IMG/VR virus record: IMGVR_UViG_3300020395_000002
Location: 25,997 to 89,996 of that record
Strand: one strand, 5' to 3'
Length of the DNA stretch: 64,000 bases
Origin: a virus
Positions 1 through 64,000 of this stretch are shown here, piece by piece. The notes beneath the pieces were generated by a model. That model ran no database searches. It was not told the DNA's origin and saw only the letters and a program-made list of their open reading frames with translations. Each line of letters opens with the position of its first letter. Position 1 is the stretch's first letter. The position numbers and the translations under genes are program-made.

Positions 1-1
1 T

Positions 2-1585
2 GATACATCAACTACTAGTTCCTTTACCTATAGGACACAGGATGGAACTGCTAAGGCTACTGAAACTTATTGTCCTACCAACGGTTACATAGGATTTGGT
101 ATTGGAGAGACAGAAAAGATAATTGAAGTTAAGACTTTAAACAATGGAGTACGTGATGGATCTAAGTACTTCTTTATGAAGATACAACACGATGGTTGTG
201 GTAAAGTACTCAAAGATGTAGCACGTATATGGATCAAGGATCCTCTCGCTATTAAAGATATCCCAACACTAACTGTACCTGACGTTGGTTTGGTATCATC
301 TGCACCTAATATATCAACAACTAATCCTGTATACTATTTGACTAGTGATAAAGAGGTAGTGTATGAAGGATCAGAAGTTACCTTCACACTAGAGACAGAG
401 AATGTTTCTAATGGTGATGTAATTAACTATACTATTGGAAGAGAATCAACTGGTATTACATATGGAGATATCGAATATGTGATAGAGGATGGTGTAAAGA
501 GTTGGGTTACAGGTGAGACAGATCTACAACGTAGCTTTACTATTAATGATAAGAAAGCACAGGTTACTATCAAGTTACTTGATGATGGTATCGTAGAGGA
601 TACTAATCAAGTAGCAGAACAATTATATATTGAGTTGAATAATCTTAGCACGACTAAGGGTGTTGCAGTACTAGATGCAATACAACAGGTTGCTGATCCC
701 TCTGGTAGAAGTGTTACGATCACACCAGACAGAGCATCCGTACGAGAGGGTGGTTCTATTAAGTATCAGATTACGACTACTAACTTTGATCAAGGAGAAC
801 TACTAGCATATACTATCTTTGGTACTAATATAACTGCGAGTGATATTAAACAACCTCTTAATGGTAACTTATACATTGAAAATAATCAAGCAGAGATTGT
901 TATCGATGTGTTAGAAGATAATACAATAGAGGATCAAGAGAATTTGATCTTCTCTATCGATGAGTATGGTGCACAGGCTACTGTTATCATTTCATTGGAT
1001 CAAGAGACACCAGCAGAAGGTGAAACAGATATTCCTACTGTTGATGATGACCCAGAGTTTGACTTCCCAATCATAAATCCTGATACTGGTGGTATCATAG
1101 ACATTGAAGTTAAGAGATCTGGACGTAGATATATTGCTAAACCATTCATTACATTGGAGAGTAACGTAGGTTATGGTGCTTACGTTGAACCTATTCTTAA
1201 CAGTCAGGGTTATCTGTCACGAGTAAGAGTTCTCAATGGTGGGTTTGGATATACTGGACAGACTAGACCATCCAACACTGTCTGTCAGTTAGTTAATATA
1301 TTCCTCACTAATGTTGGTGGATTCTATACTGCACCACCTAGAGTACTAGTTGATGGTGTATCTGGCATCGCACGTGCTACAATAAGTGCACAAGGATGGG
1401 TTACTGGTATTGAATTGATCCGTAAGGATATGCAGTATCCTTATGTACCTAAGGTAGAAATCTTTGGTAGCAATGGATTCGGTGCAAGGGCAATCGCTGA
1501 TTTACAGTGTGTTCCTGCTGAGGAGTCCAATCTTATTCTTCAGGGACTTGCTGCTGACCCTGCTAATTATGTTGACTGTCCCTAA
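2..1585 (+). CDS. Virion structural protein with Calx-beta-like repeats (5' truncated by window edge)
   Basis: The frame is open from base 2, so the true start lies outside the window; about 527 residues are visible. Two successive beta-sandwich-like repeats are present. Each opens with an EGS/EGG motif (EGSEVTFTLET, EGGSIKYQITT) and ends in an acidic stretch (DDGIVEDTN, EDNTIEDQEN), a pattern like Calx-beta domains. The C-terminal third changes to a Gly/Tyr-rich module (GGFGYT, GGFYTAPPRVLVDG) that recurs in other virion proteins here. The stop overlaps the next start (TAATG at 1583-1587), implying co-expression with the spike gene. A baseplate or tail role is inferred from context; no T4 counterpart is recognised. 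Confidence 0.85.
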   Translation, partial: DTSTTSSFTYRTQDGTAKATETYCPTNGYIGFGIGETEKIIEVKTLNNGVRDGSKYFFMKIQHDGCGKVLKDVARIWIKDPLAIKDIPTLTVPDVGLVSSAPNISTTNPVYYLTSDKEVVYEGSEVTFTLETENVSNGDVINYTIGRESTGITYGDIEYVIEDGVKSWVTGETDLQRSFTINDKKAQVTIKLLDDGIVEDTNQVAEQLYIELNNLSTTKGVAVLDAIQQVADPSGRSVTITPDRASVREGGSIKYQITTTNFDQGELLAYTIFGTNITASDIKQPLNGNLYIENNQAEIVIDVLEDNTIEDQENLIFSIDEYGAQATVIISLDQETPAEGETDIPTVDDDPEFDFPIINPDTGGIIDIEVKRSGRRYIAKPFITLESNVGYGAYVEPILNSQGYLSRVRVLNGGFGYTGQTRPSNTVCQLVNIFLTNVGGFYTAPPRVLVDGVSGIARATISAQGWVTGIELIRKDMQYPYVPKVEIFGSNGFGARAIADLQCVPAEESNLILQGLAADPANYVDCP

Positions 1586-2490
1586 TGGCATACGACCCGA
1601 CAATTACTGACACCCAGACTCAAATATCTGGTAGTGGTCATATTAAACAAGAATGTGATCACGTTGATGACGCATATATGATCATCAAGCACAAGGAAGG
1701 ACATCATATCTTCCTAGATGCCGATGGATCTGTTCAAATATGTGCAGTAAAGGTACCTGCTGACAATAAAAATGCAGGTAAATTGAAGGTTAGTGTCTGG
1801 GGTGATGCTATGGTTAAGATTCGTCAAGACGCTGATATAGAAGTCGTTGGTGAAGCATCCGTAAAGGTTGATGGAGATATAAATGCACACACTCAGGGAG
1901 ATTTTAAGATTGGTGCAGCAGGTAATGTAAAGATTGTAGCTGATAAGAACATAGAGTTACAAGCTGGACAAGCAATAGGTCTAGGTGCTAAGGCAAAATT
2001 AGCTATAGACACTCCTAGGATAGAAGAGAACACAGATATGAAGAAGAGTACTGTTAGTGGTCCTGTTACTGATGAGATTCACGGTGAGAGAACTCTTGCT
2101 ATGACTGATACTAGAGGTACCTTCCACATTAAGAGTAAAGGTCATTTGGTAACTAATGTTCTTGGTGACTCTTATGAGATGATTACAGGTAAAAAGAATC
2201 TTAAAGTAATGGGTAATATATCTGCACCACCACTACCTGTTATGGCTGGTCAGAAAGCAGCATATGCAAGTATGATAGGTGTTGCAGGTGGTACAGGTAG
2301 AGATGAAAAGATTATGATAGGTAATGATGTCACTACTGTTACGGTAGGTAACAAAGTGACTAACGTAGCAGCAGGTAACCTTGTCAATACAGCAGGTGCT
2401 GGTACAATTACAATGGCAGCAGGAGTTAATGCTACTATAACAGCGTCCTCTAACGTAACTATTGCAGGAGCTACAGTTTTCTTGAATTAA
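1585..2490 (+). CDS. gp5-like beta-helical central spike protein
   Basis: This 301-residue protein is dominated by short V-x-G / V-x-V repeats such as VVGEASVKVDGDIN, VTVGNKVTNVAAGNLVNTAG and ATITASSNVTIAGATVFLN. That periodicity is typical of the C-terminal triple-stranded beta-helix of T4 gp5 and VgrG, which forms the membrane-piercing spike under the baseplate. The N-terminal ~50 residues (HHIFLDADGSVQICAV) could be the end of an OB-like fold. No lysozyme domain is present, unlike T4 gp5. The start overlaps the previous stop as TAATG. Family assignment is from repeat style, so gp5 homology is probable rather than proven. Confidence 0.75.
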   Translation: MAYDPTITDTQTQISGSGHIKQECDHVDDAYMIIKHKEGHHIFLDADGSVQICAVKVPADNKNAGKLKVSVWGDAMVKIRQDADIEVVGEASVKVDGDINAHTQGDFKIGAAGNVKIVADKNIELQAGQAIGLGAKAKLAIDTPRIEENTDMKKSTVSGPVTDEIHGERTLAMTDTRGTFHIKSKGHLVTNVLGDSYEMITGKKNLKVMGNISAPPLPVMAGQKAAYASMIGVAGGTGRDEKIMIGNDVTTVTVGNKVTNVAAGNLVNTAGAGTITMAAGVNATITASSNVTIAGATVFLN

Positions 2491-2510
2491 GTTGACAACT
2501 ATGCTATACT
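2482..2510 (+). promoter_or_regulatory. Sigma70-like promoter for the 2536 gene
   Basis: TTGAAT (2482-2487), a 17-nt spacer, then TATACT (2505-2510). The -35 overlaps the end of the spike gene. A TTGACA at 2492 is only 7 nt from the -10 and cannot be its partner. Confidence 0.5.
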
Positions 2511-2535
2511 GTGAACACGTATGGGAAGGTCAGAG

Positions 2536-2724
2536 ATGACTGAGGACTATCTGAACAAAGTTGTTGTAGATGTTGAATCACGTTGCGTCAGGATTTATTC
2601 TGATGAAGGTGAGAGCAATACAATTGACTGTTCCGATGACTATGAAGCCTTTCTTCGAGTCGTAGAACTATGTCGCAACGAAGCGTCAGAGGAGACTGTC
2701 TACGCTCCACTCTCAGATAGCTAA
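2536..2724 (+). CDS. Small acidic hypothetical protein
   Basis: A 62-residue protein beginning MTEDYLNKVVVDVESRC. I chose the ATG at 2536 over the in-frame ATG at 2521 because a Shine-Dalgarno-like GGAAGG (2523-2528) lies 7 nt before it. The sequence (IYSDEGES, CSDDYEAFLRVVEL) is acidic with alternating strands and a helix, similar in style to a small protein commonly seen in cyanophages, but I do not know its function. It has its own sigma70-type promoter and is followed by a terminator before the oxygenase gene, so it appears to be a single-gene unit between two late genes. Confidence 0.7.
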   Translation: MTEDYLNKVVVDVESRCVRIYSDEGESNTIDCSDDYEAFLRVVELCRNEASEETVYAPLSDS

Positions 2725-2763
2725 TCTGAGGGAAATTCGGGTTTCGATTCCCTGAAACTCGAC

Positions 2764-2802
2764 AAAAAAACTCAGGCGGTTTTTACCCCCTTTAGTTTTT
2801 TT
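2764..2802 (+). terminator. Rho-independent terminator
   Basis: AAAAAAACT (2764-2772) is exactly complementary to AGTTTTTTT (2794-2802). An inner imperfect AGGCGG/CCCCCT pairing sits between them, giving a long hairpin ending in seven Ts. It lies in the 113-nt gap after the 2536 gene. Confidence 0.7.
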
Positions 2803-2806
2803 ATGT

Positions 2807-2812
2807 TATACT
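2807..2812 (+). promoter_or_regulatory. -10 element of promoter for the 2838 oxygenase
   Basis: TATACT directly after the terminator tail and 25 nt before the ATG. No good -35 is visible, so confidence is moderate. Confidence 0.4.
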
Positions 2813-2837
2813 ATATACATCACCAGATTTCGTCGTT

Positions 2838-3683
2838 ATGGCTCAACAGACCAATAAACCAGACCAATACGGTTTATTTTCATTATTCCCGATGTTCGTC
2901 TATCGTGGAAAACTTCAAACACACGCAAAGTGGAAAGATTTAGTCGAACCGATACTTACTAGGAGATATAAGGAACAGAATTCAAATAGTAATACACGGG
3001 ATACTGGTGGTACAGCATCTTGGAATTGTGATTGCTATACAACATTTTTTGATGAAAGTATGGTAGATCATAGTAAGGATCCTGAGATTCCTTACGGTGA
3101 TTTGCTTCAAGACTGTTCACAGAACATTCAAGAAGCTATCAAAATGGCAGAGTTTTATCCTCACGCATTTCTGGTCGCACAACAGTGGTTTAACGTATAT
3201 GGTCCTGGACAAAATCAGGAACCCCATAATCACGTTCCTTCACATTTGTCTGGTGTCTATTATATGAAGTATGACAATGACATTCATAATTCGACCACAT
3301 ATATGAATCCTAATAAGATGTTTTTCGAGGCACCTCGTTATAACAAGCATTATTACGATCCTGAGTTATGTGGCTATGGATGCTATAAAGAGGAAATGAC
3401 TCTACAAGTCGAGGAAGGAGATATTGTTATTTTCCCTTCTCAGTTGGAACATATGGTTCAAAGGCAACCTGGTATTGTCAAGAATCCTAATGGTGAATTG
3501 TATATGTCATTCTCCTTTAATGTTGAATTGGTTACAGAAACTGAAGCACAGCAACGTCTAGGTGGTAACCCTAAGATGGAACAACAACCAGGTGATTATC
3601 CTACGACATCCATTCCTACAGAAGGAGGTCCGCCAGCTCCAGAAGGCAACCAATCAGGTGAATGGTCATCTGACTGGTTCTAA
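2838..3683 (+). CDS. 2-oxoglutarate/Fe(II)-dependent oxygenase (HxH type)
   Basis: This 281-residue protein has the double-stranded beta-helix signature of 2OG-Fe(II) oxygenases of the TIGR02466 / 2OG-FeII_Oxy_5 kind: EPHNHVPSHLSGVYYMKYD (first metal motif, here H-N-H), EEGDIVIFPSQLEHMV (second histidine), and YMSFSFNVEL as the closing strand. The substrate is unknown. The C-terminal ~50 residues are Pro/Gly-rich (QQPGDYPTTSIPTEGG) and probably unstructured. It sits between a terminator and a G/C-hairpin terminator, so it is probably transcribed alone. It is one of six oxygenase-like genes in the window. Confidence 0.85.
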   Translation: MAQQTNKPDQYGLFSLFPMFVYRGKLQTHAKWKDLVEPILTRRYKEQNSNSNTRDTGGTASWNCDCYTTFFDESMVDHSKDPEIPYGDLLQDCSQNIQEAIKMAEFYPHAFLVAQQWFNVYGPGQNQEPHNHVPSHLSGVYYMKYDNDIHNSTTYMNPNKMFFEAPRYNKHYYDPELCGYGCYKEEMTLQVEEGDIVIFPSQLEHMVQRQPGIVKNPNGELYMSFSFNVELVTETEAQQRLGGNPKMEQQPGDYPTTSIPTEGGPPAPEGNQSGEWSSDWF

Positions 3684-3695
3684 TTTCAACACACA

Positions 3696-3720
3696 GGGGG
3701 AGACAAAAATCCCCCTTGTT
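3696..3720 (+). terminator. Rho-independent terminator
   Basis: GGGGGA (3696-3701) pairs with TCCCCC (3710-3715) around an A-rich loop and is followed by TTGTTT. It lies just after the oxygenase stop. Confidence 0.75.
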
Positions 3721-3726
3721 TGATAA

Positions 3727-3732
3727 TATAAT
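3727..3732 (+). promoter_or_regulatory. -10 element upstream of the 3759 gene
   Basis: TATAAT 26 nt before the ATG, directly after a terminator. No convincing -35; the surroundings are AT-rich, so this is tentative. Confidence 0.35.
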
Positions 3733-3758
3733 AAGTATAACTAATCTTATTACCTACA

Positions 3759-3923
3759 ATGAACGGCAGATTAGACAAAGTTGCAATGACCTCCAAACTT
3801 ATGCAACTTAAAAGAGAGCTACACTACAAATGTGAAATTGGAGAAAAAGGAGAGTGGGAATGTAGAGGTGCAAATGAGTACCTAAACAGAACTCTCGATA
3901 TATTGGACGAGTACCATCAATGA
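3759..3923 (+). CDS. Conserved small phage protein (54 residues)
   Basis: A 54-residue ORF starting MNGRLDKVAMTSKLMQLKRE and ending LNRTLDILDEYHQ. It is charged and mostly helical, with two cysteines (KCEIGEKGEWECRG) bracketing a turn. I recognise the style as a short protein that recurs in T4-like cyanophages, with no assigned function. Its stop overlaps the next start as ATGA (3920-3923), so it is probably translationally coupled to the membrane protein that follows. It lies after the terminator at 3696-3720. Confidence 0.8.
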   Translation: MNGRLDKVAMTSKLMQLKRELHYKCEIGEKGEWECRGANEYLNRTLDILDEYHQ

Positions 3924-4258
3924 CACCAAACATACACGACATACCTGGAATAGGTGCCTTCTACACTAAATCAGAAGTAGATGACCTGATCAAGGCTGCT
4001 GTGGATGAAGCAAGGGCAATTGATGAAGAGTCGATGCGTAAACACAACCGAGACGCTACAATTATCTCTATGATACTCGGTTTTACCTGTTTAGCACTAT
4101 TTGTAGACGGATTACTAAGAATTTTAGGTATTATACCTCCATTTGCAGGTCTTGATGTTAATATCATCGATCAGATTGTAGAAAAGGTGGAAAAGGACGT
4201 TTTGCCATTAGTTGAACCTACTTTACAGAAAGGACTTCAATACATACCTGGTAGATAA
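3920..4258 (+). CDS. Single-pass membrane protein, unknown function
   Basis: 112 residues. An N-terminal amphipathic, charged half (SEVDDLIKAAVDEARAIDEE) leads into a hydrophobic segment around residues 48-72 (IISMILGFTCLALFVDGLL), followed by a short amphipathic tail (IIDQIVEKVEKDVLPLVE). This suggests one transmembrane helix with soluble regions on both sides. The start overlaps the preceding stop (ATGA). A T4-type late promoter motif follows immediately after the stop. Its position beside fibre genes does not identify a role. Confidence 0.8.
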   Translation: MTPNIHDIPGIGAFYTKSEVDDLIKAAVDEARAIDEESMRKHNRDATIISMILGFTCLALFVDGLLRILGIIPPFAGLDVNIIDQIVEKVEKDVLPLVEPTLQKGLQYIPGR

Positions 4259-4266
4259 TATAAATA
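4259..4266 (+). promoter_or_regulatory. T4-type late promoter
   Basis: An exact TATAAATA, the T4 late consensus, 33 nt before the start of the 2169-residue fibre gene. No -35 is expected for this promoter class. Confidence 0.75.
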
Positions 4267-4299
4267 CCCAAAGGATATCCAAATACAGTATTATAGGTA

Positions 4300-7200
4300 A
4301 TGGCACTTACCAGATTAGAGAATCTTATATCCAGTAAAACTGGACGTTTCGTCTACGTTTCTCCTGATGACTTTAACGCATCTGATGACGTAAACAACAG
4401 AGGTAATTCTCCCACCCGACCATTTAAGAGTATACAGCGTGCGTTTCTTGAAGTTTCACGCTTTTCATACAAATCAGGACCAGATAACGACAGGTTTGAC
4501 GAGTTCACAGTCGTATTGTCTCCAGGAGATCATTATATTGATAACAGACCAGGTGTAGCTAGTGCCAGTCTTATACCTGATTTTAGTACCAATGTTAACT
4601 TTGATTTAGGTAACTCTCAGAACGACCTATACAAGTTTAACCCATTAACAGGTGGTGTAATTGTCCCTAGAGGTACTTCTCTAGTGGGTATGGACTTAAG
4701 AAAGACGAAAGTCCGTCCTTTGTATATCCCTAACCCTACTGATGATACTATACCAGAATCATCTATATTCAATGTAACTGGTGGATGCTATTTCTGGCAG
4801 TTCTCAATATTTGACGGTAAGCAGAAGGTATATTTCGACACTACAGGAAATAAGGCCAATCCTACATTCTCACACCATAAGATCACCAACTTTACTTTTG
4901 CTGATGCAGAAGATCTAACTCTTTATTATGATAAGATTGGTGATGCCTATGTTAATATGGTCACCGACATTGACGTTGACGGTGCTATTGAGGAGACTGA
5001 CCTAGAAAACAGAATTGTTGGTCCTCTATCAGATAAGAAGATTATTGAGTCGATTACACCTCAGACACTTGGTGGTAATGCGACAGAAATTAAAATTAAG
5101 ACAAAAGCACCTCACGGTTATTTTGTAGGGCAGTTTGTTACGATTGATGACACTGGTCTAACGAATGACCTTCACGGTTCATTCCTAATTACACGTTTAG
5201 ACCCTGCTGATAATACACTATTCTATTATCGTGTTAATGAGAGTATTACCTCTCTAATTTCAGGTACTACCTATACTACTGCATCTCTACCTCCTAACAG
5301 GTTGAATGAGAACGCTATTGTACAGGCAGAGATTGACACTGTTGACTCAGCGTCACCATATATGTTCAACCTGTCTATCAGATCCACTTGGGGTCTGTGT
5401 GGTATGCACGCTGATGGATCTAAGGTTACTGGATTCAAATCTATGGTTTGTGCACAGTATACTGGTGTATCACTACAGAAAGATGACAGAGCATTTACTA
5501 AGTTTAACGAAGAGACAGCACAGTTTGACTCAGCGTGGAATGGCGTAGCTGTAACAGATCCAGAAGAATTATCTACTGGTTCATTCGCTACTACACCATA
5601 TCATACTGATGGTAGAGCATACTTTAAGAATGAATGGCGTAACGCTCACGTTCGTCTATCTAATGATGCTTTCATTCAGGCAGTTTCGATCTTCGCTGTT
5701 GGTTTCGCAGATCACTTCCTAATTGAGTCTGGTGCTGACATTTCAATTACCAACAGTAACAGTAACTTTGGTAATACTGCTCTAGATGCTATTGGATACA
5801 AAGGATATTCATTCTTCCAAGATAAGCACGGATATATTACTGATATTGTTCCTCCACAGACAGTTGATTTAGAAGATACCACAGAACCTCCATACTACGG
5901 TATCGATATTATTGCGTCTAAAGAACCTTCTGGTCAGACACGTGTTTACCTATCAGGTGAACCAGAAGAGATTTCGGATCCAGATAAGACACCAACATAT
6001 ATTCTACAAGACTATAAGATCGGTTCTAAGCGTGATGACAGAATATACTCTAAATTAGAACCAGATATCGCTGGTGGTGAGGCAGGTCCACAAGAGAAGT
6101 CTGCTGAACTATCACCTAGTGGTTTCGATACTTTCACTATAACAACTCTTTCTACTGCATCACAGTCAGAACAGAACGCACAAGGTGAAACGATTACATA
6201 TCGTACCACAATCTTCACTTGTCCTGAAGCACACGGTTTATATACAGGTACTCCAGTTCGTTTAGTACCGAAGAGAACTAGTAATACTATTGCTGATGAA
6301 TTGGTACGTCTTCCTAAGGGATTGATACCTAATACTGTATACTACCTTATTTCTCCAGGTCGTCATACACAACCTGTACCACCAGATCAGACATTCCCCA
6401 CAGAGGATCTAAACACATTCTTGTTGGCAGCATCTGAAGATGACGCTGCTGCTGGTAACGCTATCTACATTCCAGAAGGTTTAAACTCTGGTGTTCAGAT
6501 ACAGATGTTCCAGTACATCTTTGATGTCATCCCAACACCTTACAAGTATAAGATCACTAATGCTGATCCTGCTACTAATGAGTTTACACTAGAGTCTCCA
6601 CACGTATTTGATAAGGGTTTTGCAACTAAAGCAGCAACACCTGTATTCTTCCGTGCTAAGCCTGGATCTCAACTTCCTGGTGGACTTGATAAGAATAAGA
6701 TGTATTACGTCATCTATGACAATACTGACGCTAATACTAATAAGTTTAAGATTGCAGAGTCTGCTGCACTAGCTATCCAAGGTGGTGGTGTTCCGTTTAG
6801 TATCACATCTAGTGGTACTGTTGGACAAGTAGGTCAAGATGAAATATTTGTCTTCTCCTGCAATAGTCGTCACCCACTAAGGTATGACCCAGAAATGACC
6901 GCATCTCCTCTAAGGAGTGGTCATTGGTATATGAATGTACTTAATACAGGTACACAACCTAACACAATATATCAAAGAATTTCATCTCTCACGGAGTATA
7001 CCAGTGAAGAAATTATCTCAACTTCAAATACATACATCAAACGTATCAACGATAGACGTAGGGAAGATGACCGTATCTATCGTCTCCGCTACGTCATCCC
7101 CAAGGAGGTTGATAACGTCAGGGAACCATTGCTCGGTTATGTCCTTAAGATCAGAACTGACGAGAATAGAAGACTAAGACCTCAGAAAGTTGTTCTTGAA

Positions 7201-10200
7201 GCACTTGATGGTACTTCAGATTTACCGACATTCTATGGTGGATCTCCTACTATAGATGGTCTTGGTAATAACTTACCTATTCAGAATGACTTTAACTATG
7301 ATCCATATCTAACTGGTAATAGTAAGGCTCTAGTAACTGACTCTGGTATTAAGTTTACAATTGAATCAGCAAGACAGAAGACAATAACAGGTATTAATAG
7401 AATTGAATTAACTGTTGTAGATCATACTATCAACACTAACATAGCTGCTGGTACTGCACTAGCATCTGGTACTATACTTACAGAATTTAAACTAACCAGT
7501 GTTGCTGGTGGTGGATTTATAACTGGTAACTCAGTTGCTTGGTCTGGATTCTCAAGTAGTGCTCCTATTAGTGGTACACTTCCTACTGTACATAAACAGT
7601 ATACTGAAGGTGGAAACACATATGTTGTTGTAGCTAGTGACTTCTCACTACTACCTTATATTAAGTACAATGCTGGTACAAGTACTATACTTGCTAGTGG
7701 TAGTGGTACTGGTATATTGGCAGAGAAGCCAAATGGTGGTAGAGATGACTTTAAGAATTATGATGATGATCTTGGTAGACAGTATGTTATCCAGAATGCA
7801 CCAGTATACACACTGACACCTGGCGATTTCGTTAGGGATGAAACTGACGGTAACCAGAAAGATTATAAGGTTGTATCTGTAGAAGATGTTGATGAGATTA
7901 CAAATACCTACTACATCTATCGTGTTAAGACTCTTCGTAAGAGAATTTACAATCAGCAAGATGGTATTTACTATCTAACTGCTCTACGTGGTGACTTTGC
8001 ACCATCTGTAAGTGAGTTTAACTCATTCAAGTTTGGTCATCCAACAGAGAGACTATATCCTGAATTATTTGCTGATGATCCACTATGGTTCGACCCTAAT
8101 GGTGACGGTTCTACTATTGCTGATGCTCCAGCAACTATCTCTGTTGCTGACAACTATGTTCACGGTCTTGTTGTTGCTGATGACAATAAGAATAGTATTA
8201 CGAGGGAGGCTACAGAAAGCATCCTAGGAAATATCGGTAGATTTGGTTCTGGTGCTGCTAATCCTGTTACTCTCGGAGCAATGGAAGGTAAGGCAGTTGC
8301 TTCTCGTGAAGACAGAGTTATTGGTATTGAAGGTAATAGTACTGATGTTGCTGATCGTAGGTTCTATGTTGAACTTAGACGACCTTCACAGGCAAGATCT
8401 GGTAACCATACCTTTGAATATACTGGTTTTGGTCCAGGTAACTACTCAACTGCATTCCCATCTAGACAGGAATACGTTCTATCTGATGATGAAGTCCTCT
8501 TCTCTCAGGCAAAACGTCAAGACGGTGGTGTTGTATTCTATTCTGGTCTAAACGCTAACGGTGATCTATTCGTTGGTAACCAAAGAATCAATGCTATCTC
8601 TGGTGAAGAGACTAAGATTGATGACTCTATTCTAAGGGTAGCTGGTGAGAACGTTGATGAGGAAGAGAATACTAATGACATCACGGTTGATACACTAACT
8701 GTTAATAATAAAGTTAAGTTCAATCTATCAAATGACTTCCTAATATCTGCTCTTGGTGGTACTAAGTTTACCTCACCTGTTGAGATAGCTCTATCAGAAG
8801 ATCCATTTGCTAATAGTAGTGATGATCCTCCTGCATTAAAGATTAAGAGTGTTGGTAATATTAGTAACCCATCTGTTGATGCATTCCTGACTACAACAGA
8901 TATGGAATTCAATCCAGTGTTCAAACCTAATAGTATTAAGTTTGCTCAATGGATAATTAACCCACGTAATGAAACTAGTGGACTTGAATATGCAATCAAG
9001 ACTTCTGTAGATAAGGTTGTACCTGCTTCAGAAAGTTTCAAACAAGAAGGTACAATTGAACTTCGTGGTACTCAGACAGTTGGTGAAGCACATAGAATTG
9101 CTAACGTCAACTATAACACTACACTAGGTTGGATATACACTCAGATTGGTGGATATCAAGGTGGTGAAACTCCTGAGTATGGATGGAGAGAATGGGGTGT
9201 AATTGGTGCTGATGCACTAACCACATATACTACAGGTGGTGGTTCTACTGCTAATGATCCTGGTAATGATATGAGGTTGGGTATTAACCTCAGAAACGTA
9301 CGTACTACTAATGCTAGTGTTATTCCAACACAGACATTAGATGTAGAAGGTTCTGGTATCTTCCGTAACTCTCTATGGGTTGGTGGTGATAACCTTAACC
9401 CAACTGGACAACATACACTACGTGTATTTGATGATGATGGTAATGGTATAGGACGTGTACACGTTAACAGTGGTGAAACAACAGAGACACTGGCTAATAT
9501 TGGTCTATGGGTTGGTGGTGACACTATCATTCGTGGATCTGGTGCTGGAACTGCTCCTGTTGAATCAGTTGGTGGTGGACAAGCACAAGGTAACTTGACT
9601 ATTGATGGTACCTTTACTGCTTTAAGTAATGGTTCTCACGAAATGGTGGGTGACCTAACAGTTACCAAGGACTTGTATGTCCGTGGTGGTAATATGAAGA
9701 TGTATCAGATAGATAGCGGTACTGATTTACGTATTGATGTACAACAAGCTAACACTGCTGCTTCTTCTAACTATATCTCTGCACACGGTCAGAACATTGT
9801 AGTTGGTGATGCCATCTATACTAACGATCATTTTGACGATGCATCAACTGCTAAGTTAGTTGCTCTCTCAGACGGATCTGCACGTATCGGTAATGCTAAT
9901 AGTGGTATTCAGATGACTGATACCAGTATGGTTTCTATCGGTTCTGCTACACCTGACATTGCACAAAGACTATGGGTTAAAGGTTCTACTAAGATTGAAC
10001 TTGATAGTGCTGAACTATTCTCAGTATACAACCAGACTACTCCTAGACTTACAATGAATAAGGATGGGCGTATTGATCTAGTTGGTTCTGGTAGTCTTAC
10101 TGATCCTACTGGACGTTGGGATGCTAATGGTGCATTATCTATTGGTAATGACTTCCTAATTGGTAAGACACACATCAATGATGATGCAACTTATAGCATT

Positions 10201-10809
10201 GACTCACAGACTGGTAATACAGTTATTGGTAATGATACAGATAACTCTGGTACATTAACAGTTCATAGTAACACTAACTCATCATCTAAAGATACTGGTG
10301 CAGTTATAATTGCAGACGGTGGTCTTGGAGTTGAGGGTAACATCAATGCTGGTGGAGACATCAATGCTGGTGGAAATATATCCTCTGCTACTGGTGCACT
10401 TGATATCAACAATGGTGGATCTAATAACTTCAAGGTTAATACTGACGGTAGTATTGACATCAATCAAGTTACTGGATACTTTACACCTACAGGTGGACGT
10501 AAGTGGGTTGGAACTGGTGTAGACGCTACTCTAGAAGTTAATACTAACTACTATGTTACTACATTTGGTGCTGCTACATTAACGTTGACATTACCTTCTG
10601 CTCCTCAGAAAGGAGATGAGATACGTATTCTAGATACTACAGATGGATTGACTTATAATAAGTCTATCATTGTACAATCACCTCAGGGTGGTACCGTCGT
10701 TCCTGTTCAAGGAGACTCTCAAGGTCAACTTGTTATTCAGACACCAGGTGCTGGCTTGGGTCTTGTTTATCTTACTGCTTCAATCGGTTGGAGACTAATT
10801 GAACTATAA
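4300..10809 (+). CDS. Giant tail fibre / virion structural protein
   Basis: 2169 residues. The N-terminus (MALTRLENLISSKTGRFVYV, then GNSPTRPFKSIQRAFLEV) matches a fibre-type N-terminal segment typical of T4-like cyanophages. The middle is beta-rich without recognised domains. From about residue 1450 there are repeated fibre motifs such as DLTVTKDLYVRGGNMKMYQI and NINAGGDINAGGNISS, as in trimeric beta-helical shafts. The C-terminus (GDEIRILDTT, IIVQSPQGG, GLGLVYLTASIGWRLIEL) resembles a fibre knob seen in many phages. It starts a chain of TAATG-overlapping genes. Function as a long tail fibre subunit or baseplate-attached fibre is inferred. Confidence 0.85.
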   Translation: MALTRLENLISSKTGRFVYVSPDDFNASDDVNNRGNSPTRPFKSIQRAFLEVSRFSYKSGPDNDRFDEFTVVLSPGDHYIDNRPGVASASLIPDFSTNVNFDLGNSQNDLYKFNPLTGGVIVPRGTSLVGMDLRKTKVRPLYIPNPTDDTIPESSIFNVTGGCYFWQFSIFDGKQKVYFDTTGNKANPTFSHHKITNFTFADAEDLTLYYDKIGDAYVNMVTDIDVDGAIEETDLENRIVGPLSDKKIIESITPQTLGGNATEIKIKTKAPHGYFVGQFVTIDDTGLTNDLHGSFLITRLDPADNTLFYYRVNESITSLISGTTYTTASLPPNRLNENAIVQAEIDTVDSASPYMFNLSIRSTWGLCGMHADGSKVTGFKSMVCAQYTGVSLQKDDRAFTKFNEETAQFDSAWNGVAVTDPEELSTGSFATTPYHTDGRAYFKNEWRNAHVRLSNDAFIQAVSIFAVGFADHFLIESGADISITNSNSNFGNTALDAIGYKGYSFFQDKHGYITDIVPPQTVDLEDTTEPPYYGIDIIASKEPSGQTRVYLSGEPEEISDPDKTPTYILQDYKIGSKRDDRIYSKLEPDIAGGEAGPQEKSAELSPSGFDTFTITTLSTASQSEQNAQGETITYRTTIFTCPEAHGLYTGTPVRLVPKRTSNTIADELVRLPKGLIPNTVYYLISPGRHTQPVPPDQTFPTEDLNTFLLAASEDDAAAGNAIYIPEGLNSGVQIQMFQYIFDVIPTPYKYKITNADPATNEFTLESPHVFDKGFATKAATPVFFRAKPGSQLPGGLDKNKMYYVIYDNTDANTNKFKIAESAALAIQGGGVPFSITSSGTVGQVGQDEIFVFSCNSRHPLRYDPEMTASPLRSGHWYMNVLNTGTQPNTIYQRISSLTEYTSEEIISTSNTYIKRINDRRREDDRIYRLRYVIPKEVDNVREPLLGYVLKIRTDENRRLRPQKVVLEALDGTSDLPTFYGGSPTIDGLGNNLPIQNDFNYDPYLTGNSKALVTDSGIKFTIESARQKTITGINRIELTVVDHTINTNIAAGTALASGTILTEFKLTSVAGGGFITGNSVAWSGFSSSAPISGTLPTVHKQYTEGGNTYVVVASDFSLLPYIKYNAGTSTILASGSGTGILAEKPNGGRDDFKNYDDDLGRQYVIQNAPVYTLTPGDFVRDETDGNQKDYKVVSVEDVDEITNTYYIYRVKTLRKRIYNQQDGIYYLTALRGDFAPSVSEFNSFKFGHPTERLYPELFADDPLWFDPNGDGSTIADAPATISVADNYVHGLVVADDNKNSITREATESILGNIGRFGSGAANPVTLGAMEGKAVASREDRVIGIEGNSTDVADRRFYVELRRPSQARSGNHTFEYTGFGPGNYSTAFPSRQEYVLSDDEVLFSQAKRQDGGVVFYSGLNANGDLFVGNQRINAISGEETKIDDSILRVAGENVDEEENTNDITVDTLTVNNKVKFNLSNDFLISALGGTKFTSPVEIALSEDPFANSSDDPPALKIKSVGNISNPSVDAFLTTTDMEFNPVFKPNSIKFAQWIINPRNETSGLEYAIKTSVDKVVPASESFKQEGTIELRGTQTVGEAHRIANVNYNTTLGWIYTQIGGYQGGETPEYGWREWGVIGADALTTYTTGGGSTANDPGNDMRLGINLRNVRTTNASVIPTQTLDVEGSGIFRNSLWVGGDNLNPTGQHTLRVFDDDGNGIGRVHVNSGETTETLANIGLWVGGDTIIRGSGAGTAPVESVGGGQAQGNLTIDGTFTALSNGSHEMVGDLTVTKDLYVRGGNMKMYQIDSGTDLRIDVQQANTAASSNYISAHGQNIVVGDAIYTNDHFDDASTAKLVALSDGSARIGNANSGIQMTDTSMVSIGSATPDIAQRLWVKGSTKIELDSAELFSVYNQTTPRLTMNKDGRIDLVGSGSLTDPTGRWDANGALSIGNDFLIGKTHINDDATYSIDSQTGNTVIGNDTDNSGTLTVHSNTNSSSKDTGAVIIADGGLGVEGNINAGGDINAGGNISSATGALDINNGGSNNFKVNTDGSIDINQVTGYFTPTGGRKWVGTGVDATLEVNTNYYVTTFGAATLTLTLPSAPQKGDEIRILDTTDGLTYNKSIIVQSPQGGTVVPVQGDSQGQLVIQTPGAGLGLVYLTASIGWRLIEL

Positions 10810-11576
10810 TGAAGAATCTAGCGTCAATAAGAGGCTTCAAGAATGCCTCTATAGGTACAATAATGTCGTGGACTGGTACCACAGGTGATTTGCCAAAGGG
10901 TTGGCTAGCCTGTGATGGTACGACATATAATGATGCTGATTATCCTGCACTAGTATCCGTTATTGGATATACCTACGGTGGTAGTTCAGGATCATCTACT
11001 TTTGTTTTACCAAACTTAAATGGATCAAATAGAGTACCAGTTCATAAAGGATCTGCATATGCATCCTCAACAGGTGGATCTACAACAACAAATATTACAT
11101 TGAATGCTGAATGGCTTATATTAAATAGACCAAACACAACTGTATCGTTTTCACCTCCACAAGCTATACAATCTACTGGACCAGGTGGATGTATCTGGGA
11201 ACAAGTAGCAACCATTCAACCAAGAACTTTACCTCACGATTGTTTACCAGCACACAACCACACATATACTATACAAAACTGTAATGACCAGAGAACTGGT
11301 ACTCCTAGTGGTGAGTCTGGTGGTGATAATACTCCTGCGTGTGCAATAGGTCACTATCCTAAACCATTTGATACAGTTGGTAGTGGATCAGCTCATAGTC
11401 ACGGAAGTGTTAAATATACTGTAGAGAGAGGAAGTATTCAAATAGCTCCTTATACTAGGGACTATGACTCTACTAATAGTACTGTTGCTCTAAATAATAA
11501 TCCAGGTGTAGGTAACTCTCAACTGGCTATGAATCCTCCATATCAATCAGCAATATACATCATTAAAGCATTCTAA
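10809..11576 (+). CDS. Tail-collar domain fibre protein 1
   Basis: 255 residues. Residues ~16-60 form a clear phage tail-collar domain: IGTIMSWTGTTGDLPKGWLA followed by CDGTTYNDADYPAL and the conserved FVLPNL...RVPVHKG. A mid-region histidine motif (LPAHNHTYTI) and GSAHSHGSVKY resemble the HxH metal-binding knob of T4 gp12 short tail fibre. It overlaps the fibre gene stop (TAATG) and the next start in the same way. It is probably a receptor-binding or short-fibre-like protein. The start ATG at 10809 is fixed by the overlap. Confidence 0.85.
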   Translation: MKNLASIRGFKNASIGTIMSWTGTTGDLPKGWLACDGTTYNDADYPALVSVIGYTYGGSSGSSTFVLPNLNGSNRVPVHKGSAYASSTGGSTTTNITLNAEWLILNRPNTTVSFSPPQAIQSTGPGGCIWEQVATIQPRTLPHDCLPAHNHTYTIQNCNDQRTGTPSGESGGDNTPACAIGHYPKPFDTVGSGSAHSHGSVKYTVERGSIQIAPYTRDYDSTNSTVALNNNPGVGNSQLAMNPPYQSAIYIIKAF

Positions 11577-12505
11577 TGGCAAAGGTATACGCAGCAATTA
11601 AAGGAGCACAAGGTGTTGCACCAGGAGTTATTGTACCTTTTTCTAGAGAAGTGCAGAACAGTAGTCAGCAGATGAATCGTGTACCTGCTGGATATTTGAG
11701 ATGTGATGGTACGACATATCAAGCACAAGATTATCCAGATCTTGCAAGAGTTTTAGGTGTAGGTTCTGCTGGTGGCAGTGGAATACCTGCGTGTAGATAT
11801 CCAACAGGACTTTCTGGCACTGCATTATTAAATCCTACACTAGATGCTAACGGTAATTTTACTGGTGGCACATTCTGTGTTCCTAATTTAGGATCAAAGC
11901 ATTTACAACCTAGTAATACAGCAGGTAGTCAGTATCTTGGCGATCCAGCAATGAGTGGTGGTGGTGTTGTAGAACGTGCTGGTATAGGATACAAAGCACA
12001 AATTCAAAATGCAGCATCCAGTTCTTATACAGGGATGATACGTGTTGAGGAGTATAAAGCTCCAGCAACAGGATCCCCAATACTAACAATAGATCAATCT
12101 GGTAATGCTTCTGCTACCATATCTATTGCTCAGATAGAAGCACACGATCACGGTCTGACAGGTGCTAATGCACCAACTATGACACATATTACAGGTATAG
12201 GTTTTGACACCGACTTAACAGAGTTTGATAAGTATGGTGTTAACCTCTGGAAAGGTCCGTCTATTGGTGTAGGTGGAGTTAACTTTCCTGGTTTCTTTGA
12301 GATCGATCACACTGGTGCAGATGTAAACCACACTCACAGTTGTGGTGGTGGTGCTGCTTCTAATCAGTTGGAGTTTACTCAACCAGCTATAGATTTGTCA
12401 TTCTCAGGTTCTACTGCCAGCTGTGGTTTAACTGCTGATAGTAGAGAACATCTAAATCACGTTACATCTCCATATATGATTATGGAATTCATCGTCAAGT
12501 ACTAA
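11576..12505 (+). CDS. Tail-collar domain fibre protein 2
   Basis: 309 residues. It carries the second of three tandem tail-collar domains (VPAGYLRCDGTTYQAQDYPD, then FCVPNLGSKHLQ). Histidine pairs follow (EAHDHGLTG, DVNHTHSCGGG) as in metal-stabilised short-fibre knobs. It ends TSPYMIMEFIVKY, the same type of ending as its neighbours (YQSAIYIIKAF upstream). The shared plan points to gene duplication followed by divergence. The start overlaps the upstream stop as TAATG. Confidence 0.85.
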   Translation: MAKVYAAIKGAQGVAPGVIVPFSREVQNSSQQMNRVPAGYLRCDGTTYQAQDYPDLARVLGVGSAGGSGIPACRYPTGLSGTALLNPTLDANGNFTGGTFCVPNLGSKHLQPSNTAGSQYLGDPAMSGGGVVERAGIGYKAQIQNAASSSYTGMIRVEEYKAPATGSPILTIDQSGNASATISIAQIEAHDHGLTGANAPTMTHITGIGFDTDLTEFDKYGVNLWKGPSIGVGGVNFPGFFEIDHTGADVNHTHSCGGGAASNQLEFTQPAIDLSFSGSTASCGLTADSREHLNHVTSPYMIMEFIVKY

Positions 12506-15500
12506 TGCCAAAGTATTATTCCCAGACAGCACCTGATTGGACAGGTGTACAAGTAGGCACCATCTCAATGATGCCAAAGGATGATGCTGGTGCATATTAT
12601 GCTCCTGATGGATGGATGGAGTGTAATGGTAGATCTATTAATCCTAACGAATACCTAGGTTTGTATCAAGTTATTCAAAATACATACGGAGGTAGTGCTA
12701 GTGGTGATTTTCCTAACATTAGTGGAGATTTTAAGGTACCAGATCTTAGAGACAGACGGGTTGTTGGTACGGGAAGACTCAGACCAGACGGGTCTAGTCC
12801 AGCACTAGAAGGATTAGATGCTGGTACAGTTAACACGTGTGGAAGTTTTGGTGGTAAGAATAATATAACTTTAGCAGACGTATCTACAAGGGTACAACTT
12901 GTAACTGGAAGTGTACAGAGTGTATTCAATACATCCAGAGTACAACAGTCTTCAACTCAATTTACTGATGGAACCGTAGATGTTAACAGTGGTTTCCTAG
13001 CTAACCACACAATGCCTCACTGGCCAAGTCATAGTCACGGTAATTTCTGGGCAATTAATCCTGCTGGTACATTTACTGCTGACCGTACATCTCCTGGTGG
13101 CGGTGATACACAGGTTCAAGGTGGTGCTAGTTCAGGTCCAAACTCACACGATGGTTCTCAATGTCCAGCAGTAGGTGGTGCAGGTTCACCACACTCACAC
13201 TGGATTGGTTGGAATGTTTCAGGAAGTTCTTCGGGAACTGGGTTTGGTGACTCACAACCTGCTGATGGTGATCCAAATACAGCAGGTGTATATGATTCTA
13301 ATGGTAATGCTTTAATTAAACCAACCGCAGCTATGATGCAGTGGAACGTTCAATATTCCCCTGTAGATGCTACACAAGTAACATTTGGTCTAGACGTTGA
13401 CTTAGGATTAGATGGTACTCCAAATCTACAACCAGAGTATCAAGAGACATCATATATGATCTTTGCTGGAGTTAGTAGTTCTGCATACACTGCACCTCCT
13501 GTACCTCCTGCTGGTGATACTGTTCCAGATCAGGTTGGTCCTTTCAATATTGGTGTTACATCAGCTTCTGGTGATGGAGTGGTAACCTTTGTTCTAAATG
13601 GTGTTAGTTCCAACTATAGTTTTGATGTAGAAGTAATAAAATCTGGTGGACAATCTGTTGGTGCAACACCTATTAACCTTAATGGTACTGGTAATGCAGT
13701 TAACACTGGATATGTAAACGGTGATACTATTTCTATGACACTAGAAGCACCTTCTAGTGGTGGTACCACAGCAAATTACGAGATTAGAGTTAAGTACAAT
13801 ACAGCCACACAGATGACTGCTGTTGCTAATATCACATACGAGGCAGCACCTACTGTTGACCTATCTGTATTACCAACAACAGTGACCTCTGGTTCTGCTA
13901 TTAATGTTACTTACGAGGCACCTGGAGCAACTTCTGTTGTCGCATCTAACTTCGGTGCTTCTGTACCAACTGGTGCTACAATTGTTCAGAACCCAACTGT
14001 CACAACTACTTACACGATTACCTTAGGTAACACTTGGGGTGATACAACTGCTACTGCGGTATGTACTATAGCTGCTGCAAATGCTCCACAGATTAATATG
14101 AGTGCTACTCCAACATCCATAGATGCTGGATCCTCAGCAACTATATCCTATAGTTGTACTAATGCTGACACATTTGTAAGTTGTTCTTCTTCTCCTGTTG
14201 ACACTGCCTTTGATAGTGCTTGTGCAGCTGCTGGTAATATAGCATACTATACACAGACTGTATCTCCATCAGTAGACACAACCTATACCGTTACATTGAG
14301 CAATGCAAATGGTCAAGCATCTCAGTCAGCAACTCTAACTGTTGTAGCAGTTGCTGCACCTACGGTCACATTAACTACTGATGTCACAGTCATTGAGCAA
14401 GGTAACTATAATCCTAATGATGACACTGAAGCAACCTTAACTTGGTCTAGCACAGACGCTGACGATATTGGTGGAATTAGTGGAACATCAACACCAACAT
14501 ATAGTCAATGGAATCCTACCACAGACTCTGGTACCTTACCTGTTGGACCTCAAGAAGATACTACATTCACAATTACTGCTACTAACGCAAGTGGATCTGA
14601 TTCTGCTAGTGTTAATATTCAGGTATTCTTTATGCCTGAGATTACGTTGACTGTTACCAGAGGATACACACCTTCAGGTGGTAGTGCATCATACTCATAT
14701 ATTTCAGGACAGAGTACTGCTGCTCTACCTTGGTTGTACTTCTGTTGTGAAGAGCAAGTAACTGTTGGATGGGCTATCACAGGAACGGCTACAACTGTAA
14801 CTGGTGGAGTATTCTATGGTAACTTTGCTGATGATGGAACTAACCCAAGTGGAGATAGCACTAATAGTAACCTAGGTACAGTTAGTGGAAATGCAACCTC
14901 AGGTACTTGGAGTAGTATTAAGATAGCTCCTAGTGAAAATGGTAGTGCTGCTGGTGGATCTAATGCTGTCTCAGCGAATAAGAGACAGGGTGCGATCTTG
15001 ATCCAAGCATCTAACACAATGGGTCAAAGTGCTGCTGCTGCAATAAGATTTAAGATACTTACATTCCGTGTTGCTAGGTACAGTGACTATCAGGATATTG
15101 CATACTTTAACCAGTCTGGATCTACCAGTAATGTTGGTATGTACTTCGATGGAACTGGTAACCTAATAACCACTGGTAGTGGATCTGCTCAAGTCGTATT
15201 AAACTTCGGATGGAATGATCAACCCAACCAAGACGGTCAAGCACTTGGAAATTACTCTATCTCTGCTCTTGGTATATCATTCGATCAAGGAAATACAACT
15301 ACAGGTAGTGACACTGCAACTGTTACAGTTACTGGTGGTACAACATATACTGCTGTTGTAACTGGTGCTGCTGGCGTTGGTGGATACCACGTTGAGAACT
15401 CTAGTACTGGTGGAGTCAATCAGAAGTTCTGTGTTTGGGATAGTGATGGCACTGACTGTAATGCTTGGGTAGAAGTCGCAAGCATAACACAACAGGGTGC

Positions 15501-15858
15501 TACATTACAGTTTGGTCCTATCAGTACCAACGAGTCTTATGTTGATACATCACCAGCTACTATACCAGCAGGTTCAACTTGGAATTGCTCAAGTATTATA
15601 TGTCATATTGGTGCTGCAACAGGAGAACTATTTGGTAAGGTTACTAACGGTAAGTTTAGAGTTGAGGATATAACTGGTGCTGCCAGCGACAATGATTACT
15701 ATGACTTAACAGTTTCTTGTAACGTTGCTGACTTTACTGGTGCATCTACTAACGCTAACACTGCTGCTACAGGTAACTTTGCAATCGCACTACCAGCTGG
15801 AACGTTCACATCTTCTGACATCAACACATTATGGGAACCAGGTGACGGAAACCCATAG
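12505..15858 (+). CDS. Tail-collar protein 3 with C-terminal Ig-like repeats
   Basis: 1117 residues. The N-terminal ~300 residues repeat the tail-collar plan (VGTISMMPKDDAGAYYAPDG, WMECNGRSINPNEYLGLYQV, FKVPDLRDRRVVGTG) with histidine-rich knob motifs (MPHWPSHSHGNFW, GSPHSHWIGW) and end near YQETSYMIFAG. The remaining ~750 residues are beta-sandwich-like repeats (PTVDLSVLPTTVTSGSAINV, PQINMSATPTSIDAGSSATI, PTVTLTTDVTVIEQGNY) spaced ~85-90 residues, resembling bacterial Ig-like/PKD domains. Such decorations often bind surface glycans. This is the last gene of the TAATG-linked group before a new promoter at 15865. Confidence 0.85.
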   Translation: MPKYYSQTAPDWTGVQVGTISMMPKDDAGAYYAPDGWMECNGRSINPNEYLGLYQVIQNTYGGSASGDFPNISGDFKVPDLRDRRVVGTGRLRPDGSSPALEGLDAGTVNTCGSFGGKNNITLADVSTRVQLVTGSVQSVFNTSRVQQSSTQFTDGTVDVNSGFLANHTMPHWPSHSHGNFWAINPAGTFTADRTSPGGGDTQVQGGASSGPNSHDGSQCPAVGGAGSPHSHWIGWNVSGSSSGTGFGDSQPADGDPNTAGVYDSNGNALIKPTAAMMQWNVQYSPVDATQVTFGLDVDLGLDGTPNLQPEYQETSYMIFAGVSSSAYTAPPVPPAGDTVPDQVGPFNIGVTSASGDGVVTFVLNGVSSNYSFDVEVIKSGGQSVGATPINLNGTGNAVNTGYVNGDTISMTLEAPSSGGTTANYEIRVKYNTATQMTAVANITYEAAPTVDLSVLPTTVTSGSAINVTYEAPGATSVVASNFGASVPTGATIVQNPTVTTTYTITLGNTWGDTTATAVCTIAAANAPQINMSATPTSIDAGSSATISYSCTNADTFVSCSSSPVDTAFDSACAAAGNIAYYTQTVSPSVDTTYTVTLSNANGQASQSATLTVVAVAAPTVTLTTDVTVIEQGNYNPNDDTEATLTWSSTDADDIGGISGTSTPTYSQWNPTTDSGTLPVGPQEDTTFTITATNASGSDSASVNIQVFFMPEITLTVTRGYTPSGGSASYSYISGQSTAALPWLYFCCEEQVTVGWAITGTATTVTGGVFYGNFADDGTNPSGDSTNSNLGTVSGNATSGTWSSIKIAPSENGSAAGGSNAVSANKRQGAILIQASNTMGQSAAAAIRFKILTFRVARYSDYQDIAYFNQSGSTSNVGMYFDGTGNLITTGSGSAQVVLNFGWNDQPNQDGQALGNYSISALGISFDQGNTTTGSDTATVTVTGGTTYTAVVTGAAGVGGYHVENSSTGGVNQKFCVWDSDGTDCNAWVEVASITQQGATLQFGPISTNESYVDTSPATIPAGSTWNCSSIICHIGAATGELFGKVTNGKFRVEDITGAASDNDYYDLTVSCNVADFTGASTNANTAATGNFAIALPAGTFTSSDINTLWEPGDGNP

Positions 15859-15864
15859 ACGTGA

Positions 15865-15870
15865 TATAAT
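15865..15870 (+). promoter_or_regulatory. -10 element upstream of the 15919 oxygenase
   Basis: TATAAT in the 60-nt gap after the collar gene, 48 nt before the ATG. No clear -35. Confidence 0.4.
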
Positions 15871-15918
15871 AAACTTGGAAAAAAACTCGGCAAAATTTTT
15901 GCTCTTTTAGACTTCGTT

Positions 15919-16578
15919 ATGGCAGAGGACAACAATTTACCACCTATCAAGCCTCTAGAGTTGATGCTTGATGAAAATATAACAAAGGTTGATTTCTCAG
16001 ACTTCATTGGAGTCTGGGATAATTTTATGCCAGAAAATGTTTGTAATAAGTTTATTGATTGGTATAAAGACCTTAAAAATACAGCAGCTATAACTCAACC
16101 TCAAGATGATGGGGGTGTAGGAGATGGTAGGTTTCAATTTCAAGATGGTAATTTAGGTAGGTATGATAAACAGATACTGATTAATCATAATAACTATGAC
16201 TTGCAGAAATGTACAGTACAGTATATTAGAGCTTGTGTTGACCATTATATTTGGAAGTATCGGCAACTTGCATCACAACCATTGATGAGTACTGTGATTA
16301 AGTTTCAACATACTCCTCAAAGTGGTGGATACCATACGTGGCACTATGAAGCAATGGGTTTATCTTATGCTCATCGTGTATTGACTTGGATGATATATCT
16401 CAATGAAGATTTTGAAGGAGGAGAAACAGAGTTTCTTGATCAGACAAGAAGAATTAAACCTACTACTGGTACATTGTTAATCTGGCCAGCAGGTTTCACG
16501 CATACACATAAAGGGAACCTAGTTTTATCAGGTGATAAATACATATTGACAGGATGGTATCTATTAAATGGCTCGTAA
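15919..16578 (+). CDS. 2-oxoglutarate/Fe(II) oxygenase, prolyl-hydroxylase-like (HxE)
   Basis: 219 residues with the prolyl 4-hydroxylase-type 2OG-Fe(II) fold: YHTWHYEAMGLSYAHRVL (first metal pair, His-Tyr-Glu rather than the usual HxD), WMIYLNEDFEGGETEF, GTLLIWPAGFTHTHKGN (second histidine) and DKYILTGWYL (basic residue for 2-oxoglutarate). Its last 11 bases overlap the next gene, a tail-chaperone-like protein, and another oxygenase follows. The trio sits inside the fibre cluster, which suggests, as inference, that it modifies fibre proteins or helps fold them. Substrate unknown. Confidence 0.85.
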   Translation: MAEDNNLPPIKPLELMLDENITKVDFSDFIGVWDNFMPENVCNKFIDWYKDLKNTAAITQPQDDGGVGDGRFQFQDGNLGRYDKQILINHNNYDLQKCTVQYIRACVDHYIWKYRQLASQPLMSTVIKFQHTPQSGGYHTWHYEAMGLSYAHRVLTWMIYLNEDFEGGETEFLDQTRRIKPTTGTLLIWPAGFTHTHKGNLVLSGDKYILTGWYLLNGS

Positions 16579-17245
16579 TTTTGCGGAAGCTGATTTTATC
16601 CTCTGGGTTCCCAGAAAAATTATCGGTGGTAAAAATCCAGATGGTACCCAACAGGGCTTTGAGATCTCTGATAGTGATTGGACTAATACTGTTCTACCTG
16701 CTATCAACGGGACATTCCACGTTGCTGGTGTGGATGAACTAACAACCATACACTATTGGAAAGCAGATAACCCTCTTGGTGAACCCGTTTGGTACCTTGC
16801 AGAGAATCAGGATCTACGTGGTAATACAGCAATTACTACAAATGATTCATCTAAAGTTGATGAAGCAACGGTCTTATACGAAACTTTATCACCTCTTCGT
16901 ACACAGTACAAAGATGCTTATGATGCTGAACAACAAGCAGCGTTGGATAAAGCAAATCGTGAAAAATATTTTGTTGACAATCAAATTCCAGAGAACTTGG
17001 GATCATTGCGTGCAATGAGAACTGATCTTCTTAAAGATACTGATTGGGTGATGTTAGAAGATGTTTGGGAAGCTGCTGCTGGTATGTCACTAGCTAGTGT
17101 CCCTGCTGCTGCTAAAGAGAAAGCTAACTGGAAGACCTATAGGCAAAGACTTAGGGATTTACCTGCACAACAGGCAGATCCGTATGAATATGCCAATTTC
17201 ACTGGTTGGCCAGTTAATCCCGCACACGCTGATTTCGTTCCCTAA
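16568..17245 (+). CDS. Tail fibre assembly / chaperone-like protein
   Basis: 225 residues. The C-terminal part carries MRTDLLKDTDWVMLEDVW, then WKTYRQRLRDLPAQ, the hallmark of the phage tail assembly chaperone family (TDW...W..YRQ.LRDLP). The N-terminal half (FILWVPRKIIGG, FHVAGVDELTTIHYWKAD) is not recognised. A helical, charged linker (YDAEQQAALDKANREKY) joins them. It overlaps the upstream oxygenase by 11 nt and lies 2 nt before the next oxygenase. Such proteins act on fibre or tail subunits during folding and assembly, which fits its place among fibre genes. Confidence 0.75.
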   Translation: MARNFAEADFILWVPRKIIGGKNPDGTQQGFEISDSDWTNTVLPAINGTFHVAGVDELTTIHYWKADNPLGEPVWYLAENQDLRGNTAITTNDSSKVDEATVLYETLSPLRTQYKDAYDAEQQAALDKANREKYFVDNQIPENLGSLRAMRTDLLKDTDWVMLEDVWEAAAGMSLASVPAAAKEKANWKTYRQRLRDLPAQQADPYEYANFTGWPVNPAHADFVP

Positions 17246-17247
17246 CT

Positions 17248-17922
17248 ATGTTTTTTCGTTATGAATTGCTGAACAATGTTAATCTTAAACACGTACAAGA
17301 CTTCTACGACTTCTCTGAGTTCAATGATGGTGCACGCACTGGATCTGATGATAAGAGAATTAAGAATAACATTGAAATGCAAGTTGAGCAAGCAAATGCT
17401 GCTTGGAAGATAATTTGGGATAATTATCAAAAACACGAGATACCTATGTGGCAAATGTGGGTCTGTAATAGCACCACAGCTTTGTTTATTAGGTATACAG
17501 AAGGAATGCATTATGGATGGCACTGTGATTCGCCTATGATGGCAGGAGGAGTGCGATCCGATTTTAGTACTACAGTATTTTTAAATGATCCTTCAGAATA
17601 TGAAGGAGGTGAACTTGTATTACAGTATGGTACAGAGACTATTGAGGTTAAATTACCTGCTGGATGGGCGTTTAGTTATCCTACTGGGACTAAACATATG
17701 GTGAAAGAAGTAACATCTGGAGTAAGGGATGTTGCAGTCTTTTGGAGTAAGTCAATGTTCAGATGTCAAGAAGACAGACGAGTTGCGACATATAATTATG
17801 AAATAAAACAGGAGTTACTCAACCTTTATCCGAACGCAGAGGATCCTGATGATGATCATTATGGTATGACAAGAGGTCTTGATGAACAGTTACACTCGTT
17901 GATGCGTTCAAAAGCTTACTAA
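17248..17922 (+). CDS. 2-oxoglutarate/Fe(II) oxygenase, PKHD/PiuC-like (HxD)
   Basis: 224 residues with strong PKHD-type hydroxylase features: RYTEGMHYGWHCDSPMM (His-Cys-Asp), STTVFLNDPSEYEGGELVL, LPAGWAFSYPTGTKHMVKEV (second His) and GVRDVAVFWSKS with Arg for 2-oxoglutarate. The C-terminus has the helical tail expected of this family (YEIKQELLNLYPNAEDPDD). The gene starts 2 nt after the chaperone-like gene. The 37 nt that follow contain ACTAAATA near the stop but no clear terminator. Expected chemistry is hydroxylation; the target is unknown. Confidence 0.87.
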   Translation: MFFRYELLNNVNLKHVQDFYDFSEFNDGARTGSDDKRIKNNIEMQVEQANAAWKIIWDNYQKHEIPMWQMWVCNSTTALFIRYTEGMHYGWHCDSPMMAGGVRSDFSTTVFLNDPSEYEGGELVLQYGTETIEVKLPAGWAFSYPTGTKHMVKEVTSGVRDVAVFWSKSMFRCQEDRRVATYNYEIKQELLNLYPNAEDPDDDHYGMTRGLDEQLHSLMRSKAY

Positions 17923-17959
17923 ATAACCCTTAGGGAAAGTACCGTACCATTTTGGAATA

Positions 17960-20900
17960 ATGCAAATAGAGGAAGGCAGAATTATTGTCCAAGTCTCGAA
18001 AGAGATAGAGGTCGCTACTGTCATTGAACGTGCAAAGCAACGTTTCACATCACTAGCTAACACACACGACCTGACAAGGTTCAAAACACTATTCCTAGAT
18101 TTTCCATCAAGGGATCAGAATTTCATCACTATTTTAAAGAGTGACGAATTTCCAGAGGTTATTGGGGCACATTGGGATGCCAAAATGACCATTAAGAAAC
18201 AAGATTTACAAAACGAAGTCGGAGTAAAGCACGCTGATGCTTTCGAGATGGCAGAAGAGACGTATGATATATCAAATCCCCCAGCTGTTACCCCCAACGA
18301 TCCCTCCCGTGAAGATGTTGCTACATATTCCTCTACCTCTAGTGACACTGCTTCTGCATTAACTGCACAGGTCAAACCATTTTCCTATGGTAGTGTAAGA
18401 CCTTGGAACGGTAGTACTTCTACACTAACATACACAGGTATAGTTAACGTTGGTTCATATGGTCCTAAGTTAGCACTACTATCTGGTGGTGTGATATATG
18501 AGTCTATAGCATTAGACTATATGCTTCCTAACTTTACTATTGTCTTCAGTTTAGCAGATGCTAGTAATGCAGGATATAAGTGGTGCTTCTCTACCACACC
18601 AGACGGTACAAATAATGGTGGTACAGAGTATACAACAGGTGTAACAAGAGTAGGTACTCCAGGAACTGCTGGTTCTTCTGTAAGTATAGCACTTTCAGCA
18701 ACCACACCATTGGAGTTGTATATCTATGAGGATACCACACCTACTATGGGTATGTCTGGATCTTACATACCTTCAACAACATATTCATTTAAAATAACTA
18801 TCTTCAATAAGTGGCATCTACAAAGGATATCACAATCTACAGATAACCTAGGTTATGGTCTCTATTCACTGACTGAAGACGGAGAAAATTCAGATATTTA
18901 CATCCTTGATACTGGTGTTCGTGGTGCATCCCGTCCAGCAGATACTGCTGGTGCTAATTTACACCCAGAATTATATCACCCAGATTATATAAGTGACTTC
19001 AATGGTACTACAGAACAGGCAAACTATCGTGTATATGAGGTACCAGGATATAACTCAGGTATCACATTAAATGGTGAAGCAAATAGTAATGAGGATGACG
19101 ATGGTCACGGTACTCAGTGTGCTATCTGTGCTGCTGGTGTAACCTTTGGTGTAGCTAAGAAAGCACGTATCTTCGCAATGAAGGTATTTAATGAGACTGG
19201 TACTGAGTATACCACGTTTGCATCAAGATATATCAATTGTATGCTAGCTATTGCTAACCATAACGATTCTACTCACGCAAACTGGAAAGGTAATACCCGT
19301 CCAGCAATTGTTAATGCTTCATTAGGTGCTATTATACCTAACAGATACTGGCCATATGTTTATAAGAATGAGCCTGGATTTGATTCTGGTGCTGGTGAGA
19401 GTGATACACTCTTTGATGACTATGAGAACTATCTTATAGAATCTGGTGTTATCTTTGTAAGATCTGCTGGTAATGGATTTACTGATGGCACTTGGGCTGG
19501 TACTTACGGTGGATATCAAGGTAAGTACTTGGTAGGTGTTAGGACTGCTGGTCCTAAGGACAACCTACACAATATGGAAATACCTGATGCTAGTGACAAA
19601 GGTAAGATTACTGTAGGTGCTACTGCACATAATAATAATTTCTCTGCATTCTCTAATTACGGTACGATTACTACCAGTGCTCCTGGTGAGTCAATCTATT
19701 GCCCTAGATGGTATTGGAACAGTGCTACACCATACAACCAGATAAGTTCTTCTTACTACACAAATATTGATGGTACTTCATTCTCTGGTCCTATAACTGC
19801 TGGTGTACTAGCACAGTGGGCTACAAAGATGACATACCAACAGGGTGTTACCTATGAAGGTAAACCTCTACCACAGTTGGCAAAAGAATGGTTACGTAGA
19901 CCATTAGATTGGGATTATATTCGTACATATAATGGTGCGACTGCATCACCTGTTAGCTATGAGTTTGGTGGTGCTAGTGTCCAAACATATCCATCTAATA
20001 CTATCGATGAAATCGTATTCGATGGATTGAATACAACAGTTTCAACTGGTGCTGCTAGTAACGTTCTTACATTCAATTTAGGATCAGAGTTTTCTAGATT
20101 AAACCCTGTTCTTGGTGATCAGATACAGATACGTACACCTATTGGTATTATAGCACAAGATATAATCAGTGATGTATGGGTAACATCTGTAGCGTCACCT
20201 ACTGCTGCATATCATAAAGAGGGTGGACTATTTAATGTTGTTAGTGATAATCATCCAGCTCCAGGTCTTTACGGTGTATTCCCTAAAGCTGGAACATCTG
20301 GATATGTTTCTAACCTTACATTAAGTCAGCAAGGTTCTGGATACACTATAGCACCTGTTGTTTCATTCTCAGGTGGTGGTGGAACGGATGCTACTGCAAC
20401 AGCTCAGATCACACTAACTGGTGGTGGTGTTACAGGTATTAACGTAGATCAGTCTGGTAGTGGATACACAGAGGCACCAACAGTCACAATTAGTGGTGAT
20501 GGTAACGGTGCAACTGCAACTGCAAACATCTCACTTACTGGTGGTGGAATACAAACTGTTACCGTAACTAACGGTGGTAATGGTTACAACCCATTAAACG
20601 TACCAGCTGTTGCCTTCTCAGGCGGTGGTGGAGGTGGTGCAGCTGCAACCGCAGTTGTTACTGATGGTATTGTTACTGGTGTTACTATTACTAATCCAGG
20701 TTCAGGATATACACAGGCACCTTCTGTAACTATTGCAGCTGCAAGTCCTCCAGTTCAAGGAACGACATTTGATATTGCTAATATGTTTGTATCAGGTGGT
20801 GGATCTGTTACAACTGGATCTCTAAACATTGTTAACAATGCATTGACAACTGTTGCGGATAACTTACCACAACCTGCATTGTTTGGATCTTTCCCTAATG

Positions 20901-23900
20901 TCAACAACCCTTGGTCAATCCTACCTAAGTCCTATAACCACACATTAACATATCGTGGTGGTAGAAACGTTTCTAAGACTGGAACTCCTGACTCTGCTTT
21001 AGGTGCTGCATACGGATTTGTAGCCCTTACACTTAATGGTGTTACAATACAAACCTATAACTGGGGTCTTAATACTAATCTTCCTGATGGTACTAACTGC
21101 CCAACAGGATATAGTTTCGATCAAGTATACAACATTAATGCATTTGGTGGTGATAGTGGTAACGCTACTGTAGGATCTGATGGTGCATACTACTATACTA
21201 GTGGTAAGTTCTTCACTGAACTATGGAAAGGTTCCACAACAACTATGGTAGTTACTGTAGTCAATGTTGCTGGTTCAAACAAATACTTTATTGATACTAC
21301 ACAGACACCTAACTTGCAGGTAACTGAAGGTAATACATACTACTTCGATCAGTCTGATTCTAGTAACACAGGATACCCATTTAAGATATCTGAATCACAA
21401 GATGGTATTCATATTCAAGGTGGTACTGAGTATATAACTGGTATTAGATACCAAGGTACTCCTGGTGATGGTCAAGCTGGTACTGGTACTTACATACAGG
21501 TACAACCTGACTCACCAAACTTATTCTACTATTGCTCATTATATTCTGGATACGGTGCTGCTGCTTCTGTAACTACATTAGCAAATACTTCCGCACTTCC
21601 ATCCAATACAAGTGCTGATATTATAAATGCGACTCATCACTCACCTATCATAGGTATTGCTAAGGATGGTTATCCTGTCTATGGTCCTGTAGGTTATGAT
21701 AGTCCTGGATCTACAGCAAGTCTAGCTAGAATGCAATCTGGTTGGACATTAAGATCAACACGTACTGGTACACCTTATACTCCTCAAACATATACTTGGG
21801 GTGTTACTGCTGACGATAATTTAGATTTCGATTTTACAGGAGAAAGCACTGGATCTGATGTTACTATCAATGCTAATGTTGGTGACAACCTAGTATTCAA
21901 TGTTAATGCACAGTATAGCACAGGTGGAGGTGGTGGATCCACTCCACAAACTTACAACTTAGTTGTAACTGCTTCAGGTGCTAGTGATTACACTGTATCT
22001 GGTTCTGACAGAAATGGTAACGTCAATGGTGCAGACCCTACACTAACTTTCTACGAAGGAGATACAGTTAACTTTACAGTCTCTGCTTCTGGGCATCCAT
22101 TCCACTTGAAGACTCAAGCTGGCACTGGTACTTCTAACCAAATACCTGGCGTAACTAATAATGGTACACAATCTGGTACTGTTACTTGGGTTATTGGTAG
22201 TACTGCTGCTGGTACATACTACTACCAGTGCGAATACCACAGTGGTATGGTTGGAACTATGACAGTTCAAACTTCTGGTGGTGGCGGTGGATCAACAATC
22301 ACTCATCCTTTCTGGATCCAGAAAGTTCCAGCTCCTTACAACCCTGCACAGGTAGTAGCTACGGTTGTTAACAATGGTAGTTACAACGCTACTGTATTAT
22401 GGAACACAGCAACTGCTGCTGCTGGTACTTACTACTATGTTTGTGAGATGCATCAAGCAATGACAGGTACTATCACCTTGACAGAACCTGTTGGTTTCTC
22501 ACCAAACGTCAACACATATCCTATGGGATCGTTCATAGAAGACTATGAGTTTACAGATGCTGGTCATTTAGATAATCGTAACGGTAGATTCTGTATCACT
22601 CCTGATTATCCAGGTGGTACATACGCATACTTTATGACATTTGATAACCAAGCGAATCCTCAATTCCCTTATGCTATTGGAAATAGATTCTATGGTGACG
22701 CAGTAGAGTATGGTGAAACTGCATCATCAAACCCAGTGTTTGAGGAACCAGCAGCTGCTGGATCATCTATTGGTACTCAAACTGGTGTTGTTGATAGTAT
22801 AACAGTTGACACTCAGGGTGTTGGATATACAACTGCAACTGTAAGCTTTACTGGAGGAGGAGGTGTTGGTGCTGAGGCATCTGCAAGTCTATCTGTTCTT
22901 GATGGTTATGTCTCTGGATTAAATGTTACTGACGGTGGTACTGGATACTCAACTGCTCCTACTGTTACCATTGCTGCACCAAACGTAGCTGGTGGTGTAC
23001 AAGCAACTGCTGTTTCATCTATCGCAATTACAGCTGGTAACCCAAATAGTATTGTTGACCAATCATTCGATCAAGACTTTAACTGGAGAGGTGGTACCAA
23101 TTATGGTGCTACAACCAATCCTCCTACACAGACACCACTACGTAGCGTTAAACCATATGCTATAACAACAACTGGTGTGTACATATATCATTATAGTAAC
23201 GAGAGTGGACCAACTCCTGGTTGGACATTCAATGACGTTACTAACGAGAACTTAACTGGTGCTGACACATACGGTGGTTATCCTAATAGTCAAAATATAT
23301 ACGGATACAACTCTAGTAAGTTGCTAGAAGCATATCAAACTTCTGATGTACGAAATGGTTCTAATTACATTGGTCTAACATACTATGACCTAGGATATCA
23401 GACTATTACTTATGCAGTAACTGTTGCTGCTAAGACAGCAAGTAATAGCTACTACAACCAAGGTAGTACTGATTGTTACTACCTCCAACAGGCTGGTGGA
23501 TCTGCACAGGAAGCACCTGCATTAGCATTCACTAGAGGTAACACATACATCTTTAATCAAGATAACTCTTCAAACGATGGACATCCATTGTATATTTCTA
23601 CCACTGAGGATGGAATACACAATGGTGGTGTTAGATACACTGCTGGTATAACATACAGACTTAATGGTGTTGCAGTTGATGCTGTTTCATACCTTTCATC
23701 ATTTGATGCTTCAGTATTGAGATCAATTACTATCGTAGTTCCTCTTGATGCACCTGCTACATTATACTATGTTTCTGACGTAGGTATCAAAGAAGGTAAG
23801 GGTATAACCACTAACGATAATATTCAAGGTGACTACAGACGACACGCTAATGGACACTCTAAGATCTTAGGTATAGCATTTGATGGTTATCCTATCTACG

Positions 23901-26900
23901 GACCTTATGGTTATTCTGATGAGATGAATGATAGTAGTTCTGTTATTCGTCTTAAGCCTGGCTATATGTTGAAACTAACAGGTAGAACACCTGATGGATA
24001 TCTCAACCGTCCTTCTACTATTTCTTATCCATATAAGGCATTCGTTGAAGACTTTGAGTATCCTGGTAATGAGACAGATGATTTGACTACAACATTCTCA
24101 GTCTCTGTATCTACTGCTGTAAGTACTGGTAGTGGTGGTCGTTACTTCATTAGTGGTGGTGGACTAGATGGTACTCAAGAGAAACCATCATTCAACTTTA
24201 GAAAGGGTAGAAAGTATATCTTTAATCTATCTGATGCATCTCTAACTACTCACGCTATGCTCTTCTCCGTCTATGGTGACGGTACATCACAGGGCTGGCA
24301 CGTTAGTGGACAGAATGCACAGGATGTAAATGCAGTATACACTGCTGGTATTGTTTATAAGTTAGAAGATGTTGAAGTAGATTATGCTGCATACACTGCT
24401 GGCTTTGATACTGCAACTTTAAGATCAGTAGAGATTACTCCAGCGAGTGATGCTCCACAATCAATATTCTATTTCTGCTATAACCATAGTAATATGGGTG
24501 AGAGGATTATTATTGGTGACCTAGACAAGAGAAATGGTCGCTACTGTAAGACTCCTGACTATCCAAATGGTACCTATGCATACTTCATTACTGAAGATGA
24601 TAACGGTGATCCTGCGTTCCCATATGTTATGGGTAGTGAGTATAAGTCAGATCCTTTATTCCCTGGTGATACAGCATACGAGAGTGACTCATTTGTATAT
24701 GATGTTGGTGGTTTAGAATTAAATGTTCTACAAAATTCTTGGCATCAAATTACTGATGTAGATACTGCTAACACTAGCTTCCAGATCACAGCAAATGCTG
24801 CATCATTTACAGCATCAACAAGTGAAACTGGTGGTAATCTATTGAAGGTTGCTAAAATTACTGGTACACACCAAGAAGGTGATGGTATTGCGAAATGGCA
24901 AGCAATTAATCCTACAACTAACAAGTTGTGGTTCCAGACTGAACAGCAAGAGGATGCTGGTGCTGGTGAAGGATCACAGATAATGATCGTTCCAGTAGAT
25001 ACAAGTACAGATCATAATGCACCTGATCAACCTACATCTACAACTAGAGGTGTTATTACACCATACATTGATCTATTAACTACGTGGTACACACCAGCTG
25101 GTTCTCTAGGTACATTTAATATTGGTGAAACAGTTAACGTACAGTTAGGTGTATCATTCTTAAGAACATATGCTAATGAGACTATAGTTGATAGAGATTA
25201 TACTATTAGTTCTTCAGGACCATTTACTACCAGTGGATTGTCATTTGACACAAGTACTGGTGTATTCAGTGGTACCTTAACCAATACAGAAACGCTCGAC
25301 CTAACATTAACAGTCGAAGAAAATATTTCTGGCCAAACTCAGGAGTATACGATTCAACTAACCAACGTCACAACAACTGCTGCTGACCTTGAATTAGTTT
25401 ATGATGTAGGATCAAGAAACGTTGACTACAACTCAGTTAACAAGACCCACGGTCAACCAGATGATAATGTATCTTGGCTTACTGATAACTGGTACTCACG
25501 TCCTATGTTCTACAAGTCATTGTCTATGATGTTGACTCAGAGTGCATATGACAATGATAGATTTGAGTATGTACCATTCTGGCAGATCTATGCTGACAAG
25601 GGTGCTGGTAGTACTTGGTATAACTTGAATGAGTATGCTAATGCTTCTAGTTGTGCATATGAAGATGATGATTTCTTCGATAACAACGTTGATAACAGAA
25701 ATACACATTACTCATACGTTGAGAGATATGAGGATGTAACAGGACGTGAGATGGGATTTGCTCATCTAGTTCTTAACAAGTGGTGGAAATATGCTACTGC
25801 ATTCTTCCGTTGCAAGATGCGTTTCAGACTTAACTTTGACCTTGTAGCAGTTGGTGCTGACTATCAGGTACAAATTAATGCTGGTGGTTCTACAGTGTAT
25901 GAAGTACCTAAGGGAGCATTCTATCGATTTGATATTAGTGATGCATCTTGGGCTGGTAAAACACTAGAGTACAGACTATCAGCAAATGGACTAACATCTA
26001 CTACTAATGTACGTACTTATGGTACTCCAGGTCAAGCAGGTGCTTGGTCTGAGGTTTATATACCTGAGTCATATAGTGCAGCAAGTATCTTCTTTGGACA
26101 GTCTGGTGGTACTACATTTGCATCACAGCATTTAGACTTTACCACTACTTACACTGCTATTGTAAGTTCTACTGCACAGTTAACAGTTACTAACCTACCA
26201 GCATTACCTGCACAGCCAGCATTGACTCTGTATAGTGGTGCTAATTCAATCACTGCTAACTTATTCTCTGCAAATACTGAGTATGGTGGAGAGACACATT
26301 ATCCAAACACAGTTCCTTATCTAACTGCTGGTAAGTCACCTAAGGAAGGTCGTTTCCCTGTTGTCTTGACCTGTACTGACCAGAACATCGAGTACATTTG
26401 GTTTAGTAAGTCATTCTCTTATGATACTGCTGCTGGCACCAAGTCATTTGCTTGGAAGACACAGTACGAGACATATCCTGACTACATTCCTTTAAGTTCT
26501 CCATACTTTAAGTCTAGAAAGGATGCACGTAATAGTACTTCTACAGTATACGATTGTAACTTAGAAGGTAAAGGAATCTATGTAGGTAACTATATTAACA
26601 CTACTGAAGAGTTCCCAGTACGTAATGATTACGGTGGATATAATATTGAGATACCTATTCAAAACCCATCAGCTTTAGCACCACCTAAGGATGCTTCTGG
26701 TAACGTTATGCGTGCCACTGACCTCCCTTGTAATGGTATACCAGCTGGTGTGAACGAACCATATTCATTCCAGTTGTATGTTTACAACGGAACATACTCA
26801 TCACTATCTAATGAGATTAGTGTTATCTCTAACCCACCTGAACTAGGTATGTGGTGGTATGAGTATTCTAATGGATGGACTGGTACTCTATCTAATGGAT

Positions 26901-27751
26901 ACCTACGTCACGATCAGGGATTTGTAGATACTACATTAACCTGTGGTGATTACTTTGGTAATATCCTAGTAAGATCATTTGTTATTGACGTTGCTGGTGC
27001 ACCATTGAATGCACTACCATACATCGATATCAATACCTTACAGGTTCAGGACTACTATAAGGGTGCACAGAACTTTACTGTTACTGACAACCAGACACAG
27101 GACGTACAGGTATCATATACAATTGATGCTGGCCAGTTCACTTGGAGGTTACGTATCATTAATGAGTTCCCATATATGGAGACGAAAGATGGTGCTAATA
27201 GAACTATCTTCACTCTTAATAATGCTACTCACGCTAATGGTCCTACAGTAGTTAACACTGGTGACTTTAGCACATATACTGGTCAGTTAGCAGCAGCTAC
27301 TGGACTCTTACGTGAGTGTCCCTTCCGTGGTGACACTAATATTAATATGCCAGTTGACTTCTCTGTTAAGAATGATATTCAACCTGCTATCTTCCCTGCA
27401 CGTGGTACACAGAAGATGTATTCACTATGGGTAGAGTTAGTTGAGTCACCATTCACATTGACTGACTTGATTAACCTTACAGCAGTTGCTGATCCTTGTC
27501 AGGATCATACATATGATTTCGCATACACCCAGAACGGTGCTTGCGTCACACCATCTAATGATTACTTCTGTAACTTCATCAAACCATTGAGAGATCGTAA
27601 TCATCCTGAACAACCTATTGTAGGTATGGATGGTATCGCACAGATCAAGGTAACTGATGGTATCACACCAAGAACACTGGACTTCCAAGTTCCAGCACCT
27701 TGGCCAATTCTTTATTCATACTTAGGTGATTGTAACCCCACTTGCTCATAA
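17960..27751 (+). CDS. Giant virion protein with subtilase (S8) domain, cupredoxin-like and YHYH segments
   Basis: 3263 residues. A complete peptidase S8 triad is visible: Asp317 (ILDTGVR), His383 (DGHGTQCA), Ser607 (DGTSFSGPITAG), with oxyanion Asn505 (SAGNGF). Next come GSGYT-type repeats (~residues 780-930), then YHYH-type motifs near 1226 (IIGIAKDGYPVYGPVGYD) and 1966 (ILGIAFDGYPIYGPYGY). Cupredoxin-like endings appear at C1424/H1427/M1430 (QCEYHSGM), C1495/H1498/M1501 (CEMHQAM) and C2173/H2176/M2179 (CYNHSNM). A putative Ig-like stretch lies near 2430. A tail-surface protein with processing or host-surface protease activity is inferred. It is by far the largest complete gene in the window. 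Confidence 0.9.
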   Translation: MQIEEGRIIVQVSKEIEVATVIERAKQRFTSLANTHDLTRFKTLFLDFPSRDQNFITILKSDEFPEVIGAHWDAKMTIKKQDLQNEVGVKHADAFEMAEETYDISNPPAVTPNDPSREDVATYSSTSSDTASALTAQVKPFSYGSVRPWNGSTSTLTYTGIVNVGSYGPKLALLSGGVIYESIALDYMLPNFTIVFSLADASNAGYKWCFSTTPDGTNNGGTEYTTGVTRVGTPGTAGSSVSIALSATTPLELYIYEDTTPTMGMSGSYIPSTTYSFKITIFNKWHLQRISQSTDNLGYGLYSLTEDGENSDIYILDTGVRGASRPADTAGANLHPELYHPDYISDFNGTTEQANYRVYEVPGYNSGITLNGEANSNEDDDGHGTQCAICAAGVTFGVAKKARIFAMKVFNETGTEYTTFASRYINCMLAIANHNDSTHANWKGNTRPAIVNASLGAIIPNRYWPYVYKNEPGFDSGAGESDTLFDDYENYLIESGVIFVRSAGNGFTDGTWAGTYGGYQGKYLVGVRTAGPKDNLHNMEIPDASDKGKITVGATAHNNNFSAFSNYGTITTSAPGESIYCPRWYWNSATPYNQISSSYYTNIDGTSFSGPITAGVLAQWATKMTYQQGVTYEGKPLPQLAKEWLRRPLDWDYIRTYNGATASPVSYEFGGASVQTYPSNTIDEIVFDGLNTTVSTGAASNVLTFNLGSEFSRLNPVLGDQIQIRTPIGIIAQDIISDVWVTSVASPTAAYHKEGGLFNVVSDNHPAPGLYGVFPKAGTSGYVSNLTLSQQGSGYTIAPVVSFSGGGGTDATATAQITLTGGGVTGINVDQSGSGYTEAPTVTISGDGNGATATANISLTGGGIQTVTVTNGGNGYNPLNVPAVAFSGGGGGGAAATAVVTDGIVTGVTITNPGSGYTQAPSVTIAAASPPVQGTTFDIANMFVSGGGSVTTGSLNIVNNALTTVADNLPQPALFGSFPNVNNPWSILPKSYNHTLTYRGGRNVSKTGTPDSALGAAYGFVALTLNGVTIQTYNWGLNTNLPDGTNCPTGYSFDQVYNINAFGGDSGNATVGSDGAYYYTSGKFFTELWKGSTTTMVVTVVNVAGSNKYFIDTTQTPNLQVTEGNTYYFDQSDSSNTGYPFKISESQDGIHIQGGTEYITGIRYQGTPGDGQAGTGTYIQVQPDSPNLFYYCSLYSGYGAAASVTTLANTSALPSNTSADIINATHHSPIIGIAKDGYPVYGPVGYDSPGSTASLARMQSGWTLRSTRTGTPYTPQTYTWGVTADDNLDFDFTGESTGSDVTINANVGDNLVFNVNAQYSTGGGGGSTPQTYNLVVTASGASDYTVSGSDRNGNVNGADPTLTFYEGDTVNFTVSASGHPFHLKTQAGTGTSNQIPGVTNNGTQSGTVTWVIGSTAAGTYYYQCEYHSGMVGTMTVQTSGGGGGSTITHPFWIQKVPAPYNPAQVVATVVNNGSYNATVLWNTATAAAGTYYYVCEMHQAMTGTITLTEPVGFSPNVNTYPMGSFIEDYEFTDAGHLDNRNGRFCITPDYPGGTYAYFMTFDNQANPQFPYAIGNRFYGDAVEYGETASSNPVFEEPAAAGSSIGTQTGVVDSITVDTQGVGYTTATVSFTGGGGVGAEASASLSVLDGYVSGLNVTDGGTGYSTAPTVTIAAPNVAGGVQATAVSSIAITAGNPNSIVDQSFDQDFNWRGGTNYGATTNPPTQTPLRSVKPYAITTTGVYIYHYSNESGPTPGWTFNDVTNENLTGADTYGGYPNSQNIYGYNSSKLLEAYQTSDVRNGSNYIGLTYYDLGYQTITYAVTVAAKTASNSYYNQGSTDCYYLQQAGGSAQEAPALAFTRGNTYIFNQDNSSNDGHPLYISTTEDGIHNGGVRYTAGITYRLNGVAVDAVSYLSSFDASVLRSITIVVPLDAPATLYYVSDVGIKEGKGITTNDNIQGDYRRHANGHSKILGIAFDGYPIYGPYGYSDEMNDSSSVIRLKPGYMLKLTGRTPDGYLNRPSTISYPYKAFVEDFEYPGNETDDLTTTFSVSVSTAVSTGSGGRYFISGGGLDGTQEKPSFNFRKGRKYIFNLSDASLTTHAMLFSVYGDGTSQGWHVSGQNAQDVNAVYTAGIVYKLEDVEVDYAAYTAGFDTATLRSVEITPASDAPQSIFYFCYNHSNMGERIIIGDLDKRNGRYCKTPDYPNGTYAYFITEDDNGDPAFPYVMGSEYKSDPLFPGDTAYESDSFVYDVGGLELNVLQNSWHQITDVDTANTSFQITANAASFTASTSETGGNLLKVAKITGTHQEGDGIAKWQAINPTTNKLWFQTEQQEDAGAGEGSQIMIVPVDTSTDHNAPDQPTSTTRGVITPYIDLLTTWYTPAGSLGTFNIGETVNVQLGVSFLRTYANETIVDRDYTISSSGPFTTSGLSFDTSTGVFSGTLTNTETLDLTLTVEENISGQTQEYTIQLTNVTTTAADLELVYDVGSRNVDYNSVNKTHGQPDDNVSWLTDNWYSRPMFYKSLSMMLTQSAYDNDRFEYVPFWQIYADKGAGSTWYNLNEYANASSCAYEDDDFFDNNVDNRNTHYSYVERYEDVTGREMGFAHLVLNKWWKYATAFFRCKMRFRLNFDLVAVGADYQVQINAGGSTVYEVPKGAFYRFDISDASWAGKTLEYRLSANGLTSTTNVRTYGTPGQAGAWSEVYIPESYSAASIFFGQSGGTTFASQHLDFTTTYTAIVSSTAQLTVTNLPALPAQPALTLYSGANSITANLFSANTEYGGETHYPNTVPYLTAGKSPKEGRFPVVLTCTDQNIEYIWFSKSFSYDTAAGTKSFAWKTQYETYPDYIPLSSPYFKSRKDARNSTSTVYDCNLEGKGIYVGNYINTTEEFPVRNDYGGYNIEIPIQNPSALAPPKDASGNVMRATDLPCNGIPAGVNEPYSFQLYVYNGTYSSLSNEISVISNPPELGMWWYEYSNGWTGTLSNGYLRHDQGFVDTTLTCGDYFGNILVRSFVIDVAGAPLNALPYIDINTLQVQDYYKGAQNFTVTDNQTQDVQVSYTIDAGQFTWRLRIINEFPYMETKDGANRTIFTLNNATHANGPTVVNTGDFSTYTGQLAAATGLLRECPFRGDTNINMPVDFSVKNDIQPAIFPARGTQKMYSLWVELVESPFTLTDLINLTAVADPCQDHTYDFAYTQNGACVTPSNDYFCNFIKPLRDRNHPEQPIVGMDGIAQIKVTDGITPRTLDFQVPAPWPILYSYLGDCNPTCS

Positions 27752-27765
27752 AATAGACTAAACTA

Positions 27766-29730
27766 ATGGCACTAGTATTCCCACCAGCCTTGGGTAATAT
27801 CCCTTCACCTAGTTCGTTAACACCTACGATTTTAGGTACTGCATTTTATGCAGTAACGACTGGTGGGGTTGCTCCTGGCACACATCAATCAACTGATTGG
27901 CAGATCAATACCTCTAGTGGTTTTGAGTCTGCTAATTTTGTATACAACCAAAATGATACAGTTAATCTGACATTTATAACCATACCAGCATCAACACTGG
28001 TATTAAAAACCAAATATTATATACGTTTCCGTTTCCGTGATACGCTTGGTAATATATCTAACTGGTCTCAGACTGGTGAATTTAATACAGGATTGCAGAT
28101 TGAAACACCTTCAATCACTATAAGTTCTCCAACACAATTACAACCTATCATTTCATCATCTGCATATGTTGGTGTTAATACACACAGTAGAAGTGATTGG
28201 CAAGTATCCACTGATTATTATTTCAATACAATAAATCAACAACTGATAGATTCTCCATCATCACTGACTCAGTATTCTGAGGCTAGTGGGTTGTCATACA
28301 GTACATTATATTATGTACGTGTAAGATATAAAGATAATCTAGGTCAGTATTCTGAGTGGTCTACACCAGCATCATTCTATACTGATACATCAACTAATGT
28401 TAACCCACAGATTGATAGACCATCTATCATCAATCCAGCTGATGCATCAAGCAACTCATCATTAACTCCTACATTGACTGGTGGAGCATTTAGTGGTAGT
28501 AATAATGCTACTCACGTGTCATCTACGTGGCAGATAGCATTCTCACCTACATTTGGTAGTAGTTCAACTACTGCACCAGGTGCCACAGGTACTACATCAT
28601 CACAGATAAGTAATACTAGTGGTCTAGTGTATGAAGCATTAAATGATATTAACAATAAGACAACTCTTACAATTAATCCTGGTATTTTAGAGGAAGGTAA
28701 GACATATTATGTACGTGTGAGATACCAGTACGTTGATCTACAGAGTGTACAGTGGAATTCAGAATGGTCTGAACCTATCTACTTCACAACTGTTGATGTT
28801 CCTGGAGAGATACAGTGTCCATTTATCAGTAGTATTACAGAATCTACGATCTATGATAGAATGGACGTAGTTTCCTCAGCATATGTGGCTACACAGGCTG
28901 CTGGACAATCACACGTTCATAGTGATTGGGAGGTATCAACTGATATTGGATTTACTAACGTTGTTATTACTGCACAAGCAGACACTACGAACAAAACTAC
29001 ATTCCCAATTCCAACTGACTCTATCCGTCCATCAACTAATTACTACGTTAGAACAAGGTATTATAATGGAAGTATCTGGTCTGCATACTCAGCAGGTTAC
29101 TTATTCCAGTCTCCTGCAACTTCAACTGGTACTCTACAGGACTTCACAAGAGTCCAGACGGATACGCTTGATGACTTGTCAGTCTCAACTAATAAAATTA
29201 TTAATCTATCAGTCACAAATGAGAAGTTAGCTGATAATACACTAACATCACAGAAGATGGCCATAGGTGGTATCGATGCTAATGCGTCACTTGCAGATGA
29301 TTCTGTAACAGATACTAAGTTAAATAGTGGTACAGGTGTTGAAGCAGTAGTAACTAATACTATTCGTAACCTGAATGTCACAACTCCTAAGTTGGCTGAT
29401 AATGCAGTGACATCAGATAAGATAGACATATCTGGTGCAGTAGATCCTTCTACTCCTATTAACGGACAGATCTTCTATAATACTGCTGAAGATACATTCA
29501 AAACATATAATGGTAGTAACTGGAAAGAGTCAGGTGATGCTGGTGATTACTACATCATTCAGAAACCAACTTCAGCTCAAACTAACCTGACTGTTATTAA
29601 GTCTGGTAGATCTACCAACGTATCATATGCTGAGTATTCAAACCCACTCAATACTCATCAATTCTTTGCACCTGCGGGTTTGCAATTCAATATAGATAGT
29701 AGTGGGCATCTCATCGTCACTGTAAGGTAA
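27766..29730 (+). CDS. Fibre protein with FN3-like repeats
   Basis: 654 residues. Four N-terminal repeats of ~100 residues share a plan: a Pro/Ser-rich opening, S-x-W-Q/E-V/I (STDWQIN, RSDWQVS, SSTWQIA, HSDWEVS) and a Tyr-rich closing strand (TKYYIRFRFRD, TLYYVRVRYKD, KTYYVRVRYQ, TNYYVRTRYY), as in fibronectin type III or Ig-like modules. After ~residue 460 a fibre shaft appears with repeated KLADNxxTSxK motifs, ending with GQIFYNTAEDTFKTYNGSNW, a tip motif common in phage fibres. It starts 14 nt after the giant gene and overlaps the next gene (TAATG). Confidence 0.85.
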   Translation: MALVFPPALGNIPSPSSLTPTILGTAFYAVTTGGVAPGTHQSTDWQINTSSGFESANFVYNQNDTVNLTFITIPASTLVLKTKYYIRFRFRDTLGNISNWSQTGEFNTGLQIETPSITISSPTQLQPIISSSAYVGVNTHSRSDWQVSTDYYFNTINQQLIDSPSSLTQYSEASGLSYSTLYYVRVRYKDNLGQYSEWSTPASFYTDTSTNVNPQIDRPSIINPADASSNSSLTPTLTGGAFSGSNNATHVSSTWQIAFSPTFGSSSTTAPGATGTTSSQISNTSGLVYEALNDINNKTTLTINPGILEEGKTYYVRVRYQYVDLQSVQWNSEWSEPIYFTTVDVPGEIQCPFISSITESTIYDRMDVVSSAYVATQAAGQSHVHSDWEVSTDIGFTNVVITAQADTTNKTTFPIPTDSIRPSTNYYVRTRYYNGSIWSAYSAGYLFQSPATSTGTLQDFTRVQTDTLDDLSVSTNKIINLSVTNEKLADNTLTSQKMAIGGIDANASLADDSVTDTKLNSGTGVEAVVTNTIRNLNVTTPKLADNAVTSDKIDISGAVDPSTPINGQIFYNTAEDTFKTYNGSNWKESGDAGDYYIIQKPTSAQTNLTVIKSGRSTNVSYAEYSNPLNTHQFFAPAGLQFNIDSSGHLIVTVR

Positions 29731-30986
29731 TGGCAGAATTTTTTATCGACGTAGGTAAGATTAAACTTACTTGGAAAGACCAATGGTCTAGTAGCGTTGA
29801 CTACGTAGCGGATGATCTTGTTCGACACGACGATGGATCAACTATTAGTTCATATATTGCTGTAGCTACCAGTACAAACCAAGCACCATCAACAACAGGT
29901 ACAGTCAATACATCTTATTGGCAACTGTTTGCATCTGGTGGTCTTGCTGGTGGACTACAGCCAGGTGGTAATGCTAGTAATCAAGTACAGTGGAAGGATG
30001 GATTAGCACTGGGTGGTGATTCAACATTCACATATGATGATACAACAGATTTACTTACAGTTCCCTCAATTTCTGTATCAGGTACAAGTACAACGTACGA
30101 CGTTGATGTAACTGGTACTGTACGTGCTACATCATACTATGAAGGTGCTAATCAACTAACATATAATATATCTGGAGCACAGATAACATCTGGTACTGTT
30201 GGTAACTCATATCTACCAACAGATATATCAGTCACTAATCTTACAGCATCTACTGGTCTTAATATTAAGACAGGTGGATTGATATTTGATGACACTACAA
30301 ATCGAGTTGGTGTTAATACAGCAGTACCTGGTACTTCTCTTGATGTCAAGGGAACATCAAGTGATGCTGATATAGTAGTTGGTAGGTTTAGAGCAGACCA
30401 TACTACTGCCAAAGGTACGTACATAGAGGTACAACCTAACAGTGCACAAGCACAGAAGTCTGGTGTACATCTACATAAGAATTCATTACGTACAGAACCA
30501 TTTACCATTGAGAATGATGGTGGTGCTGTAAGTATGCACAATTCTTCTGTAAGTGCACCTAGTATAGATTTAAAATTAAATGGTACTAGTACATTTAACT
30601 TAACACCAACTGTATCACATCTCACTAATTCATTGAGAATTGATGGATGCTTTGATGAAGCAGTTACTGCTGTGACTATTAGTGGTACTAACGTATTAAG
30701 CATAGATGCAACTGTTGCTTCAGTATTTACTGTAACACTAGATAATGCTATAACCACATATAATGTCACACTTCCTACATCGGCACGTTCAGTCACGTTG
30801 ACATTCTTGTTTACTAATACAACAGGTTCTAACCATACTATTAACTGGCCATCTAATACCAAATGGCCAGGTGGAACGTCACCTACAATGACATCGCTAC
30901 AAAATGCTACTGATATTATATCACTATCTACTGTTGATGGTGGTAGTTCTTGGTATGGATTCTTAGGCGGTGCGGAGTTTACCTAA
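29730..30986 (+). CDS. Tail fibre protein with shared W-rich N-terminal module
   Basis: 418 residues. The N-terminal ~75 residues (FFIDVGKIKLTWKDQW, then TSYWQLFASGG) are nearly the same module as in the gene at 32714, with conserved aromatics like a small carbohydrate-binding or attachment domain. A NQVQWKDGLALGGDSTFTYD segment and fibre shaft follow. The C-terminus is beta-rich (FTVTLDNAITTYNVTLP, TIIS-type repeats) and ends SSWYGFLGGAEFT, parallel to IYHGFTSGQEF at the end of the 32714 product. The two are probable paralogues flanking the glycine-rich adhesin. TAATG overlaps join it to both neighbours. Confidence 0.82.
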   Translation: MAEFFIDVGKIKLTWKDQWSSSVDYVADDLVRHDDGSTISSYIAVATSTNQAPSTTGTVNTSYWQLFASGGLAGGLQPGGNASNQVQWKDGLALGGDSTFTYDDTTDLLTVPSISVSGTSTTYDVDVTGTVRATSYYEGANQLTYNISGAQITSGTVGNSYLPTDISVTNLTASTGLNIKTGGLIFDDTTNRVGVNTAVPGTSLDVKGTSSDADIVVGRFRADHTTAKGTYIEVQPNSAQAQKSGVHLHKNSLRTEPFTIENDGGAVSMHNSSVSAPSIDLKLNGTSTFNLTPTVSHLTNSLRIDGCFDEAVTAVTISGTNVLSIDATVASVFTVTLDNAITTYNVTLPTSARSVTLTFLFTNTTGSNHTINWPSNTKWPGGTSPTMTSLQNATDIISLSTVDGGSSWYGFLGGAEFT

Positions 30987-32674
30987 TGCCAATAGGATTC
31001 GCTAAAGCAATAACTACATCTGGTGGTGGAGGTTCTACTCTAGTAGCAGGCCAAACACATTTTGATGGTACCATTCACACTTATGATGGTGGTACTAGTA
31101 CTTACTGGTGGACTGTACCAGAAAATGTTTTCGCTGTCTCTGTACTTTGCATAGGTGGTGGTGGATCTGGTGGTGGAGGAGGAGACGGACACTGCGGAGG
31201 TGGTGGTGGAGGTCTCACGTGGGGTAATGATATTCCAGTGACTCCAGGTGAACAGATTTATATTTCAGTTGGATCTGGTGGTAATGCAAGTGGTACAAAC
31301 TATGACCACGGTAGGGACGGTGGTAGATCATATTTTAGGAACACAAGTACTATCTACGCTGATGGTGGTAGAGGTGGTGGTAATGGAAATAACAGCAACA
31401 ACCTAACTTGGGGTGGTGGCTACGGCGGTGCTGGTGGTAATGGATATGGCACGTACGGAGCTGGCGGTGGTAATGGCGGTCAAGGAGGTACAAACTACAC
31501 TGGTAGCCACGGTGACGAAAATGGTGGCGGTGGTGGAGGAGCTGGTGGATATACAGGTAATGGATTCCAAGGAAATAACAACACTAACACCTCAGGAGAA
31601 TACTGTGCAGCAGGTGGTGGTGGAACAGGAATGTATGGAGGCACAGGAACAGGTGGTGGAGGTGGAGAACACGGAGCAAGTGGATGGAGAGGTGGTGGAT
31701 TTGGAGCATCGGGTGGTGCAACAGCAACAAATATTCAAGGAAGTGGTAGCCAAGCTGGTGCTGGTGCTATCTACGGTGGTGGAGGAGGTGGAGGAGAAGA
31801 AACCGATAAAGCAAATAATGATGGTGCACCAGGCGTTGTAAGAATTATTTGGGGAGCAGGTAGAGCATATCCGAACACTGCCACAACTGATGTAGCTGAT
31901 GGTTCTAGTGGACAAGCAACATATACAGCTGCTGGAACCTTCAATTGGATTGCTCCTAGTGGTGTTACCTCTGTATGTGTGGTAGCAGTTGGTGCTGGTG
32001 GTAACGAAAGCACAGCAGCAGGAGATGGAGGTGGTGGACTTGGATGGAAGAATAATATCTCAGTATCACCAGGTCAGTCATACCAAGTTAAAGTTGGTGC
32101 TCGTATAGGTGGTGCTCAAGGTCACGGTGATGAGTCGTGGTTTATAAACAATAGCACTGTTTGTGGTGAAGGTGGATATATGGGTGACAGTATCACTGGT
32201 GGAGCTGGTGGAGGATACACTGGAGACGGCGGTGGTAATGGTGGTACAGGTGGAGCAGCGAATGGAAATAGAGGAGGTGGCGGTGGAGCTGGTGGATATT
32301 CTGGAAATGGTGGAGCAGGTGGAGCTGGAGTAAATTCTGGGGCAAGTAATGGTAGCAATGGATCTGGTGGCGGTGGAGGAGGTGCTGGCGGTGCTTCTTG
32401 GGAAGGCGGTGCTGGAGGAGGCGTTGGTCTTCTAGGTGAAGGTTCCAATGGTCTAGGATGTCCTGGAACATATCAAGGTACTGCTGGTCAGGCATACGCA
32501 CATTGTGGATTGGGTGGATCTGGTGGTCTACCACAATCGTGGGGTACCTTCATTGGTCTCGGACCTGGTTCAGGTGGAGGTGGAGGTAATGGTATATCTG
32601 GATCTATTGGGGCAGTAAGAATAATCTGGGGTCCTAATAGAGCATTCCCTAGCACAAATACAGGCGATCTGTAA
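30986..32674 (+). CDS. Glycine-rich receptor-binding adhesin (two glycine-rich domains)
   Basis: 562 residues from the ATG at 30986 (MPIGFAKAI), which forms a TAATG overlap with the previous stop; an in-frame start at 30950 would be buried in that gene. Two homologous halves each begin with a W-V-P / V-V-A-V-G strand, run through long Gly-rich motifs (GGGGGAGGYTG, GGGGGEETDKAN) and close with VVRIIWGAGRAYP or AVRIIWGPNRAFP. This layout matches phage glycine-rich adhesin domains, in which polyglycine-II helices display variable loops, as in gp38-type tips. Receptor binding is inferred from that family. Base composition is G-rich because of the glycine codons. Confidence 0.85.
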   Translation: MPIGFAKAITTSGGGGSTLVAGQTHFDGTIHTYDGGTSTYWWTVPENVFAVSVLCIGGGGSGGGGGDGHCGGGGGGLTWGNDIPVTPGEQIYISVGSGGNASGTNYDHGRDGGRSYFRNTSTIYADGGRGGGNGNNSNNLTWGGGYGGAGGNGYGTYGAGGGNGGQGGTNYTGSHGDENGGGGGGAGGYTGNGFQGNNNTNTSGEYCAAGGGGTGMYGGTGTGGGGGEHGASGWRGGGFGASGGATATNIQGSGSQAGAGAIYGGGGGGGEETDKANNDGAPGVVRIIWGAGRAYPNTATTDVADGSSGQATYTAAGTFNWIAPSGVTSVCVVAVGAGGNESTAAGDGGGGLGWKNNISVSPGQSYQVKVGARIGGAQGHGDESWFINNSTVCGEGGYMGDSITGGAGGGYTGDGGGNGGTGGAANGNRGGGGGAGGYSGNGGAGGAGVNSGASNGSNGSGGGGGGAGGASWEGGAGGGVGLLGEGSNGLGCPGTYQGTAGQAYAHCGLGGSGGLPQSWGTFIGLGPGSGGGGGNGISGSIGAVRIIWGPNRAFPSTNTGDL

Positions 32675-32713
32675 GACTAAATAGGTAAAGAGAACAAGTA
32701 TCTTCTGAGTTAA

Positions 32714-33631
32714 ATGGCACTCACAATTGATGTTGGTAAGATAAAAATCAAGTGGTTAGGCACGTACAATAGTGGTACTGCTTATGAACCTGATGATGCA
32801 GTTAGTTTCTATGATGGAGCAACCACGTCTGCATATATCTGTGTAGCTAACAGTACAGGGAACGACCCTGCAAACAATAACACACCACACGCAAGTTGGA
32901 ATTACTTGGCACGTGGTACAGAGTCAGCTTCAGGTGGTAGTGCTGACGGACAAGTCCAGTATAAAACTGGCACAGGTTTTGGTGGAGAGACAGGGTTCTC
33001 ATATGATGCTGCAACAGACACACTGACAGCACCTAATGCCACGATCACGGGTAATCTTACTGTACAAGGCACTCAGACCACAGTAAATACAACGAATACT
33101 ACCATCTCAGATAATACTATTGTTCTCAACTCTGGTGAAACTGGTGCTGGTATTCAACACGCAGATGGTGACTCTGGTATTGAAATTGAAAGAGGTACTG
33201 AACTCAACGCTAAGTTCTCATTTAAAGAGACAGAAGATTACTTTACTGCTGAAATAGGATCCAACCCTGCTAGACTACACGTACCTTCATACTCAGAGAA
33301 GGTTCAGAGTGAAAGTATATCATCTGGTAGTGTACCAATCGACCTTACACAGGCCGCTATTTTTATGGTCACACTCACCGAGAACATTACTGGGTTTGCT
33401 GTAACTGGTGAGCAAGCAGCAGCATCAACTAGTTTTGTACTTGTTCTGACACAGGATGGTGTAGGTGGTAGGACTGTTGATCTAACTAACTTTGTAGGTC
33501 GTACAGTTAAATGGGCTGGTGGTGTTGTACCAACAGTATCTACTAACCCTAACGCTATCGATATTTTCCTATTCACTACCTTTACAGGTGGTACAATTTA
33601 CCACGGATTTACATCTGGTCAAGAGTTCTAA
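32714..33631 (+). CDS. Tail fibre protein, paralogue of the 29730 gene
   Basis: 305 residues. The N-terminal module (LTIDVGKIKIKWLGTYNSGT, AYICVANSTGND, SWNYLARGTESASGG) is shared with the 29730 product. It is followed by VQYKTGTGFGGETGFSYDAA and TGNLTVQGTQTTVNTTNTTI, a segment widely seen in T4-like cyanophage fibres. The C-terminus (FMVTLTENITGFAVTG, KWAGGVVPTVSTNPNAIDIF) parallels the paralogue. It starts 39 nt after the adhesin; the gap contains GACTAAATAGG but nothing firmer. Probably a fibre subunit carrying or capping the adhesin. Confidence 0.82.
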   Translation: MALTIDVGKIKIKWLGTYNSGTAYEPDDAVSFYDGATTSAYICVANSTGNDPANNNTPHASWNYLARGTESASGGSADGQVQYKTGTGFGGETGFSYDAATDTLTAPNATITGNLTVQGTQTTVNTTNTTISDNTIVLNSGETGAGIQHADGDSGIEIERGTELNAKFSFKETEDYFTAEIGSNPARLHVPSYSEKVQSESISSGSVPIDLTQAAIFMVTLTENITGFAVTGEQAAASTSFVLVLTQDGVGGRTVDLTNFVGRTVKWAGGVVPTVSTNPNAIDIFLFTTFTGGTIYHGFTSGQEF

Positions 33632-33634
33632 ACA

Positions 33635-36600
33635 ATGGCATTATTCTCTGGAAAGATGATGGCCTCTGGTGCAGGAGGCAATTTCTATACATTACTAGAA
33701 GCTAAGCGTGCTACATTAAATGACGCTAGTTACCGTAAACCTACTGGAATGTTCGATGTAGCTACATCGAGTTCTGGTGAGGTTTATACTCTTAATGGAG
33801 AAAGAAACCCTTTAACTGGTTTATACAATGCAGTTATTGCTAAGATAGGATCCATTGGTGGTGTGTCGTGGCAATATACTATATCGTCAGCAAAGAACTG
33901 CTACCCTTGTGCACTCGGATGTAATACAGCAGATAATAGTGTATACATTGTAGTAATGGAGACCACTGATCTTAGTGGTGCAAACAATTATAACGGTAAG
34001 AGATCAGACGATTCAACTGCTGCTTGGCAAGATGGTACTAACGATGCGAGGTACCATTTCGTTAAGTTTAGTGCGTCAGGTACTAGAGTATGGGAGAATG
34101 AATATGTTAGTTCAAATGCTACCAGTTATCCATCTGCAATAAGCAAAGTAGAAGGAGGAAATACTGCACACACATATAGTAATGTATTCTTTAATAGAAG
34201 TCTATCACAAGCAGATGCAGCATTAATGGGTGCACCTGACCTTCAGTTGTTTAGAAATGTAGGTCATCCAGGTAGAAACCCAACAGATAATACTCCTTGG
34301 AATCACATAATTTCTACAAGACCTAACAATGAAACATTTGCTACTCTTGGTGTAGATTGTCAGGATATAAGATCACACGACGTATATTCATTAGATGGTC
34401 CTCACTTCGGTGGTAGACCACAGTCAACATCCAACATTGTAATGGATGTACCTAACTTGTGCTTCTACATACTGGTTGCTGCTAATGCTACTGGTACTGA
34501 CTTCTCATTGTCTAAGAGCACAATGCATATCCTTAAGGTACCTTTTACTGGTGTCTCTATCAATGCTAGAGAGATAGTATATCCTGGTAGCTGGGATCAG
34601 AATGCTAAGATCACACTGGATAGTAGTGGACACCTATGTATACCTTGGACTAGTACAACTAAAGAGCGTAGATATCATAATTCAGCTGGTAGTGTAGGTG
34701 GTGCTGCTGGTAACCAGTGGTACTATATGTTCTGTGATACAGGAAATACTGCTAACCGTGACACTGAGAACTTAGGTGCTTACTTAAGGTATGATTTCAG
34801 TCAGTCAAATGACTTTGAACTAGTACGTTATGGTCAGTCAACTGAAGTTGTGGTACCTAAAGTATGTAAGGTAGAGAAAGAATGGGGTGCTGGTACAACC
34901 TATGAGTATGTTACCACTGCTGGACTATCACCTGCGTCAACATCTCAGATGGGTGGCACAGGTATGGGTAGAAGTAATAACTCAGAGTATGGAAAGTTTG
35001 GTAGATACCATAACTTTGTAGGACTCCAGAAAGTAACCAAGGCAACAGGTGCATTTGAATGGGTTCGTAACTTCTTTGCTATCCCTAATGACCTTGTTAA
35101 GATGGGAGGTGGAGAAGGTTCAGACACTAGTAGTCATAGAAGGAGTGTAGGACTACCACAGATATCAGTTTCTGATAGTAAGGTATTTGCCAATGGAATA
35201 TATTATGTTGGCAATGTAGTGTATCAAACTCAAAAGATACCAACGAGTGCACCATATAGAAATCAGAATAGTTATATTGGATGGATAGCTAAGGTTAATT
35301 TTGATGGATCCATAGACTATATCAGAGAGGTTAGAAGTTTAGTAGATAATATTCTAGAGTATACTAATAATAATGCAGGAGAGTTCCCTCCATATTATTA
35401 TAACTCAGAGCAGAATGGTGGTGTATTGTTAGATAGCATCAACTTCGATGCATTCAACAATATGATAGTCACTGCACGTCACGTTAGTGATAGTAATGTT
35501 GGATCATCTGGTCATTTTGTTGATAATATGGTATTGAAACTACCTCACAATGGTGACTTGATTGGACCAATTGAGGTAAGAGATCTATTCCCACCAGTAG
35601 GAACTACTGATCTTAGACTCAGGAGATTTACATACACTCCATCATCATTGATTAGATGTTGGGAAGAAATGTTATATGATAACAATGTAACTGCTAGTCA
35701 GTACACTGAGCCATATGGACTATTGAGACTATGTACTGGTTGGAACAACTATACAGGTCAGGAAGTAAATCCATCACAGATAGGTCCACAACAAAAGGAT
35801 GCAACATATCAAGCAACAACTGGTATTAGTCCTCTTAGACTAGCCACGTTAGATAATGGTACATATACTGGTAGATTCTTATGGCAGACACCAACACAGA
35901 ATCTACAGTTAGATACTACTAGCACTAGAGCGTGGGATAGAGCAGAGCGTCGTAGTTCTCAAGGTATATTCTTACAGACACTAGAAGAAACAACTGGTGT
36001 TAATAAAGTAATTGAACCTAAGGCATCTTGCCCTGCTTGGGTGTTTGTTGATCAGACAGTTAATACTGACAACGCACAAACAGACTTTGATGCTGCTAGC
36101 TACACTAAACTGATAGGTACTGGAGACCTAGAACCCTCAAGAATTAAGAAACAAGAGCATCCTAATGGTATTACTACTATATCACAGTATTGGGATGGAA
36201 CAGGATTACGCAAACAGATTCTCAGCCGTCACGGTCCAACTGGTGGTGTTGAGACTAGAATATATGATACAGGGTATAACACATATCCTAAAGATGTGGT
36301 AACAGATGAGGTAGGTAACATATACACAGTTGGTTGGACTGCTGATACAACTGGTAGTAACAACTATGGTGTAGGTTATATCGTTTGTTATGATAAGAAT
36401 CTATCATTCCAATGGGATTACAGATTTACTATCAATGATACAACATCACTAGTTGATGCAGTTGCTAACTCTCAGTTACACTGTGCAGCAGTCACAATGA
36501 CTAGTGCCAACACTGCTAAACTATATGTTGGTGGACATTATACCTCAGTATCATCCACAGTACCAACACAACACGCAATAGTAACTGCTATTGCTTTGGA

Positions 36601-37858
36601 CGTAGCTGGTAGTGGTGCATCTACATTAAACAACACATCATTTACTGGTGCTACTGTTGAGGTTGGTGGAGGTACATCAAACAACGCAATTGATGGTGTA
36701 TTTGGTTTAGATGTTAAACAAACAGACTCAGATGATGGAAATAAATGTTACGTAGGATATGCAGGAGCACTCTATGACACGACAGGAGCTACTACTCGTG
36801 GAATGTATGGTATTATTGAATATAATGGTACTGTTCCTAATGTCACATACCAATCATCTAACTCTTCAGGATATATCATCGGTGATGATCTTAAATTAAG
36901 TTCGTTTAGTTTCAGAAAGGCAGTTGATGCATATCAGGATACAAATAAGTATTCTAGTCAATGGGGTCATACATTTGCAGTTGGTGGAGAAGAAACACAG
37001 TCAAGTAAAACTAATGCTGTAGTTCTTATTGCTTCACAGGAACAGAATAGAGGTTCATACACAGTAACAGCACATAATAGTGCTAACTATTGGAATCATC
37101 CATTCTCACAGACATCATTTGTTATCAACAACTCTCAAGGTGCTGATATAGTTAAAGATCTACGATGGGGATTCATTGAAGTTCCTGGTACAGATGCTGC
37201 ATACTCTGATCTTGGTGGTAGTGTATACAACTATGGTGAACAGAGGTTCTTCCAACAAGGATGTTGGGAGGATAGACTATTTGTTCTCACCTCTATAACT
37301 AATCAGTTCTCACAACTTGATAGTTATATTGTTGAGGTCACATCAGGTCTATTAGGACACGATATTGGTAGTGGTGGTACACCATATAATAAAACACCTG
37401 ACAAAGCTAATGTTACACGTATTGGTAAGATAAGCACATCAGGTATCACTGAACCTGCTGGTCTTGTTATCAATGGTCCTGAACACGGTACTATAATGAC
37501 ATCATCTACTGCTGCTAACAGTGGTACTCCTAATGATCGTCAGTGCTTGACAACGAAGATCCCACTGGATATGAGTAAGCAAGATGCTAGCTACAGAGAA
37601 GTAGGATCGCAGTATGTTTACTGGTCTAAACCAGATACATCGATGGCAATCATAGCTCGTGGTACATTTAATGTAGAGTTTACTACTATTGACTCTAATA
37701 CATCATCATACCGTGATGGTACAAGATTCTGGTTTGCAGTAGACAGTGCTGTAACTGATCTAGGTGCTTGGACTGGATCTACTAATATGAATGATATTAG
37801 TGTTGCTGGTACATTCTCTATCGTAACTAAAGACCTACAACAGTTCAAACAGTCTTAA
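33635..37858 (+). CDS. Large structural protein, possible beta-propeller-like
   Basis: 1407 residues, starting 3 nt after the previous stop. The N-terminus reads MALFSGKMMASGAGGNFYTL, then TGMFDVATSSSGEVYTLNGE and IAKIGSIGGVSWQYTISSA. The recurring pattern of D-x-x-G/N-x-Y/I-T/V followed by K-x-x-x-x-G-x-x-x-W resembles SBBP/propeller blades (for example VTDEVGNIYTVGWTAD, and IVCYDKNLSFQWDYRFTIND). No catalytic motif is visible. It is the last gene of the main fibre operon. I do not recognise a specific family; a peripheral tail protein is the likeliest role. Confidence 0.82.
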   Translation: MALFSGKMMASGAGGNFYTLLEAKRATLNDASYRKPTGMFDVATSSSGEVYTLNGERNPLTGLYNAVIAKIGSIGGVSWQYTISSAKNCYPCALGCNTADNSVYIVVMETTDLSGANNYNGKRSDDSTAAWQDGTNDARYHFVKFSASGTRVWENEYVSSNATSYPSAISKVEGGNTAHTYSNVFFNRSLSQADAALMGAPDLQLFRNVGHPGRNPTDNTPWNHIISTRPNNETFATLGVDCQDIRSHDVYSLDGPHFGGRPQSTSNIVMDVPNLCFYILVAANATGTDFSLSKSTMHILKVPFTGVSINAREIVYPGSWDQNAKITLDSSGHLCIPWTSTTKERRYHNSAGSVGGAAGNQWYYMFCDTGNTANRDTENLGAYLRYDFSQSNDFELVRYGQSTEVVVPKVCKVEKEWGAGTTYEYVTTAGLSPASTSQMGGTGMGRSNNSEYGKFGRYHNFVGLQKVTKATGAFEWVRNFFAIPNDLVKMGGGEGSDTSSHRRSVGLPQISVSDSKVFANGIYYVGNVVYQTQKIPTSAPYRNQNSYIGWIAKVNFDGSIDYIREVRSLVDNILEYTNNNAGEFPPYYYNSEQNGGVLLDSINFDAFNNMIVTARHVSDSNVGSSGHFVDNMVLKLPHNGDLIGPIEVRDLFPPVGTTDLRLRRFTYTPSSLIRCWEEMLYDNNVTASQYTEPYGLLRLCTGWNNYTGQEVNPSQIGPQQKDATYQATTGISPLRLATLDNGTYTGRFLWQTPTQNLQLDTTSTRAWDRAERRSSQGIFLQTLEETTGVNKVIEPKASCPAWVFVDQTVNTDNAQTDFDAASYTKLIGTGDLEPSRIKKQEHPNGITTISQYWDGTGLRKQILSRHGPTGGVETRIYDTGYNTYPKDVVTDEVGNIYTVGWTADTTGSNNYGVGYIVCYDKNLSFQWDYRFTINDTTSLVDAVANSQLHCAAVTMTSANTAKLYVGGHYTSVSSTVPTQHAIVTAIALDVAGSGASTLNNTSFTGATVEVGGGTSNNAIDGVFGLDVKQTDSDDGNKCYVGYAGALYDTTGATTRGMYGIIEYNGTVPNVTYQSSNSSGYIIGDDLKLSSFSFRKAVDAYQDTNKYSSQWGHTFAVGGEETQSSKTNAVVLIASQEQNRGSYTVTAHNSANYWNHPFSQTSFVINNSQGADIVKDLRWGFIEVPGTDAAYSDLGGSVYNYGEQRFFQQGCWEDRLFVLTSITNQFSQLDSYIVEVTSGLLGHDIGSGGTPYNKTPDKANVTRIGKISTSGITEPAGLVINGPEHGTIMTSSTAANSGTPNDRQCLTTKIPLDMSKQDASYREVGSQYVYWSKPDTSMAIIARGTFNVEFTTIDSNTSSYRDGTRFWFAVDSAVTDLGAWTGSTNMNDISVAGTFSIVTKDLQQFKQS

Positions 37859-37872
37859 GATAATATAAAATT

Positions 37873-37892
37873 GAGGTTAGACCTCATAAATA
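37873..37892 (+). promoter_or_regulatory. Hairpin plus T4-type late promoter motif
   Basis: GAGGT-TAG-ACCTC (37873-37885) is a perfect 5-bp hairpin and is immediately followed by CATAAATA (37885-37892), a NATAAATA late promoter motif 33 nt before the ATG at 37926. The same motif-to-start distance is seen for the late promoter at 4259. Confidence 0.6.
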
Positions 37893-37925
37893 TGTGTTAA
37901 GATCAACACAACTACGCAGGAACCA

Positions 37926-38186
37926 ATGGGAGCACATTCAAATCCATCATTACACACTCAGAATAGTACTGTTGACCTAACAGACCACCGTGATTTGGTG
38001 CTCAGTAGGGATGAGAGAGGATACCTTAAAGAAATGTTACACACCTACAGACATATGTTTGCAGAGGTGATGACAGCACAGAAATTCAATAGCTGTACTG
38101 ATACAACAAAGAGACAGCAGTTCCACGAGTTGCAAAAGAATCTAGGAAGTGGTATACTTGAGAAGATCCGTAATGTTGAACGTTGA
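37926..38186 (+). CDS. Small helical protein upstream of DNA methyltransferase
   Basis: 86 residues, mostly charged helix (LSRDERGYLKEMLHTYRHMFAEVM, shortened here). An AGGAA Shine-Dalgarno (37918-37922) precedes the ATG. The stop TGA overlaps the TTG start of the methyltransferase, so the two are coupled. Not recognised. It could be a partner or regulator of the methyltransferase, but only position supports that. Confidence 0.75.
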   Translation: MGAHSNPSLHTQNSTVDLTDHRDLVLSRDERGYLKEMLHTYRHMFAEVMTAQKFNSCTDTTKRQQFHELQKNLGSGILEKIRNVER

Positions 38187-39130
38187 GAGACACAGTATTA
38201 TTTGGTGATTGTAGAGATACACTCAGCACACTCAAAGCACAAATAACAACTGGTATTGCTGAGAGACCACGTATGTGTGTCACTTCTCCACCTTACTATG
38301 GTCTAAGAGACTATGGTGGTGAAGAGAATCAAATTGGTATGGAGCAGTCACCTGAAGAATTCGTACAAGAATTAGTAGATGTATTCAGTAAGGTACGTGA
38401 TGTACTGACTGATGATGGTACACTATGGTTAAACATAGGTGATAGCTACTATAACTATCGTAGTGATGGTAATTACCCACAGCAATCAGTATCTAAGACT
38501 AGACAGGATTTACCACAGAGCACACCAGTAAGAGGTAATAAACTCAAAGGATATAAGAGTAAAGATCTAATTGGTATACCTTGGATGCTTGCATTTGCAT
38601 TACGTGCTGATGGATGGTATCTAAGGCAGGATATTATATGGCATAAACCAAATCCAATGCCTGAGTCAGTCAAGGATAGGTGTACCAAGTCACACGAGTA
38701 CATATTCCTATTAAGTAAGAGTAAACAGTATTTCTATGACAATGACGCAATTAAAGAACCAGTTAAGCAAGATTGGGGTACTAGAGATCGTACTAAAGGG
38801 AAGTATCATAATCCTGGCACTGGCCTATCCCCTCACACTGGTTTAACTAAATCATATACAAAGAAGAATAAACGCTCTGTCTGGTCAGTAAATAAGAAAC
38901 CATACAAGGGTGCTCACTTCGCTACGTATCCACCTGAGTTGATCCGTCCTTGTATTCTAGCAGGTTCAGAGCGTGGTGACATTGTACTTGATCCATTTCT
39001 AGGAAGTGGCACAACAGCGATGGTAGCCAAGGATCTAGGTCGTTCGTACATAGGGTGTGAGTTGAACGAGGACTATGCCAGTTTACAAAGTGCACGTATT
39101 TCCACCATTCCCAACAAACTACCCTTATAA
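38183..39130 (+). CDS. DNA methyltransferase, beta-class (N4-C or N6-A)
   Basis: 315 residues from a TTG start that overlaps the previous stop. The catalytic motif TSPPYYG is at residues 34-40, within MCVTSPPYYGLRDYG. The AdoMet-binding motif comes late (IVLDPFLGSGTTAMVAKDLG, followed by YIGCEL). The order catalytic motif first, FxGxG second, defines the beta class of amino-methyltransferases. Middle motifs (DDGTLWLNIGDSYYN, WYLRQDIIWHKPNPMPESVK, KSHEYIFLLSKS) are typical. It probably modifies phage DNA to evade host restriction. A PD-(D/E)XK nuclease-like gene lies 2.4 kb downstream, so a restriction-modification pairing is conceivable but unproven. Confidence 0.92.
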   Translation: MRDTVLFGDCRDTLSTLKAQITTGIAERPRMCVTSPPYYGLRDYGGEENQIGMEQSPEEFVQELVDVFSKVRDVLTDDGTLWLNIGDSYYNYRSDGNYPQQSVSKTRQDLPQSTPVRGNKLKGYKSKDLIGIPWMLAFALRADGWYLRQDIIWHKPNPMPESVKDRCTKSHEYIFLLSKSKQYFYDNDAIKEPVKQDWGTRDRTKGKYHNPGTGLSPHTGLTKSYTKKNKRSVWSVNKKPYKGAHFATYPPELIRPCILAGSERGDIVLDPFLGSGTTAMVAKDLGRSYIGCELNEDYASLQSARISTIPNKLPL

Positions 39131-39156
39131 TAGTATCACGTTCGCAAGTTTCGCAC

Positions 39157-39423
39157 TTGACCACATCCTCAACTCGTCGTCGTACACGCAAGGCACCTGC
39201 TAAGAAGGCAGCACCAGCAGCATCTAAAGCAGTGTTAAATACTACACCAGTAGTAGAGGCACCTAAAGTGACCGAGACACCTAAAGTAAAACCACCAGCA
39301 GACATCACAAAATTACGTGGGTTTGACTTCGTGGTATTACCTCTGATATTCCTTGAGGCATTTATAGTGAACATTGTACAGAATGCTGGATTCAAAGTTC
39401 CAGACCGAGTAGCAGTTCAGTAA
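39157..39423 (+). CDS. Small Ala/Lys/Pro-rich membrane-anchored protein
   Basis: 88 residues from TTG 39157; no ATG is available in frame. The N-terminal 55 residues are low-complexity Arg/Lys/Ala/Pro (RRRTRKAPAKKAAPAASKA, VTETPKVKPPADIT). A hydrophobic C-terminal segment (VVLPLIFLEAFIVNIV) could cross or sit on the membrane. The composition resembles histone-like or linker regions, but no domain is recognised. It ends directly before a terminator-promoter cassette, so it closes the transcription unit starting at 37926. Confidence 0.65.
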   Translation: MTTSSTRRRTRKAPAKKAAPAASKAVLNTTPVVEAPKVTETPKVKPPADITKLRGFDFVVLPLIFLEAFIVNIVQNAGFKVPDRVAVQ

Positions 39424-39467
39424 GTGTCACACAACCCCCTTCACAGGGGGTTTTTTAATGCTATAAT
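39423..39467 (+). promoter_or_regulatory. Terminator-promoter cassette 1 with upstream octamer
   Basis: AGTGTCAC (39423-39430), C5 (39435-39439), TTCACA (39440-39445), G5 (39446-39450), T6 (39451-39456), AATGC, TATAAT (39462-39467). C5/G5 plus T6 make a rho-independent terminator. The loop TTCACA is one base from the TTGACA -35 box and sits 16 nt before the -10. Confidence 0.8.
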
Positions 39468-39488
39468 GAATCTATTAATGAGGTATCA

Positions 39489-39668
39489 ATGGAATTTCCT
39501 AAGGTCACAAGATACACAAGAGCACCAAGAGAAGGCAAGTATGTCATTTGTCCTCATTGTGAGGGTGCTATGAGAGTATTCAACTTCTCATTCTCTGCAC
39601 TAGGTTGTATGTACTGTAACAGGATGGTTAATAAGTATGATTTAACTTGTGCCCCTGTGTTACAATGA
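39489..39668 (+). CDS. Small zinc-ribbon-like protein
   Basis: 59 residues (MEFPKVTRYTRAPREGKYVI, CPHCEGAMRVFNF, CMYCNRMVNKYDL). Two CxxC pairs (CPHC and CMYC) about 20 residues apart form a plausible zinc ribbon, as in small nucleic-acid- or polymerase-binding proteins. It is the first gene after cassette 1 and its stop overlaps the next ATG (ATGA at 39665-39668). A regulatory role is possible but only inferred. Confidence 0.75.
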   Translation: MEFPKVTRYTRAPREGKYVICPHCEGAMRVFNFSFSALGCMYCNRMVNKYDLTCAPVLQ

Positions 39669-39742
39669 TAGTACCAATATTATTCTGGTCGTACGTTGCA
39701 TTTGCAGCGTCTGTAGCTATCTACCTTAAAGTAACTGAATGA
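39665..39742 (+). CDS. Membrane micropeptide (25 residues)
   Basis: MIVPILFWSYVAFAASVAIY plus LKVTE: one hydrophobic helix with a short charged tail. It overlaps both neighbours by four bases (ATGA at each end), so the ribosome passes directly from one frame to the next. That double coupling is the main support for it being translated. Confidence 0.6.
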   Translation: MIVPILFWSYVAFAASVAIYLKVTE

Positions 39743-40365
39743 ACTTTGAACGCTACGACATCTTTCCAACACCAGTATTTGAATTAGATGTGCCATCTGA
39801 CTTATATGCTCAGTTGTTATCCCTCTGCAATGTTGTAGACTGGGATACTGCTGAGACATATGCAGGTGGTTCTTCTAGTTGCAATGTACTAAACTTTCCA
39901 CAACAAGATGGTATACTATCATACTCTGACTTCACACCATTTCGTAAGTGGGCAGAGGACAGGCTAGAAGACATTAGTAATGGTATACCAGGTAATTACA
40001 GCAGTAATGTTAAGATAAATGCTGCTTGGATTAACAGATATAAGAAGGGTGACTATAATAGAGCACACAACCATCCGTGGTCATTGTACAGTGGTGTTGT
40101 GTTCCTGACAGGGAACTCAGGTAATATGGTATTCATAAAACCTAACCCATACAATGAAGAGGTCTTAAAGATCAGTAATGTGCACGATACTGTACCATTT
40201 CAGTCACAAGGTGGTAAAATGGTCGTGTTTCCCTCGACTCTCAAGCACTTTGTGACTGAGAATCAGAATGAAACAATTCGTTATACTCTAGCATTTAATG
40301 CTATGCCTGACAAGGTGGATGATGGACACACTGTCCAGTTTAAAAACTGTCACACAGATGGTTGA
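39739..40365 (+). CDS. 2-oxoglutarate/Fe(II) oxygenase (HxH type)
   Basis: 208 residues of the TIGR02466-like family: FPTPVFELDVPSDLY at the N-terminus, AHNHPWSLYSGVVFLTG (first metal motif, His-Asn-His), GGKMVVFPSTLKHFVTEN (second His) and TIRYTLAFNAM with Arg for 2-oxoglutarate. The layout is the same as the 2838 gene product. The start overlaps a micropeptide (ATGA). Its 3' end contains the ACTGTCAC octamer (40346-40353) and most of the -35 of the next promoter, so coding and regulatory sequence overlap. Confidence 0.85.
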   Translation: MNFERYDIFPTPVFELDVPSDLYAQLLSLCNVVDWDTAETYAGGSSSCNVLNFPQQDGILSYSDFTPFRKWAEDRLEDISNGIPGNYSSNVKINAAWINRYKKGDYNRAHNHPWSLYSGVVFLTGNSGNMVFIKPNPYNEEVLKISNVHDTVPFQSQGGKMVVFPSTLKHFVTENQNETIRYTLAFNAMPDKVDDGHTVQFKNCHTDG

Positions 40366-40389
40366 GTCGGTACCGATAAGGACTATAAT
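40346..40389 (+). promoter_or_regulatory. Octamer promoter without terminator
   Basis: ACTGTCAC (40346-40353), TTGAGT (40362-40367), 16-nt spacer containing the palindrome CGGTACCG, TATAAT (40384-40389). The spacing matches the terminator cassettes but no hairpin is present. An AGGAG Shine-Dalgarno follows at 40407-40411. Confidence 0.75.
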
Positions 40390-40416
40390 AGGTACATAAC
40401 ACACACAGGAGTTTAA

Positions 40417-40800
40417 ATGAGTCTTGAATCTGTATCTGCATCTCACGAGATCACAGTTGATGAGTTCGTCTCTGGTAAGGTTACTCCATTGAGTATGGAA
40501 GACAGAGTGTACGAATGGACTCAGAAACTCGTTGAGTGCTTACAAGCAAACTATGACCAAAATGGTTATTGTGACACTAAGTTTGAGATCCGTAGAGGAC
40601 GTAAGTTCCTTAAGATCGTGATGATTAACAATCAAGAGTCTGTTCACGCATTTATTGACAAGAAGACTGGTGAGGTATACAAACCAGCATCTTGGAACAA
40701 AGCAGCACAGCACGTTAGATATGATCTACGCATCATTAACTCACGTATGGAGTGTTATGCACGTGCTGACTGGGCAGGTGGCTATCTTTATATGAGGTAA
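40417..40800 (+). CDS. Conserved phage protein, unknown function
   Basis: 127 residues. The core (YCDTKFEIRRGRKFLKIVMI, then SVHAFIDKKTGEVYKPASW) is a compact alpha/beta domain that I recognise as a widespread phage protein of unknown function, often found among early genes. It has its own promoter (octamer, TTGAGT, TATAAT) and a strong AGGAG Shine-Dalgarno 5 nt before the ATG, which suggests high expression. The end RADWAGGYLYMR is typical of the family. No catalytic residues are evident. Confidence 0.82.
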   Translation: MSLESVSASHEITVDEFVSGKVTPLSMEDRVYEWTQKLVECLQANYDQNGYCDTKFEIRRGRKFLKIVMINNQESVHAFIDKKTGEVYKPASWNKAAQHVRYDLRIINSRMECYARADWAGGYLYMR

Positions 40801-40806
40801 CCATCT

Positions 40807-40893
40807 ATGCACGCTCTAATTGTCCTTTTTTCGTGCATTTTAATTTGCACGATCGTCCTAATCTACACTCTTTACAAATGGAATCCTCATTAA
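40807..40893 (+). CDS. Membrane micropeptide (28 residues)
   Basis: MHALIVLFSCILICTIVLIY plus TLYKWNPH: a single hydrophobic helix with two cysteines and a short basic tail. It starts 6 nt after the previous stop, and its last 16 bases overlap the start of the next gene. Membrane peptides of this kind recur in this region. Confidence 0.55.
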   Translation: MHALIVLFSCILICTIVLIYTLYKWNPH

Positions 40894-41126
40894 ATCAGTT
40901 AATTTCCGACCTTTCATACAGTATAGATACACTTGGTATGAAAGACGAGCATATGGAAGAGTTCTTCTCCATATGTGACAAGTATCAGACAACTCCAGAG
41001 TATTTTGCAGAGGAGTTTATGTGTATGTCAATAAGTAGAGATCAAGGTGCTGTACACGATGATGACTACTTAGAACTCGATGCGTTCAACGCATACCACG
41101 GCATTTACTTCGAGGAAGTTGAATGA
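40878..41126 (+). CDS. Small acidic hypothetical protein
   Basis: 82 residues from ATG 40878 (MESSLNQLISDLSYSIDTLG). An in-frame ATG at 40833 would add 15 residues but overlaps the micropeptide almost entirely, so I prefer 40878. The sequence is helical and acidic (HMEEFFSICDKYQTTPEYFA, DDDYLELDAFNAYHG). The stop overlaps the next ATG (ATGA, 41123-41126). Not recognised. Confidence 0.7.
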   Translation: MESSLNQLISDLSYSIDTLGMKDEHMEEFFSICDKYQTTPEYFAEEFMCMSISRDQGAVHDDDYLELDAFNAYHGIYFEEVE

Positions 41127-41350
41127 AGTTTCACATAGGGGATCACGTGAAGTGTGGTGATGATGAAGGATTCATCACATTTGTGGGTGACCCCTATTTT
41201 ACTCTCTGTGTACGTCAGTGGGAAGATCCCAACTCTATGCACGGATTTCGTCAATGTAATGTATTAATCTATCGAAATGACTGGACTAAATGTACCATCA
41301 CACGCAGAAATGATTCATCTTCAACTGCAAGCGATGTTGAGGGAACATAG
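41123..41350 (+). CDS. Small hypothetical protein, SH3-like beta-barrel style
   Basis: 75 residues: MKFHIGDHVKCGDDEGFITF, VGDPYFTLCVRQWED, CNVLIYRNDW. The FxxGDxVxxxxxxGxI opening, repeated short strands and the W-E-D turn suggest a small beta-barrel of the kind often found in phage early proteins. It is coupled to the gene before by ATGA and overlaps the gene after by 41 nt. Function unknown. Confidence 0.72.
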   Translation: MKFHIGDHVKCGDDEGFITFVGDPYFTLCVRQWEDPNSMHGFRQCNVLIYRNDWTKCTITRRNDSSSTASDVEGT

Positions 41351-41489
41351 TTTCCCACCTAATGAACTGTTCTATCTTGGTGAAGAAACAGTTGAAGGTA
41401 TTAAAGACCATTATTATCTCATAGGAGGACTACACACTGTACCTGCTAGAGATATACACGACCTTGAGGGCATTGAAACAGATGACTAA
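41310..41489 (+). CDS. Small hypothetical protein
   Basis: 59 residues from ATG 41310 (MIHLQLQAMLREHSFPPNEL). An upstream in-frame ATG at 41277 would deepen the overlap with the previous gene from 41 to 74 nt, so the later start is preferred. The rest (FYLGEETVEGIKDHYYLIGG, LHTVPARDIHDLEGIETDD) is acidic and not recognised. The stop overlaps the nuclease-like gene by 8 nt. Confidence 0.6.
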   Translation: MIHLQLQAMLREHSFPPNELFYLGEETVEGIKDHYYLIGGLHTVPARDIHDLEGIETDD

Positions 41490-42003
41490 GTACACACCAC
41501 AAGAAGCACGCAAGAAGTATGAGGAATGCTTCAAAGGATTGTATGATGTGTGTATAGATCAGGGGTGGGGTGACCCATTCTCTTATGCTAGGTCACGTGA
41601 AATACATATGGCTATTGCACTAGATCACGATGTGGCAGACACATATAGTGGTGCAGATGCATATGATAAGGGTGAACCAGTAGAATACAAGTCAACAATA
41701 GGTAAAGACATCAACGCTACGTACAATGGTATCAGTGTTAAGGATACGTGGGAGGAGCAAGATCAGTATTTAAGAGAAGAAAAGCTCTTGAAATATGATG
41801 ATCATTACTATGCACGCTATGAACACGGAGATATAGTAGAGTTGTGGCACCTTAAAGGTCAACAAGTATACGATTATCTACGTCCTAGACTGGAACAGAA
41901 GTATGATAGACTCAAGAAGAGAGCTAAGCAACCCGCAGATCCCCGCTTAGGTGATAATATATGTGCATCATACATCAGAAAGTGCGGAAAAGCGATCAAG
42001 TGA
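41482..42003 (+). CDS. PD-(D/E)XK nuclease-like protein
   Basis: 173 residues from ATG 41482; a TTG at 41464 is an alternative. The candidate nuclease core is Glu40 in a helix (SREIHMAIALDHDV), Asp59 (SGADAYD) and Glu68-Tyr-Lys70 (VEYKST). This D-x8-E-x-K spacing fits type II restriction-enzyme-like folds in which the substrate-facing strand reads G-x-D-A...V-E-Y-K-S. The C-terminal part (HGDIVELWHLKGQQVYDYLR, QPADPRLGDNICASYIRKCG) is helical and basic. A DNA-cleaving role, perhaps linked to the methyltransferase at 38183, is inferred. It precedes terminator-promoter cassette 2. Confidence 0.72.
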   Translation: MTKYTPQEARKKYEECFKGLYDVCIDQGWGDPFSYARSREIHMAIALDHDVADTYSGADAYDKGEPVEYKSTIGKDINATYNGISVKDTWEEQDQYLREEKLLKYDDHYYARYEHGDIVELWHLKGQQVYDYLRPRLEQKYDRLKKRAKQPADPRLGDNICASYIRKCGKAIK

Positions 42004-42015
42004 ACCACATTACAA

Positions 42016-42060
42016 ACTGTCACAAGCCCCCCTTTACAGGGGGTTTTTTAATGCTATACT
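42016..42060 (+). promoter_or_regulatory. Terminator-promoter cassette 2 with upstream octamer
   Basis: ACTGTCAC (42016-42023), C6 (42027-42032), TTTACA (42033-42038), G5 (42039-42043), T6 (42044-42049), AATGC, TATACT (42055-42060). The loop TTTACA is a near-consensus -35, 16 nt from the -10. It terminates the nuclease-like unit and starts the 42089 unit. Confidence 0.82.
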
Positions 42061-42088
42061 ACTAGAGTAGTCAAGGGAATTCAACCCA

Positions 42089-42331
42089 ATGCAAATTCGT
42101 AACTCTTCTGGTCAGCAAGCAGATTATTATCCTGTACGCTTACCTTTTGGTGAGGTATCATACCGTTACTTGCTAGAGGTTCTATCTCTTAATGGACGGA
42201 CGGTGAACAAAAGGTTCATCAACACTAACGAGTTGGACAGTGAAGTTCAAGAGCGAGTCAACTTCGGTTGGGACGTGACTGATTTCAACACTATTCCTCA
42301 GTTAGGAAATCCTGTTCTAGGGGCTGCATAG
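42089..42331 (+). CDS. Hypothetical protein
   Basis: 80 residues (MQIRNSSGQQADYYPVRLPF, GEVSYRYLLEVLSLNGRTV, FNTIPQLGNPVLGAA). AAGGGA (42073-42078) serves as Shine-Dalgarno. The stop codon lies in a perfect GGGGCT-GCAT-AGCCCC hairpin (42320-42335) that lacks a T-run, possibly an RNA-stability element. It is first in the unit driven by cassette 2. Not recognised. Confidence 0.72.
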   Translation: MQIRNSSGQQADYYPVRLPFGEVSYRYLLEVLSLNGRTVNKRFINTNELDSEVQERVNFGWDVTDFNTIPQLGNPVLGAA

Positions 42332-42374
42332 CCCCAAAATACTGTATATACTTACAGTAGTTGTACAAAATTCA

Positions 42375-42563
42375 GTGAAACTTCTTAAAGTGCTGCTTAA
42401 TCAATCCGAAATCGCTGTTCTTACCGATGCCTTACAACACCTCAGCTCAAGCCAACAATTCACCTCAGAAAAACACAGTGGAGTCAAATGTGGTGATCTC
42501 TACTCCAAACTTGAGAGAGCTGCCCACCGTCTTAACGATGGATGGTGCGACTCAGAGATATGA
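42375..42563 (+). CDS. Small hypothetical protein
   Basis: 62 residues from a GTG at 42375: MKLLKVLLNQSEIAVLTDAL, QHLSSSQQFT, CGDLYSKLERAAHRLNDGW. It is a regular alternation of two or three amphipathic helices, convincing as a real small protein. A second frame overlaps it from 42427, but the next gene more plausibly starts at 42538, leaving a 26-nt overlap. The 43-nt gap upstream holds ACTGTATATACTTACAGT, an imperfect inverted repeat that could be regulatory. Confidence 0.65.
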   Translation: MKLLKVLLNQSEIAVLTDALQHLSSSQQFTSEKHSGVKCGDLYSKLERAAHRLNDGWCDSEI

Positions 42564-42831
42564 ACATCTACGTCAAGTAGTTGAAGAATATCTCAGTGGT
42601 GGATCATCTGATGTTGAATCGGATGTTAAGCACGCACTTTATGAACTTCAGGATTTTCACAAGACACAATTACATCGTGTCGATGATCTAATTGGACGTT
42701 TGCATCAACAACAACATACTTACGAGTATCCTGTTCGTGATGTAGGCAGTAGTCAAGAAGATTGGGAGGATTTCTGGGTAAATGATTATCCAGAAGTTGA
42801 ACCGCTTGAACATACTAGTGAGGGGTGCTAA
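42538..42831 (+). CDS. Acidic helical hypothetical protein
   Basis: 97 residues from ATG 42538 (MDGATQRYEHLRQVVEEYLS). The frame is open back to 42427, but that segment is low-quality (Asn/Ser/Thr-rich) and lies over the previous gene. The body is helical (DVESDVKHALYELQDFHKTQ, LHRVDDLIGRLHQQQHTYEY) with an acidic, Trp-rich tail (EDWEDFWVNDYPEVEPLEH). The stop overlaps the next ATG (TAATG). Not recognised. Confidence 0.68.
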   Translation: MDGATQRYEHLRQVVEEYLSGGSSDVESDVKHALYELQDFHKTQLHRVDDLIGRLHQQQHTYEYPVRDVGSSQEDWEDFWVNDYPEVEPLEHTSEGC

Positions 42832-43013
42832 TGGCAGCAAAGAAGAAGAAATGGGAAGTCAATGTACTAGCTAAGATTGACCATAAATTACAATGGAGTA
42901 AGTTTGAACATAGTTGTGTGGATCCTGCTACCGCAGTTAAATCAGCATACTCAAAGTATCCAGACTTAACAACCATTTTAATTAACCTATCAACTGAACC
43001 ATTTACAGGATGA
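42831..43013 (+). CDS. Small basic hypothetical protein
   Basis: 60 residues from ATG 42831 (MAAKKKKWEVNVLAKIDHKL), which forms TAATG with the previous stop; a GTG six bases earlier is less likely. The DPATAVKSAYSKYPDLTTIL section suggests a strand-helix-strand unit. Its stop overlaps the next start (ATGA). Function unknown. Confidence 0.7.
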   Translation: MAAKKKKWEVNVLAKIDHKLQWSKFEHSCVDPATAVKSAYSKYPDLTTILINLSTEPFTG

Positions 43014-43225
43014 AAGATCAGCGAACCTTAGACGATTCACCCACATCATATGAGAAGTGGGATCGTGCTAAATCAATAGTACTTGAATCATTACACAAAC
43101 CTGACCCTGCATTACGCTCTTGTGCACATAATCAACAATGTTATGATGATGTGCTGCAAATACGAGAGCAAGTAATAGAGTTAGTCAGTCGAATGATTAA
43201 TCCAAGGAAGTTTATAGAGGACTAG
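43010..43225 (+). CDS. Small hypothetical protein ending in a terminator stem
   Basis: 71 residues (MKDQRTLDDSPTSYEKWDRA, then CAHNQQCYDDVLQIREQVIE). It is predominantly helical. The last codons and the TAG stop form the 5' arm of the terminator at 43216-43241. It is the last rightward gene before the leftward island. Confidence 0.7.
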   Translation: MKDQRTLDDSPTSYEKWDRAKSIVLESLHKPDPALRSCAHNQQCYDDVLQIREQVIELVSRMINPRKFIED

Positions 43226-43241
43226 AAATAGTCCTCTTTTT
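43216..43241 (+). terminator. Rho-independent terminator with GAAA tetraloop
   Basis: AGAGGACTA (43216-43224), loop GAAA, TAGTCCTCT (43229-43237), then TTTT: a perfect 9-bp stem closed by a GNRA-type loop. It separates the rightward unit from the convergent leftward oxygenase gene, whose stop is 6 nt away. Confidence 0.85.
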
Positions 43242-43246
43242 AATGG

Positions 43247-44038
43247 TTAAAACTTCTTATAATATTTTACAATCTGTTCACTAGGTGCAATACATTCTAC
43301 TTCATCACGTCCTTGTGTCTCTTCATCAATACGTGGTAGTCTACTAGCCCACGTTGTAGCAATATACTTCTTACATCCTAGTGGTGGATTACCACGGTGC
43401 ATATGTGTGTAGGATGCTGGAAATATAATTGTAGTGCCCTTCTTTGGTGCAATTCTAATACCTTGATACAAGAACTCAGTTTCACCACCAGCAGGTACAT
43501 CATTTAAGTATGTAATGAATACAAACTCACGTAGACCAACAAAGAAACCACTATTATCATAGTGCCATCCGTGAAATCCCTCGGATGGATTTGTCATTTG
43601 TACCTTAGCAGCACTCATCCAGAAATCATTTGCACCTAACTGACTAAACTCTTCAATATAATACTGTGATGCAAGTTTAGACCAACCAGTCAACATAGTA
43701 TTGCGTAGGTTGGGTGATGTACCCTCAGTAAGAAAGAAGAAGAAGTCTTTACGATTAAATTCACCAGCACCACCACCTTGAGCAGCCATCTCAGGTGTCT
43801 TTTCATTTGCATCCTTACGCTCCTTGAGATTATTAGCATAACCCATTAACATATCACAGAAGTTATCAGGTGCGTGATTAGGATACTCACGAATGAATGT
43901 TTCAATTCCACCTTCAGTGAAATGTTTAATCACCTCACGTCGTTGACCTCGTTCATTAGGATCACAGAACTCACGAATCTCCTGCTTGTTAGCACGGTTC
44001 TTCATTACATTGGGATCTAATTGCTTGTCAATGTCCAT
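43247..44038 (-). CDS. 2-oxoglutarate/Fe(II) oxygenase, prolyl-hydroxylase-like (HxD)
   Basis: 263 residues, leftward. The catalytic part has GFHGWHYDNSGFFVG (His-Tyr-Asp), FITYLNDVPAGGETEFLYQG, GTTIIFPASYTHMHRGNPP (second His) and KKYIATTW. This is a canonical prolyl 4-hydroxylase-like 2OG-Fe(II) arrangement. The N-terminal ~110 residues are charged and helical (GQRREVIKHFTEGGIETFIR) and unlike the other oxygenases here. It overlaps the gene before it by 11 nt and is last in the leftward island. Substrate unknown. Confidence 0.86.
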   Translation of the reverse strand: MDIDKQLDPNVMKNRANKQEIREFCDPNERGQRREVIKHFTEGGIETFIREYPNHAPDNFCDMLMGYANNLKERKDANEKTPEMAAQGGGAGEFNRKDFFFFLTEGTSPNLRNTMLTGWSKLASQYYIEEFSQLGANDFWMSAAKVQMTNPSEGFHGWHYDNSGFFVGLREFVFITYLNDVPAGGETEFLYQGIRIAPKKGTTIIFPASYTHMHRGNPPLGCKKYIATTWASRLPRIDEETQGRDEVECIAPSEQIVKYYKKF

Positions 44039-44213
44039 CTTGTACTCCTCCCATAAAAATAAACTCCTTGGCTGCAGTGTGTGATTTAAACTCCTTTATT
44101 ATACCACTATCTGTACGAACATACCACTTACCACGTCGCTCTGTTATTAAATGAGCAAACATAGCATTCTCGTAGTCCTCTAGTGACACATTGTCACAGT
44201 TTTTACATCCCAT
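44028..44213 (-). CDS. Small hypothetical protein in leftward island
   Basis: 61 residues from the ATG at 44213 (MGCKNCDNVSLEDYENAMFA). This start overlaps the upstream oxygenase stop by 11 nt, whereas the longer reading from 44261 would bury 16 extra residues in that gene. An N-terminal CKNC pair and a KWYVRTDSGIIKEFKSHTAA strand segment are visible. It is sandwiched between two oxygenase genes with overlaps on both sides. Not recognised. Confidence 0.65.
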   Translation of the reverse strand: MGCKNCDNVSLEDYENAMFAHLITERRGKWYVRTDSGIIKEFKSHTAAKEFIFMGGVQDGH

Positions 44214-44715
44214 TGTACTGTAGTTTAATATTACCTGATATTGTTGTACCTTCATTGCCATTGTTCACGTGATGTGCAATGAATGAAGGGAACACGACCA
44301 TAGAACCAGCACTCAATTTAATATTATGAATACAGGGCATAGATTTACTTACACCCATATGATTCTGTATTAATAGCCACGCTGGATTATATAACACAGT
44401 TTTACTATCAACTGTCTCATATATTATGAATGACCATTGTGACTGTGCGTGGATATGATAGCCCTGATAATCAGTAGCTACGTATCTATTACGCCAGATG
44501 TCAGTGAACTGTAAATTGATGTAAGGATCATACTCCAATAGAAATGGAGAGATAATACCATACAAATAATTGTAGGTGGACTCAGGACACTGTTGTTTAC
44601 CATAAGTCCAGTTCACTTCACCATTATAATACTCATCACCATCACCAAGAGAGACCTGATTCAGATCCACCTCAGTCTCTAGTATGGGTATTGAAAATAA
44701 ATGTGATACTGACAT
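44203..44715 (-). CDS. 2-oxoglutarate/Fe(II) oxygenase-like (HxH type)
   Basis: 170 residues from the ATG at 44715 (MSVSHLFSIPILETEVDLNQ); longer readings run into the promoter-terminator region. The layout follows the TIGR02466-like group: FSIPILETEV start, DYQGYHIHAQSQWSFIIYE (His-Ile-His), LSAGSMVVFPSFIAHHVNNG (second His) and a final strand TISGNIKLQYNG. The arginine expected in the last strand is not evident, so 2-oxoglutarate binding is less certain. Driven by a leftward terminator-promoter cassette. Confidence 0.75.
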   Translation of the reverse strand: MSVSHLFSIPILETEVDLNQVSLGDGDEYYNGEVNWTYGKQQCPESTYNYLYGIISPFLLEYDPYINLQFTDIWRNRYVATDYQGYHIHAQSQWSFIIYETVDSKTVLYNPAWLLIQNHMGVSKSMPCIHNIKLSAGSMVVFPSFIAHHVNNGNEGTTISGNIKLQYNGM

Positions 44716-44722
44716 AGAATAT

Positions 44723-44755
44723 AGTATAGCATTAAAAAACCCCTCTGTCGAGGGG
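44723..44755 (-). promoter_or_regulatory. Leftward terminator-promoter cassette
   Basis: Read leftward: CCCCTC (44755-44750), GACA loop, GAGGGG (44745-44740), T6, AATGC, TATACT (44728-44723). TCGACA, made of the stem end plus loop, is one base from TTGACA and lies 17 nt before the -10. It ends the 44787 gene unit and starts the 44715 gene. The ACTGTCAC octamer is not evident here. Confidence 0.75.
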
Positions 44756-44786
44756 TTCTGTGGGCGGTATGTTAACTGGACTATGC

Positions 44787-44951
44787 TTATTGTAGTAACC
44801 GACTGCAACGTCTTGCAGTATACGTATCATCACCAGCATCAATTATACACTCGTAGTAGTTGTTGAGGTAATTGTCCACTTCGTAGACAGACTCAGTTGA
44901 TTCTTTCCAATCTGCTAATTGATTACTGCTGATGACGTTGTGATTTAACAT
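44787..44951 (-). CDS. Small hypothetical protein (54 residues), leftward
   Basis: MLNHNVISSNQLADWKESTE, then SVYEVDNYLNNYYECIIDAG and ending TARRCSRLLQ. An AGAGG Shine-Dalgarno precedes the ATG on the minus strand. The compact helical sequence with two cysteines, an SD and a terminator 32 nt after the stop supports it as a real gene. It heads the leftward island. Function unknown. Confidence 0.68.
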   Translation of the reverse strand: MLNHNVISSNQLADWKESTESVYEVDNYLNNYYECIIDAGDDTYTARRCSRLLQ

Positions 44952-45026
44952 AAATGTTTAACCTCTAATGGAATGATCCTCATAACAAGGAAGTTTGGGT
45001 TCATCTGACCTCGCTCATTCTACTAC

Positions 45027-45089
45027 TATTTATGTCCTGGATCCCTGTTACAGACAATACTCTTAGCCATCTGTAAACGAGTATTTATA
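45027..45089 (-). promoter_or_regulatory. Two T4-type late promoter motifs, leftward
   Basis: On the minus strand, CATAAATA (45034-45027) and TATAAATA (45089-45082) both match the NATAAATA late motif and face the 44951 gene. They lie in the 193-nt divergent gap 44952-45144, which otherwise contains the rightward promoter at 45096. Confidence 0.5.
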
Positions 45090-45095
45090 CCGAGG

Positions 45096-45124
45096 TTTAC
45101 ACATCACCACCCGTATGGTATAAT
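45096..45124 (+). promoter_or_regulatory. Consensus sigma70 promoter, rightward
   Basis: TTTACA (45096-45101), exactly 17 nt, TATAAT (45119-45124); 20 nt before the ATG at 45145. No ACTGTCAC octamer is present at the -43 position, unlike promoters with weaker -35 boxes. Confidence 0.8.
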
Positions 45125-45144
45125 AACTTATCGTCTCAAATATT

Positions 45145-45336
45145 ATGACATCTAATGATCACCAGATAAAGACTCAGTGGTATTATTGGTTTTGGGCTGT
45201 GTGTGCGGTTGCGGTCGTCGGCGGTCAGGTCTATGTTGGTAGTGGCTACCGTCATATGGCACAAGAACTAATGAACACATTCCAAACATCTTGCCAACGC
45301 ACTGGTCCTAAACTAATGCCAGTCCAACGCCCATAA
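45145..45336 (+). CDS. Small membrane protein
   Basis: 63 residues: a short polar N-terminus (MTSNDHQIKTQW), a hydrophobic helix (YYWFWAVCAVAVVGGQVYVG) and a ~28-residue polar tail (MAQELMNTFQTSCQRTGPKL). One transmembrane helix with the tail probably outside the cytoplasm. First gene behind a consensus promoter. Its neighbours include another membrane peptide and a lipoprotein, so an envelope or lysis-associated role is possible but not shown. Confidence 0.7.
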   Translation: MTSNDHQIKTQWYYWFWAVCAVAVVGGQVYVGSGYRHMAQELMNTFQTSCQRTGPKLMPVQRP

Positions 45337-45363
45337 ATCATTACACACCTTTGGTATAAAACA

Positions 45364-45624
45364 ATGAAAGAAACTGAATCATACGAACAGTTGCTACAAC
45401 GTTTCACGAAGAGAGTGACACAACTGGAAATGAGACAAGTGGAACTGGAAGAAGCACATCTAGAGTATGTGAAACTAGACAGAGAACTTGATCGCCTTGA
45501 AGGGAGTGTACAAGCAGTTGAGTATCTTGCCTTTGGTAAGATGCCTGGTGATGGTAACCACGATGGATTTAAAGCACATAAACCAAAGCCCCAACAGATC
45601 AATGATCTTGGATCACTGGACTGA
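45364..45624 (+). CDS. Coiled-coil hypothetical protein
   Basis: 86 residues. Residues 5-50 are a strongly charged heptad-like helix (YEQLLQRFTKRVTQLEMRQV, then LDRELDRLEGSVQAVEYL). The C-terminal 30 residues are polar and Pro/Lys-rich (HDGFKAHKPKPQQINDLG). No membrane segment. The stop overlaps the next start (TGATG). Possibly an oligomerising accessory protein; not recognised. Confidence 0.72.
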   Translation: MKETESYEQLLQRFTKRVTQLEMRQVELEEAHLEYVKLDRELDRLEGSVQAVEYLAFGKMPGDGNHDGFKAHKPKPQQINDLGSLD

Positions 45625-45749
45625 TGTTACCAATACCTATATTTGAATTAGTAACACTCATCCTAGCATTGTTGTGGTTGTGGACACTGCTAGGTATACT
45701 ACCAACCAAAAACATTGTATCATTTAAAGAGGACGATGACAAGGATTAA
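45624..45749 (+). CDS. Membrane micropeptide (41 residues)
   Basis: MLPIPIFELVTLILALLWLW, then TLLGILPTKNIVSFKEDDDK: one hydrophobic helix with a short, strongly acidic tail. It starts on the previous stop (TGATG), and the following lipoprotein gene begins inside its last 14 bases. Such nested envelope peptides recall spanin gene pairs, but this product lacks the expected periplasmic coiled coil. Confidence 0.6.
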   Translation: MLPIPIFELVTLILALLWLWTLLGILPTKNIVSFKEDDDKD

Positions 45750-45912
45750 ATTACTACTACTAGCCCCCTTGTTAGTAGGATGTACTAATGCAGGTATGGG
45801 TAGTATCAACTGGAGTAATCCAGGAGTAGCAGACACATATACTTGTGAAGAAGTAACAGATCCAGCATCATATTGTGCAACAGGTGAACATCCTAACCTA
45901 TGTGACTGCTAA
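45736..45912 (+). CDS. Small lipoprotein
   Basis: 58 residues from ATG 45736. A lipoprotein signal is clear: MTRIKLLLLAPLLVGCTNAG, with basic start, hydrophobic core and lipobox LVGC (Cys16). The mature part (~43 residues) is short and has four more cysteines (TCEEV, YCATG, NLCDC). It overlaps the upstream membrane peptide by 14 nt and the next gene by TAATG. It is probably outer-membrane anchored; an o-spanin-like role is possible but unproven. Confidence 0.72.
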   Translation: MTRIKLLLLAPLLVGCTNAGMGSINWSNPGVADTYTCEEVTDPASYCATGEHPNLCDC

Positions 45913-46088
45913 TGGCAATGAATGAACAAACTAAACTGTACTTTGCAATGGAACACATCCTTCATTTGGGTGATTTGTTTGAAGGTAATGAGTACCAACA
46001 GTACTTAGAGGGACATCTTGCTTCAATCAGGTATGAGGTAGAGAGACAGACCAAATTGGTAGAAGATAGGAAGGGCATCCGCACGTAG
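45912..46088 (+). CDS. Conserved small phage protein
   Basis: 58 residues (MAMNEQTKLYFAMEHILHLG, DLFEGNEYQQYLEGHLASIR, YEVERQTKLVEDRKG). It forms an entirely helical hairpin. I recognise the style as a short protein recurrent in T4-like cyanophages with no assigned function. It starts on the lipoprotein stop (TAATG) and is the last gene before the 286-nt gap with DnaA-box-like sites. Confidence 0.78.
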   Translation: MAMNEQTKLYFAMEHILHLGDLFEGNEYQQYLEGHLASIRYEVERQTKLVEDRKGIRT

Positions 46089-46110
46089 CTCTCACTGATA
46101 TGACTCAGAG

Positions 46111-46154
46111 TTTTCCACAGGGTTGTGGATAACTTGTGGAAAACCTGTGGAAAA
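46111..46154. repeat. Cluster of four DnaA-box-like 9-mers
   Basis: TTTTCCACA (46111-46119, plus), TGTGGATAA (46124-46132; its complement TTATCCACA is the perfect DnaA box), TGTGGAAAA (46135-46143) and TGTGGAAAA (46146-46154). The last three are in the same orientation with starts exactly 11 bp apart. They lie in the longest intergenic gap of the window (46089-46374), followed by AT-rich sequence (46162-46182). The rest of the gap holds a small ACCTT/AAGGT hairpin (46202-46215), a GGTTGA...TCAACC inverted repeat (46213-46261) and the promoter at 46326. Confidence 0.8.
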
Positions 46155-46325
46155 CTACGTCAATTAATAAATGTTAAATAAACCATAGTAGGGTGTTCTA
46201 TACCTTGGTTAAGGTTGAGGGATTTGGGGGTCTTAGCCCGCAGTCTAGCATTTGTCAACCAAAAACCTCAGAAACTTCAAAAAGTGTAACAATTCGGAAA
46301 TTACGAAACTCAAAAAGTTAAAAAG

Positions 46326-46354
46326 TTGACTTTTTAAGAATAATAAGTTATAAT
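46326..46354 (+). promoter_or_regulatory. Consensus sigma70 promoter
   Basis: TTGACT (46326-46331), 17 nt, TATAAT (46349-46354); 20 nt before the ATG at 46375. The -35 lies in a small AAAAAGT/ACTTTTT inverted repeat. No ACTGTCAC octamer is present at the -43 position. Confidence 0.85.
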
Positions 46355-46374
46355 AGAATTAAATAATTACTAAA

Positions 46375-46920
46375 ATGCCCGAATTAACCAGTTTAGTAGG
46401 TTACACAGAAGTGCCATCCAGTGCAATTGAGTATTTGGAGTTAGATTTTGACCATAATTATGTTAAAATTACATACAAATCTAACCTAAATGTCCAATAT
46501 TCTTACAAATGTGAAGATTTAGAGGAATTTCAATCATCATTTATGGAACTCAGTGGTAGATTAGAGGCTGAGCAAGACAGAAACGAAGAGGAGGAGCTGG
46601 TAGAAGATGTAAGTACCACTATAGAGAGGGAAGATGCATCTATTGGTAAGTTTATTAACGAACGTATCCAGTCTGGTAATCTGAAGGTTGAATCTAGACT
46701 AGAACAAAACGAGCATATGCTCAATAGGGGTTGGGACGCTTTCCAAGGTAGCACAATGCCCGAAGGTGCCGTGGTCCTGGGTGAGGATGATATCAATTTT
46801 TCACAGCCAGTGGAAACCAGTTCACAAAGTGGCACAAACACGTTCGACATCGATGCTGGAGGGACTATAATAGAAGAGTCAACACCACCAGACCTACCAA
46901 TTCCATATGAGAAAGATTGA
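46375..46920 (+). CDS. KTSC-like domain protein with acidic tail
   Basis: 181 residues. The N-terminal ~60 residues (VPSSAIEYLELDFDHNYVKI, TYKSNLNVQYSYKCEDLEEF) resemble a KTSC domain: S-S-x-I, two strands and a Y-x-Y ending. The middle is a long acidic helix (RLEAEQDRNEEEELVEDVST) and the C-terminus is polar and probably disordered. It follows a near-perfect promoter next to the DnaA-box cluster, so it is likely an early, strongly expressed gene. Function unknown. Confidence 0.75.
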   Translation: MPELTSLVGYTEVPSSAIEYLELDFDHNYVKITYKSNLNVQYSYKCEDLEEFQSSFMELSGRLEAEQDRNEEEELVEDVSTTIEREDASIGKFINERIQSGNLKVESRLEQNEHMLNRGWDAFQGSTMPEGAVVLGEDDINFSQPVETSSQSGTNTFDIDAGGTIIEESTPPDLPIPYEKD

Positions 46921-47224
46921 TGCTCAACTTCTATCTGCAATCCAGTACGGCACATCATTTGCCAAGGGTAACAGATCAGTAATACACACTGACGAAGGAG
47001 TAGAGGTAAGATTCCACGGGCACCACATTGCAACAATTGCAAAGGGAAGGTCCAACGTTTCAATCAACAACTGTGGGTACTGGACCAACACCACTAAGCA
47101 AATCTTAAATGAGATCTTACGTGATGTGCTTGGCTACGGTTTATTCCAAAGGCAGTTTGATTGGTTCGTAAGCACACCCCAGGGAGATGTTGAGTACTTA
47201 GGAGCTTGGCAAGAGTTCGCCTAA
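46907..47224 (+). CDS. Conserved phage hypothetical protein
   Basis: 105 residues. The core VEVRFHGHHIATIAKGRSNV, then INNCGYWTNTTKQILNEIL has the HxxHIA and GYxTxTTxxxLN pattern of a widespread small phage protein family of unknown function. The C-terminus includes FDWFVSTPQG. It overlaps the preceding gene by 14 nt. Probably part of the early operon from 46326. Confidence 0.75.
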   Translation: MRKIDAQLLSAIQYGTSFAKGNRSVIHTDEGVEVRFHGHHIATIAKGRSNVSINNCGYWTNTTKQILNEILRDVLGYGLFQRQFDWFVSTPQGDVEYLGAWQEFA

Positions 47225-47250
47225 ATACCATCAGCATTGGTTTCTTTTAT

Positions 47251-47436
47251 ATGTCAGGTCTAAGGAATTTTATTAGTATACCTCACATCGAGGTTGCACC
47301 TTCTGAAACTACACGTTACAGAATTACCTTAGACCTGACATTGGAAGACGACCCAACCCAGTGGGACTGGGAAGATTTACTAGAAATTGAAAAACCTGAA
47401 AACGTCGAAATTGTCGGTTTTGAGGAATTAAATTAA
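47251..47436 (+). CDS. Small acidic hypothetical protein
   Basis: 61 residues from ATG 47251 (MSGLRNFISIPHIEVAPSET). The frame stays open to a TTG at 47206, but that would overlap the previous gene, so the ATG is preferred. Alternating strands (TRYRITLDLTLED) and a Glu-rich tail (DLLEIEKPENVEIVGFEELN). Not recognised. Confidence 0.62.
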   Translation: MSGLRNFISIPHIEVAPSETTRYRITLDLTLEDDPTQWDWEDLLEIEKPENVEIVGFEELN

Positions 47437-47509
47437 ATCAATTTCTATTAAGTCTTCCTTTTAAGTTTAATAACATTAATAGGGTATGCTGTAGAGTATA
47501 CAAACTAAA

Positions 47510-47728
47510 ATGACTCACACTAAAAAAGACTTAGTTAAGAAATTAGTAGCTACCAGGATGGCTAAACTAGTAGAGAGTACACCTGGAATAGACTATCAAA
47601 AGGTATTAGATAATCTATACAATGAGTTTGGAAGTAAGACAGTAGAGGATATAGTATTATACTACAACACCACAGCCCCATCGGGGAGTGAGAAGGTGAC
47701 AGTTGAACAAGTGTCTGATTTGATCTGA
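47510..47728 (+). CDS. Small helical hypothetical protein
   Basis: 72 residues (MTHTKKDLVKKLVATRMAKL, YQKVLDNLYNEFGSKTVEDI). It is helical with a basic N-terminus, reminiscent of small DNA-binding or degradation-tag proteins without a clear motif. A weak -10 (TATGCT, 47485-47490) precedes it. Its 3' end contains one arm of the GATCTGA inverted repeat that precedes the next promoter. Confidence 0.7.
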   Translation: MTHTKKDLVKKLVATRMAKLVESTPGIDYQKVLDNLYNEFGSKTVEDIVLYYNTTAPSGSEKVTVEQVSDLI

Positions 47729-47752
47729 CATTGGTATCAGATCTGTTATAAT
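47710..47752 (+). promoter_or_regulatory. Promoter with inverted repeat and octamer-like site
   Basis: CTGACA (47725-47730), 16 nt, TATAAT (47747-47752). GATCTGA (47722-47728) and TCAGATC (47737-47743) form a perfect 7-bp inverted repeat across the -35 and spacer, like an operator. AGTGTCTG (47710-47717) lies at the octamer position with five of eight matches. Confidence 0.6.
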
Positions 47753-47776
47753 AGATATGTCCACAAAGGAGAATCT

Positions 47777-48235
47777 ATGCCAAATTGGTGTCAAAACAGA
47801 GTTTCTTTCTATTCTGAGGATACATCAGCATTAGAGAAACTACTCAATATATTTCAATCTGACGAACCATTCAACTCAATAGTTCCGTCACCCGATTGGA
47901 AGACTACACCAAATGACAAAGGTGAACTCCCAGTATTAAGAGAGATGAAATCTCCTAAGACTGGCGAAGTATTTTATCGCACTTATGACTTTCCAGATGG
48001 TACGAATGATGATCGTTGGTACGATTGGAATATCCAGAACTGGGGTACTAAGTGGGAAGTAAGTCAAGTAGAATGTGATCATTGGGACGACAACTCATTT
48101 GAATGTGAGTTTGAAACTGCGTGGTCACCACCTGAGGGAATATTCTACGCATTGCGTCAACTATTTCCTGATGTTGATGTCACGTGGTTCTATGACGAAC
48201 CTGGAATGATGGTTGCTGGATACCTAGGACAATGA
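47777..48235 (+). CDS. Api92 / YubB ferredoxin-like fold protein
   Basis: 152 residues starting MPNWCQNRVSFYSEDTSALE, the family hallmark (MPNWC-x-N). It continues with WYDWNIQNWGTKWEVSQVEC and FETAWSPPEGIFYALRQLFP, which are typical of this ferredoxin-like domain found on phages and plasmids. No biochemical role is established that I can name. An AAGGAG Shine-Dalgarno (47766-47771) lies 5 nt before the ATG, and the promoter has a possible operator. The next gene overlaps by ATGA. Confidence 0.85.
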   Translation: MPNWCQNRVSFYSEDTSALEKLLNIFQSDEPFNSIVPSPDWKTTPNDKGELPVLREMKSPKTGEVFYRTYDFPDGTNDDRWYDWNIQNWGTKWEVSQVECDHWDDNSFECEFETAWSPPEGIFYALRQLFPDVDVTWFYDEPGMMVAGYLGQ

Positions 48236-48423
48236 AATCATTTCTAATCGAGTGTGCAGAGATTAACTACTTCACAATAGAAGTAGATGCTGAGTCCGAG
48301 GATCAGGCAATCGAGAAGGCACGTGCAGACATTAATTCATTTGATGTCATAGACGAGTACGTCTCAGAGTGGGATGTTAACACGATCCGAGAGTTAGATG
48401 CTGGTGGCTGTGCCATTGGTTAA
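48232..48423 (+). CDS. Small acidic hypothetical protein
   Basis: 63 residues (MKSFLIECAEINYFTIEVDA, ESEDQAIEKARADINSFDV). The strand-helix-strand plan and acidic residues suggest a small ferredoxin-like half-domain. The start overlaps the Api92-like stop (ATGA). The stop is followed within one base by the ACTGTCAC octamer of cassette 3. Not recognised. Confidence 0.72.
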   Translation: MKSFLIECAEINYFTIEVDAESEDQAIEKARADINSFDVIDEYVSEWDVNTIRELDAGGCAIG

Positions 48424-48467
48424 ACTGTCACCCACCCCCTACTCAGGGGGTTTTTTATTGCTATAAT
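48424..48467 (+). promoter_or_regulatory. Terminator-promoter cassette 3 with upstream octamer
   Basis: ACTGTCAC (48424-48431), C5 (48435-48439), loop TACTCA, G5 (48446-48450), T6 (48451-48456), ATTGC, TATAAT (48462-48467). The loop is a poor -35 match here, but the spacing equals that of cassettes 1 and 2. Predicted start is about 48474, the first bases of the structured leader. Confidence 0.8.
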
Positions 48468-48472
48468 GAATA

Positions 48473-48610
48473 TGTTGAGGGAAAGTTTAGACGCTAGGCA
48501 GGGGTGAGCAACAATTCAGATGCCGAATGCGTGCACGCTGTGGAAAACTGCTCTTTATGTTTGGAGACCTCTAGTACTCATTGCGAGTTTTGAAGTCGCT
48601 GCCCTCAACA
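48473..48610 (+). ncRNA. Structured 5' leader, riboswitch candidate
   Basis: TGTTGAGGG (48473-48481) is exactly complementary to CCCTCAACA (48602-48610), enclosing 120 nt. The 5' arm begins at the predicted transcription start and the 3' arm ends 10 nt before an AGGAG Shine-Dalgarno (48621-48625). Inside, ACGC/GCGT (48491-48494 with 48529-48532), GGCA/TGCC (48497-48500 with 48521-48524), palindrome GCGTGCACGC (48529-48538) and AAAACT/AGTTTT (48544-48549 with 48586-48591) can pair. No convincing ORF fills it. Confidence 0.5.
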
Positions 48611-48630
48611 TCCATTTTATAGGAGAGTCT

Positions 48631-48810
48631 ATGTCATTTTTCAAGCACGTTCAACTTCACGAGTACGACATCACCGACAAAGGTATTAGTCAAGCGTGTT
48701 ATGATGAAATGAAGCGTGACGGGTACATCCTACCAGAGGATGAACTCAGAGTCCTAGCAGATTACAAGCGTGAGCAGTTCAAAGAGTATATGCGTCCACT
48801 GTTCGCATAA
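48631..48810 (+). CDS. Small hypothetical protein behind structured leader
   Basis: 59 residues from ATG 48631 (MSFFKHVQLHEYDITDKGIS), chosen because AGGAG at 48621-48625 lies 5 nt upstream; the frame is open back to 48520 but through the leader. The rest (DEMKRDGYILPEDELRVLAD, YKREQFKEYMRPLFA) is helical. It is the only gene controlled by the leader before the next terminator, so whatever the leader senses would act on this protein. Not recognised. Confidence 0.72.
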   Translation: MSFFKHVQLHEYDITDKGISQACYDEMKRDGYILPEDELRVLADYKREQFKEYMRPLFA

Positions 48811-48835
48811 ATTCAGGCTGCCAACCAGTTCAAGA

Positions 48836-48879
48836 ACTGGCACACACTGACCCCATTCTGACGGATGGGGTCTTATAAT
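48836..48879 (+). promoter_or_regulatory. Terminator-promoter cassette 4, octamer variant
   Basis: ACTGGCAC (48836-48843), stem GACCCCATTC (48849-48858) with loop TGAC and GGATGGGGTC (48863-48872), then TATAAT (48874-48879). The octamer-to-(-10) spacing is kept (30 nt between) although no -35 is visible. The -10 starts 2 nt after the hairpin, and the ATG at 48886 is at the predicted start site. Confidence 0.72.
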
Positions 48880-48885
48880 TTGTAT

Positions 48886-49047
48886 ATGACACACAGAAAT
48901 CTACCACTCACCGAGGCAACTGAAACCGCATTGGTTGACGCACTCGTAATGCTCCGTGACCTCGGTTGCCCTGATCACATTGATGAGGAGGCATTTGACG
49001 AACTCTGTGACAGAGTTTTTGAACCTACACCTTGGGATTACAACTGA
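48886..49047 (+). CDS. Leaderless small acidic protein
   Basis: 53 residues from ATG 48886 (MTHRNLPLTEATETALVDAL, GCPDHIDEEAFDELCDRVF). The longer in-frame start at 48865 lies in the terminator hairpin and is rejected. TATAAT ends 6 nt before the ATG, so transcription should begin on or next to the start codon, and no Shine-Dalgarno is possible. It is helical and acidic. The stop overlaps the next ATG (TGATG). Confidence 0.68.
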   Translation: MTHRNLPLTEATETALVDALVMLRDLGCPDHIDEEAFDELCDRVFEPTPWDYN

Positions 49048-49235
49048 TGTACGGCGATCTCTATCCTCAGCATTTCTATGCTTCATTCATCAGAGCGAAC
49101 GGGTACGATCTCAAGACAGATAAACCCAAACCCGAACCAGTTAAGGAAGTGCCACAATGGTACTTGAAAAGATACCCTGATTCGAGTTATGATGATTACA
49201 TCAACGAACTTCACGAGTATTTAAACGGACTATGA
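49047..49235 (+). CDS. Small hypothetical protein
   Basis: 62 residues from ATG 49047 (MYGDLYPQHFYASFIRANGY), overlapping the previous stop (TGATG). A Lys/Pro linker (TDKPKPEPVKEVPQ) separates two short helical regions, the second YPDSSYDDYINELHEYLNGL. Its stop overlaps the next ATG (ATGA). Not recognised; the KPKPEP linker recurs in the 50813 product. Confidence 0.68.
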   Translation: MYGDLYPQHFYASFIRANGYDLKTDKPKPEPVKEVPQWYLKRYPDSSYDDYINELHEYLNGL

Positions 49236-49372
49236 GCGTATTACACCACGAAGACATTTTAGAGGATTGCTACTGTGAGATCCTCGAAGAGTTTAGAACT
49301 GATCTACTCTTTATGTCTCAAGAACAGATAGACAAAATGGTCTATCAAAGATTCGAGGATAAGTGCCAGTGA
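49232..49372 (+). CDS. Small acidic helical protein (46 residues)
   Basis: MSVLHHEDILEDCYCEILEE, then FRTDLLFMSQEQIDKMVYQR. It is an acidic two-helix peptide coupled by ATGA to the previous gene. Its last codons form the 5' arm of the terminator at 49355-49389, so it closes the unit that starts at 48874. Confidence 0.62.
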   Translation: MSVLHHEDILEDCYCEILEEFRTDLLFMSQEQIDKMVYQRFEDKCQ

Positions 49373-49389
49373 GCACTATCCTCTTTTTT
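49355..49389 (+). terminator. Rho-independent terminator
   Basis: GAGGATA-A-GTGC (from 49355) pairs with GCACTATCCTC (ending 49383) with a single bulge, followed by six Ts (49384-49389). It overlaps the end of the 49232 gene. Confidence 0.8.
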
Positions 49390-49410
49390 ATTCACTTCTT
49401 TACTGTTATT

Positions 49411-49728
49411 ATGCCCGAAGCGAACGACTGCACATTTGATGCACTAGTCGAGAACTATACAGACATCGTTCTTGATCGGATGGACAACAAAGATCTAGAA
49501 CAATATGTGTGGGATAGTCTCACGGACTACTATGAGAAAATGACTGAGCACGAACTCATAGAACATATAAATGAAATGGAAGACCCAGAAACCGCAGATG
49601 ATATTATAGGGTCTTGTTATGGTACGAATCCACCCGACTGTTTCATTGTAGGACGGGATGACGTACCCAAAGTGACAGCTAGTGCCAGTCCACAAACTGA
49701 CTACTCACGCATCCCATCACGCTATTGA
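49411..49728 (+). CDS. Acidic hypothetical protein
   Basis: 105 residues from ATG 49411 (MPEANDCTFDALVENYTDIV). The frame is open to 49363, but that lies in the terminator. The body is a series of acidic helices (LDRMDNKDLEQYVWDSLTDY, YEKMTEHELIEHINEMEDPE) followed by a polar tail. No clear promoter or Shine-Dalgarno is seen between the terminator and the ATG, so expression may need readthrough. Not recognised. Confidence 0.68.
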   Translation: MPEANDCTFDALVENYTDIVLDRMDNKDLEQYVWDSLTDYYEKMTEHELIEHINEMEDPETADDIIGSCYGTNPPDCFIVGRDDVPKVTASASPQTDYSRIPSRY

Positions 49729-49733
49729 GTGGT

Positions 49734-49765
49734 TATAATAAAAGAGTAAAGCAAACAACTCTTTT
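49734..49765 (+). promoter_or_regulatory. Promoter plus hairpin abutting the start codon
   Basis: TATAAT (49734-49739) is followed at once by AAAAGAGT (49740-49747) and its exact complement ACTCTTTT (49758-49765), which ends on the base before the ATG at 49766. An octamer-like ACTGACTA (49696-49703) sits at the expected distance. No Shine-Dalgarno is present. Confidence 0.6.
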
Positions 49766-50077
49766 ATGATCCGACTTGAACTGATGATGGGACTGGACAT
49801 CCCCGATGCTGGTACAGTCACAGACGCAATGTTTGATGATTTTATCCGCACCGAGATTGCACCACATCTTGACTATGCTACAATTATTGACGGTGTTGGT
49901 CTTTGGAAAGGCACCCGTGAAGATTGTAAAATCTTAGTCATTATGGCAGCAGAGTCTGACCAATCAAATCTTGAATCAGTTCTTAGATCAATCGGCAAGG
50001 CATATGCTCAGGCATTCCGTCAAGACTCGGTTGGTTTAGTTTGCACACCCAATGTTCCTATGGAGTTAATTAAGTGA
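49766..50077 (+). CDS. Conserved hypothetical protein
   Basis: 103 residues (MIRLELMMGLDIPDAGTVTD, FIRTEIAPHLDYATIIDGVG, KGTREDCKILVIMAAESDQS). The T-D-x-x-F-x-x-F...A-P...G...G-x-W-x-G pattern resembles a small alpha/beta phage and bacterial family (DUF3574-like). A hairpin immediately before the ATG suggests translational control. The stop overlaps the next GTG start. Function unknown. Confidence 0.72.
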   Translation: MIRLELMMGLDIPDAGTVTDAMFDDFIRTEIAPHLDYATIIDGVGLWKGTREDCKILVIMAAESDQSNLESVLRSIGKAYAQAFRQDSVGLVCTPNVPMELIK

Positions 50078-50211
50078 ACGAATTCGACACAAACGCAGTT
50101 GATGATTTGATCCGAGACTCTCTCGGATCAGATGAGAATCTTGAAATCTATCTTGCCGACGTGCCAGAAGATGAAAAGGTAATTGCCCAACTTATGAAAG
50201 AGGTTCTGTGA
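50074..50211 (+). CDS. Small acidic protein (45 residues), GTG start
   Basis: MNEFDTNAVDDLIRDSLGSD, then ENLEIYLADVPEDEKVIAQL. It is an acidic helical peptide. The GTG at 50074 overlaps the previous stop as GTGA, and its own stop overlaps another GTG (50208) in the same way, giving a chain of coupled starts. Confidence 0.6.
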   Translation: MNEFDTNAVDDLIRDSLGSDENLEIYLADVPEDEKVIAQLMKEVL

Positions 50212-50372
50212 ATGATCCGAATCGCAAACCTCTTTCTAAAACCATTCAATCGCAAACTCGTTCTATTTCATCACAAATGACTCAAGAGACTTACGACCTA
50301 CTTTGCAATGATCCTTACATCAAGTATTATTTCACAGTAGAGACCAATCAACAAGTAGCTAAGACAGTTTAA
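50208..50372 (+). CDS. Small hypothetical protein (54 residues), GTG start
   Basis: MNDPNRKPLSKTIQSQTRSI, then TYDLLCNDPYIKYYFTVETN. GTG 50208 overlaps the previous stop. An alternative reading exists: ATG 50212 encodes a 22-residue peptide ending at 50280, whose stop overlaps ATG 50277 for the last 31 residues of this frame. The sequence alone does not decide between them. It ends just before the octamer of cassette 5. Confidence 0.5.
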   Translation: MNDPNRKPLSKTIQSQTRSISSQMTQETYDLLCNDPYIKYYFTVETNQQVAKTV

Positions 50373-50374
50373 GA

Positions 50375-50418
50375 ACTGTCACTATACACCCCCATTCTTA
50401 GGAGTGGGGGTTTATAAT
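50375..50418 (+). promoter_or_regulatory. Terminator-promoter cassette 5 with upstream octamer
   Basis: ACTGTCAC (50375-50382), stem CCCCCATTC (50389-50397), loop TTAG, GAGTGGGGG (50402-50410), then TATAAT (50413-50418). No -35 is visible at the usual place. The -10 ends 6 nt before the ATG at 50425, exactly as at cassette 4. Confidence 0.75.
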
Positions 50419-50424
50419 TTAAGT

Positions 50425-50685
50425 ATGAACAAAAACATCTTCATCACAAACGAAGCAGCACGCAAAGACCCCGTTGTCGTTGCTGCTATGAAATCCATCC
50501 TACGTCAGATGGAAATCGAAACAATGAGGGATGCAACTGTGCAACCCCACACCCGTGAAGTCTCACCCGTCAATTTCTTACAAGATGTGATGGACGACCT
50601 CGGAGATCCAGTTCTAAGAAATCGTGAGCGTGATGAGTATTACGCTAACGGTTGGGCAGATTCTCACAACGGAGTTTGGCAATGA
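50425..50685 (+). CDS. Leaderless hypothetical protein
   Basis: 86 residues from ATG 50425 (MNKNIFITNEAARKDPVVVA, MKSILRQMEIETMRDATVQP). The in-frame GTG at 50404 lies inside the hairpin. The ATG coincides with the predicted transcription start, so the mRNA should be leaderless. The C-terminus (RNRERDEYYANGWADSHNGV) is polar. The stop overlaps the next ATG (ATGA). Not recognised. Confidence 0.7.
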   Translation: MNKNIFITNEAARKDPVVVAAMKSILRQMEIETMRDATVQPHTREVSPVNFLQDVMDDLGDPVLRNRERDEYYANGWADSHNGVWQ

Positions 50686-50816
50686 GAATCGTATTAGTCC
50701 TCGGAGTATTAGCATTTGGTGCCGTCATTGGCACCAACCTAATCAACTCAGTTGATCAGATCCAACAAGACAAGATGGATCAGATTTGTCAAATCGACCC
50801 TAGCTATTGCCAATGA
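50682..50816 (+). CDS. Small membrane or secreted peptide (44 residues)
   Basis: MRIVLVLGVLAFGAVIGTNL, then INSVDQIQQDKMDQICQIDP: a basic start, a hydrophobic helix and a polar tail with two cysteines. It could be a signal anchor or a cleaved signal peptide with a tiny mature part. Coupled by ATGA on both sides. Confidence 0.62.
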   Translation: MRIVLVLGVLAFGAVIGTNLINSVDQIQQDKMDQICQIDPSYCQ

Positions 50817-50974
50817 CTTTTAAAGACAAGCGTTGGGGATCTTATAAGAAGTGGGAGGACCACTCCTACATCTATTTTGATAAGATCGCCAGAGGTCTAA
50901 TGATCTTTAGACCCAAACCCGAACCAGTCCTACTATCCAAACTACCAATCATTGCTTATGAACACTTCAATTAG
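50813..50974 (+). CDS. Small basic hypothetical protein (53 residues)
   Basis: MTFKDKRWGSYKKWEDHSYI, then YFDKIARGLMIFRPKPEPVL. It is basic and aromatic-rich with a KPEP linker like that of the 49047 product. It overlaps the previous gene by ATGA and the next by 17 nt. Not recognised. Confidence 0.58.
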   Translation: MTFKDKRWGSYKKWEDHSYIYFDKIARGLMIFRPKPEPVLLSKLPIIAYEHFN

Positions 50975-51095
50975 ATTCTGGACACCCCAAGACCAGAAGT
51001 GCAGGTATATGAGTTTCTCAACCTATGCACTCGCCGTCCAAATGATTGAAGAGTTTATGAAGATCGGAGTCAAGGCAGAGATCAAACTCTACTAA
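50958..51095 (+). CDS. Small hypothetical protein (45 residues)
   Basis: MNTSIRFWTPQDQKCRYMSF, then STYALAVQMIEEFMKIGVKA. A strand followed by an amphipathic helix and a final strand (EIKLY) suggest a small alpha/beta fold. Last gene of the small-gene region, directly before a strong terminator. Confidence 0.6.
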   Translation: MNTSIRFWTPQDQKCRYMSFSTYALAVQMIEEFMKIGVKAEIKLY

Positions 51096-51103
51096 GGACA
51101 GCA

Positions 51104-51137
51104 CCCCTCTAGGACAGTTAACCTAGGGGGGATTTTT
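51104..51137 (+). terminator. Rho-independent terminator
   Basis: CCCCTCTAGG (51104-51113) pairs with CCTAGGGGGG (51122-51131) with one T-G wobble, followed by A and five Ts. It separates the small-gene region from the second virion operon. Confidence 0.85.
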
Positions 51138-51183
51138 ATATGAGAATTCGGCAATGCTAATCTATAACGAACCGATCTAGCGA

Positions 51184-51191
51184 GATAAATA
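51184..51191 (+). promoter_or_regulatory. T4-type late promoter motif
   Basis: GATAAATA, matching the NATAAATA late motif, in the 96-nt gap before the second virion operon and 42 nt before the ATG at 51234. Confidence 0.6.
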
Positions 51192-51233
51192 TTTTTTTGA
51201 GAAAAAATTTCTCTTCTTAGAAAATTTTCTATT

Positions 51234-51449
51234 ATGGCTAACAAGAAACCTTTTTGGACTGTATCCCGTGTACACGAGGGTAGCAAATTATCTTCGGGTG
51301 TGATATACTGGAGAAAAGACAGTATCTGGACAAGCACCGTCGAGGACGCTCATAAATTCCGTTCCACGTCTACTGCTGAGAAAGAACTCGATAACCTTAA
51401 ACTAAGTAACCCCGATGCCAGAGTCGAAAAAATCACCCCAAGAGGATAA
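51234..51449 (+). CDS. Small basic hypothetical protein
   Basis: 71 residues (MANKKPFWTVSRVHEGSKLS, IYWRKDSIWTSTVEDAHKFR). Short strands and a helix (STAEKELDNLKLSN); basic at both ends. First gene of the late operon behind GATAAATA, preceded by an AT-rich leader with a small GAGAAA/TTTCTC hairpin. Overlaps the next gene by 35 nt. Not recognised. Confidence 0.7.
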   Translation: MANKKPFWTVSRVHEGSKLSSGVIYWRKDSIWTSTVEDAHKFRSTSTAEKELDNLKLSNPDARVEKITPRG

Positions 51450-51684
51450 TACCAAATGGATGGAGAGTGTAGTCAATGAAACTGTAATTCGCTCAGACAA
51501 TAAGATTCTCGAAGATAAGATCGATAAGTTACAGAAGGAAGTGGATGCACTCAAAGCAAGACCTATTGCAAAGATTATGTACCGCCCACCAGGACATACG
51601 AAGCACTTACAACTTGCTGAGTACTTAGATGACCTTGAAAATAGGTTAAATACAATAGAGCTAAGAATAGAACTTGACGTGTAA
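51415..51684 (+). CDS. Coiled-coil hypothetical protein
   Basis: 89 residues (MPESKKSPQEDNTKWMESVV, IRSDNKILEDKIDKLQKEVD). Two heptad-like helices, residues ~22-48 and ~70-88 (YLDDLENRLNTIELRIELDV), flank a short Pro-containing linker (MYRPPGHTKH). It could be an oligomeric tail accessory protein. It overlaps both the previous gene and the TTG start of the next. Confidence 0.72.
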   Translation: MPESKKSPQEDNTKWMESVVNETVIRSDNKILEDKIDKLQKEVDALKARPIAKIMYRPPGHTKHLQLAEYLDDLENRLNTIELRIELDV

Positions 51685-54196
51685 TTTTCAAGCAGGTTTA
51701 TCCATTACTAGTCCATATGGTAGTAACTTTACCTATGATGCGACTGGACAGGATCCTGATGACAATTTGTTGGGAGGTAATGATGATGAGAATTATTTTG
51801 AATATGTCTTTACGTTAAACACTGTCACTTGTGGTGATGATGGTAGTTGTGATACGATGACACCATCCAGTATAAGGGTTACTGGTACCGAGCAATATTT
51901 TACGTTATGGATATGCGATAGCACGACTGAACGTATATCAGTGCGAAACAGCAGTGGGCAGTTTAAGGTAGGTGAGACGATCACAGCACCTAATGGTGCT
52001 ACTGGCACTGTAAAGGAATGGCATAACTTCCGAGAGGTCAATGGTTTAGATATTATAGAGTTAGACAATCCCTCTGGTAACTTTCCGAGTGAGACTGTAA
52101 CAGGGTCTGAATCGGGCGTGACCGCCGACTGTGTTGCAGGATGGTTCGATAGTCCTGGTAGTACGTTAGTAGGAGGGGTAGCAGTAACTACAGAACCTGT
52201 GATAGCTACGTTATCTGGGTTCTATGCCTACCCGAAGAAGGTATCATATACAAAGTACCTCAGTCCGAAGTGCGATACTCTTGTGGACGTGTGCGGACCG
52301 ATTGCCGAGACGCACGACGAGACAAAGGGATGGATGGAGATGTTTGAAGATGGTCCTGATACCTGTGACTTCAAACAAATTAATAAACAGAATAGAGAAC
52401 TACTACAGGATGAATGGGGAAAGACCACTACTGCTTGTAGTAGAGAGAGCACGTGGCCGATTAATGCTGATACAGGTATATACGTTGCAGTACCATTACT
52501 AGGAGAAGATGAGAATGGTAAACCCTTAGGAATGCAAGAGTATATTCATCCTGGTTTACAGGAGACTATGCAGAAGAGTCTAGACAATTATAATAAGCAA
52601 ATGTTGAGTATGTGTGATAGTGGGGGTGTCACAGATATGCAGCAGTGGGTACAACTAGAACAATCACTTACAGATCCAGTAAACCTAGAGTTCCAAGCAG
52701 ATTATATCATCGATGGTGCCCAACAAACCTATGTTAACCAGATGGATGCTAACCTGAACAATACTTCAGGTAATAGTGCTGAGTTCTGGAGGGAGGTAAG
52801 GACATATAACTGCGAATTTAATGATCTAGTTGATGGGGCTATAGCAGCAGAGGAGCACGCTATGGCAATAGAGGCGAATCAACAGACGATAGTACCTCAA
52901 AACTGGTATACAGAGAAGATGCAAGAGTGGTCTACCTCTTCTTTTAGGGGAGTACCCTCTGCTGGACCTAGAATTAAGTGGAATATCTTTGAATATGTCC
53001 CTCATAGTAGAGGAAGACAGGAATTTCCTTACACTATAGTGGGTGGATGGTACTGTTCTGACCTATTAGGTACTAATGTAGGTACTACAGATACCTTTAC
53101 ATACAATATTAACCTTGAAATCAACTCAAATTGGTCTACTTATAGGGATTTACTAGCAGAAGCAGTGGAAAGACAAGGTAATCCTTATGATGATGTCCTC
53201 ATTGCACAGATAAAAGCGTTTGTTGACCCCTCTCATAGTACTATTACACTGTTCGATTACGATATTGCGAACTTCCCTGAGTATGGATACCTAGAATTGA
53301 ACAACTATGAGTATGCTGGACAAGGAATAAGTGCCATTACAGCACTAGATCCTGGTTTAGGGTATATGAATACACCTACTGTTACCTTTAGTGACCCTGA
53401 TTTACCTGGTGGTACAGTAGCTACAGCAGAGGCAGTGGTGACAGGAGGACGTATATACGGTTATAAGCTCCTTAATGGAGGTAGTGGTTACATACAAAGC
53501 CCAACGATTAGTATCTCTGCACCCAATCCTGACCTCAGTGCGGTAGCTGATGTGGTTACAGGGAGCAGTTATATGATCAATATCGATATGGAAGCGTACC
53601 CATTACTCTTTATGGGAGTAAGAGTGCAAGATGATCTAGGTCAAATGGACATAAGGGGTGTTAAAAGGAGTATACCTGGTGTAGAATTCCAGTGTACTGC
53701 GGATGGTACGAACGTACTAGTAGTAAATACGGTGTATATTGAGTCGAATCAGGAAGCAAATGACATTGACCTAGACGATATACAAGCTGGTATGATCATT
53801 GAAGGGTTTGATGACCCTACAATTTACGTACAACAGGTTACTTTAGCGGGTGCACTCATCCAAGTAAGTCAAAATATAGCTGCTGGTGTGTATCGAGTGA
53901 ACACAAAGACCGCAATTCAGATGGATGCTTCCTCAAATACGACACTTACTGGTGTAGATTTCACTTTTACCGCCCCTCAAGTGTCAAATGCGACCGCATA
54001 TACCCGTTTATTCCTCCAATCGGAGACTGGTAGCTCCTTTACATACGAAAATTCACGTGAAATTGCTCATTTTGACGGAAAAACGCAAAATGAAGACGGA
54101 AGTGTCACTCTAAATAACCTATTAAGGACTAGAAAGCAGACGGAAGGCAAACAACACCTCCGCAATGACCATACTTTCTTACATATTTACATATAA
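51674..54196 (+). CDS. Large virion structural protein
   Basis: 840 residues from TTG 51674, which overlaps the previous stop; no earlier in-frame start fits. The N-terminal region is beta-rich with paired cysteines (TVTCGDDGSCDTM). The middle has a helical section (ELLQDEWGKTTTACSRESTW, LQETMQKSLDNYNKQMLSMC). A later part carries the shared Gly/Tyr module (ALDPGLGYMNTPTVTF, LLNGGSGYIQSPTISI). The gene leads directly into the PAAR-like spike tip (TAATG), so a baseplate or central spike role is likely. No T4 homologue is recognised. Confidence 0.83.
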   Translation: MTCNFQAGLSITSPYGSNFTYDATGQDPDDNLLGGNDDENYFEYVFTLNTVTCGDDGSCDTMTPSSIRVTGTEQYFTLWICDSTTERISVRNSSGQFKVGETITAPNGATGTVKEWHNFREVNGLDIIELDNPSGNFPSETVTGSESGVTADCVAGWFDSPGSTLVGGVAVTTEPVIATLSGFYAYPKKVSYTKYLSPKCDTLVDVCGPIAETHDETKGWMEMFEDGPDTCDFKQINKQNRELLQDEWGKTTTACSRESTWPINADTGIYVAVPLLGEDENGKPLGMQEYIHPGLQETMQKSLDNYNKQMLSMCDSGGVTDMQQWVQLEQSLTDPVNLEFQADYIIDGAQQTYVNQMDANLNNTSGNSAEFWREVRTYNCEFNDLVDGAIAAEEHAMAIEANQQTIVPQNWYTEKMQEWSTSSFRGVPSAGPRIKWNIFEYVPHSRGRQEFPYTIVGGWYCSDLLGTNVGTTDTFTYNINLEINSNWSTYRDLLAEAVERQGNPYDDVLIAQIKAFVDPSHSTITLFDYDIANFPEYGYLELNNYEYAGQGISAITALDPGLGYMNTPTVTFSDPDLPGGTVATAEAVVTGGRIYGYKLLNGGSGYIQSPTISISAPNPDLSAVADVVTGSSYMINIDMEAYPLLFMGVRVQDDLGQMDIRGVKRSIPGVEFQCTADGTNVLVVNTVYIESNQEANDIDLDDIQAGMIIEGFDDPTIYVQQVTLAGALIQVSQNIAAGVYRVNTKTAIQMDASSNTTLTGVDFTFTAPQVSNATAYTRLFLQSETGSSFTYENSREIAHFDGKTQNEDGSVTLNNLLRTRKQTEGKQHLRNDHTFLHIYI

Positions 54197-54744
54197 TGTC
54201 AGCTTTTGGACTAACAACAGGCGTTTGTACGGGTCACGGGTGCTGGCCACCCCAAGGATACGCCCCTTCACCCGTTACAACTGTCAAAGTAACTAAAATT
54301 GCACCTCTTGTAAGCACACAAATAAGAAATGTGCACTGCAAACCGTGTGGAAAGAACCCTGCGTGCCATCCAGGCACTGTTTCAGTGGGTTGTGCTACAG
54401 TTGATTGCGGAGTAGGTGCTCCTTCTGTACCACTTCCTGTCGCTAAGACAGGTAATGCGGAGACAGATGCGGTATTAGCGAAGATTGGACCTAAGATATG
54501 TCCTACAGGATTCCCTCCTGCAAAAATTGGAACAAGTATCAGTTGCGGATCAAAGGTTGCGGTAGGTGCCCCTAATGTGCTATTATGTACGGGAGGCAGT
54601 TCGATCTCTAAACTTGCTGCTCTCGCTGCTGCAATGGCAGCTCTGGGTTCGTTCCCTATACTATCAATTCCTTCTATTGGAGGAGGTGGTGGTTCAGGGT
54701 CACAATCTCCAGGTGATAACTCTGTAACCGATTGCTCTAACTAA
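54196..54744 (+). CDS. PAAR-like baseplate spike tip protein
   Basis: 182 residues. The N-terminal third has a Cys/His pattern typical of PAAR or PAAR-like tips: VCTGHGCWPPQGY (His14, Cys16), NVHCKPCGKNPACHPG (His47, Cys48, Cys51, Cys57, His58) and SVGCATVDCGVGAPSV. PAAR proteins cap gp5/VgrG spikes with a metal-sharpened cone; T4 gp5.4 is the equivalent. The C-terminal region is Ala/Gly/Ser-rich with a hydrophobic run (LAALAAAMAALGSFPIL). Linked to both neighbours by TAATG overlaps. Confidence 0.78.
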   Translation: MSAFGLTTGVCTGHGCWPPQGYAPSPVTTVKVTKIAPLVSTQIRNVHCKPCGKNPACHPGTVSVGCATVDCGVGAPSVPLPVAKTGNAETDAVLAKIGPKICPTGFPPAKIGTSISCGSKVAVGAPNVLLCTGGSSISKLAALAAAMAALGSFPILSIPSIGGGGGSGSQSPGDNSVTDCSN

Positions 54745-54881
54745 TGGCACTTTACAACAACTCGACTAAAAAAGAAGCAACTCCCAAAAAAACTCGTCAA
54801 GGTATGGGTGCACATTCTAAGTACTCTGCTACTTCTAGGAATGGTGCTAAGAAAAGATACCGTGGACAAGGAAGAAAGTGA
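54744..54881 (+). CDS. Short strongly basic conserved protein (45 residues)
   Basis: MALYNNSTKKEATPKKTRQG, then MGAHSKYSATSRNGAKKRYR and ending GQGRK. It has more than a dozen Lys/Arg and no hydrophobic core, so it likely binds nucleic acid or is disordered. I recognise this short basic protein as recurrent near baseplate genes of T4-like marine phages. It starts on the previous stop (TAATG), and its stop overlaps the GTG of the SET gene. Confidence 0.8.
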   Translation: MALYNNSTKKEATPKKTRQGMGAHSKYSATSRNGAKKRYRGQGRK

Positions 54882-55177
54882 CTTATCAAGCATTACCTAA
54901 GTGTTTGCACGTAAAAGATAGCCCTGTCGCTGGACAGGGTTTATTTGCCACTGAGGATATACCTGATGATGTTTATCTGGGTATATCACACGTAGTTGTA
55001 GACAGCACCATTATGAGAACCCCTTTAGGTGGGTTTGTGAACCATAATGAGGAACCTAACTGCACAAAGGATCTAGAGATGGAAGAGTGGGGACAAATAT
55101 ATCATATGAGAACTCTTAGACCTATTAAGAAGGGTGAAGAGTTGTTTTTAAAGTATACATTCTATAAGGTAAGTTAA
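54878..55177 (+). CDS. SET-domain protein (putative protein lysine methyltransferase)
   Basis: 99 residues from GTG 54878. SET motifs in order: SPVAGQGLFATEDIPDDVYL (residues 15-34), GGFVNHNEEPNC (51-62 region, the NHxxxPNC AdoMet/substrate motif) and KKGEELFLKYTFY (84-96, the catalytic tyrosine segment). The protein is near the minimum size for a SET core and lacks obvious pre-SET parts. Lysine methylation of a phage or host protein is inferred from the family. It lies between the short basic, lysine-rich protein (a conceivable substrate) and gp25. Confidence 0.82.
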   Translation: MTYQALPKCLHVKDSPVAGQGLFATEDIPDDVYLGISHVVVDSTIMRTPLGGFVNHNEEPNCTKDLEMEEWGQIYHMRTLRPIKKGEELFLKYTFYKVS

Positions 55178-55215
55178 AAGTCGCTAAATAAAGTCACGAC
55201 CTCGTGTATTAGTGT

Positions 55216-55614
55216 ATGCCGAAGGCTATTGACTTTAAAGACGTATCTATTTCTTTAGGTATCAACCCTGTCACTGAAGACGTTCTTACTACCACAGACG
55301 AAATTGCGGTAAAAAGAGCGTTATATAATATTGTGATGACAAGAAAGGGGGAGAGGTTCTTTAAGCCAGATCTCGGTAGTAATGTTGCTGATTTGTTATT
55401 TGAACCTCTTGACTCTGCTACTGCGTCTCTTCTAAAGGAGGAGATCGAGTATGTGATCACAAAGTACGAGCCTCGTATTAATCTTCTTCGTTGCGACATA
55501 TCTGCCAATTACGATAGTAATGGCTTTGATTGTGCAATATCATTTGAGATCATCGGAATTCAATCCGATGTCCAAGTACAGGATGTAGAATTCTTCCTAG
55601 AAAGAACCAGATAA
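55216..55614 (+). CDS. 25: Baseplate wedge subunit gp25
   Basis: 132 residues, the same length as T4 gp25. Family features are clear: GINPVTEDVLTTTDEIAVKR, then ALYNIVMTRKGERFFKPDLG, SNVADLLFEPLD and EEIEYVITKYEPRINL. gp25 is the lysozyme-like wedge protein that contacts gp6 and the sheath-initiating complex. The upstream 38-nt gap has GCTAAATAAAG and a CACGA/TCGTG hairpin. The next gene (gp6) begins immediately after its stop, as in T4 order. Confidence 0.95.
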   Translation: MPKAIDFKDVSISLGINPVTEDVLTTTDEIAVKRALYNIVMTRKGERFFKPDLGSNVADLLFEPLDSATASLLKEEIEYVITKYEPRINLLRCDISANYDSNGFDCAISFEIIGIQSDVQVQDVEFFLERTR

Positions 55615-57429
55615 ATGTCTTACGTTCAAGTTGCCAATTTAGACTTTACAGAGATTAAATCATCTCTGAAAGAGTATCTTCGATCTAATAGTGATTTCAC
55701 TGATTACGACTTTGAGGGTTCAACTCTTAGTACCCTGTTAGACGTACTCGCTTATAATACGTACTACACGGCGTTTAACGCCAATATGGTAGTAAATGAG
55801 GCATTCCTTGAATCAGCGACCCTCAGGGACAATGTGGTGTCTCTGGCTAAGCAAATAGGTTATCTTCCCAAGTCTTCAGTATCTCCCACAGCAGTTTTAA
55901 ACATCGATGCTGATTTTAGTACGCAGAATAATATTCCAGCAATCGTTAAGATGCCTAGAGGGTCACAATACCTTACTAGGATCAATGGAACTACATATTC
56001 ATTCATTACAGCCAAAGATTATGTGGTTGGATTGAATAGTCAGTCCGTAGCAAAATTTGAAGGTGTTGAAATTAAGGAGGGAAACTATGTTATTGAAACA
56101 TTTACATTTAATGCTGCCATTCCTCAAAGGTTTATCCTACAAAACGCAGGAATCGACACCAGCACTCTCAAGGTTACTGTTAGACCAACATTTAATAGTA
56201 CTAGTGTGGTTGAGTATCGTCTAGCTGATAACATTATTGGGTTTGATGGTACATCACAGATCTTTTTCTTACAGGAAGGTGAAGATGAGCGTTATGAGAT
56301 CATCTTTGGAGATGGTACCCTAGGTAAGAAACTAGATACTAACAATTATATCGAAGTTTCATATATCACCACTAATGGTGCTGCTGCAAACGCTGCTAGA
56401 GTCTTCTCTTACGGTGCTGTATTGGAGGATCAGGTAGGTGGGAATGATTATGCACCTACGATTACTTTAACAACTACTACAGCAGCGTCTGGAGGTGAAT
56501 CCCTTGAAACGGTTGACTCAATTAAGCGTAATGCTCCGAAATTTTTCAACACACAAAATAGAGCAGTTACCGCAGATGACTACGAATCCATTATCCGTCG
56601 TATTTTCCCTGCGATTGCTGACATCGTTTGTTATGGTGGAGAAGATGCTAGCCCTCCAGAATACGGAAAGGTTAAAATCGTCGTAAAGCCTAGCTACGCT
56701 ACTAAATTAAGTGCGTACACTAAGAATTTGATTGCTACAGACCTTAAAAAGTATGCTGTGGTATCAGTTACCCCTGAAATCGTTGATCCTTCTATTACAT
56801 ACGTTGAATTAAACTCAAACATCTTCTATAACAAGTCTAAAACGACTTTGAATGAGTCTGAGTTGAAAGCAGCAGTAATTAATTCGTTAACTACCTACAG
56901 AGGTACCTCAGATCTTGAGAAATTCAATGGTAGGTTTAAATATAGTCGTATCGTTGGTATTATTGATGCTACCGATGAATCGATTACATCTAATGAAACA
57001 GAAATCAAACTAAGGAAGGATTTCATTCCTGTATTGAACACTGTTACTCAATATGAGATTTGTTATCAGAACGTAGTTAAGAGTGGATGCTCAAATCCTT
57101 CTGTACAGAGCAGTGGCTTTGTAGTAGCTGGGTATCCAAGTGATATCGTCTACTTAGCAGACGATCAAAAAGGTAATGTTTACCTATACAAGATCGATCC
57201 TACAACACAAAGTCGATTTGTCCTCAATGCACAGCAAGGAACCATCGATTATAGTAAAGGAGAGGTAATGTTGAATCGGTTAAATATAATCAAAGGAACT
57301 TATGATGATGGAAGGATTGAACTTCGTGTCAGTCCAACAAACAAAGATATATACGCATATCGGGAAGCATATCTAAGTCTTGATTTGCAATCTAGCGTAT
57401 TCCTGATCACCCAAGAAGCACTTATCTGA
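55615..57429 (+). CDS. 6: Baseplate wedge subunit gp6
   Basis: 604 residues (T4 gp6 is about 660). The N-terminus (YVQVANLDFTEIKSSLKEYL) and the segment YNTYYTAFNANMVVNEAFLE, then RDNVVSLAKQIGYLPKS are characteristic of gp6/gpJ-type wedge proteins. RAVTADDYESIIRRIFPAIA is the other strong family motif. gp6 dimers form the inner baseplate ring. It directly abuts gp25 and is followed 3 nt later by a giant structural gene. Confidence 0.95.
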   Translation: MSYVQVANLDFTEIKSSLKEYLRSNSDFTDYDFEGSTLSTLLDVLAYNTYYTAFNANMVVNEAFLESATLRDNVVSLAKQIGYLPKSSVSPTAVLNIDADFSTQNNIPAIVKMPRGSQYLTRINGTTYSFITAKDYVVGLNSQSVAKFEGVEIKEGNYVIETFTFNAAIPQRFILQNAGIDTSTLKVTVRPTFNSTSVVEYRLADNIIGFDGTSQIFFLQEGEDERYEIIFGDGTLGKKLDTNNYIEVSYITTNGAAANAARVFSYGAVLEDQVGGNDYAPTITLTTTTAASGGESLETVDSIKRNAPKFFNTQNRAVTADDYESIIRRIFPAIADIVCYGGEDASPPEYGKVKIVVKPSYATKLSAYTKNLIATDLKKYAVVSVTPEIVDPSITYVELNSNIFYNKSKTTLNESELKAAVINSLTTYRGTSDLEKFNGRFKYSRIVGIIDATDESITSNETEIKLRKDFIPVLNTVTQYEICYQNVVKSGCSNPSVQSSGFVVAGYPSDIVYLADDQKGNVYLYKIDPTTQSRFVLNAQQGTIDYSKGEVMLNRLNIIKGTYDDGRIELRVSPTNKDIYAYREAYLSLDLQSSVFLITQEALI

Positions 57430-57432
57430 TAA

Positions 57433-60400
57433 ATGGCAGGTCCAAGTCTAGCAGCACTGATTGAAAGTCAGTTACCTGATTTTGTTGTCGAGGATTATCC
57501 CCTCGTTACGAATTTCCTGTCCAAATATTATGAAGCATTATCAATAAGTGAAGGACCACAGGATATTCTTAACAATTTCGAGAGATATCTTGACGTAGAT
57601 ACATTCTCACCTGAGATTCTTGTTAAGACAGCAAGTTTAGATATAGAAATACCTCTAGGTACTGATAATATTCATATTACAGTCGATTCGACTGATGGAT
57701 TCCCTGATAGTAACGGGATGATAATGATTGATCAGGAAATCTTCCTGTATGAATCTAAAACAGACACACAATTCACTAATTGTGTCCGTGGCTATAGTGC
57801 AAAGACCAAAGTTGGTGACTTATACGAACCAATCAACTTTGTAGAGTCAGTTGCTGCTGTTCATAAGCAGTTTGCAGTTGTCAACAACCTAAGCAACCTT
57901 CTACTGGCTGCTTTAATCAAGAATTACGAAGAACAGTATACTAGCGGTTTCCCATATCCTTATCTTAGAGACACAACAAACAAGAACCTCTTAGTTAAGA
58001 GGATAAAGGACTTCTATAACGTCAAAGGTACACCACAGTCACTGGAGTTCATCTTCCAGATGCTGTTTAGTGTCAAACCTGACATCATCTATCCAAAAGA
58101 GAATGTTTATAAGGCATCTGAGTCTGGATGGAACAATAAAGAGTTATTAGTATGTGAAGTTATATCTGGAGACATTAGAAAGATCGTTGGTAATGAGGTT
58201 ATTCAATCTCCTGATCCATATAACCCCGAACTGACTGCTGCAACTGCTATTATTGACAATATAGTCGGTGAACCTTATCAAGGTAGTCTACAGTACACTT
58301 TAACTATCTCACCTGGTAGTAAAGAGGGTGTATTTGCTATTGCACGTCGTACATTCTTAATGAATGACATTTCTGCCAATGCAGGTCTTGGAGATCGCAT
58401 CGATGTGTTCTCTACTATTGGATTTCCAGAGAAAGATGGTCGTGTAGTCATTGGTACTGAAGAAATTACATATAGTAGTAAGACTGCGACTCAATTTGTC
58501 ATCAAAGAGAGGGATGCAGTCAATTCTGACAACAAACAACTCTATAACCACGAGAAAGGTGTAAGAGCATTTACAAAAAACAACCTTTCAGGTTTTTATA
58601 CTGAAAATGGAGTCCGTAATGAAATAGAACTTCGTATCTATGGTCTTGTATCAGGATTAACCTCTGAAGGTATCGAACCAGAGGCAAGTTCTGGTCTAGA
58701 GTACGATGAAACCGCAGACAACTACTTTGATGTAGCTAGTGGTGGTATTCCTTATGTCTCATTCAACAATATGGTTGAATTTAAGGCATCTGGATTCCAA
58801 GATGACCTTCCATTGTCAAATGAGTGGATTGTCAATCAAAACTTTAGTAAGTTATCAGGTTCTGACCCTAGTAACGTAGGAACTAACAATATTAAGGATA
58901 AAATTCTTTCAGATGTCTCTGCAATCTATAGAGATACTGATAATTACTATATTGCGTCTTCTGGATTCCCATCTTATGCTATAGGACCATTTGACAACAT
59001 AAAAGTACCTGAAGATCAAGAGCATTTAAAGATTCTTCCTAGAGAACCAGTAAATGCAAGCACAAAAGAATTAACAACCTCAGAAGAGGTTGGTGTAATG
59101 GTTAATGGAGTTCCATTATACAATTACAAGTCATCAAGAGGTCTAGATTTCGGTTTACTCGAAAAAATCGAGATTACAGACAGAGGAAGGAATTATAGCG
59201 TACCTCCAAAGGTTATTGTTGAAGGAAATGCCACAGCAGAAGCACAGATTAATGGAATTGGAGAAGTCATAGCTGTAAACGTCACAAATCAAGGTTCTGG
59301 ATACACAACTGCTCCTACAGTTGAATTTACCTCTGGAACTGGTGGAGAATTTACTGTTTTGATTCAGCAAGGTCAAATTGCGAACATTTATCTTTCTGTA
59401 AACCAAAATGCTGAAGTTATAGACGCTGGAACCGATTACACGGAACCACCTGATGTTTTTATCTACGATGCGAGTGGAAAAGGTAGAGGTGCGTTCTATA
59501 CTTGCCAAATAGACACTGTAACAGGTAAGATCACTGGATTCACTCAACAATCTGGTGGATTTGACTATGAGGAAGGTTCTACAACTATTACACTAGTACC
59601 TAAGTCTAGAACTGCTTCAGCAACTGCTGTTTTGACTAGATGGCAGTATAACAGGTACTTAGAGATGTCTGTTGACAATGGTAATGCTGGTGGTATCGTA
59701 GAAATTGCAAATGACCCTAATTATGGTTATTCATATGGTCATATCATTGCTCCTACCTCTTTAAAGATTTTAAGACAGGATAATGTTGATGGTCAGGGTA
59801 ACCCACTCTCTAATAACAGTCATTCTCCAATATTAGGTTGGGCGTATGACGGAAATCCGATATATGGTAGTTTTGGCTATGAAGATCCATATCAAGATGT
59901 TACTGCTGCGAATCCTACTATTAAAAGGATGGAATCCAGCTGGAGACTTAAAGCATCAAGAGGATCTAATGCTCCAGACACAAATACTTACTCATTAGGT
60001 CGTTTTACTAATGATTTCGAGTTTATCGAAAGATTAGGAACACTAGATTCTAATAATGGTCGTTTTTGCACTACACCCGAATTTCCAAACGGTGTATACG
60101 CTTATTTCTTAACTACAGACGATAGTGAGTCTCCTACGTTCCCATATTCGATCGGAGAGGCATTTTACAATGTTCCTGTTGAAGAAAACTGGAAAACTAA
60201 GTCTAAACAAAAATATTTGCCAGATGGAGTCCGTAGAAGAACTGTAAACGCTACAGCAGACACTGGAGAGCTCTTAACGTCTAGAGTTAGTGGAATTGAG
60301 TATGGACCGATCACAGATATCGAAGTTCATCAGTCTTCCTTCAATTTCACGAATGAAGACGTTCTATATGTTGATAATTCCATTAATGACAATGGAGATG

Positions 60401-63400
60401 GATTATTTGCTGCTGTAGACCAAATTCAAGGTCAGCAAGTTGCATCTTTGTCTTGTAACACTCCAAAGAACAATTATTTCACTTGTGACAGGAATGTTTA
60501 CTTAAATCACAATTCTCAACTAACTCAGAACAATACTGGTGCTATAGCTACAGTAATTGGTCTAATTGAAGAGACATCACAGTTTGTTGTAAAAAATGTT
60601 ACAGGTACATTCAATCTTACTGATACAGTTGATTCTACAACTGAGATTTACAATATCACCTTTGATAACACTGTATTAGCAGCAGTTGGTGATAATGTCG
60701 TATTCACTGAACAATCTGGTGGTGTAGCACACGAAGTAGCTATTGGTAAGGTTTTACGTAATGTTGTAGACAAGAATACTGTTATTGTCGAATTACAGGT
60801 TGCTAACCCCAATAAACTCACTACAGTAGACGATGATGGTAATACAGTTACTATACCAAGCACATCATACGCTGAATTGGGATTCTTTGCAGTTGGTAAT
60901 GGTTGTCAAGTCAATACTAGTGCTGCAACCATCGTTAACGTTAGATCTCTATCTAAAGGATTTAAACTTCTAGAAGTTGAAGACAATATTGCAGTTTTAA
61001 AGACAGATAACGTCAGACACGGTTTAGCAGTCGGTGATGATGTCATTGTTACGGTTCAACCTGATTCTACTATCTCTACTCAGAAGTATTATGTTGAGAC
61101 TAAGAAGTATCATACTGTACAATTAAACGAACCTTCAAAAGTCAGTCAGATCAATGGATCTGGGATAGCTAGAGTTAGCATTATCAATGCTGGTAGTGGA
61201 TTTACTCCTAGTACAACCTTTAATGGACTTAATGTTACCAATCAATCTGGTACAGGATCTGCTGGAACCCTTACTGTTACTACTGATGCTGGTGGACACG
61301 TTGTTAGTGCTCAGATCATTACTAAAGGAGATGGATACGAGTATGGTAATATAGTAACTATACAATCTAGTCTTCTAGGTGGTAATGTCAATAGTCAAGA
61401 GGCTACATTCTTTGTAGATGCTGCTGGTTGTGCCAAAACTGATACCATCATAACAGTAACCAGTGGTTCTGGCTACTCTAGAGATGATGTTATTAGAATC
61501 ACTGATGAAGAGTGTCAGATCACTAATGTTACAGGTAATTTCCTAACTGTTATACGTGGTGTTAATGGAACTGAAGCAGAAGATCATATTGAAGGTGTTG
61601 ATGTCGAACTTATAACAAATATTTACAGATTCACTAAGGATTCCAATGTATCATTCAGTGGAAACAATGCTTGGATTGATTCATATGATTCTGAGACTCA
61701 TAAGTTAATTGTTTATTACTTAAATGAAGGAGACACAACAATTGACACTAATTCCACCTTCTTAGATGGTAGTACACCTAATAAACAGGTTTCTATAGCA
61801 AGTGTCGAACCTACTTCCTTAAGATTTAGATTTAGGAAGGATGGACTAACAGAATGGAATAGAAATATCAGTATTGAGTGTCAAAAGACTTATCGTTATC
61901 TTTTTGATACTTCTGATCCATCATTAGTCAATAGAAATCTTAAATTCTACGAAAACGTCTATAGAACTACTGAACTAGTACAAGCGTACCAGTCAACTGT
62001 AAAACCTGGTAATACTGGGTCATTTAGTACGTTCCAACTTGGATATGGTATACCAGTAGACGGTACTACTTGGAAGAGTACACCTGTACTAGACATTCCT
62101 ACCAAAATTTACTATGGAGAGGTATCTGCGAAGATAGATGCTGAAGATCAGTTCTTTACTCTTGTAGAAGACCCATTTGCAGGTAAGCACGCTGTATTCT
62201 ATGGCTATGAGTACGAATTTGCTTATAGGTTAAAGCAGACTCCTCAAAATGAAGGATTTACAAATGTTCAATATTATACCGACTCTCTATACGCTGTAGG
62301 AGCGATTAAGAGGGTTAAAGTCATCAGTGGTGGTAAAAACTATACGATGCCACCTCAAGTGCCTGGTGTCTTCTTAAACAAGCGTTTTAGAGGTGCATTT
62401 ACTGTTAATCTTACTGAAGGACGTATTACATCAGTTACAGTTACAGATACTGGATTAAATTACTCTAAACCCATTGTATTGCTTGAAAATAGGGGTGATG
62501 GAGCAAATGCTAAGTTTACAATCGAATTAAGGGCAGATGGATCGGTTTCTCGTATTATTCCGATTGATGAAGGAGTTAATTACGCAGATACGACTACTTT
62601 ACGACTTTATGAGTCAGATACTAAGTTATTTGCTCAAGGAACTGATATTGGTAAGTTGGCAACCCTAGAAATCATATCTTCGGGTAAAGACTTCAATAAT
62701 GACCCAACTTTAGCACCTCAAGTCAATCCACCCATTGTTATGACTCTAAGAGATATGCCCGACAAGGCATTCTTGAATGGAGAGCTAATAACGCAAAGAA
62801 ACTTAGCTGGAGATATGATTGCTTCTGGTAGAGTTGATTACTGGGTTGATGGAATGAATATTCTTCGTTTGAAGGGTATCTACGGAAAATTCGATTCTAG
62901 GTATCAAATCTACGGTGAGACACTTCGTGCTACTGCAAGTATCCAAGTTATCTACGTAGCTAACATAACTCCGCAAATTGGACCTACAAGTACTTCAGTT
63001 GGTTCATATTCGAGTGATAGAAGTAAATTAAGTGCTGTTTCACAGAAAGTCCAAGATGGAGTCTATTATCAAGATTATTCTTACGTAGTTAAGTCTACAG
63101 TCTCTATTAACGATTGGAGAGACTTTGTTAAGCGTTTTACCCATCCAGCTGGATTTAACCTCTTTGGAGAAGTCTTAATTGAGTCTCAAGGTGATGGAAC
63201 ACAACCAGAGACCATAGACACTCCTCAAAGTGGCACAAAGGACAATGGATACGGTGCGGTGATGAGTATCATCGAACCTGGCGTTTTAGGTGTTACTTGT
63301 GCTCATAAGTCGAGAAGAATCACTCAATCTCACGTTAGAGTCGATTCTATGTCGAAACAACGTGGTACAGGAACTATTAACTATAGTGAACAGAATAACG

Positions 63401-64000
63401 TTGAAATTGAAGTATTTGACCTAGCAATCTCACCAGCCTTCGATGGTGCTGTTCAAGCAGATGGTACAATCACTGGTACGACTCAATTTACATTATTCAA
63501 GAAAGATATCAATGAGGTGCTTGTTCCGTTCAGAGCAACTCAATTAGTCGTTACATTGGACGGTGTTCTTCAGGATCCTGATACTGCGTATACAGTTGCT
63601 GGATCTACCATTACATTCGCTTCTGCACCATTAGGACCATATACTGATCCTAGTACTGGTATATTTGTACCAGGCGTGACTTTCTACGGAAAGTCGATGA
63701 AATTCCAAGATGATGCGAATAATGCCGAATATATGCGAGAAGCGAACAATATCACTTCTCTATTCGATGGTACTACTGTAGAATTCGATTTAGGCATTCC
63801 TATTGTAGATGGAGACCATTTATACGTTTCTTTAGATGGTGTTATCCAGGAACCCGATGTTGCCTTTACTTTAACAACTAATCCTGGAAATGGTAAAATA
63901 ACCTTTACAGAACCACCTAGACAGGTTGGTAAGATTGTAGAACTTGAAATTGGTGATGCAACCAACTGGCTAGTAAATGACTATGTTGTTGGACAAACTT
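57433..64000 (+). CDS. Giant baseplate/virion structural protein (3' truncated by window edge)
   Basis: Open from ATG 57433 (MAGPSLAALIESQLPDFVVE) to the window end, so at least 2189 residues. The N-terminus (DYPLVTNFLSKYYEAL) is a motif typical of the large cyanophage structural protein after gp6. Its position equals T4 gp7, but the protein is more than twice that length and no gp7 similarity is evident. It contains GSGYT-type modules (VTNQGSGYTTAPTVEF and others), a YHYH-type motif near residue 797 (ILGWAYDGNPIYGSFGYED) and RFCTTPEFPNGVYAYFLTTD, also found in the 17960 product. Antisense short frames here are shadows. Confidence 0.88.
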   Translation, partial: MAGPSLAALIESQLPDFVVEDYPLVTNFLSKYYEALSISEGPQDILNNFERYLDVDTFSPEILVKTASLDIEIPLGTDNIHITVDSTDGFPDSNGMIMIDQEIFLYESKTDTQFTNCVRGYSAKTKVGDLYEPINFVESVAAVHKQFAVVNNLSNLLLAALIKNYEEQYTSGFPYPYLRDTTNKNLLVKRIKDFYNVKGTPQSLEFIFQMLFSVKPDIIYPKENVYKASESGWNNKELLVCEVISGDIRKIVGNEVIQSPDPYNPELTAATAIIDNIVGEPYQGSLQYTLTISPGSKEGVFAIARRTFLMNDISANAGLGDRIDVFSTIGFPEKDGRVVIGTEEITYSSKTATQFVIKERDAVNSDNKQLYNHEKGVRAFTKNNLSGFYTENGVRNEIELRIYGLVSGLTSEGIEPEASSGLEYDETADNYFDVASGGIPYVSFNNMVEFKASGFQDDLPLSNEWIVNQNFSKLSGSDPSNVGTNNIKDKILSDVSAIYRDTDNYYIASSGFPSYAIGPFDNIKVPEDQEHLKILPREPVNASTKELTTSEEVGVMVNGVPLYNYKSSRGLDFGLLEKIEITDRGRNYSVPPKVIVEGNATAEAQINGIGEVIAVNVTNQGSGYTTAPTVEFTSGTGGEFTVLIQQGQIANIYLSVNQNAEVIDAGTDYTEPPDVFIYDASGKGRGAFYTCQIDTVTGKITGFTQQSGGFDYEEGSTTITLVPKSRTASATAVLTRWQYNRYLEMSVDNGNAGGIVEIANDPNYGYSYGHIIAPTSLKILRQDNVDGQGNPLSNNSHSPILGWAYDGNPIYGSFGYEDPYQDVTAANPTIKRMESSWRLKASRGSNAPDTNTYSLGRFTNDFEFIERLGTLDSNNGRFCTTPEFPNGVYAYFLTTDDSESPTFPYSIGEAFYNVPVEENWKTKSKQKYLPDGVRRRTVNATADTGELLTSRVSGIEYGPITDIEVHQSSFNFTNEDVLYVDNSINDNGDGLFAAVDQIQGQQVASLSCNTPKNNYFTCDRNVYLNHNSQLTQNNTGAIATVIGLIEETSQFVVKNVTGTFNLTDTVDSTTEIYNITFDNTVLAAVGDNVVFTEQSGGVAHEVAIGKVLRNVVDKNTVIVELQVANPNKLTTVDDDGNTVTIPSTSYAELGFFAVGNGCQVNTSAATIVNVRSLSKGFKLLEVEDNIAVLKTDNVRHGLAVGDDVIVTVQPDSTISTQKYYVETKKYHTVQLNEPSKVSQINGSGIARVSIINAGSGFTPSTTFNGLNVTNQSGTGSAGTLTVTTDAGGHVVSAQIITKGDGYEYGNIVTIQSSLLGGNVNSQEATFFVDAAGCAKTDTIITVTSGSGYSRDDVIRITDEECQITNVTGNFLTVIRGVNGTEAEDHIEGVDVELITNIYRFTKDSNVSFSGNNAWIDSYDSETHKLIVYYLNEGDTTIDTNSTFLDGSTPNKQVSIASVEPTSLRFRFRKDGLTEWNRNISIECQKTYRYLFDTSDPSLVNRNLKFYENVYRTTELVQAYQSTVKPGNTGSFSTFQLGYGIPVDGTTWKSTPVLDIPTKIYYGEVSAKIDAEDQFFTLVEDPFAGKHAVFYGYEYEFAYRLKQTPQNEGFTNVQYYTDSLYAVGAIKRVKVISGGKNYTMPPQVPGVFLNKRFRGAFTVNLTEGRITSVTVTDTGLNYSKPIVLLENRGDGANAKFTIELRADGSVSRIIPIDEGVNYADTTTLRLYESDTKLFAQGTDIGKLATLEIISSGKDFNNDPTLAPQVNPPIVMTLRDMPDKAFLNGELITQRNLAGDMIASGRVDYWVDGMNILRLKGIYGKFDSRYQIYGETLRATASIQVIYVANITPQIGPTSTSVGSYSSDRSKLSAVSQKVQDGVYYQDYSYVVKSTVSINDWRDFVKRFTHPAGFNLFGEVLIESQGDGTQPETIDTPQSGTKDNGYGAVMSIIEPGVLGVTCAHKSRRITQSHVRVDSMSKQRGTGTINYSEQNNVEIEVFDLAISPAFDGAVQADGTITGTTQFTLFKKDINEVLVPFRATQLVVTLDGVLQDPDTAYTVAGSTITFASAPLGPYTDPSTGIFVPGVTFYGKSMKFQDDANNAEYMREANNITSLFDGTTVEFDLGIPIVDGDHLYVSLDGVIQEPDVAFTLTTNPGNGKITFTEPPRQVGKIVELEIGDATNWLVNDYVVGQT

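What the first reader, a model, noticed from the sequence alone, without database searches (positions are those of the whole stretch)
39423..50418. Conserved upstream octamer ACTGTCAC at a fixed distance from the -10 in six promoters
AGTGTCAC 39423, ACTGTCAC 40346, ACTGTCAC 42016, ACTGTCAC 48424, ACTGGCAC 48836 and ACTGTCAC 50375 each lie 30-31 nt before a TATAAT/TATACT box, about -50 to -43. Weaker candidates at the same place are AGTGTCTG 47710 and ACTGACTA 49696. The two promoters with the best -35 boxes and 17-nt spacers (45096, 46326) lack it, and two with it have no visible -35 (48836, 50375). That pattern is what an activator site or specialised sigma/alpha contact would give. It may define a phage-specific early or middle promoter class.
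Basis: partly seen in the sequence, partly recalled or inferred. Interest (0 to 1): 0.82.

Follow-up and report, generated by a model that had tools for sequence, protein, structure and literature searches.

The report
Palindromic operator defining cyanophage early promoters
The repeated eight-letter motif is one half of a 24-base palindrome at a fixed distance in front of many early-type promoters of T4-like ocean cyanophages, most likely the docking site of a paired regulatory protein that turns these genes on, in a virus group whose pre-late gene control has been unclear.

Summary
In the window, octamers (up to 1 mismatch) lie 29-31 nt before TATA[AC]T 7 times, against 0.47 per control spacing (max 2). 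All listed sites are real; one more was missed (46828). The octamer is half of a palindrome, TGTGMCASTT-N4-AASTGKCACA, centred about -53.5. The halves vary independently, as in a DNA dyad and not an RNA stem. The same spacing peak occurs in isolates P-SSM2, S-PM2, P-HM2, P-SSM4, Syn9 and S-RSM4, and in held-out S-SSM7, P-RSM4, S-CRM01 and Syn33. It is absent from T4, RB49, KVP40, HTVC008M, PSS2, P-SSP7, Ma-LMM01 and one cyanomyovirus, S-SM2. Downstream are small-ORF clusters, cobS-clamp-clamp loader, helicase and ssb; gp55, psbA and hli instead have operator-less TTGACA promoters. Host genomes show no matching regulon, and MotA/AsiA are absent. Best reading: a dimeric activator, probably phage-encoded, drives an early (delayed-early) promoter class. 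The protein is not identified and no transcription start was mapped. Terminator hairpins sit inside the spacer in about a fifth of cases. Key subscription papers could not be read, so novelty is provisional.

The parts
39408..39431 (+). palindromic operator AGTAGCAGTT-CAGT-AAGTGTCACA
   Evidence: PWM score 33.1; left half-site found de novo
39462..39467 (+). -10 box TATAAT
   Evidence: gap 31
40331..40354 (+). palindromic operator CTGTCCAGTT-TAAA-AACTGTCACA, no hairpin in the spacer
   Evidence: score 37.3
40384..40389 (+). -10 box TATAAT
   Evidence: gap 30
42001..42024 (+). operator with weak left half TGAACCACAT-TACA-AACTGTCACA
   Evidence: score 35.3
42055..42060 (+). -10 box TATACT
   Evidence: gap 31
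   Evidence: score 35.7
46866..46871 (+). -10 box TATAAT
   Evidence: gap 30
   Evidence: score 26.9
47747..47752 (+). -10 box TATAAT
   Evidence: gap 29
48409..48432 (+). operator TGTGCCATTG-GTTA-AACTGTCACC
   Evidence: score 34.2
48462..48467 (+). -10 box TATAAT
   Evidence: gap 30
48821..48844 (+). operator CCAACCAGTT-CAAG-AACTGGCACA
   Evidence: score 33.8
48874..48879 (+). -10 box TATAAT
   Evidence: gap 30
49681..49704 (+). weaker operator AGTGCCAGTC-CACA-AACTGACTAC
   Evidence: score 21.4
49734..49739 (+). -10 box TATAAT
   Evidence: gap 30
50360..50383 (+). operator TAAGACAGTT-TAAG-AACTGTCACT
   Evidence: score 33.2
50413..50418 (+). -10 box TATAAT
   Evidence: gap 30
39432..39456 (+). 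intrinsic-terminator-like hairpin AACCCCCT-TCAC-AGGGGGTT plus T run inside the spacer; loop region carries the -35-like TTCACA
   Evidence: hairpins also in the spacers at 42016, 48424 and 48836 and, imperfect and read from the sequence, at 50375
45096..45124 (+). operator-less sigma70-type promoter TTTACA-17-TATAAT, a contrast class
   Evidence: own 71115 = window 45119
46326..46354 (+). operator-less sigma70-type promoter TTGACT-17-TATAAT, a contrast class
   Evidence: own 72345 = window 46349

Best explanation
The octamer is the promoter-proximal half of a two-fold symmetric operator, TGTGMCASTT-N4-AASTGKCACA, spanning about -65 to -42 of host-RNA-polymerase (sigma70/SigA) promoters that have a good -10 and a weak -35. 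A homodimeric DNA-binding protein, most likely encoded by the phage and made from operator-less strong promoters, binds there, contacts RNA polymerase and activates a co-regulated set of early (delayed-early) genes: small-ORF host-takeover clusters plus clamp/clamp loader, helicase and single-strand binding protein genes. Shown here: the dyad, its fixed spacing to the -10, independent variation of its halves, its distribution, and its gene context. Inferred: that the -10 boxes are used, activation as opposed to repression, the time class, and the phage origin of the protein.
For: Window: 7 vs 0.47. Model trained only on metagenome loci: 68 hits in eight cyanophage genomes vs about 4 at wrong spacings, 0 in T4 and HTVC008M. 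Refined model: 110 vs 12.8. Held-out genomes peak at gap 30: S-SSM7 17 vs 2.4 per other gap, P-RSM4 11 vs 1.4, S-CRM01 16 vs 1.3. Held-out exact-pattern hits: S-SSM7 10, P-RSM4 5, Syn33 2, S-CRM01 1, with 0 reversed controls. The left half was found without being selected for, and both halves carry the same degeneracy, while complementarity is no higher than shuffled (6.36 vs 6.51). Dyads with <=2 mismatches: 66 in about 2.4 Mb of T4-like cyanophages vs 1 control and none in other phages, but only 19 in 300 Cyanobiaceae genomes. Orthologous placement before cobS-gp45-gp44 in Syn9, S-PM2 and P-SSM2. The -35 is weak: mean best match 3.3 of 6, 30 of 155 with 5 or more.
Against: No regulator co-occurs perfectly with the motif. 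The best candidate by fold, an AbrB/MazE-like protein, is missing from P-HM2, S-SSM7 and S-CRM01. S-SM2 is a T4-like cyanophage without the motif. If the class is immediate-early, a phage-made factor would come too late unless packaged in the virion. No transcript start was mapped. The window's own dyads are weak: none is within 2 mismatches of the consensus.
Confidence: 0.6

Rival explanations
1. A host cyanobacterial transcription factor binds the dyad, and the phages evolved many near-consensus sites to hijack it immediately on entry.
For: Precedent: host PhoB binds S-PM2d promoters (PMC10976474), and NtcA boxes are predicted in cyanophages (PMC3037559). If the small-ORF promoters fire first, no phage protein would yet exist.
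Against: No coherent host regulon: 12 of 300 Cyanobiaceae genomes have any dyad <=2 mismatches, and the exact core occurs 8 times in 121 genomes, near chance. Cyanophages of other families on the same host genera, P-SSP7 and PSS2, lack it. The dyad matches neither Pho nor NtcA boxes.
Confidence: 0.25
2. The dyad is a repressor operator used to shut these promoters off later in infection.
For: Same DNA facts; dimeric repressors bind dyads.
Against: Centre near -53.5 is upstream of the -35, typical of activators; weak -35 boxes suggest a need for activation.
Confidence: 0.1
3. The octamer belongs to a mobile terminator/promoter cassette (PeSL-like) whose conserved role is recombination or termination, not regulation.
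For: Four or five window sites have a hairpin between octamer and -10; PeSLs are known from T4-like phages (cited in PMC4503421).
Against: Only 21 of 94 sites carry a hairpin, 12 with a T run, yet the spacing to the -10 is kept in all.
Confidence: 0.04
4. The palindrome works as an RNA stem-loop in the upstream transcript.
For: A 4-nt loop between 10-nt arms looks like a tetraloop hairpin.
Against: Arms do not covary: 6.36 paired of 10 against 6.51 shuffled.
Confidence: 0.01

Closest known systems
T4 middle promoters (MotA box with AsiA-modified sigma70)
   Same: Phage promoter class on host RNA polymerase with a good -10, poor -35 and an upstream element for an activator; similar gene set (clamp, clamp loader, helicase, ssb).
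   Different: 24-bp palindrome centred near -53.5, not a short MotA box near -30; MotA and AsiA domains not detected in these cyanophages.
Class I/II activator-dependent sigma70 promoters (CRP, FNR, NtcA type)
   Same: Dimeric operator upstream of a weak -35.
   Different: Sequence, length and centre position differ; no host regulon found with this operator.
PeSL composite promoter-terminator cassettes of T4-like phages
   Same: In about a fifth of sites a terminator-like hairpin and the next promoter share the same DNA.
   Different: Most sites lack the hairpin and the conserved part is the operator.
Host Pho box / NtcA box use in cyanophages
   Same: Upstream regulator sites in cyanophage promoters.
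   Different: Pho boxes are CTTA direct repeats and NtcA boxes are GTA-N8-TAC (PMC3037559); this is neither.

Membership tests
T4 MotA/AsiA middle promoters | MotA activator gene in the phage | tested here: not met
   PF09114: T4 E 3e-63; no match over cut-off in any cyanophage, best Syn9 E 0.013 with a stop inside
T4 MotA/AsiA middle promoters | AsiA anti-sigma gene in the phage | tested here: not met
   PF09010: T4 only, E 2e-43
T4 MotA/AsiA middle promoters | element centred near -30, replacing the -35 | tested here: not met
   dyad spans about -65 to -42
Activator-dependent sigma70 promoter | operator at a fixed position upstream of a good -10 | tested here: met
   gap 29-31 in 136 of 155 promoters scoring over 24, in a search allowing 28-33; sharp peak against other gaps
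Activator-dependent sigma70 promoter | two-fold symmetric site with independently varying halves | tested here: met
Activator-dependent sigma70 promoter | expression depends on operator and regulator | not testable with these tools
   needs infection or reporter experiments
PeSL cassettes | terminator stem-loop in every copy | tested here: not met
   21 of 94 with hairpin
PeSL cassettes | breakpoints of gene shuffling at the cassettes | not tested
   no breakpoint analysis was made
Host NtcA/Pho/CRP-type regulon | same operator in host chromosomes | tested here: not met

The most novel reading that the evidence does not exclude
T4-like cyanophages, which lack MotA and AsiA, control their pre-late genes with an undescribed phage-encoded dimeric activator acting at a 24-bp palindrome near -53.5, splitting early-type genes (operator promoters) from gp55, psbA and hli (operator-less TTGACA promoters).
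Probability: 0.5. Interest if true: 0.8.

Novelty: new variant of a known kind. Interest (0 to 1): 0.7.

Why it matters
A 2010 review states that how early and middle transcription works in cyanomyoviruses, which lack motA, asiA, alt and mod genes, is still unclear, and that a putative middle motif was seen in P-SSM4 and Syn9 but not in P-SSM2 or S-PM2 (PMC2984593). The palindrome described here is strong in P-SSM2 and S-PM2, occurs in most T4-like cyanophages examined, and gives a concrete probe for fishing out the regulator. These phages are abundant ocean viruses, and the operator makes their gene timing directly testable.

Tried and rejected
Octamer as a simple repeat: not enriched without the spacing. 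RNA hairpin: no covariation. Host regulon: scattered hits, some beside integrase genes, no common genes. Regulator hunt by gene presence: phrog_507 and phrog_495 are in all motif-positive isolates first compared and in S-TIM5, but neither passed the filter that removes families found in motif-less S-SM2; the phrog_507 model (pLDDT 70) has no fold match at E<=0.001. AbrB/MazE-like proteins (Syn9 gp92, S-PM2p006, S-RSM4, G001, P-SSM4, weak in P-SSM2) sit near operator clusters but are missing from P-HM2, S-SSM7 and S-CRM01. A basic small-protein family first seemed absent from S-SM2 but a paralogue is there. Key papers (Comeau 2014, Arbiol 2010, Doron 2016) were not held. Text searches for half-site strings with 'cyanophage' gave no promoter description; the two hits opened were PCR primers.

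Full report
What the window is. The window is bases 25997-89996 of an 89,996-base virus record. Its nearest annotated DNA match is a methylase gene of Prochlorococcus phage P-HM2, and the record begins inside a psbA gene, so it is a fragment of a T4-like cyanophage, probably of Prochlorococcus.

Observation. The sites are as described. The octamer by itself is hardly enriched, but its position is: 7 octamers with at most one mismatch lie 29-31 nt before a TATA[AC]T box, against 0.47 per other gap triplet (max 2 of 47) and 0.42 in Markov windows. One further site, at 46828, was missed.

What it is. Reading the sites showed that gaps 29-31 share flanks while 28 and 32 look mostly like background. 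A logo of 101 distinct sites selected only for octamer and -10 revealed an unselected second half-site upstream, CAGTT-N4-AACTG, which extends to TGTGMCASTT-N4-AASTGKCACA. Each half tolerates the same alternatives (mirrored G or C, and A/C against G/T), but the two halves of one site do not covary (6.36 complementary of 10 against 6.51 after shuffling). That is the signature of a DNA dyad read by a dimer, not of an RNA stem. With the -10 at -12 to -7 the dyad spans about -65 to -42. The -35 is weak but above chance (3.30 of 6 against 2.45 in shuffled spacers).

Distribution. A model trained on metagenome loci alone finds 68 placements in eight cyanophage genomes against about 4 at shifted spacings, none in T4 or HTVC008M. 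The refined model, partly trained on the same genomes, finds 110 against 12.8. Genomes not used in training confirm it: S-SSM7, P-RSM4 and S-CRM01 peak at gap 30, and S-SSM7, P-RSM4, Syn33 and S-CRM01 have exact-pattern hits with no reversed-control hits. S-SM2 lacks it. S-TIM5, from another family, has a variant, roughly AASTGGCCCA, at gap 31. T4, RB49, KVP40, HTVC008M, PSS2, P-SSP7 and Ma-LMM01 lack it. An unsupervised 7-mer count upstream of -10 boxes returns half-site words at or near the top in S-SSM7, P-SSM2 and P-HM2 but not in S-SM2, T4 or HTVC008M.

Genes. Operator promoters precede cobS and the clamp/clamp-loader genes in Syn9, S-PM2 and P-SSM2, a large gene annotated peptidase in P-SSM2 and its counterpart gp150 in Syn9, helicase genes in Syn9 and P-SSM2, the ssb gene in Syn9 (weak -10), and the clusters of small hypothetical genes at 42-68 kb in P-SSM2, 2-23 kb in S-PM2 and 44-53 kb in Syn9. 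Operator-less promoters close to TTGACA-17-TATAAT precede the gp47-adjacent gene that I take to be gp55, psbA and hli-like genes (gene identity by position, length and sequence). AMGs such as psbA and hli belong to the middle cluster in P-HM2 (PMC5082946), so the operator class is more likely early or delayed-early. That step is inference.

Who binds. Host genomes contain no coherent set of sites; their density is about a thousand times lower than in these phages. MotA and AsiA are absent. No phage protein family matches the motif's presence and absence exactly. An AbrB/MazE-like protein near the operator cluster is a candidate in several phages only. The identity therefore remains open, and a host factor is not excluded (PhoB precedent, PMC10976474).

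Hairpins. In the window four spacers hold a perfect hairpin, three of them followed by a T run, and a fifth (50375) an imperfect one, so terminator and next promoter overlap, as in PeSL cassettes; across genomes 21 of 94 sites do. At 39423 the hairpin loop region carries TTCACA at the -35 position.

Novelty. I found no description of this palindrome in the open library, but subscription papers on Syn9 and S-PM2 transcription were not readable, so it may be partly known. I file it as a new variant of a known kind: an activator-type phage promoter class.

Noticed in passing
window 46110-46165: Cluster of DnaA-box-like repeats (TTGTGGATAAC, TTGTGGAAAAC, CTGTGGAAAAC) in an intergenic region, possibly an origin or a DnaA-binding site.
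   Followed up: no
window 39432-39456, 42027-42048, 48433-48456, 48845-48873, 50388-50412: Terminator-like hairpins lying inside the operator-to--10 spacer, so that one stretch may end the upstream gene and start the next.
   Followed up: partly
Syn9 53843-54016, S-PM2 1913-2116, S-RSM4 141255-141446, G001 46863-47030, P-SSM4 52114-52293, P-SSM2 69222-69413: Small AbrB/MazE-like proteins near operator clusters of T4-like cyanophages, candidate DNA-binding proteins.
   Followed up: partly
P-SSM2 66591-66614, 44640-44663; G001 45165-45188: Single palindromes with -10-like boxes at the right distance on both sides, possible divergent promoters sharing one operator.
   Followed up: no
S-SM2 (NC_015279): A T4-like cyanophage that lacks the motif, useful as a natural negative for finding the regulator.
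   Followed up: partly
S-TIM5 163-171 kb: Variant half-site near AASTGGCCCA at gap 31 before -10 boxes in a cyanophage of another family.
   Followed up: no
window 43010-43225: phrog_495 protein found in every motif-positive isolate first compared and in S-TIM5, absent from T4 and HTVC008M; function unknown.
   Followed up: partly
L323, L324, L326: Near-matches of the palindrome lie upstream of integrase-like genes in two cyanobacterial genomes; probably unrelated.
   Followed up: no
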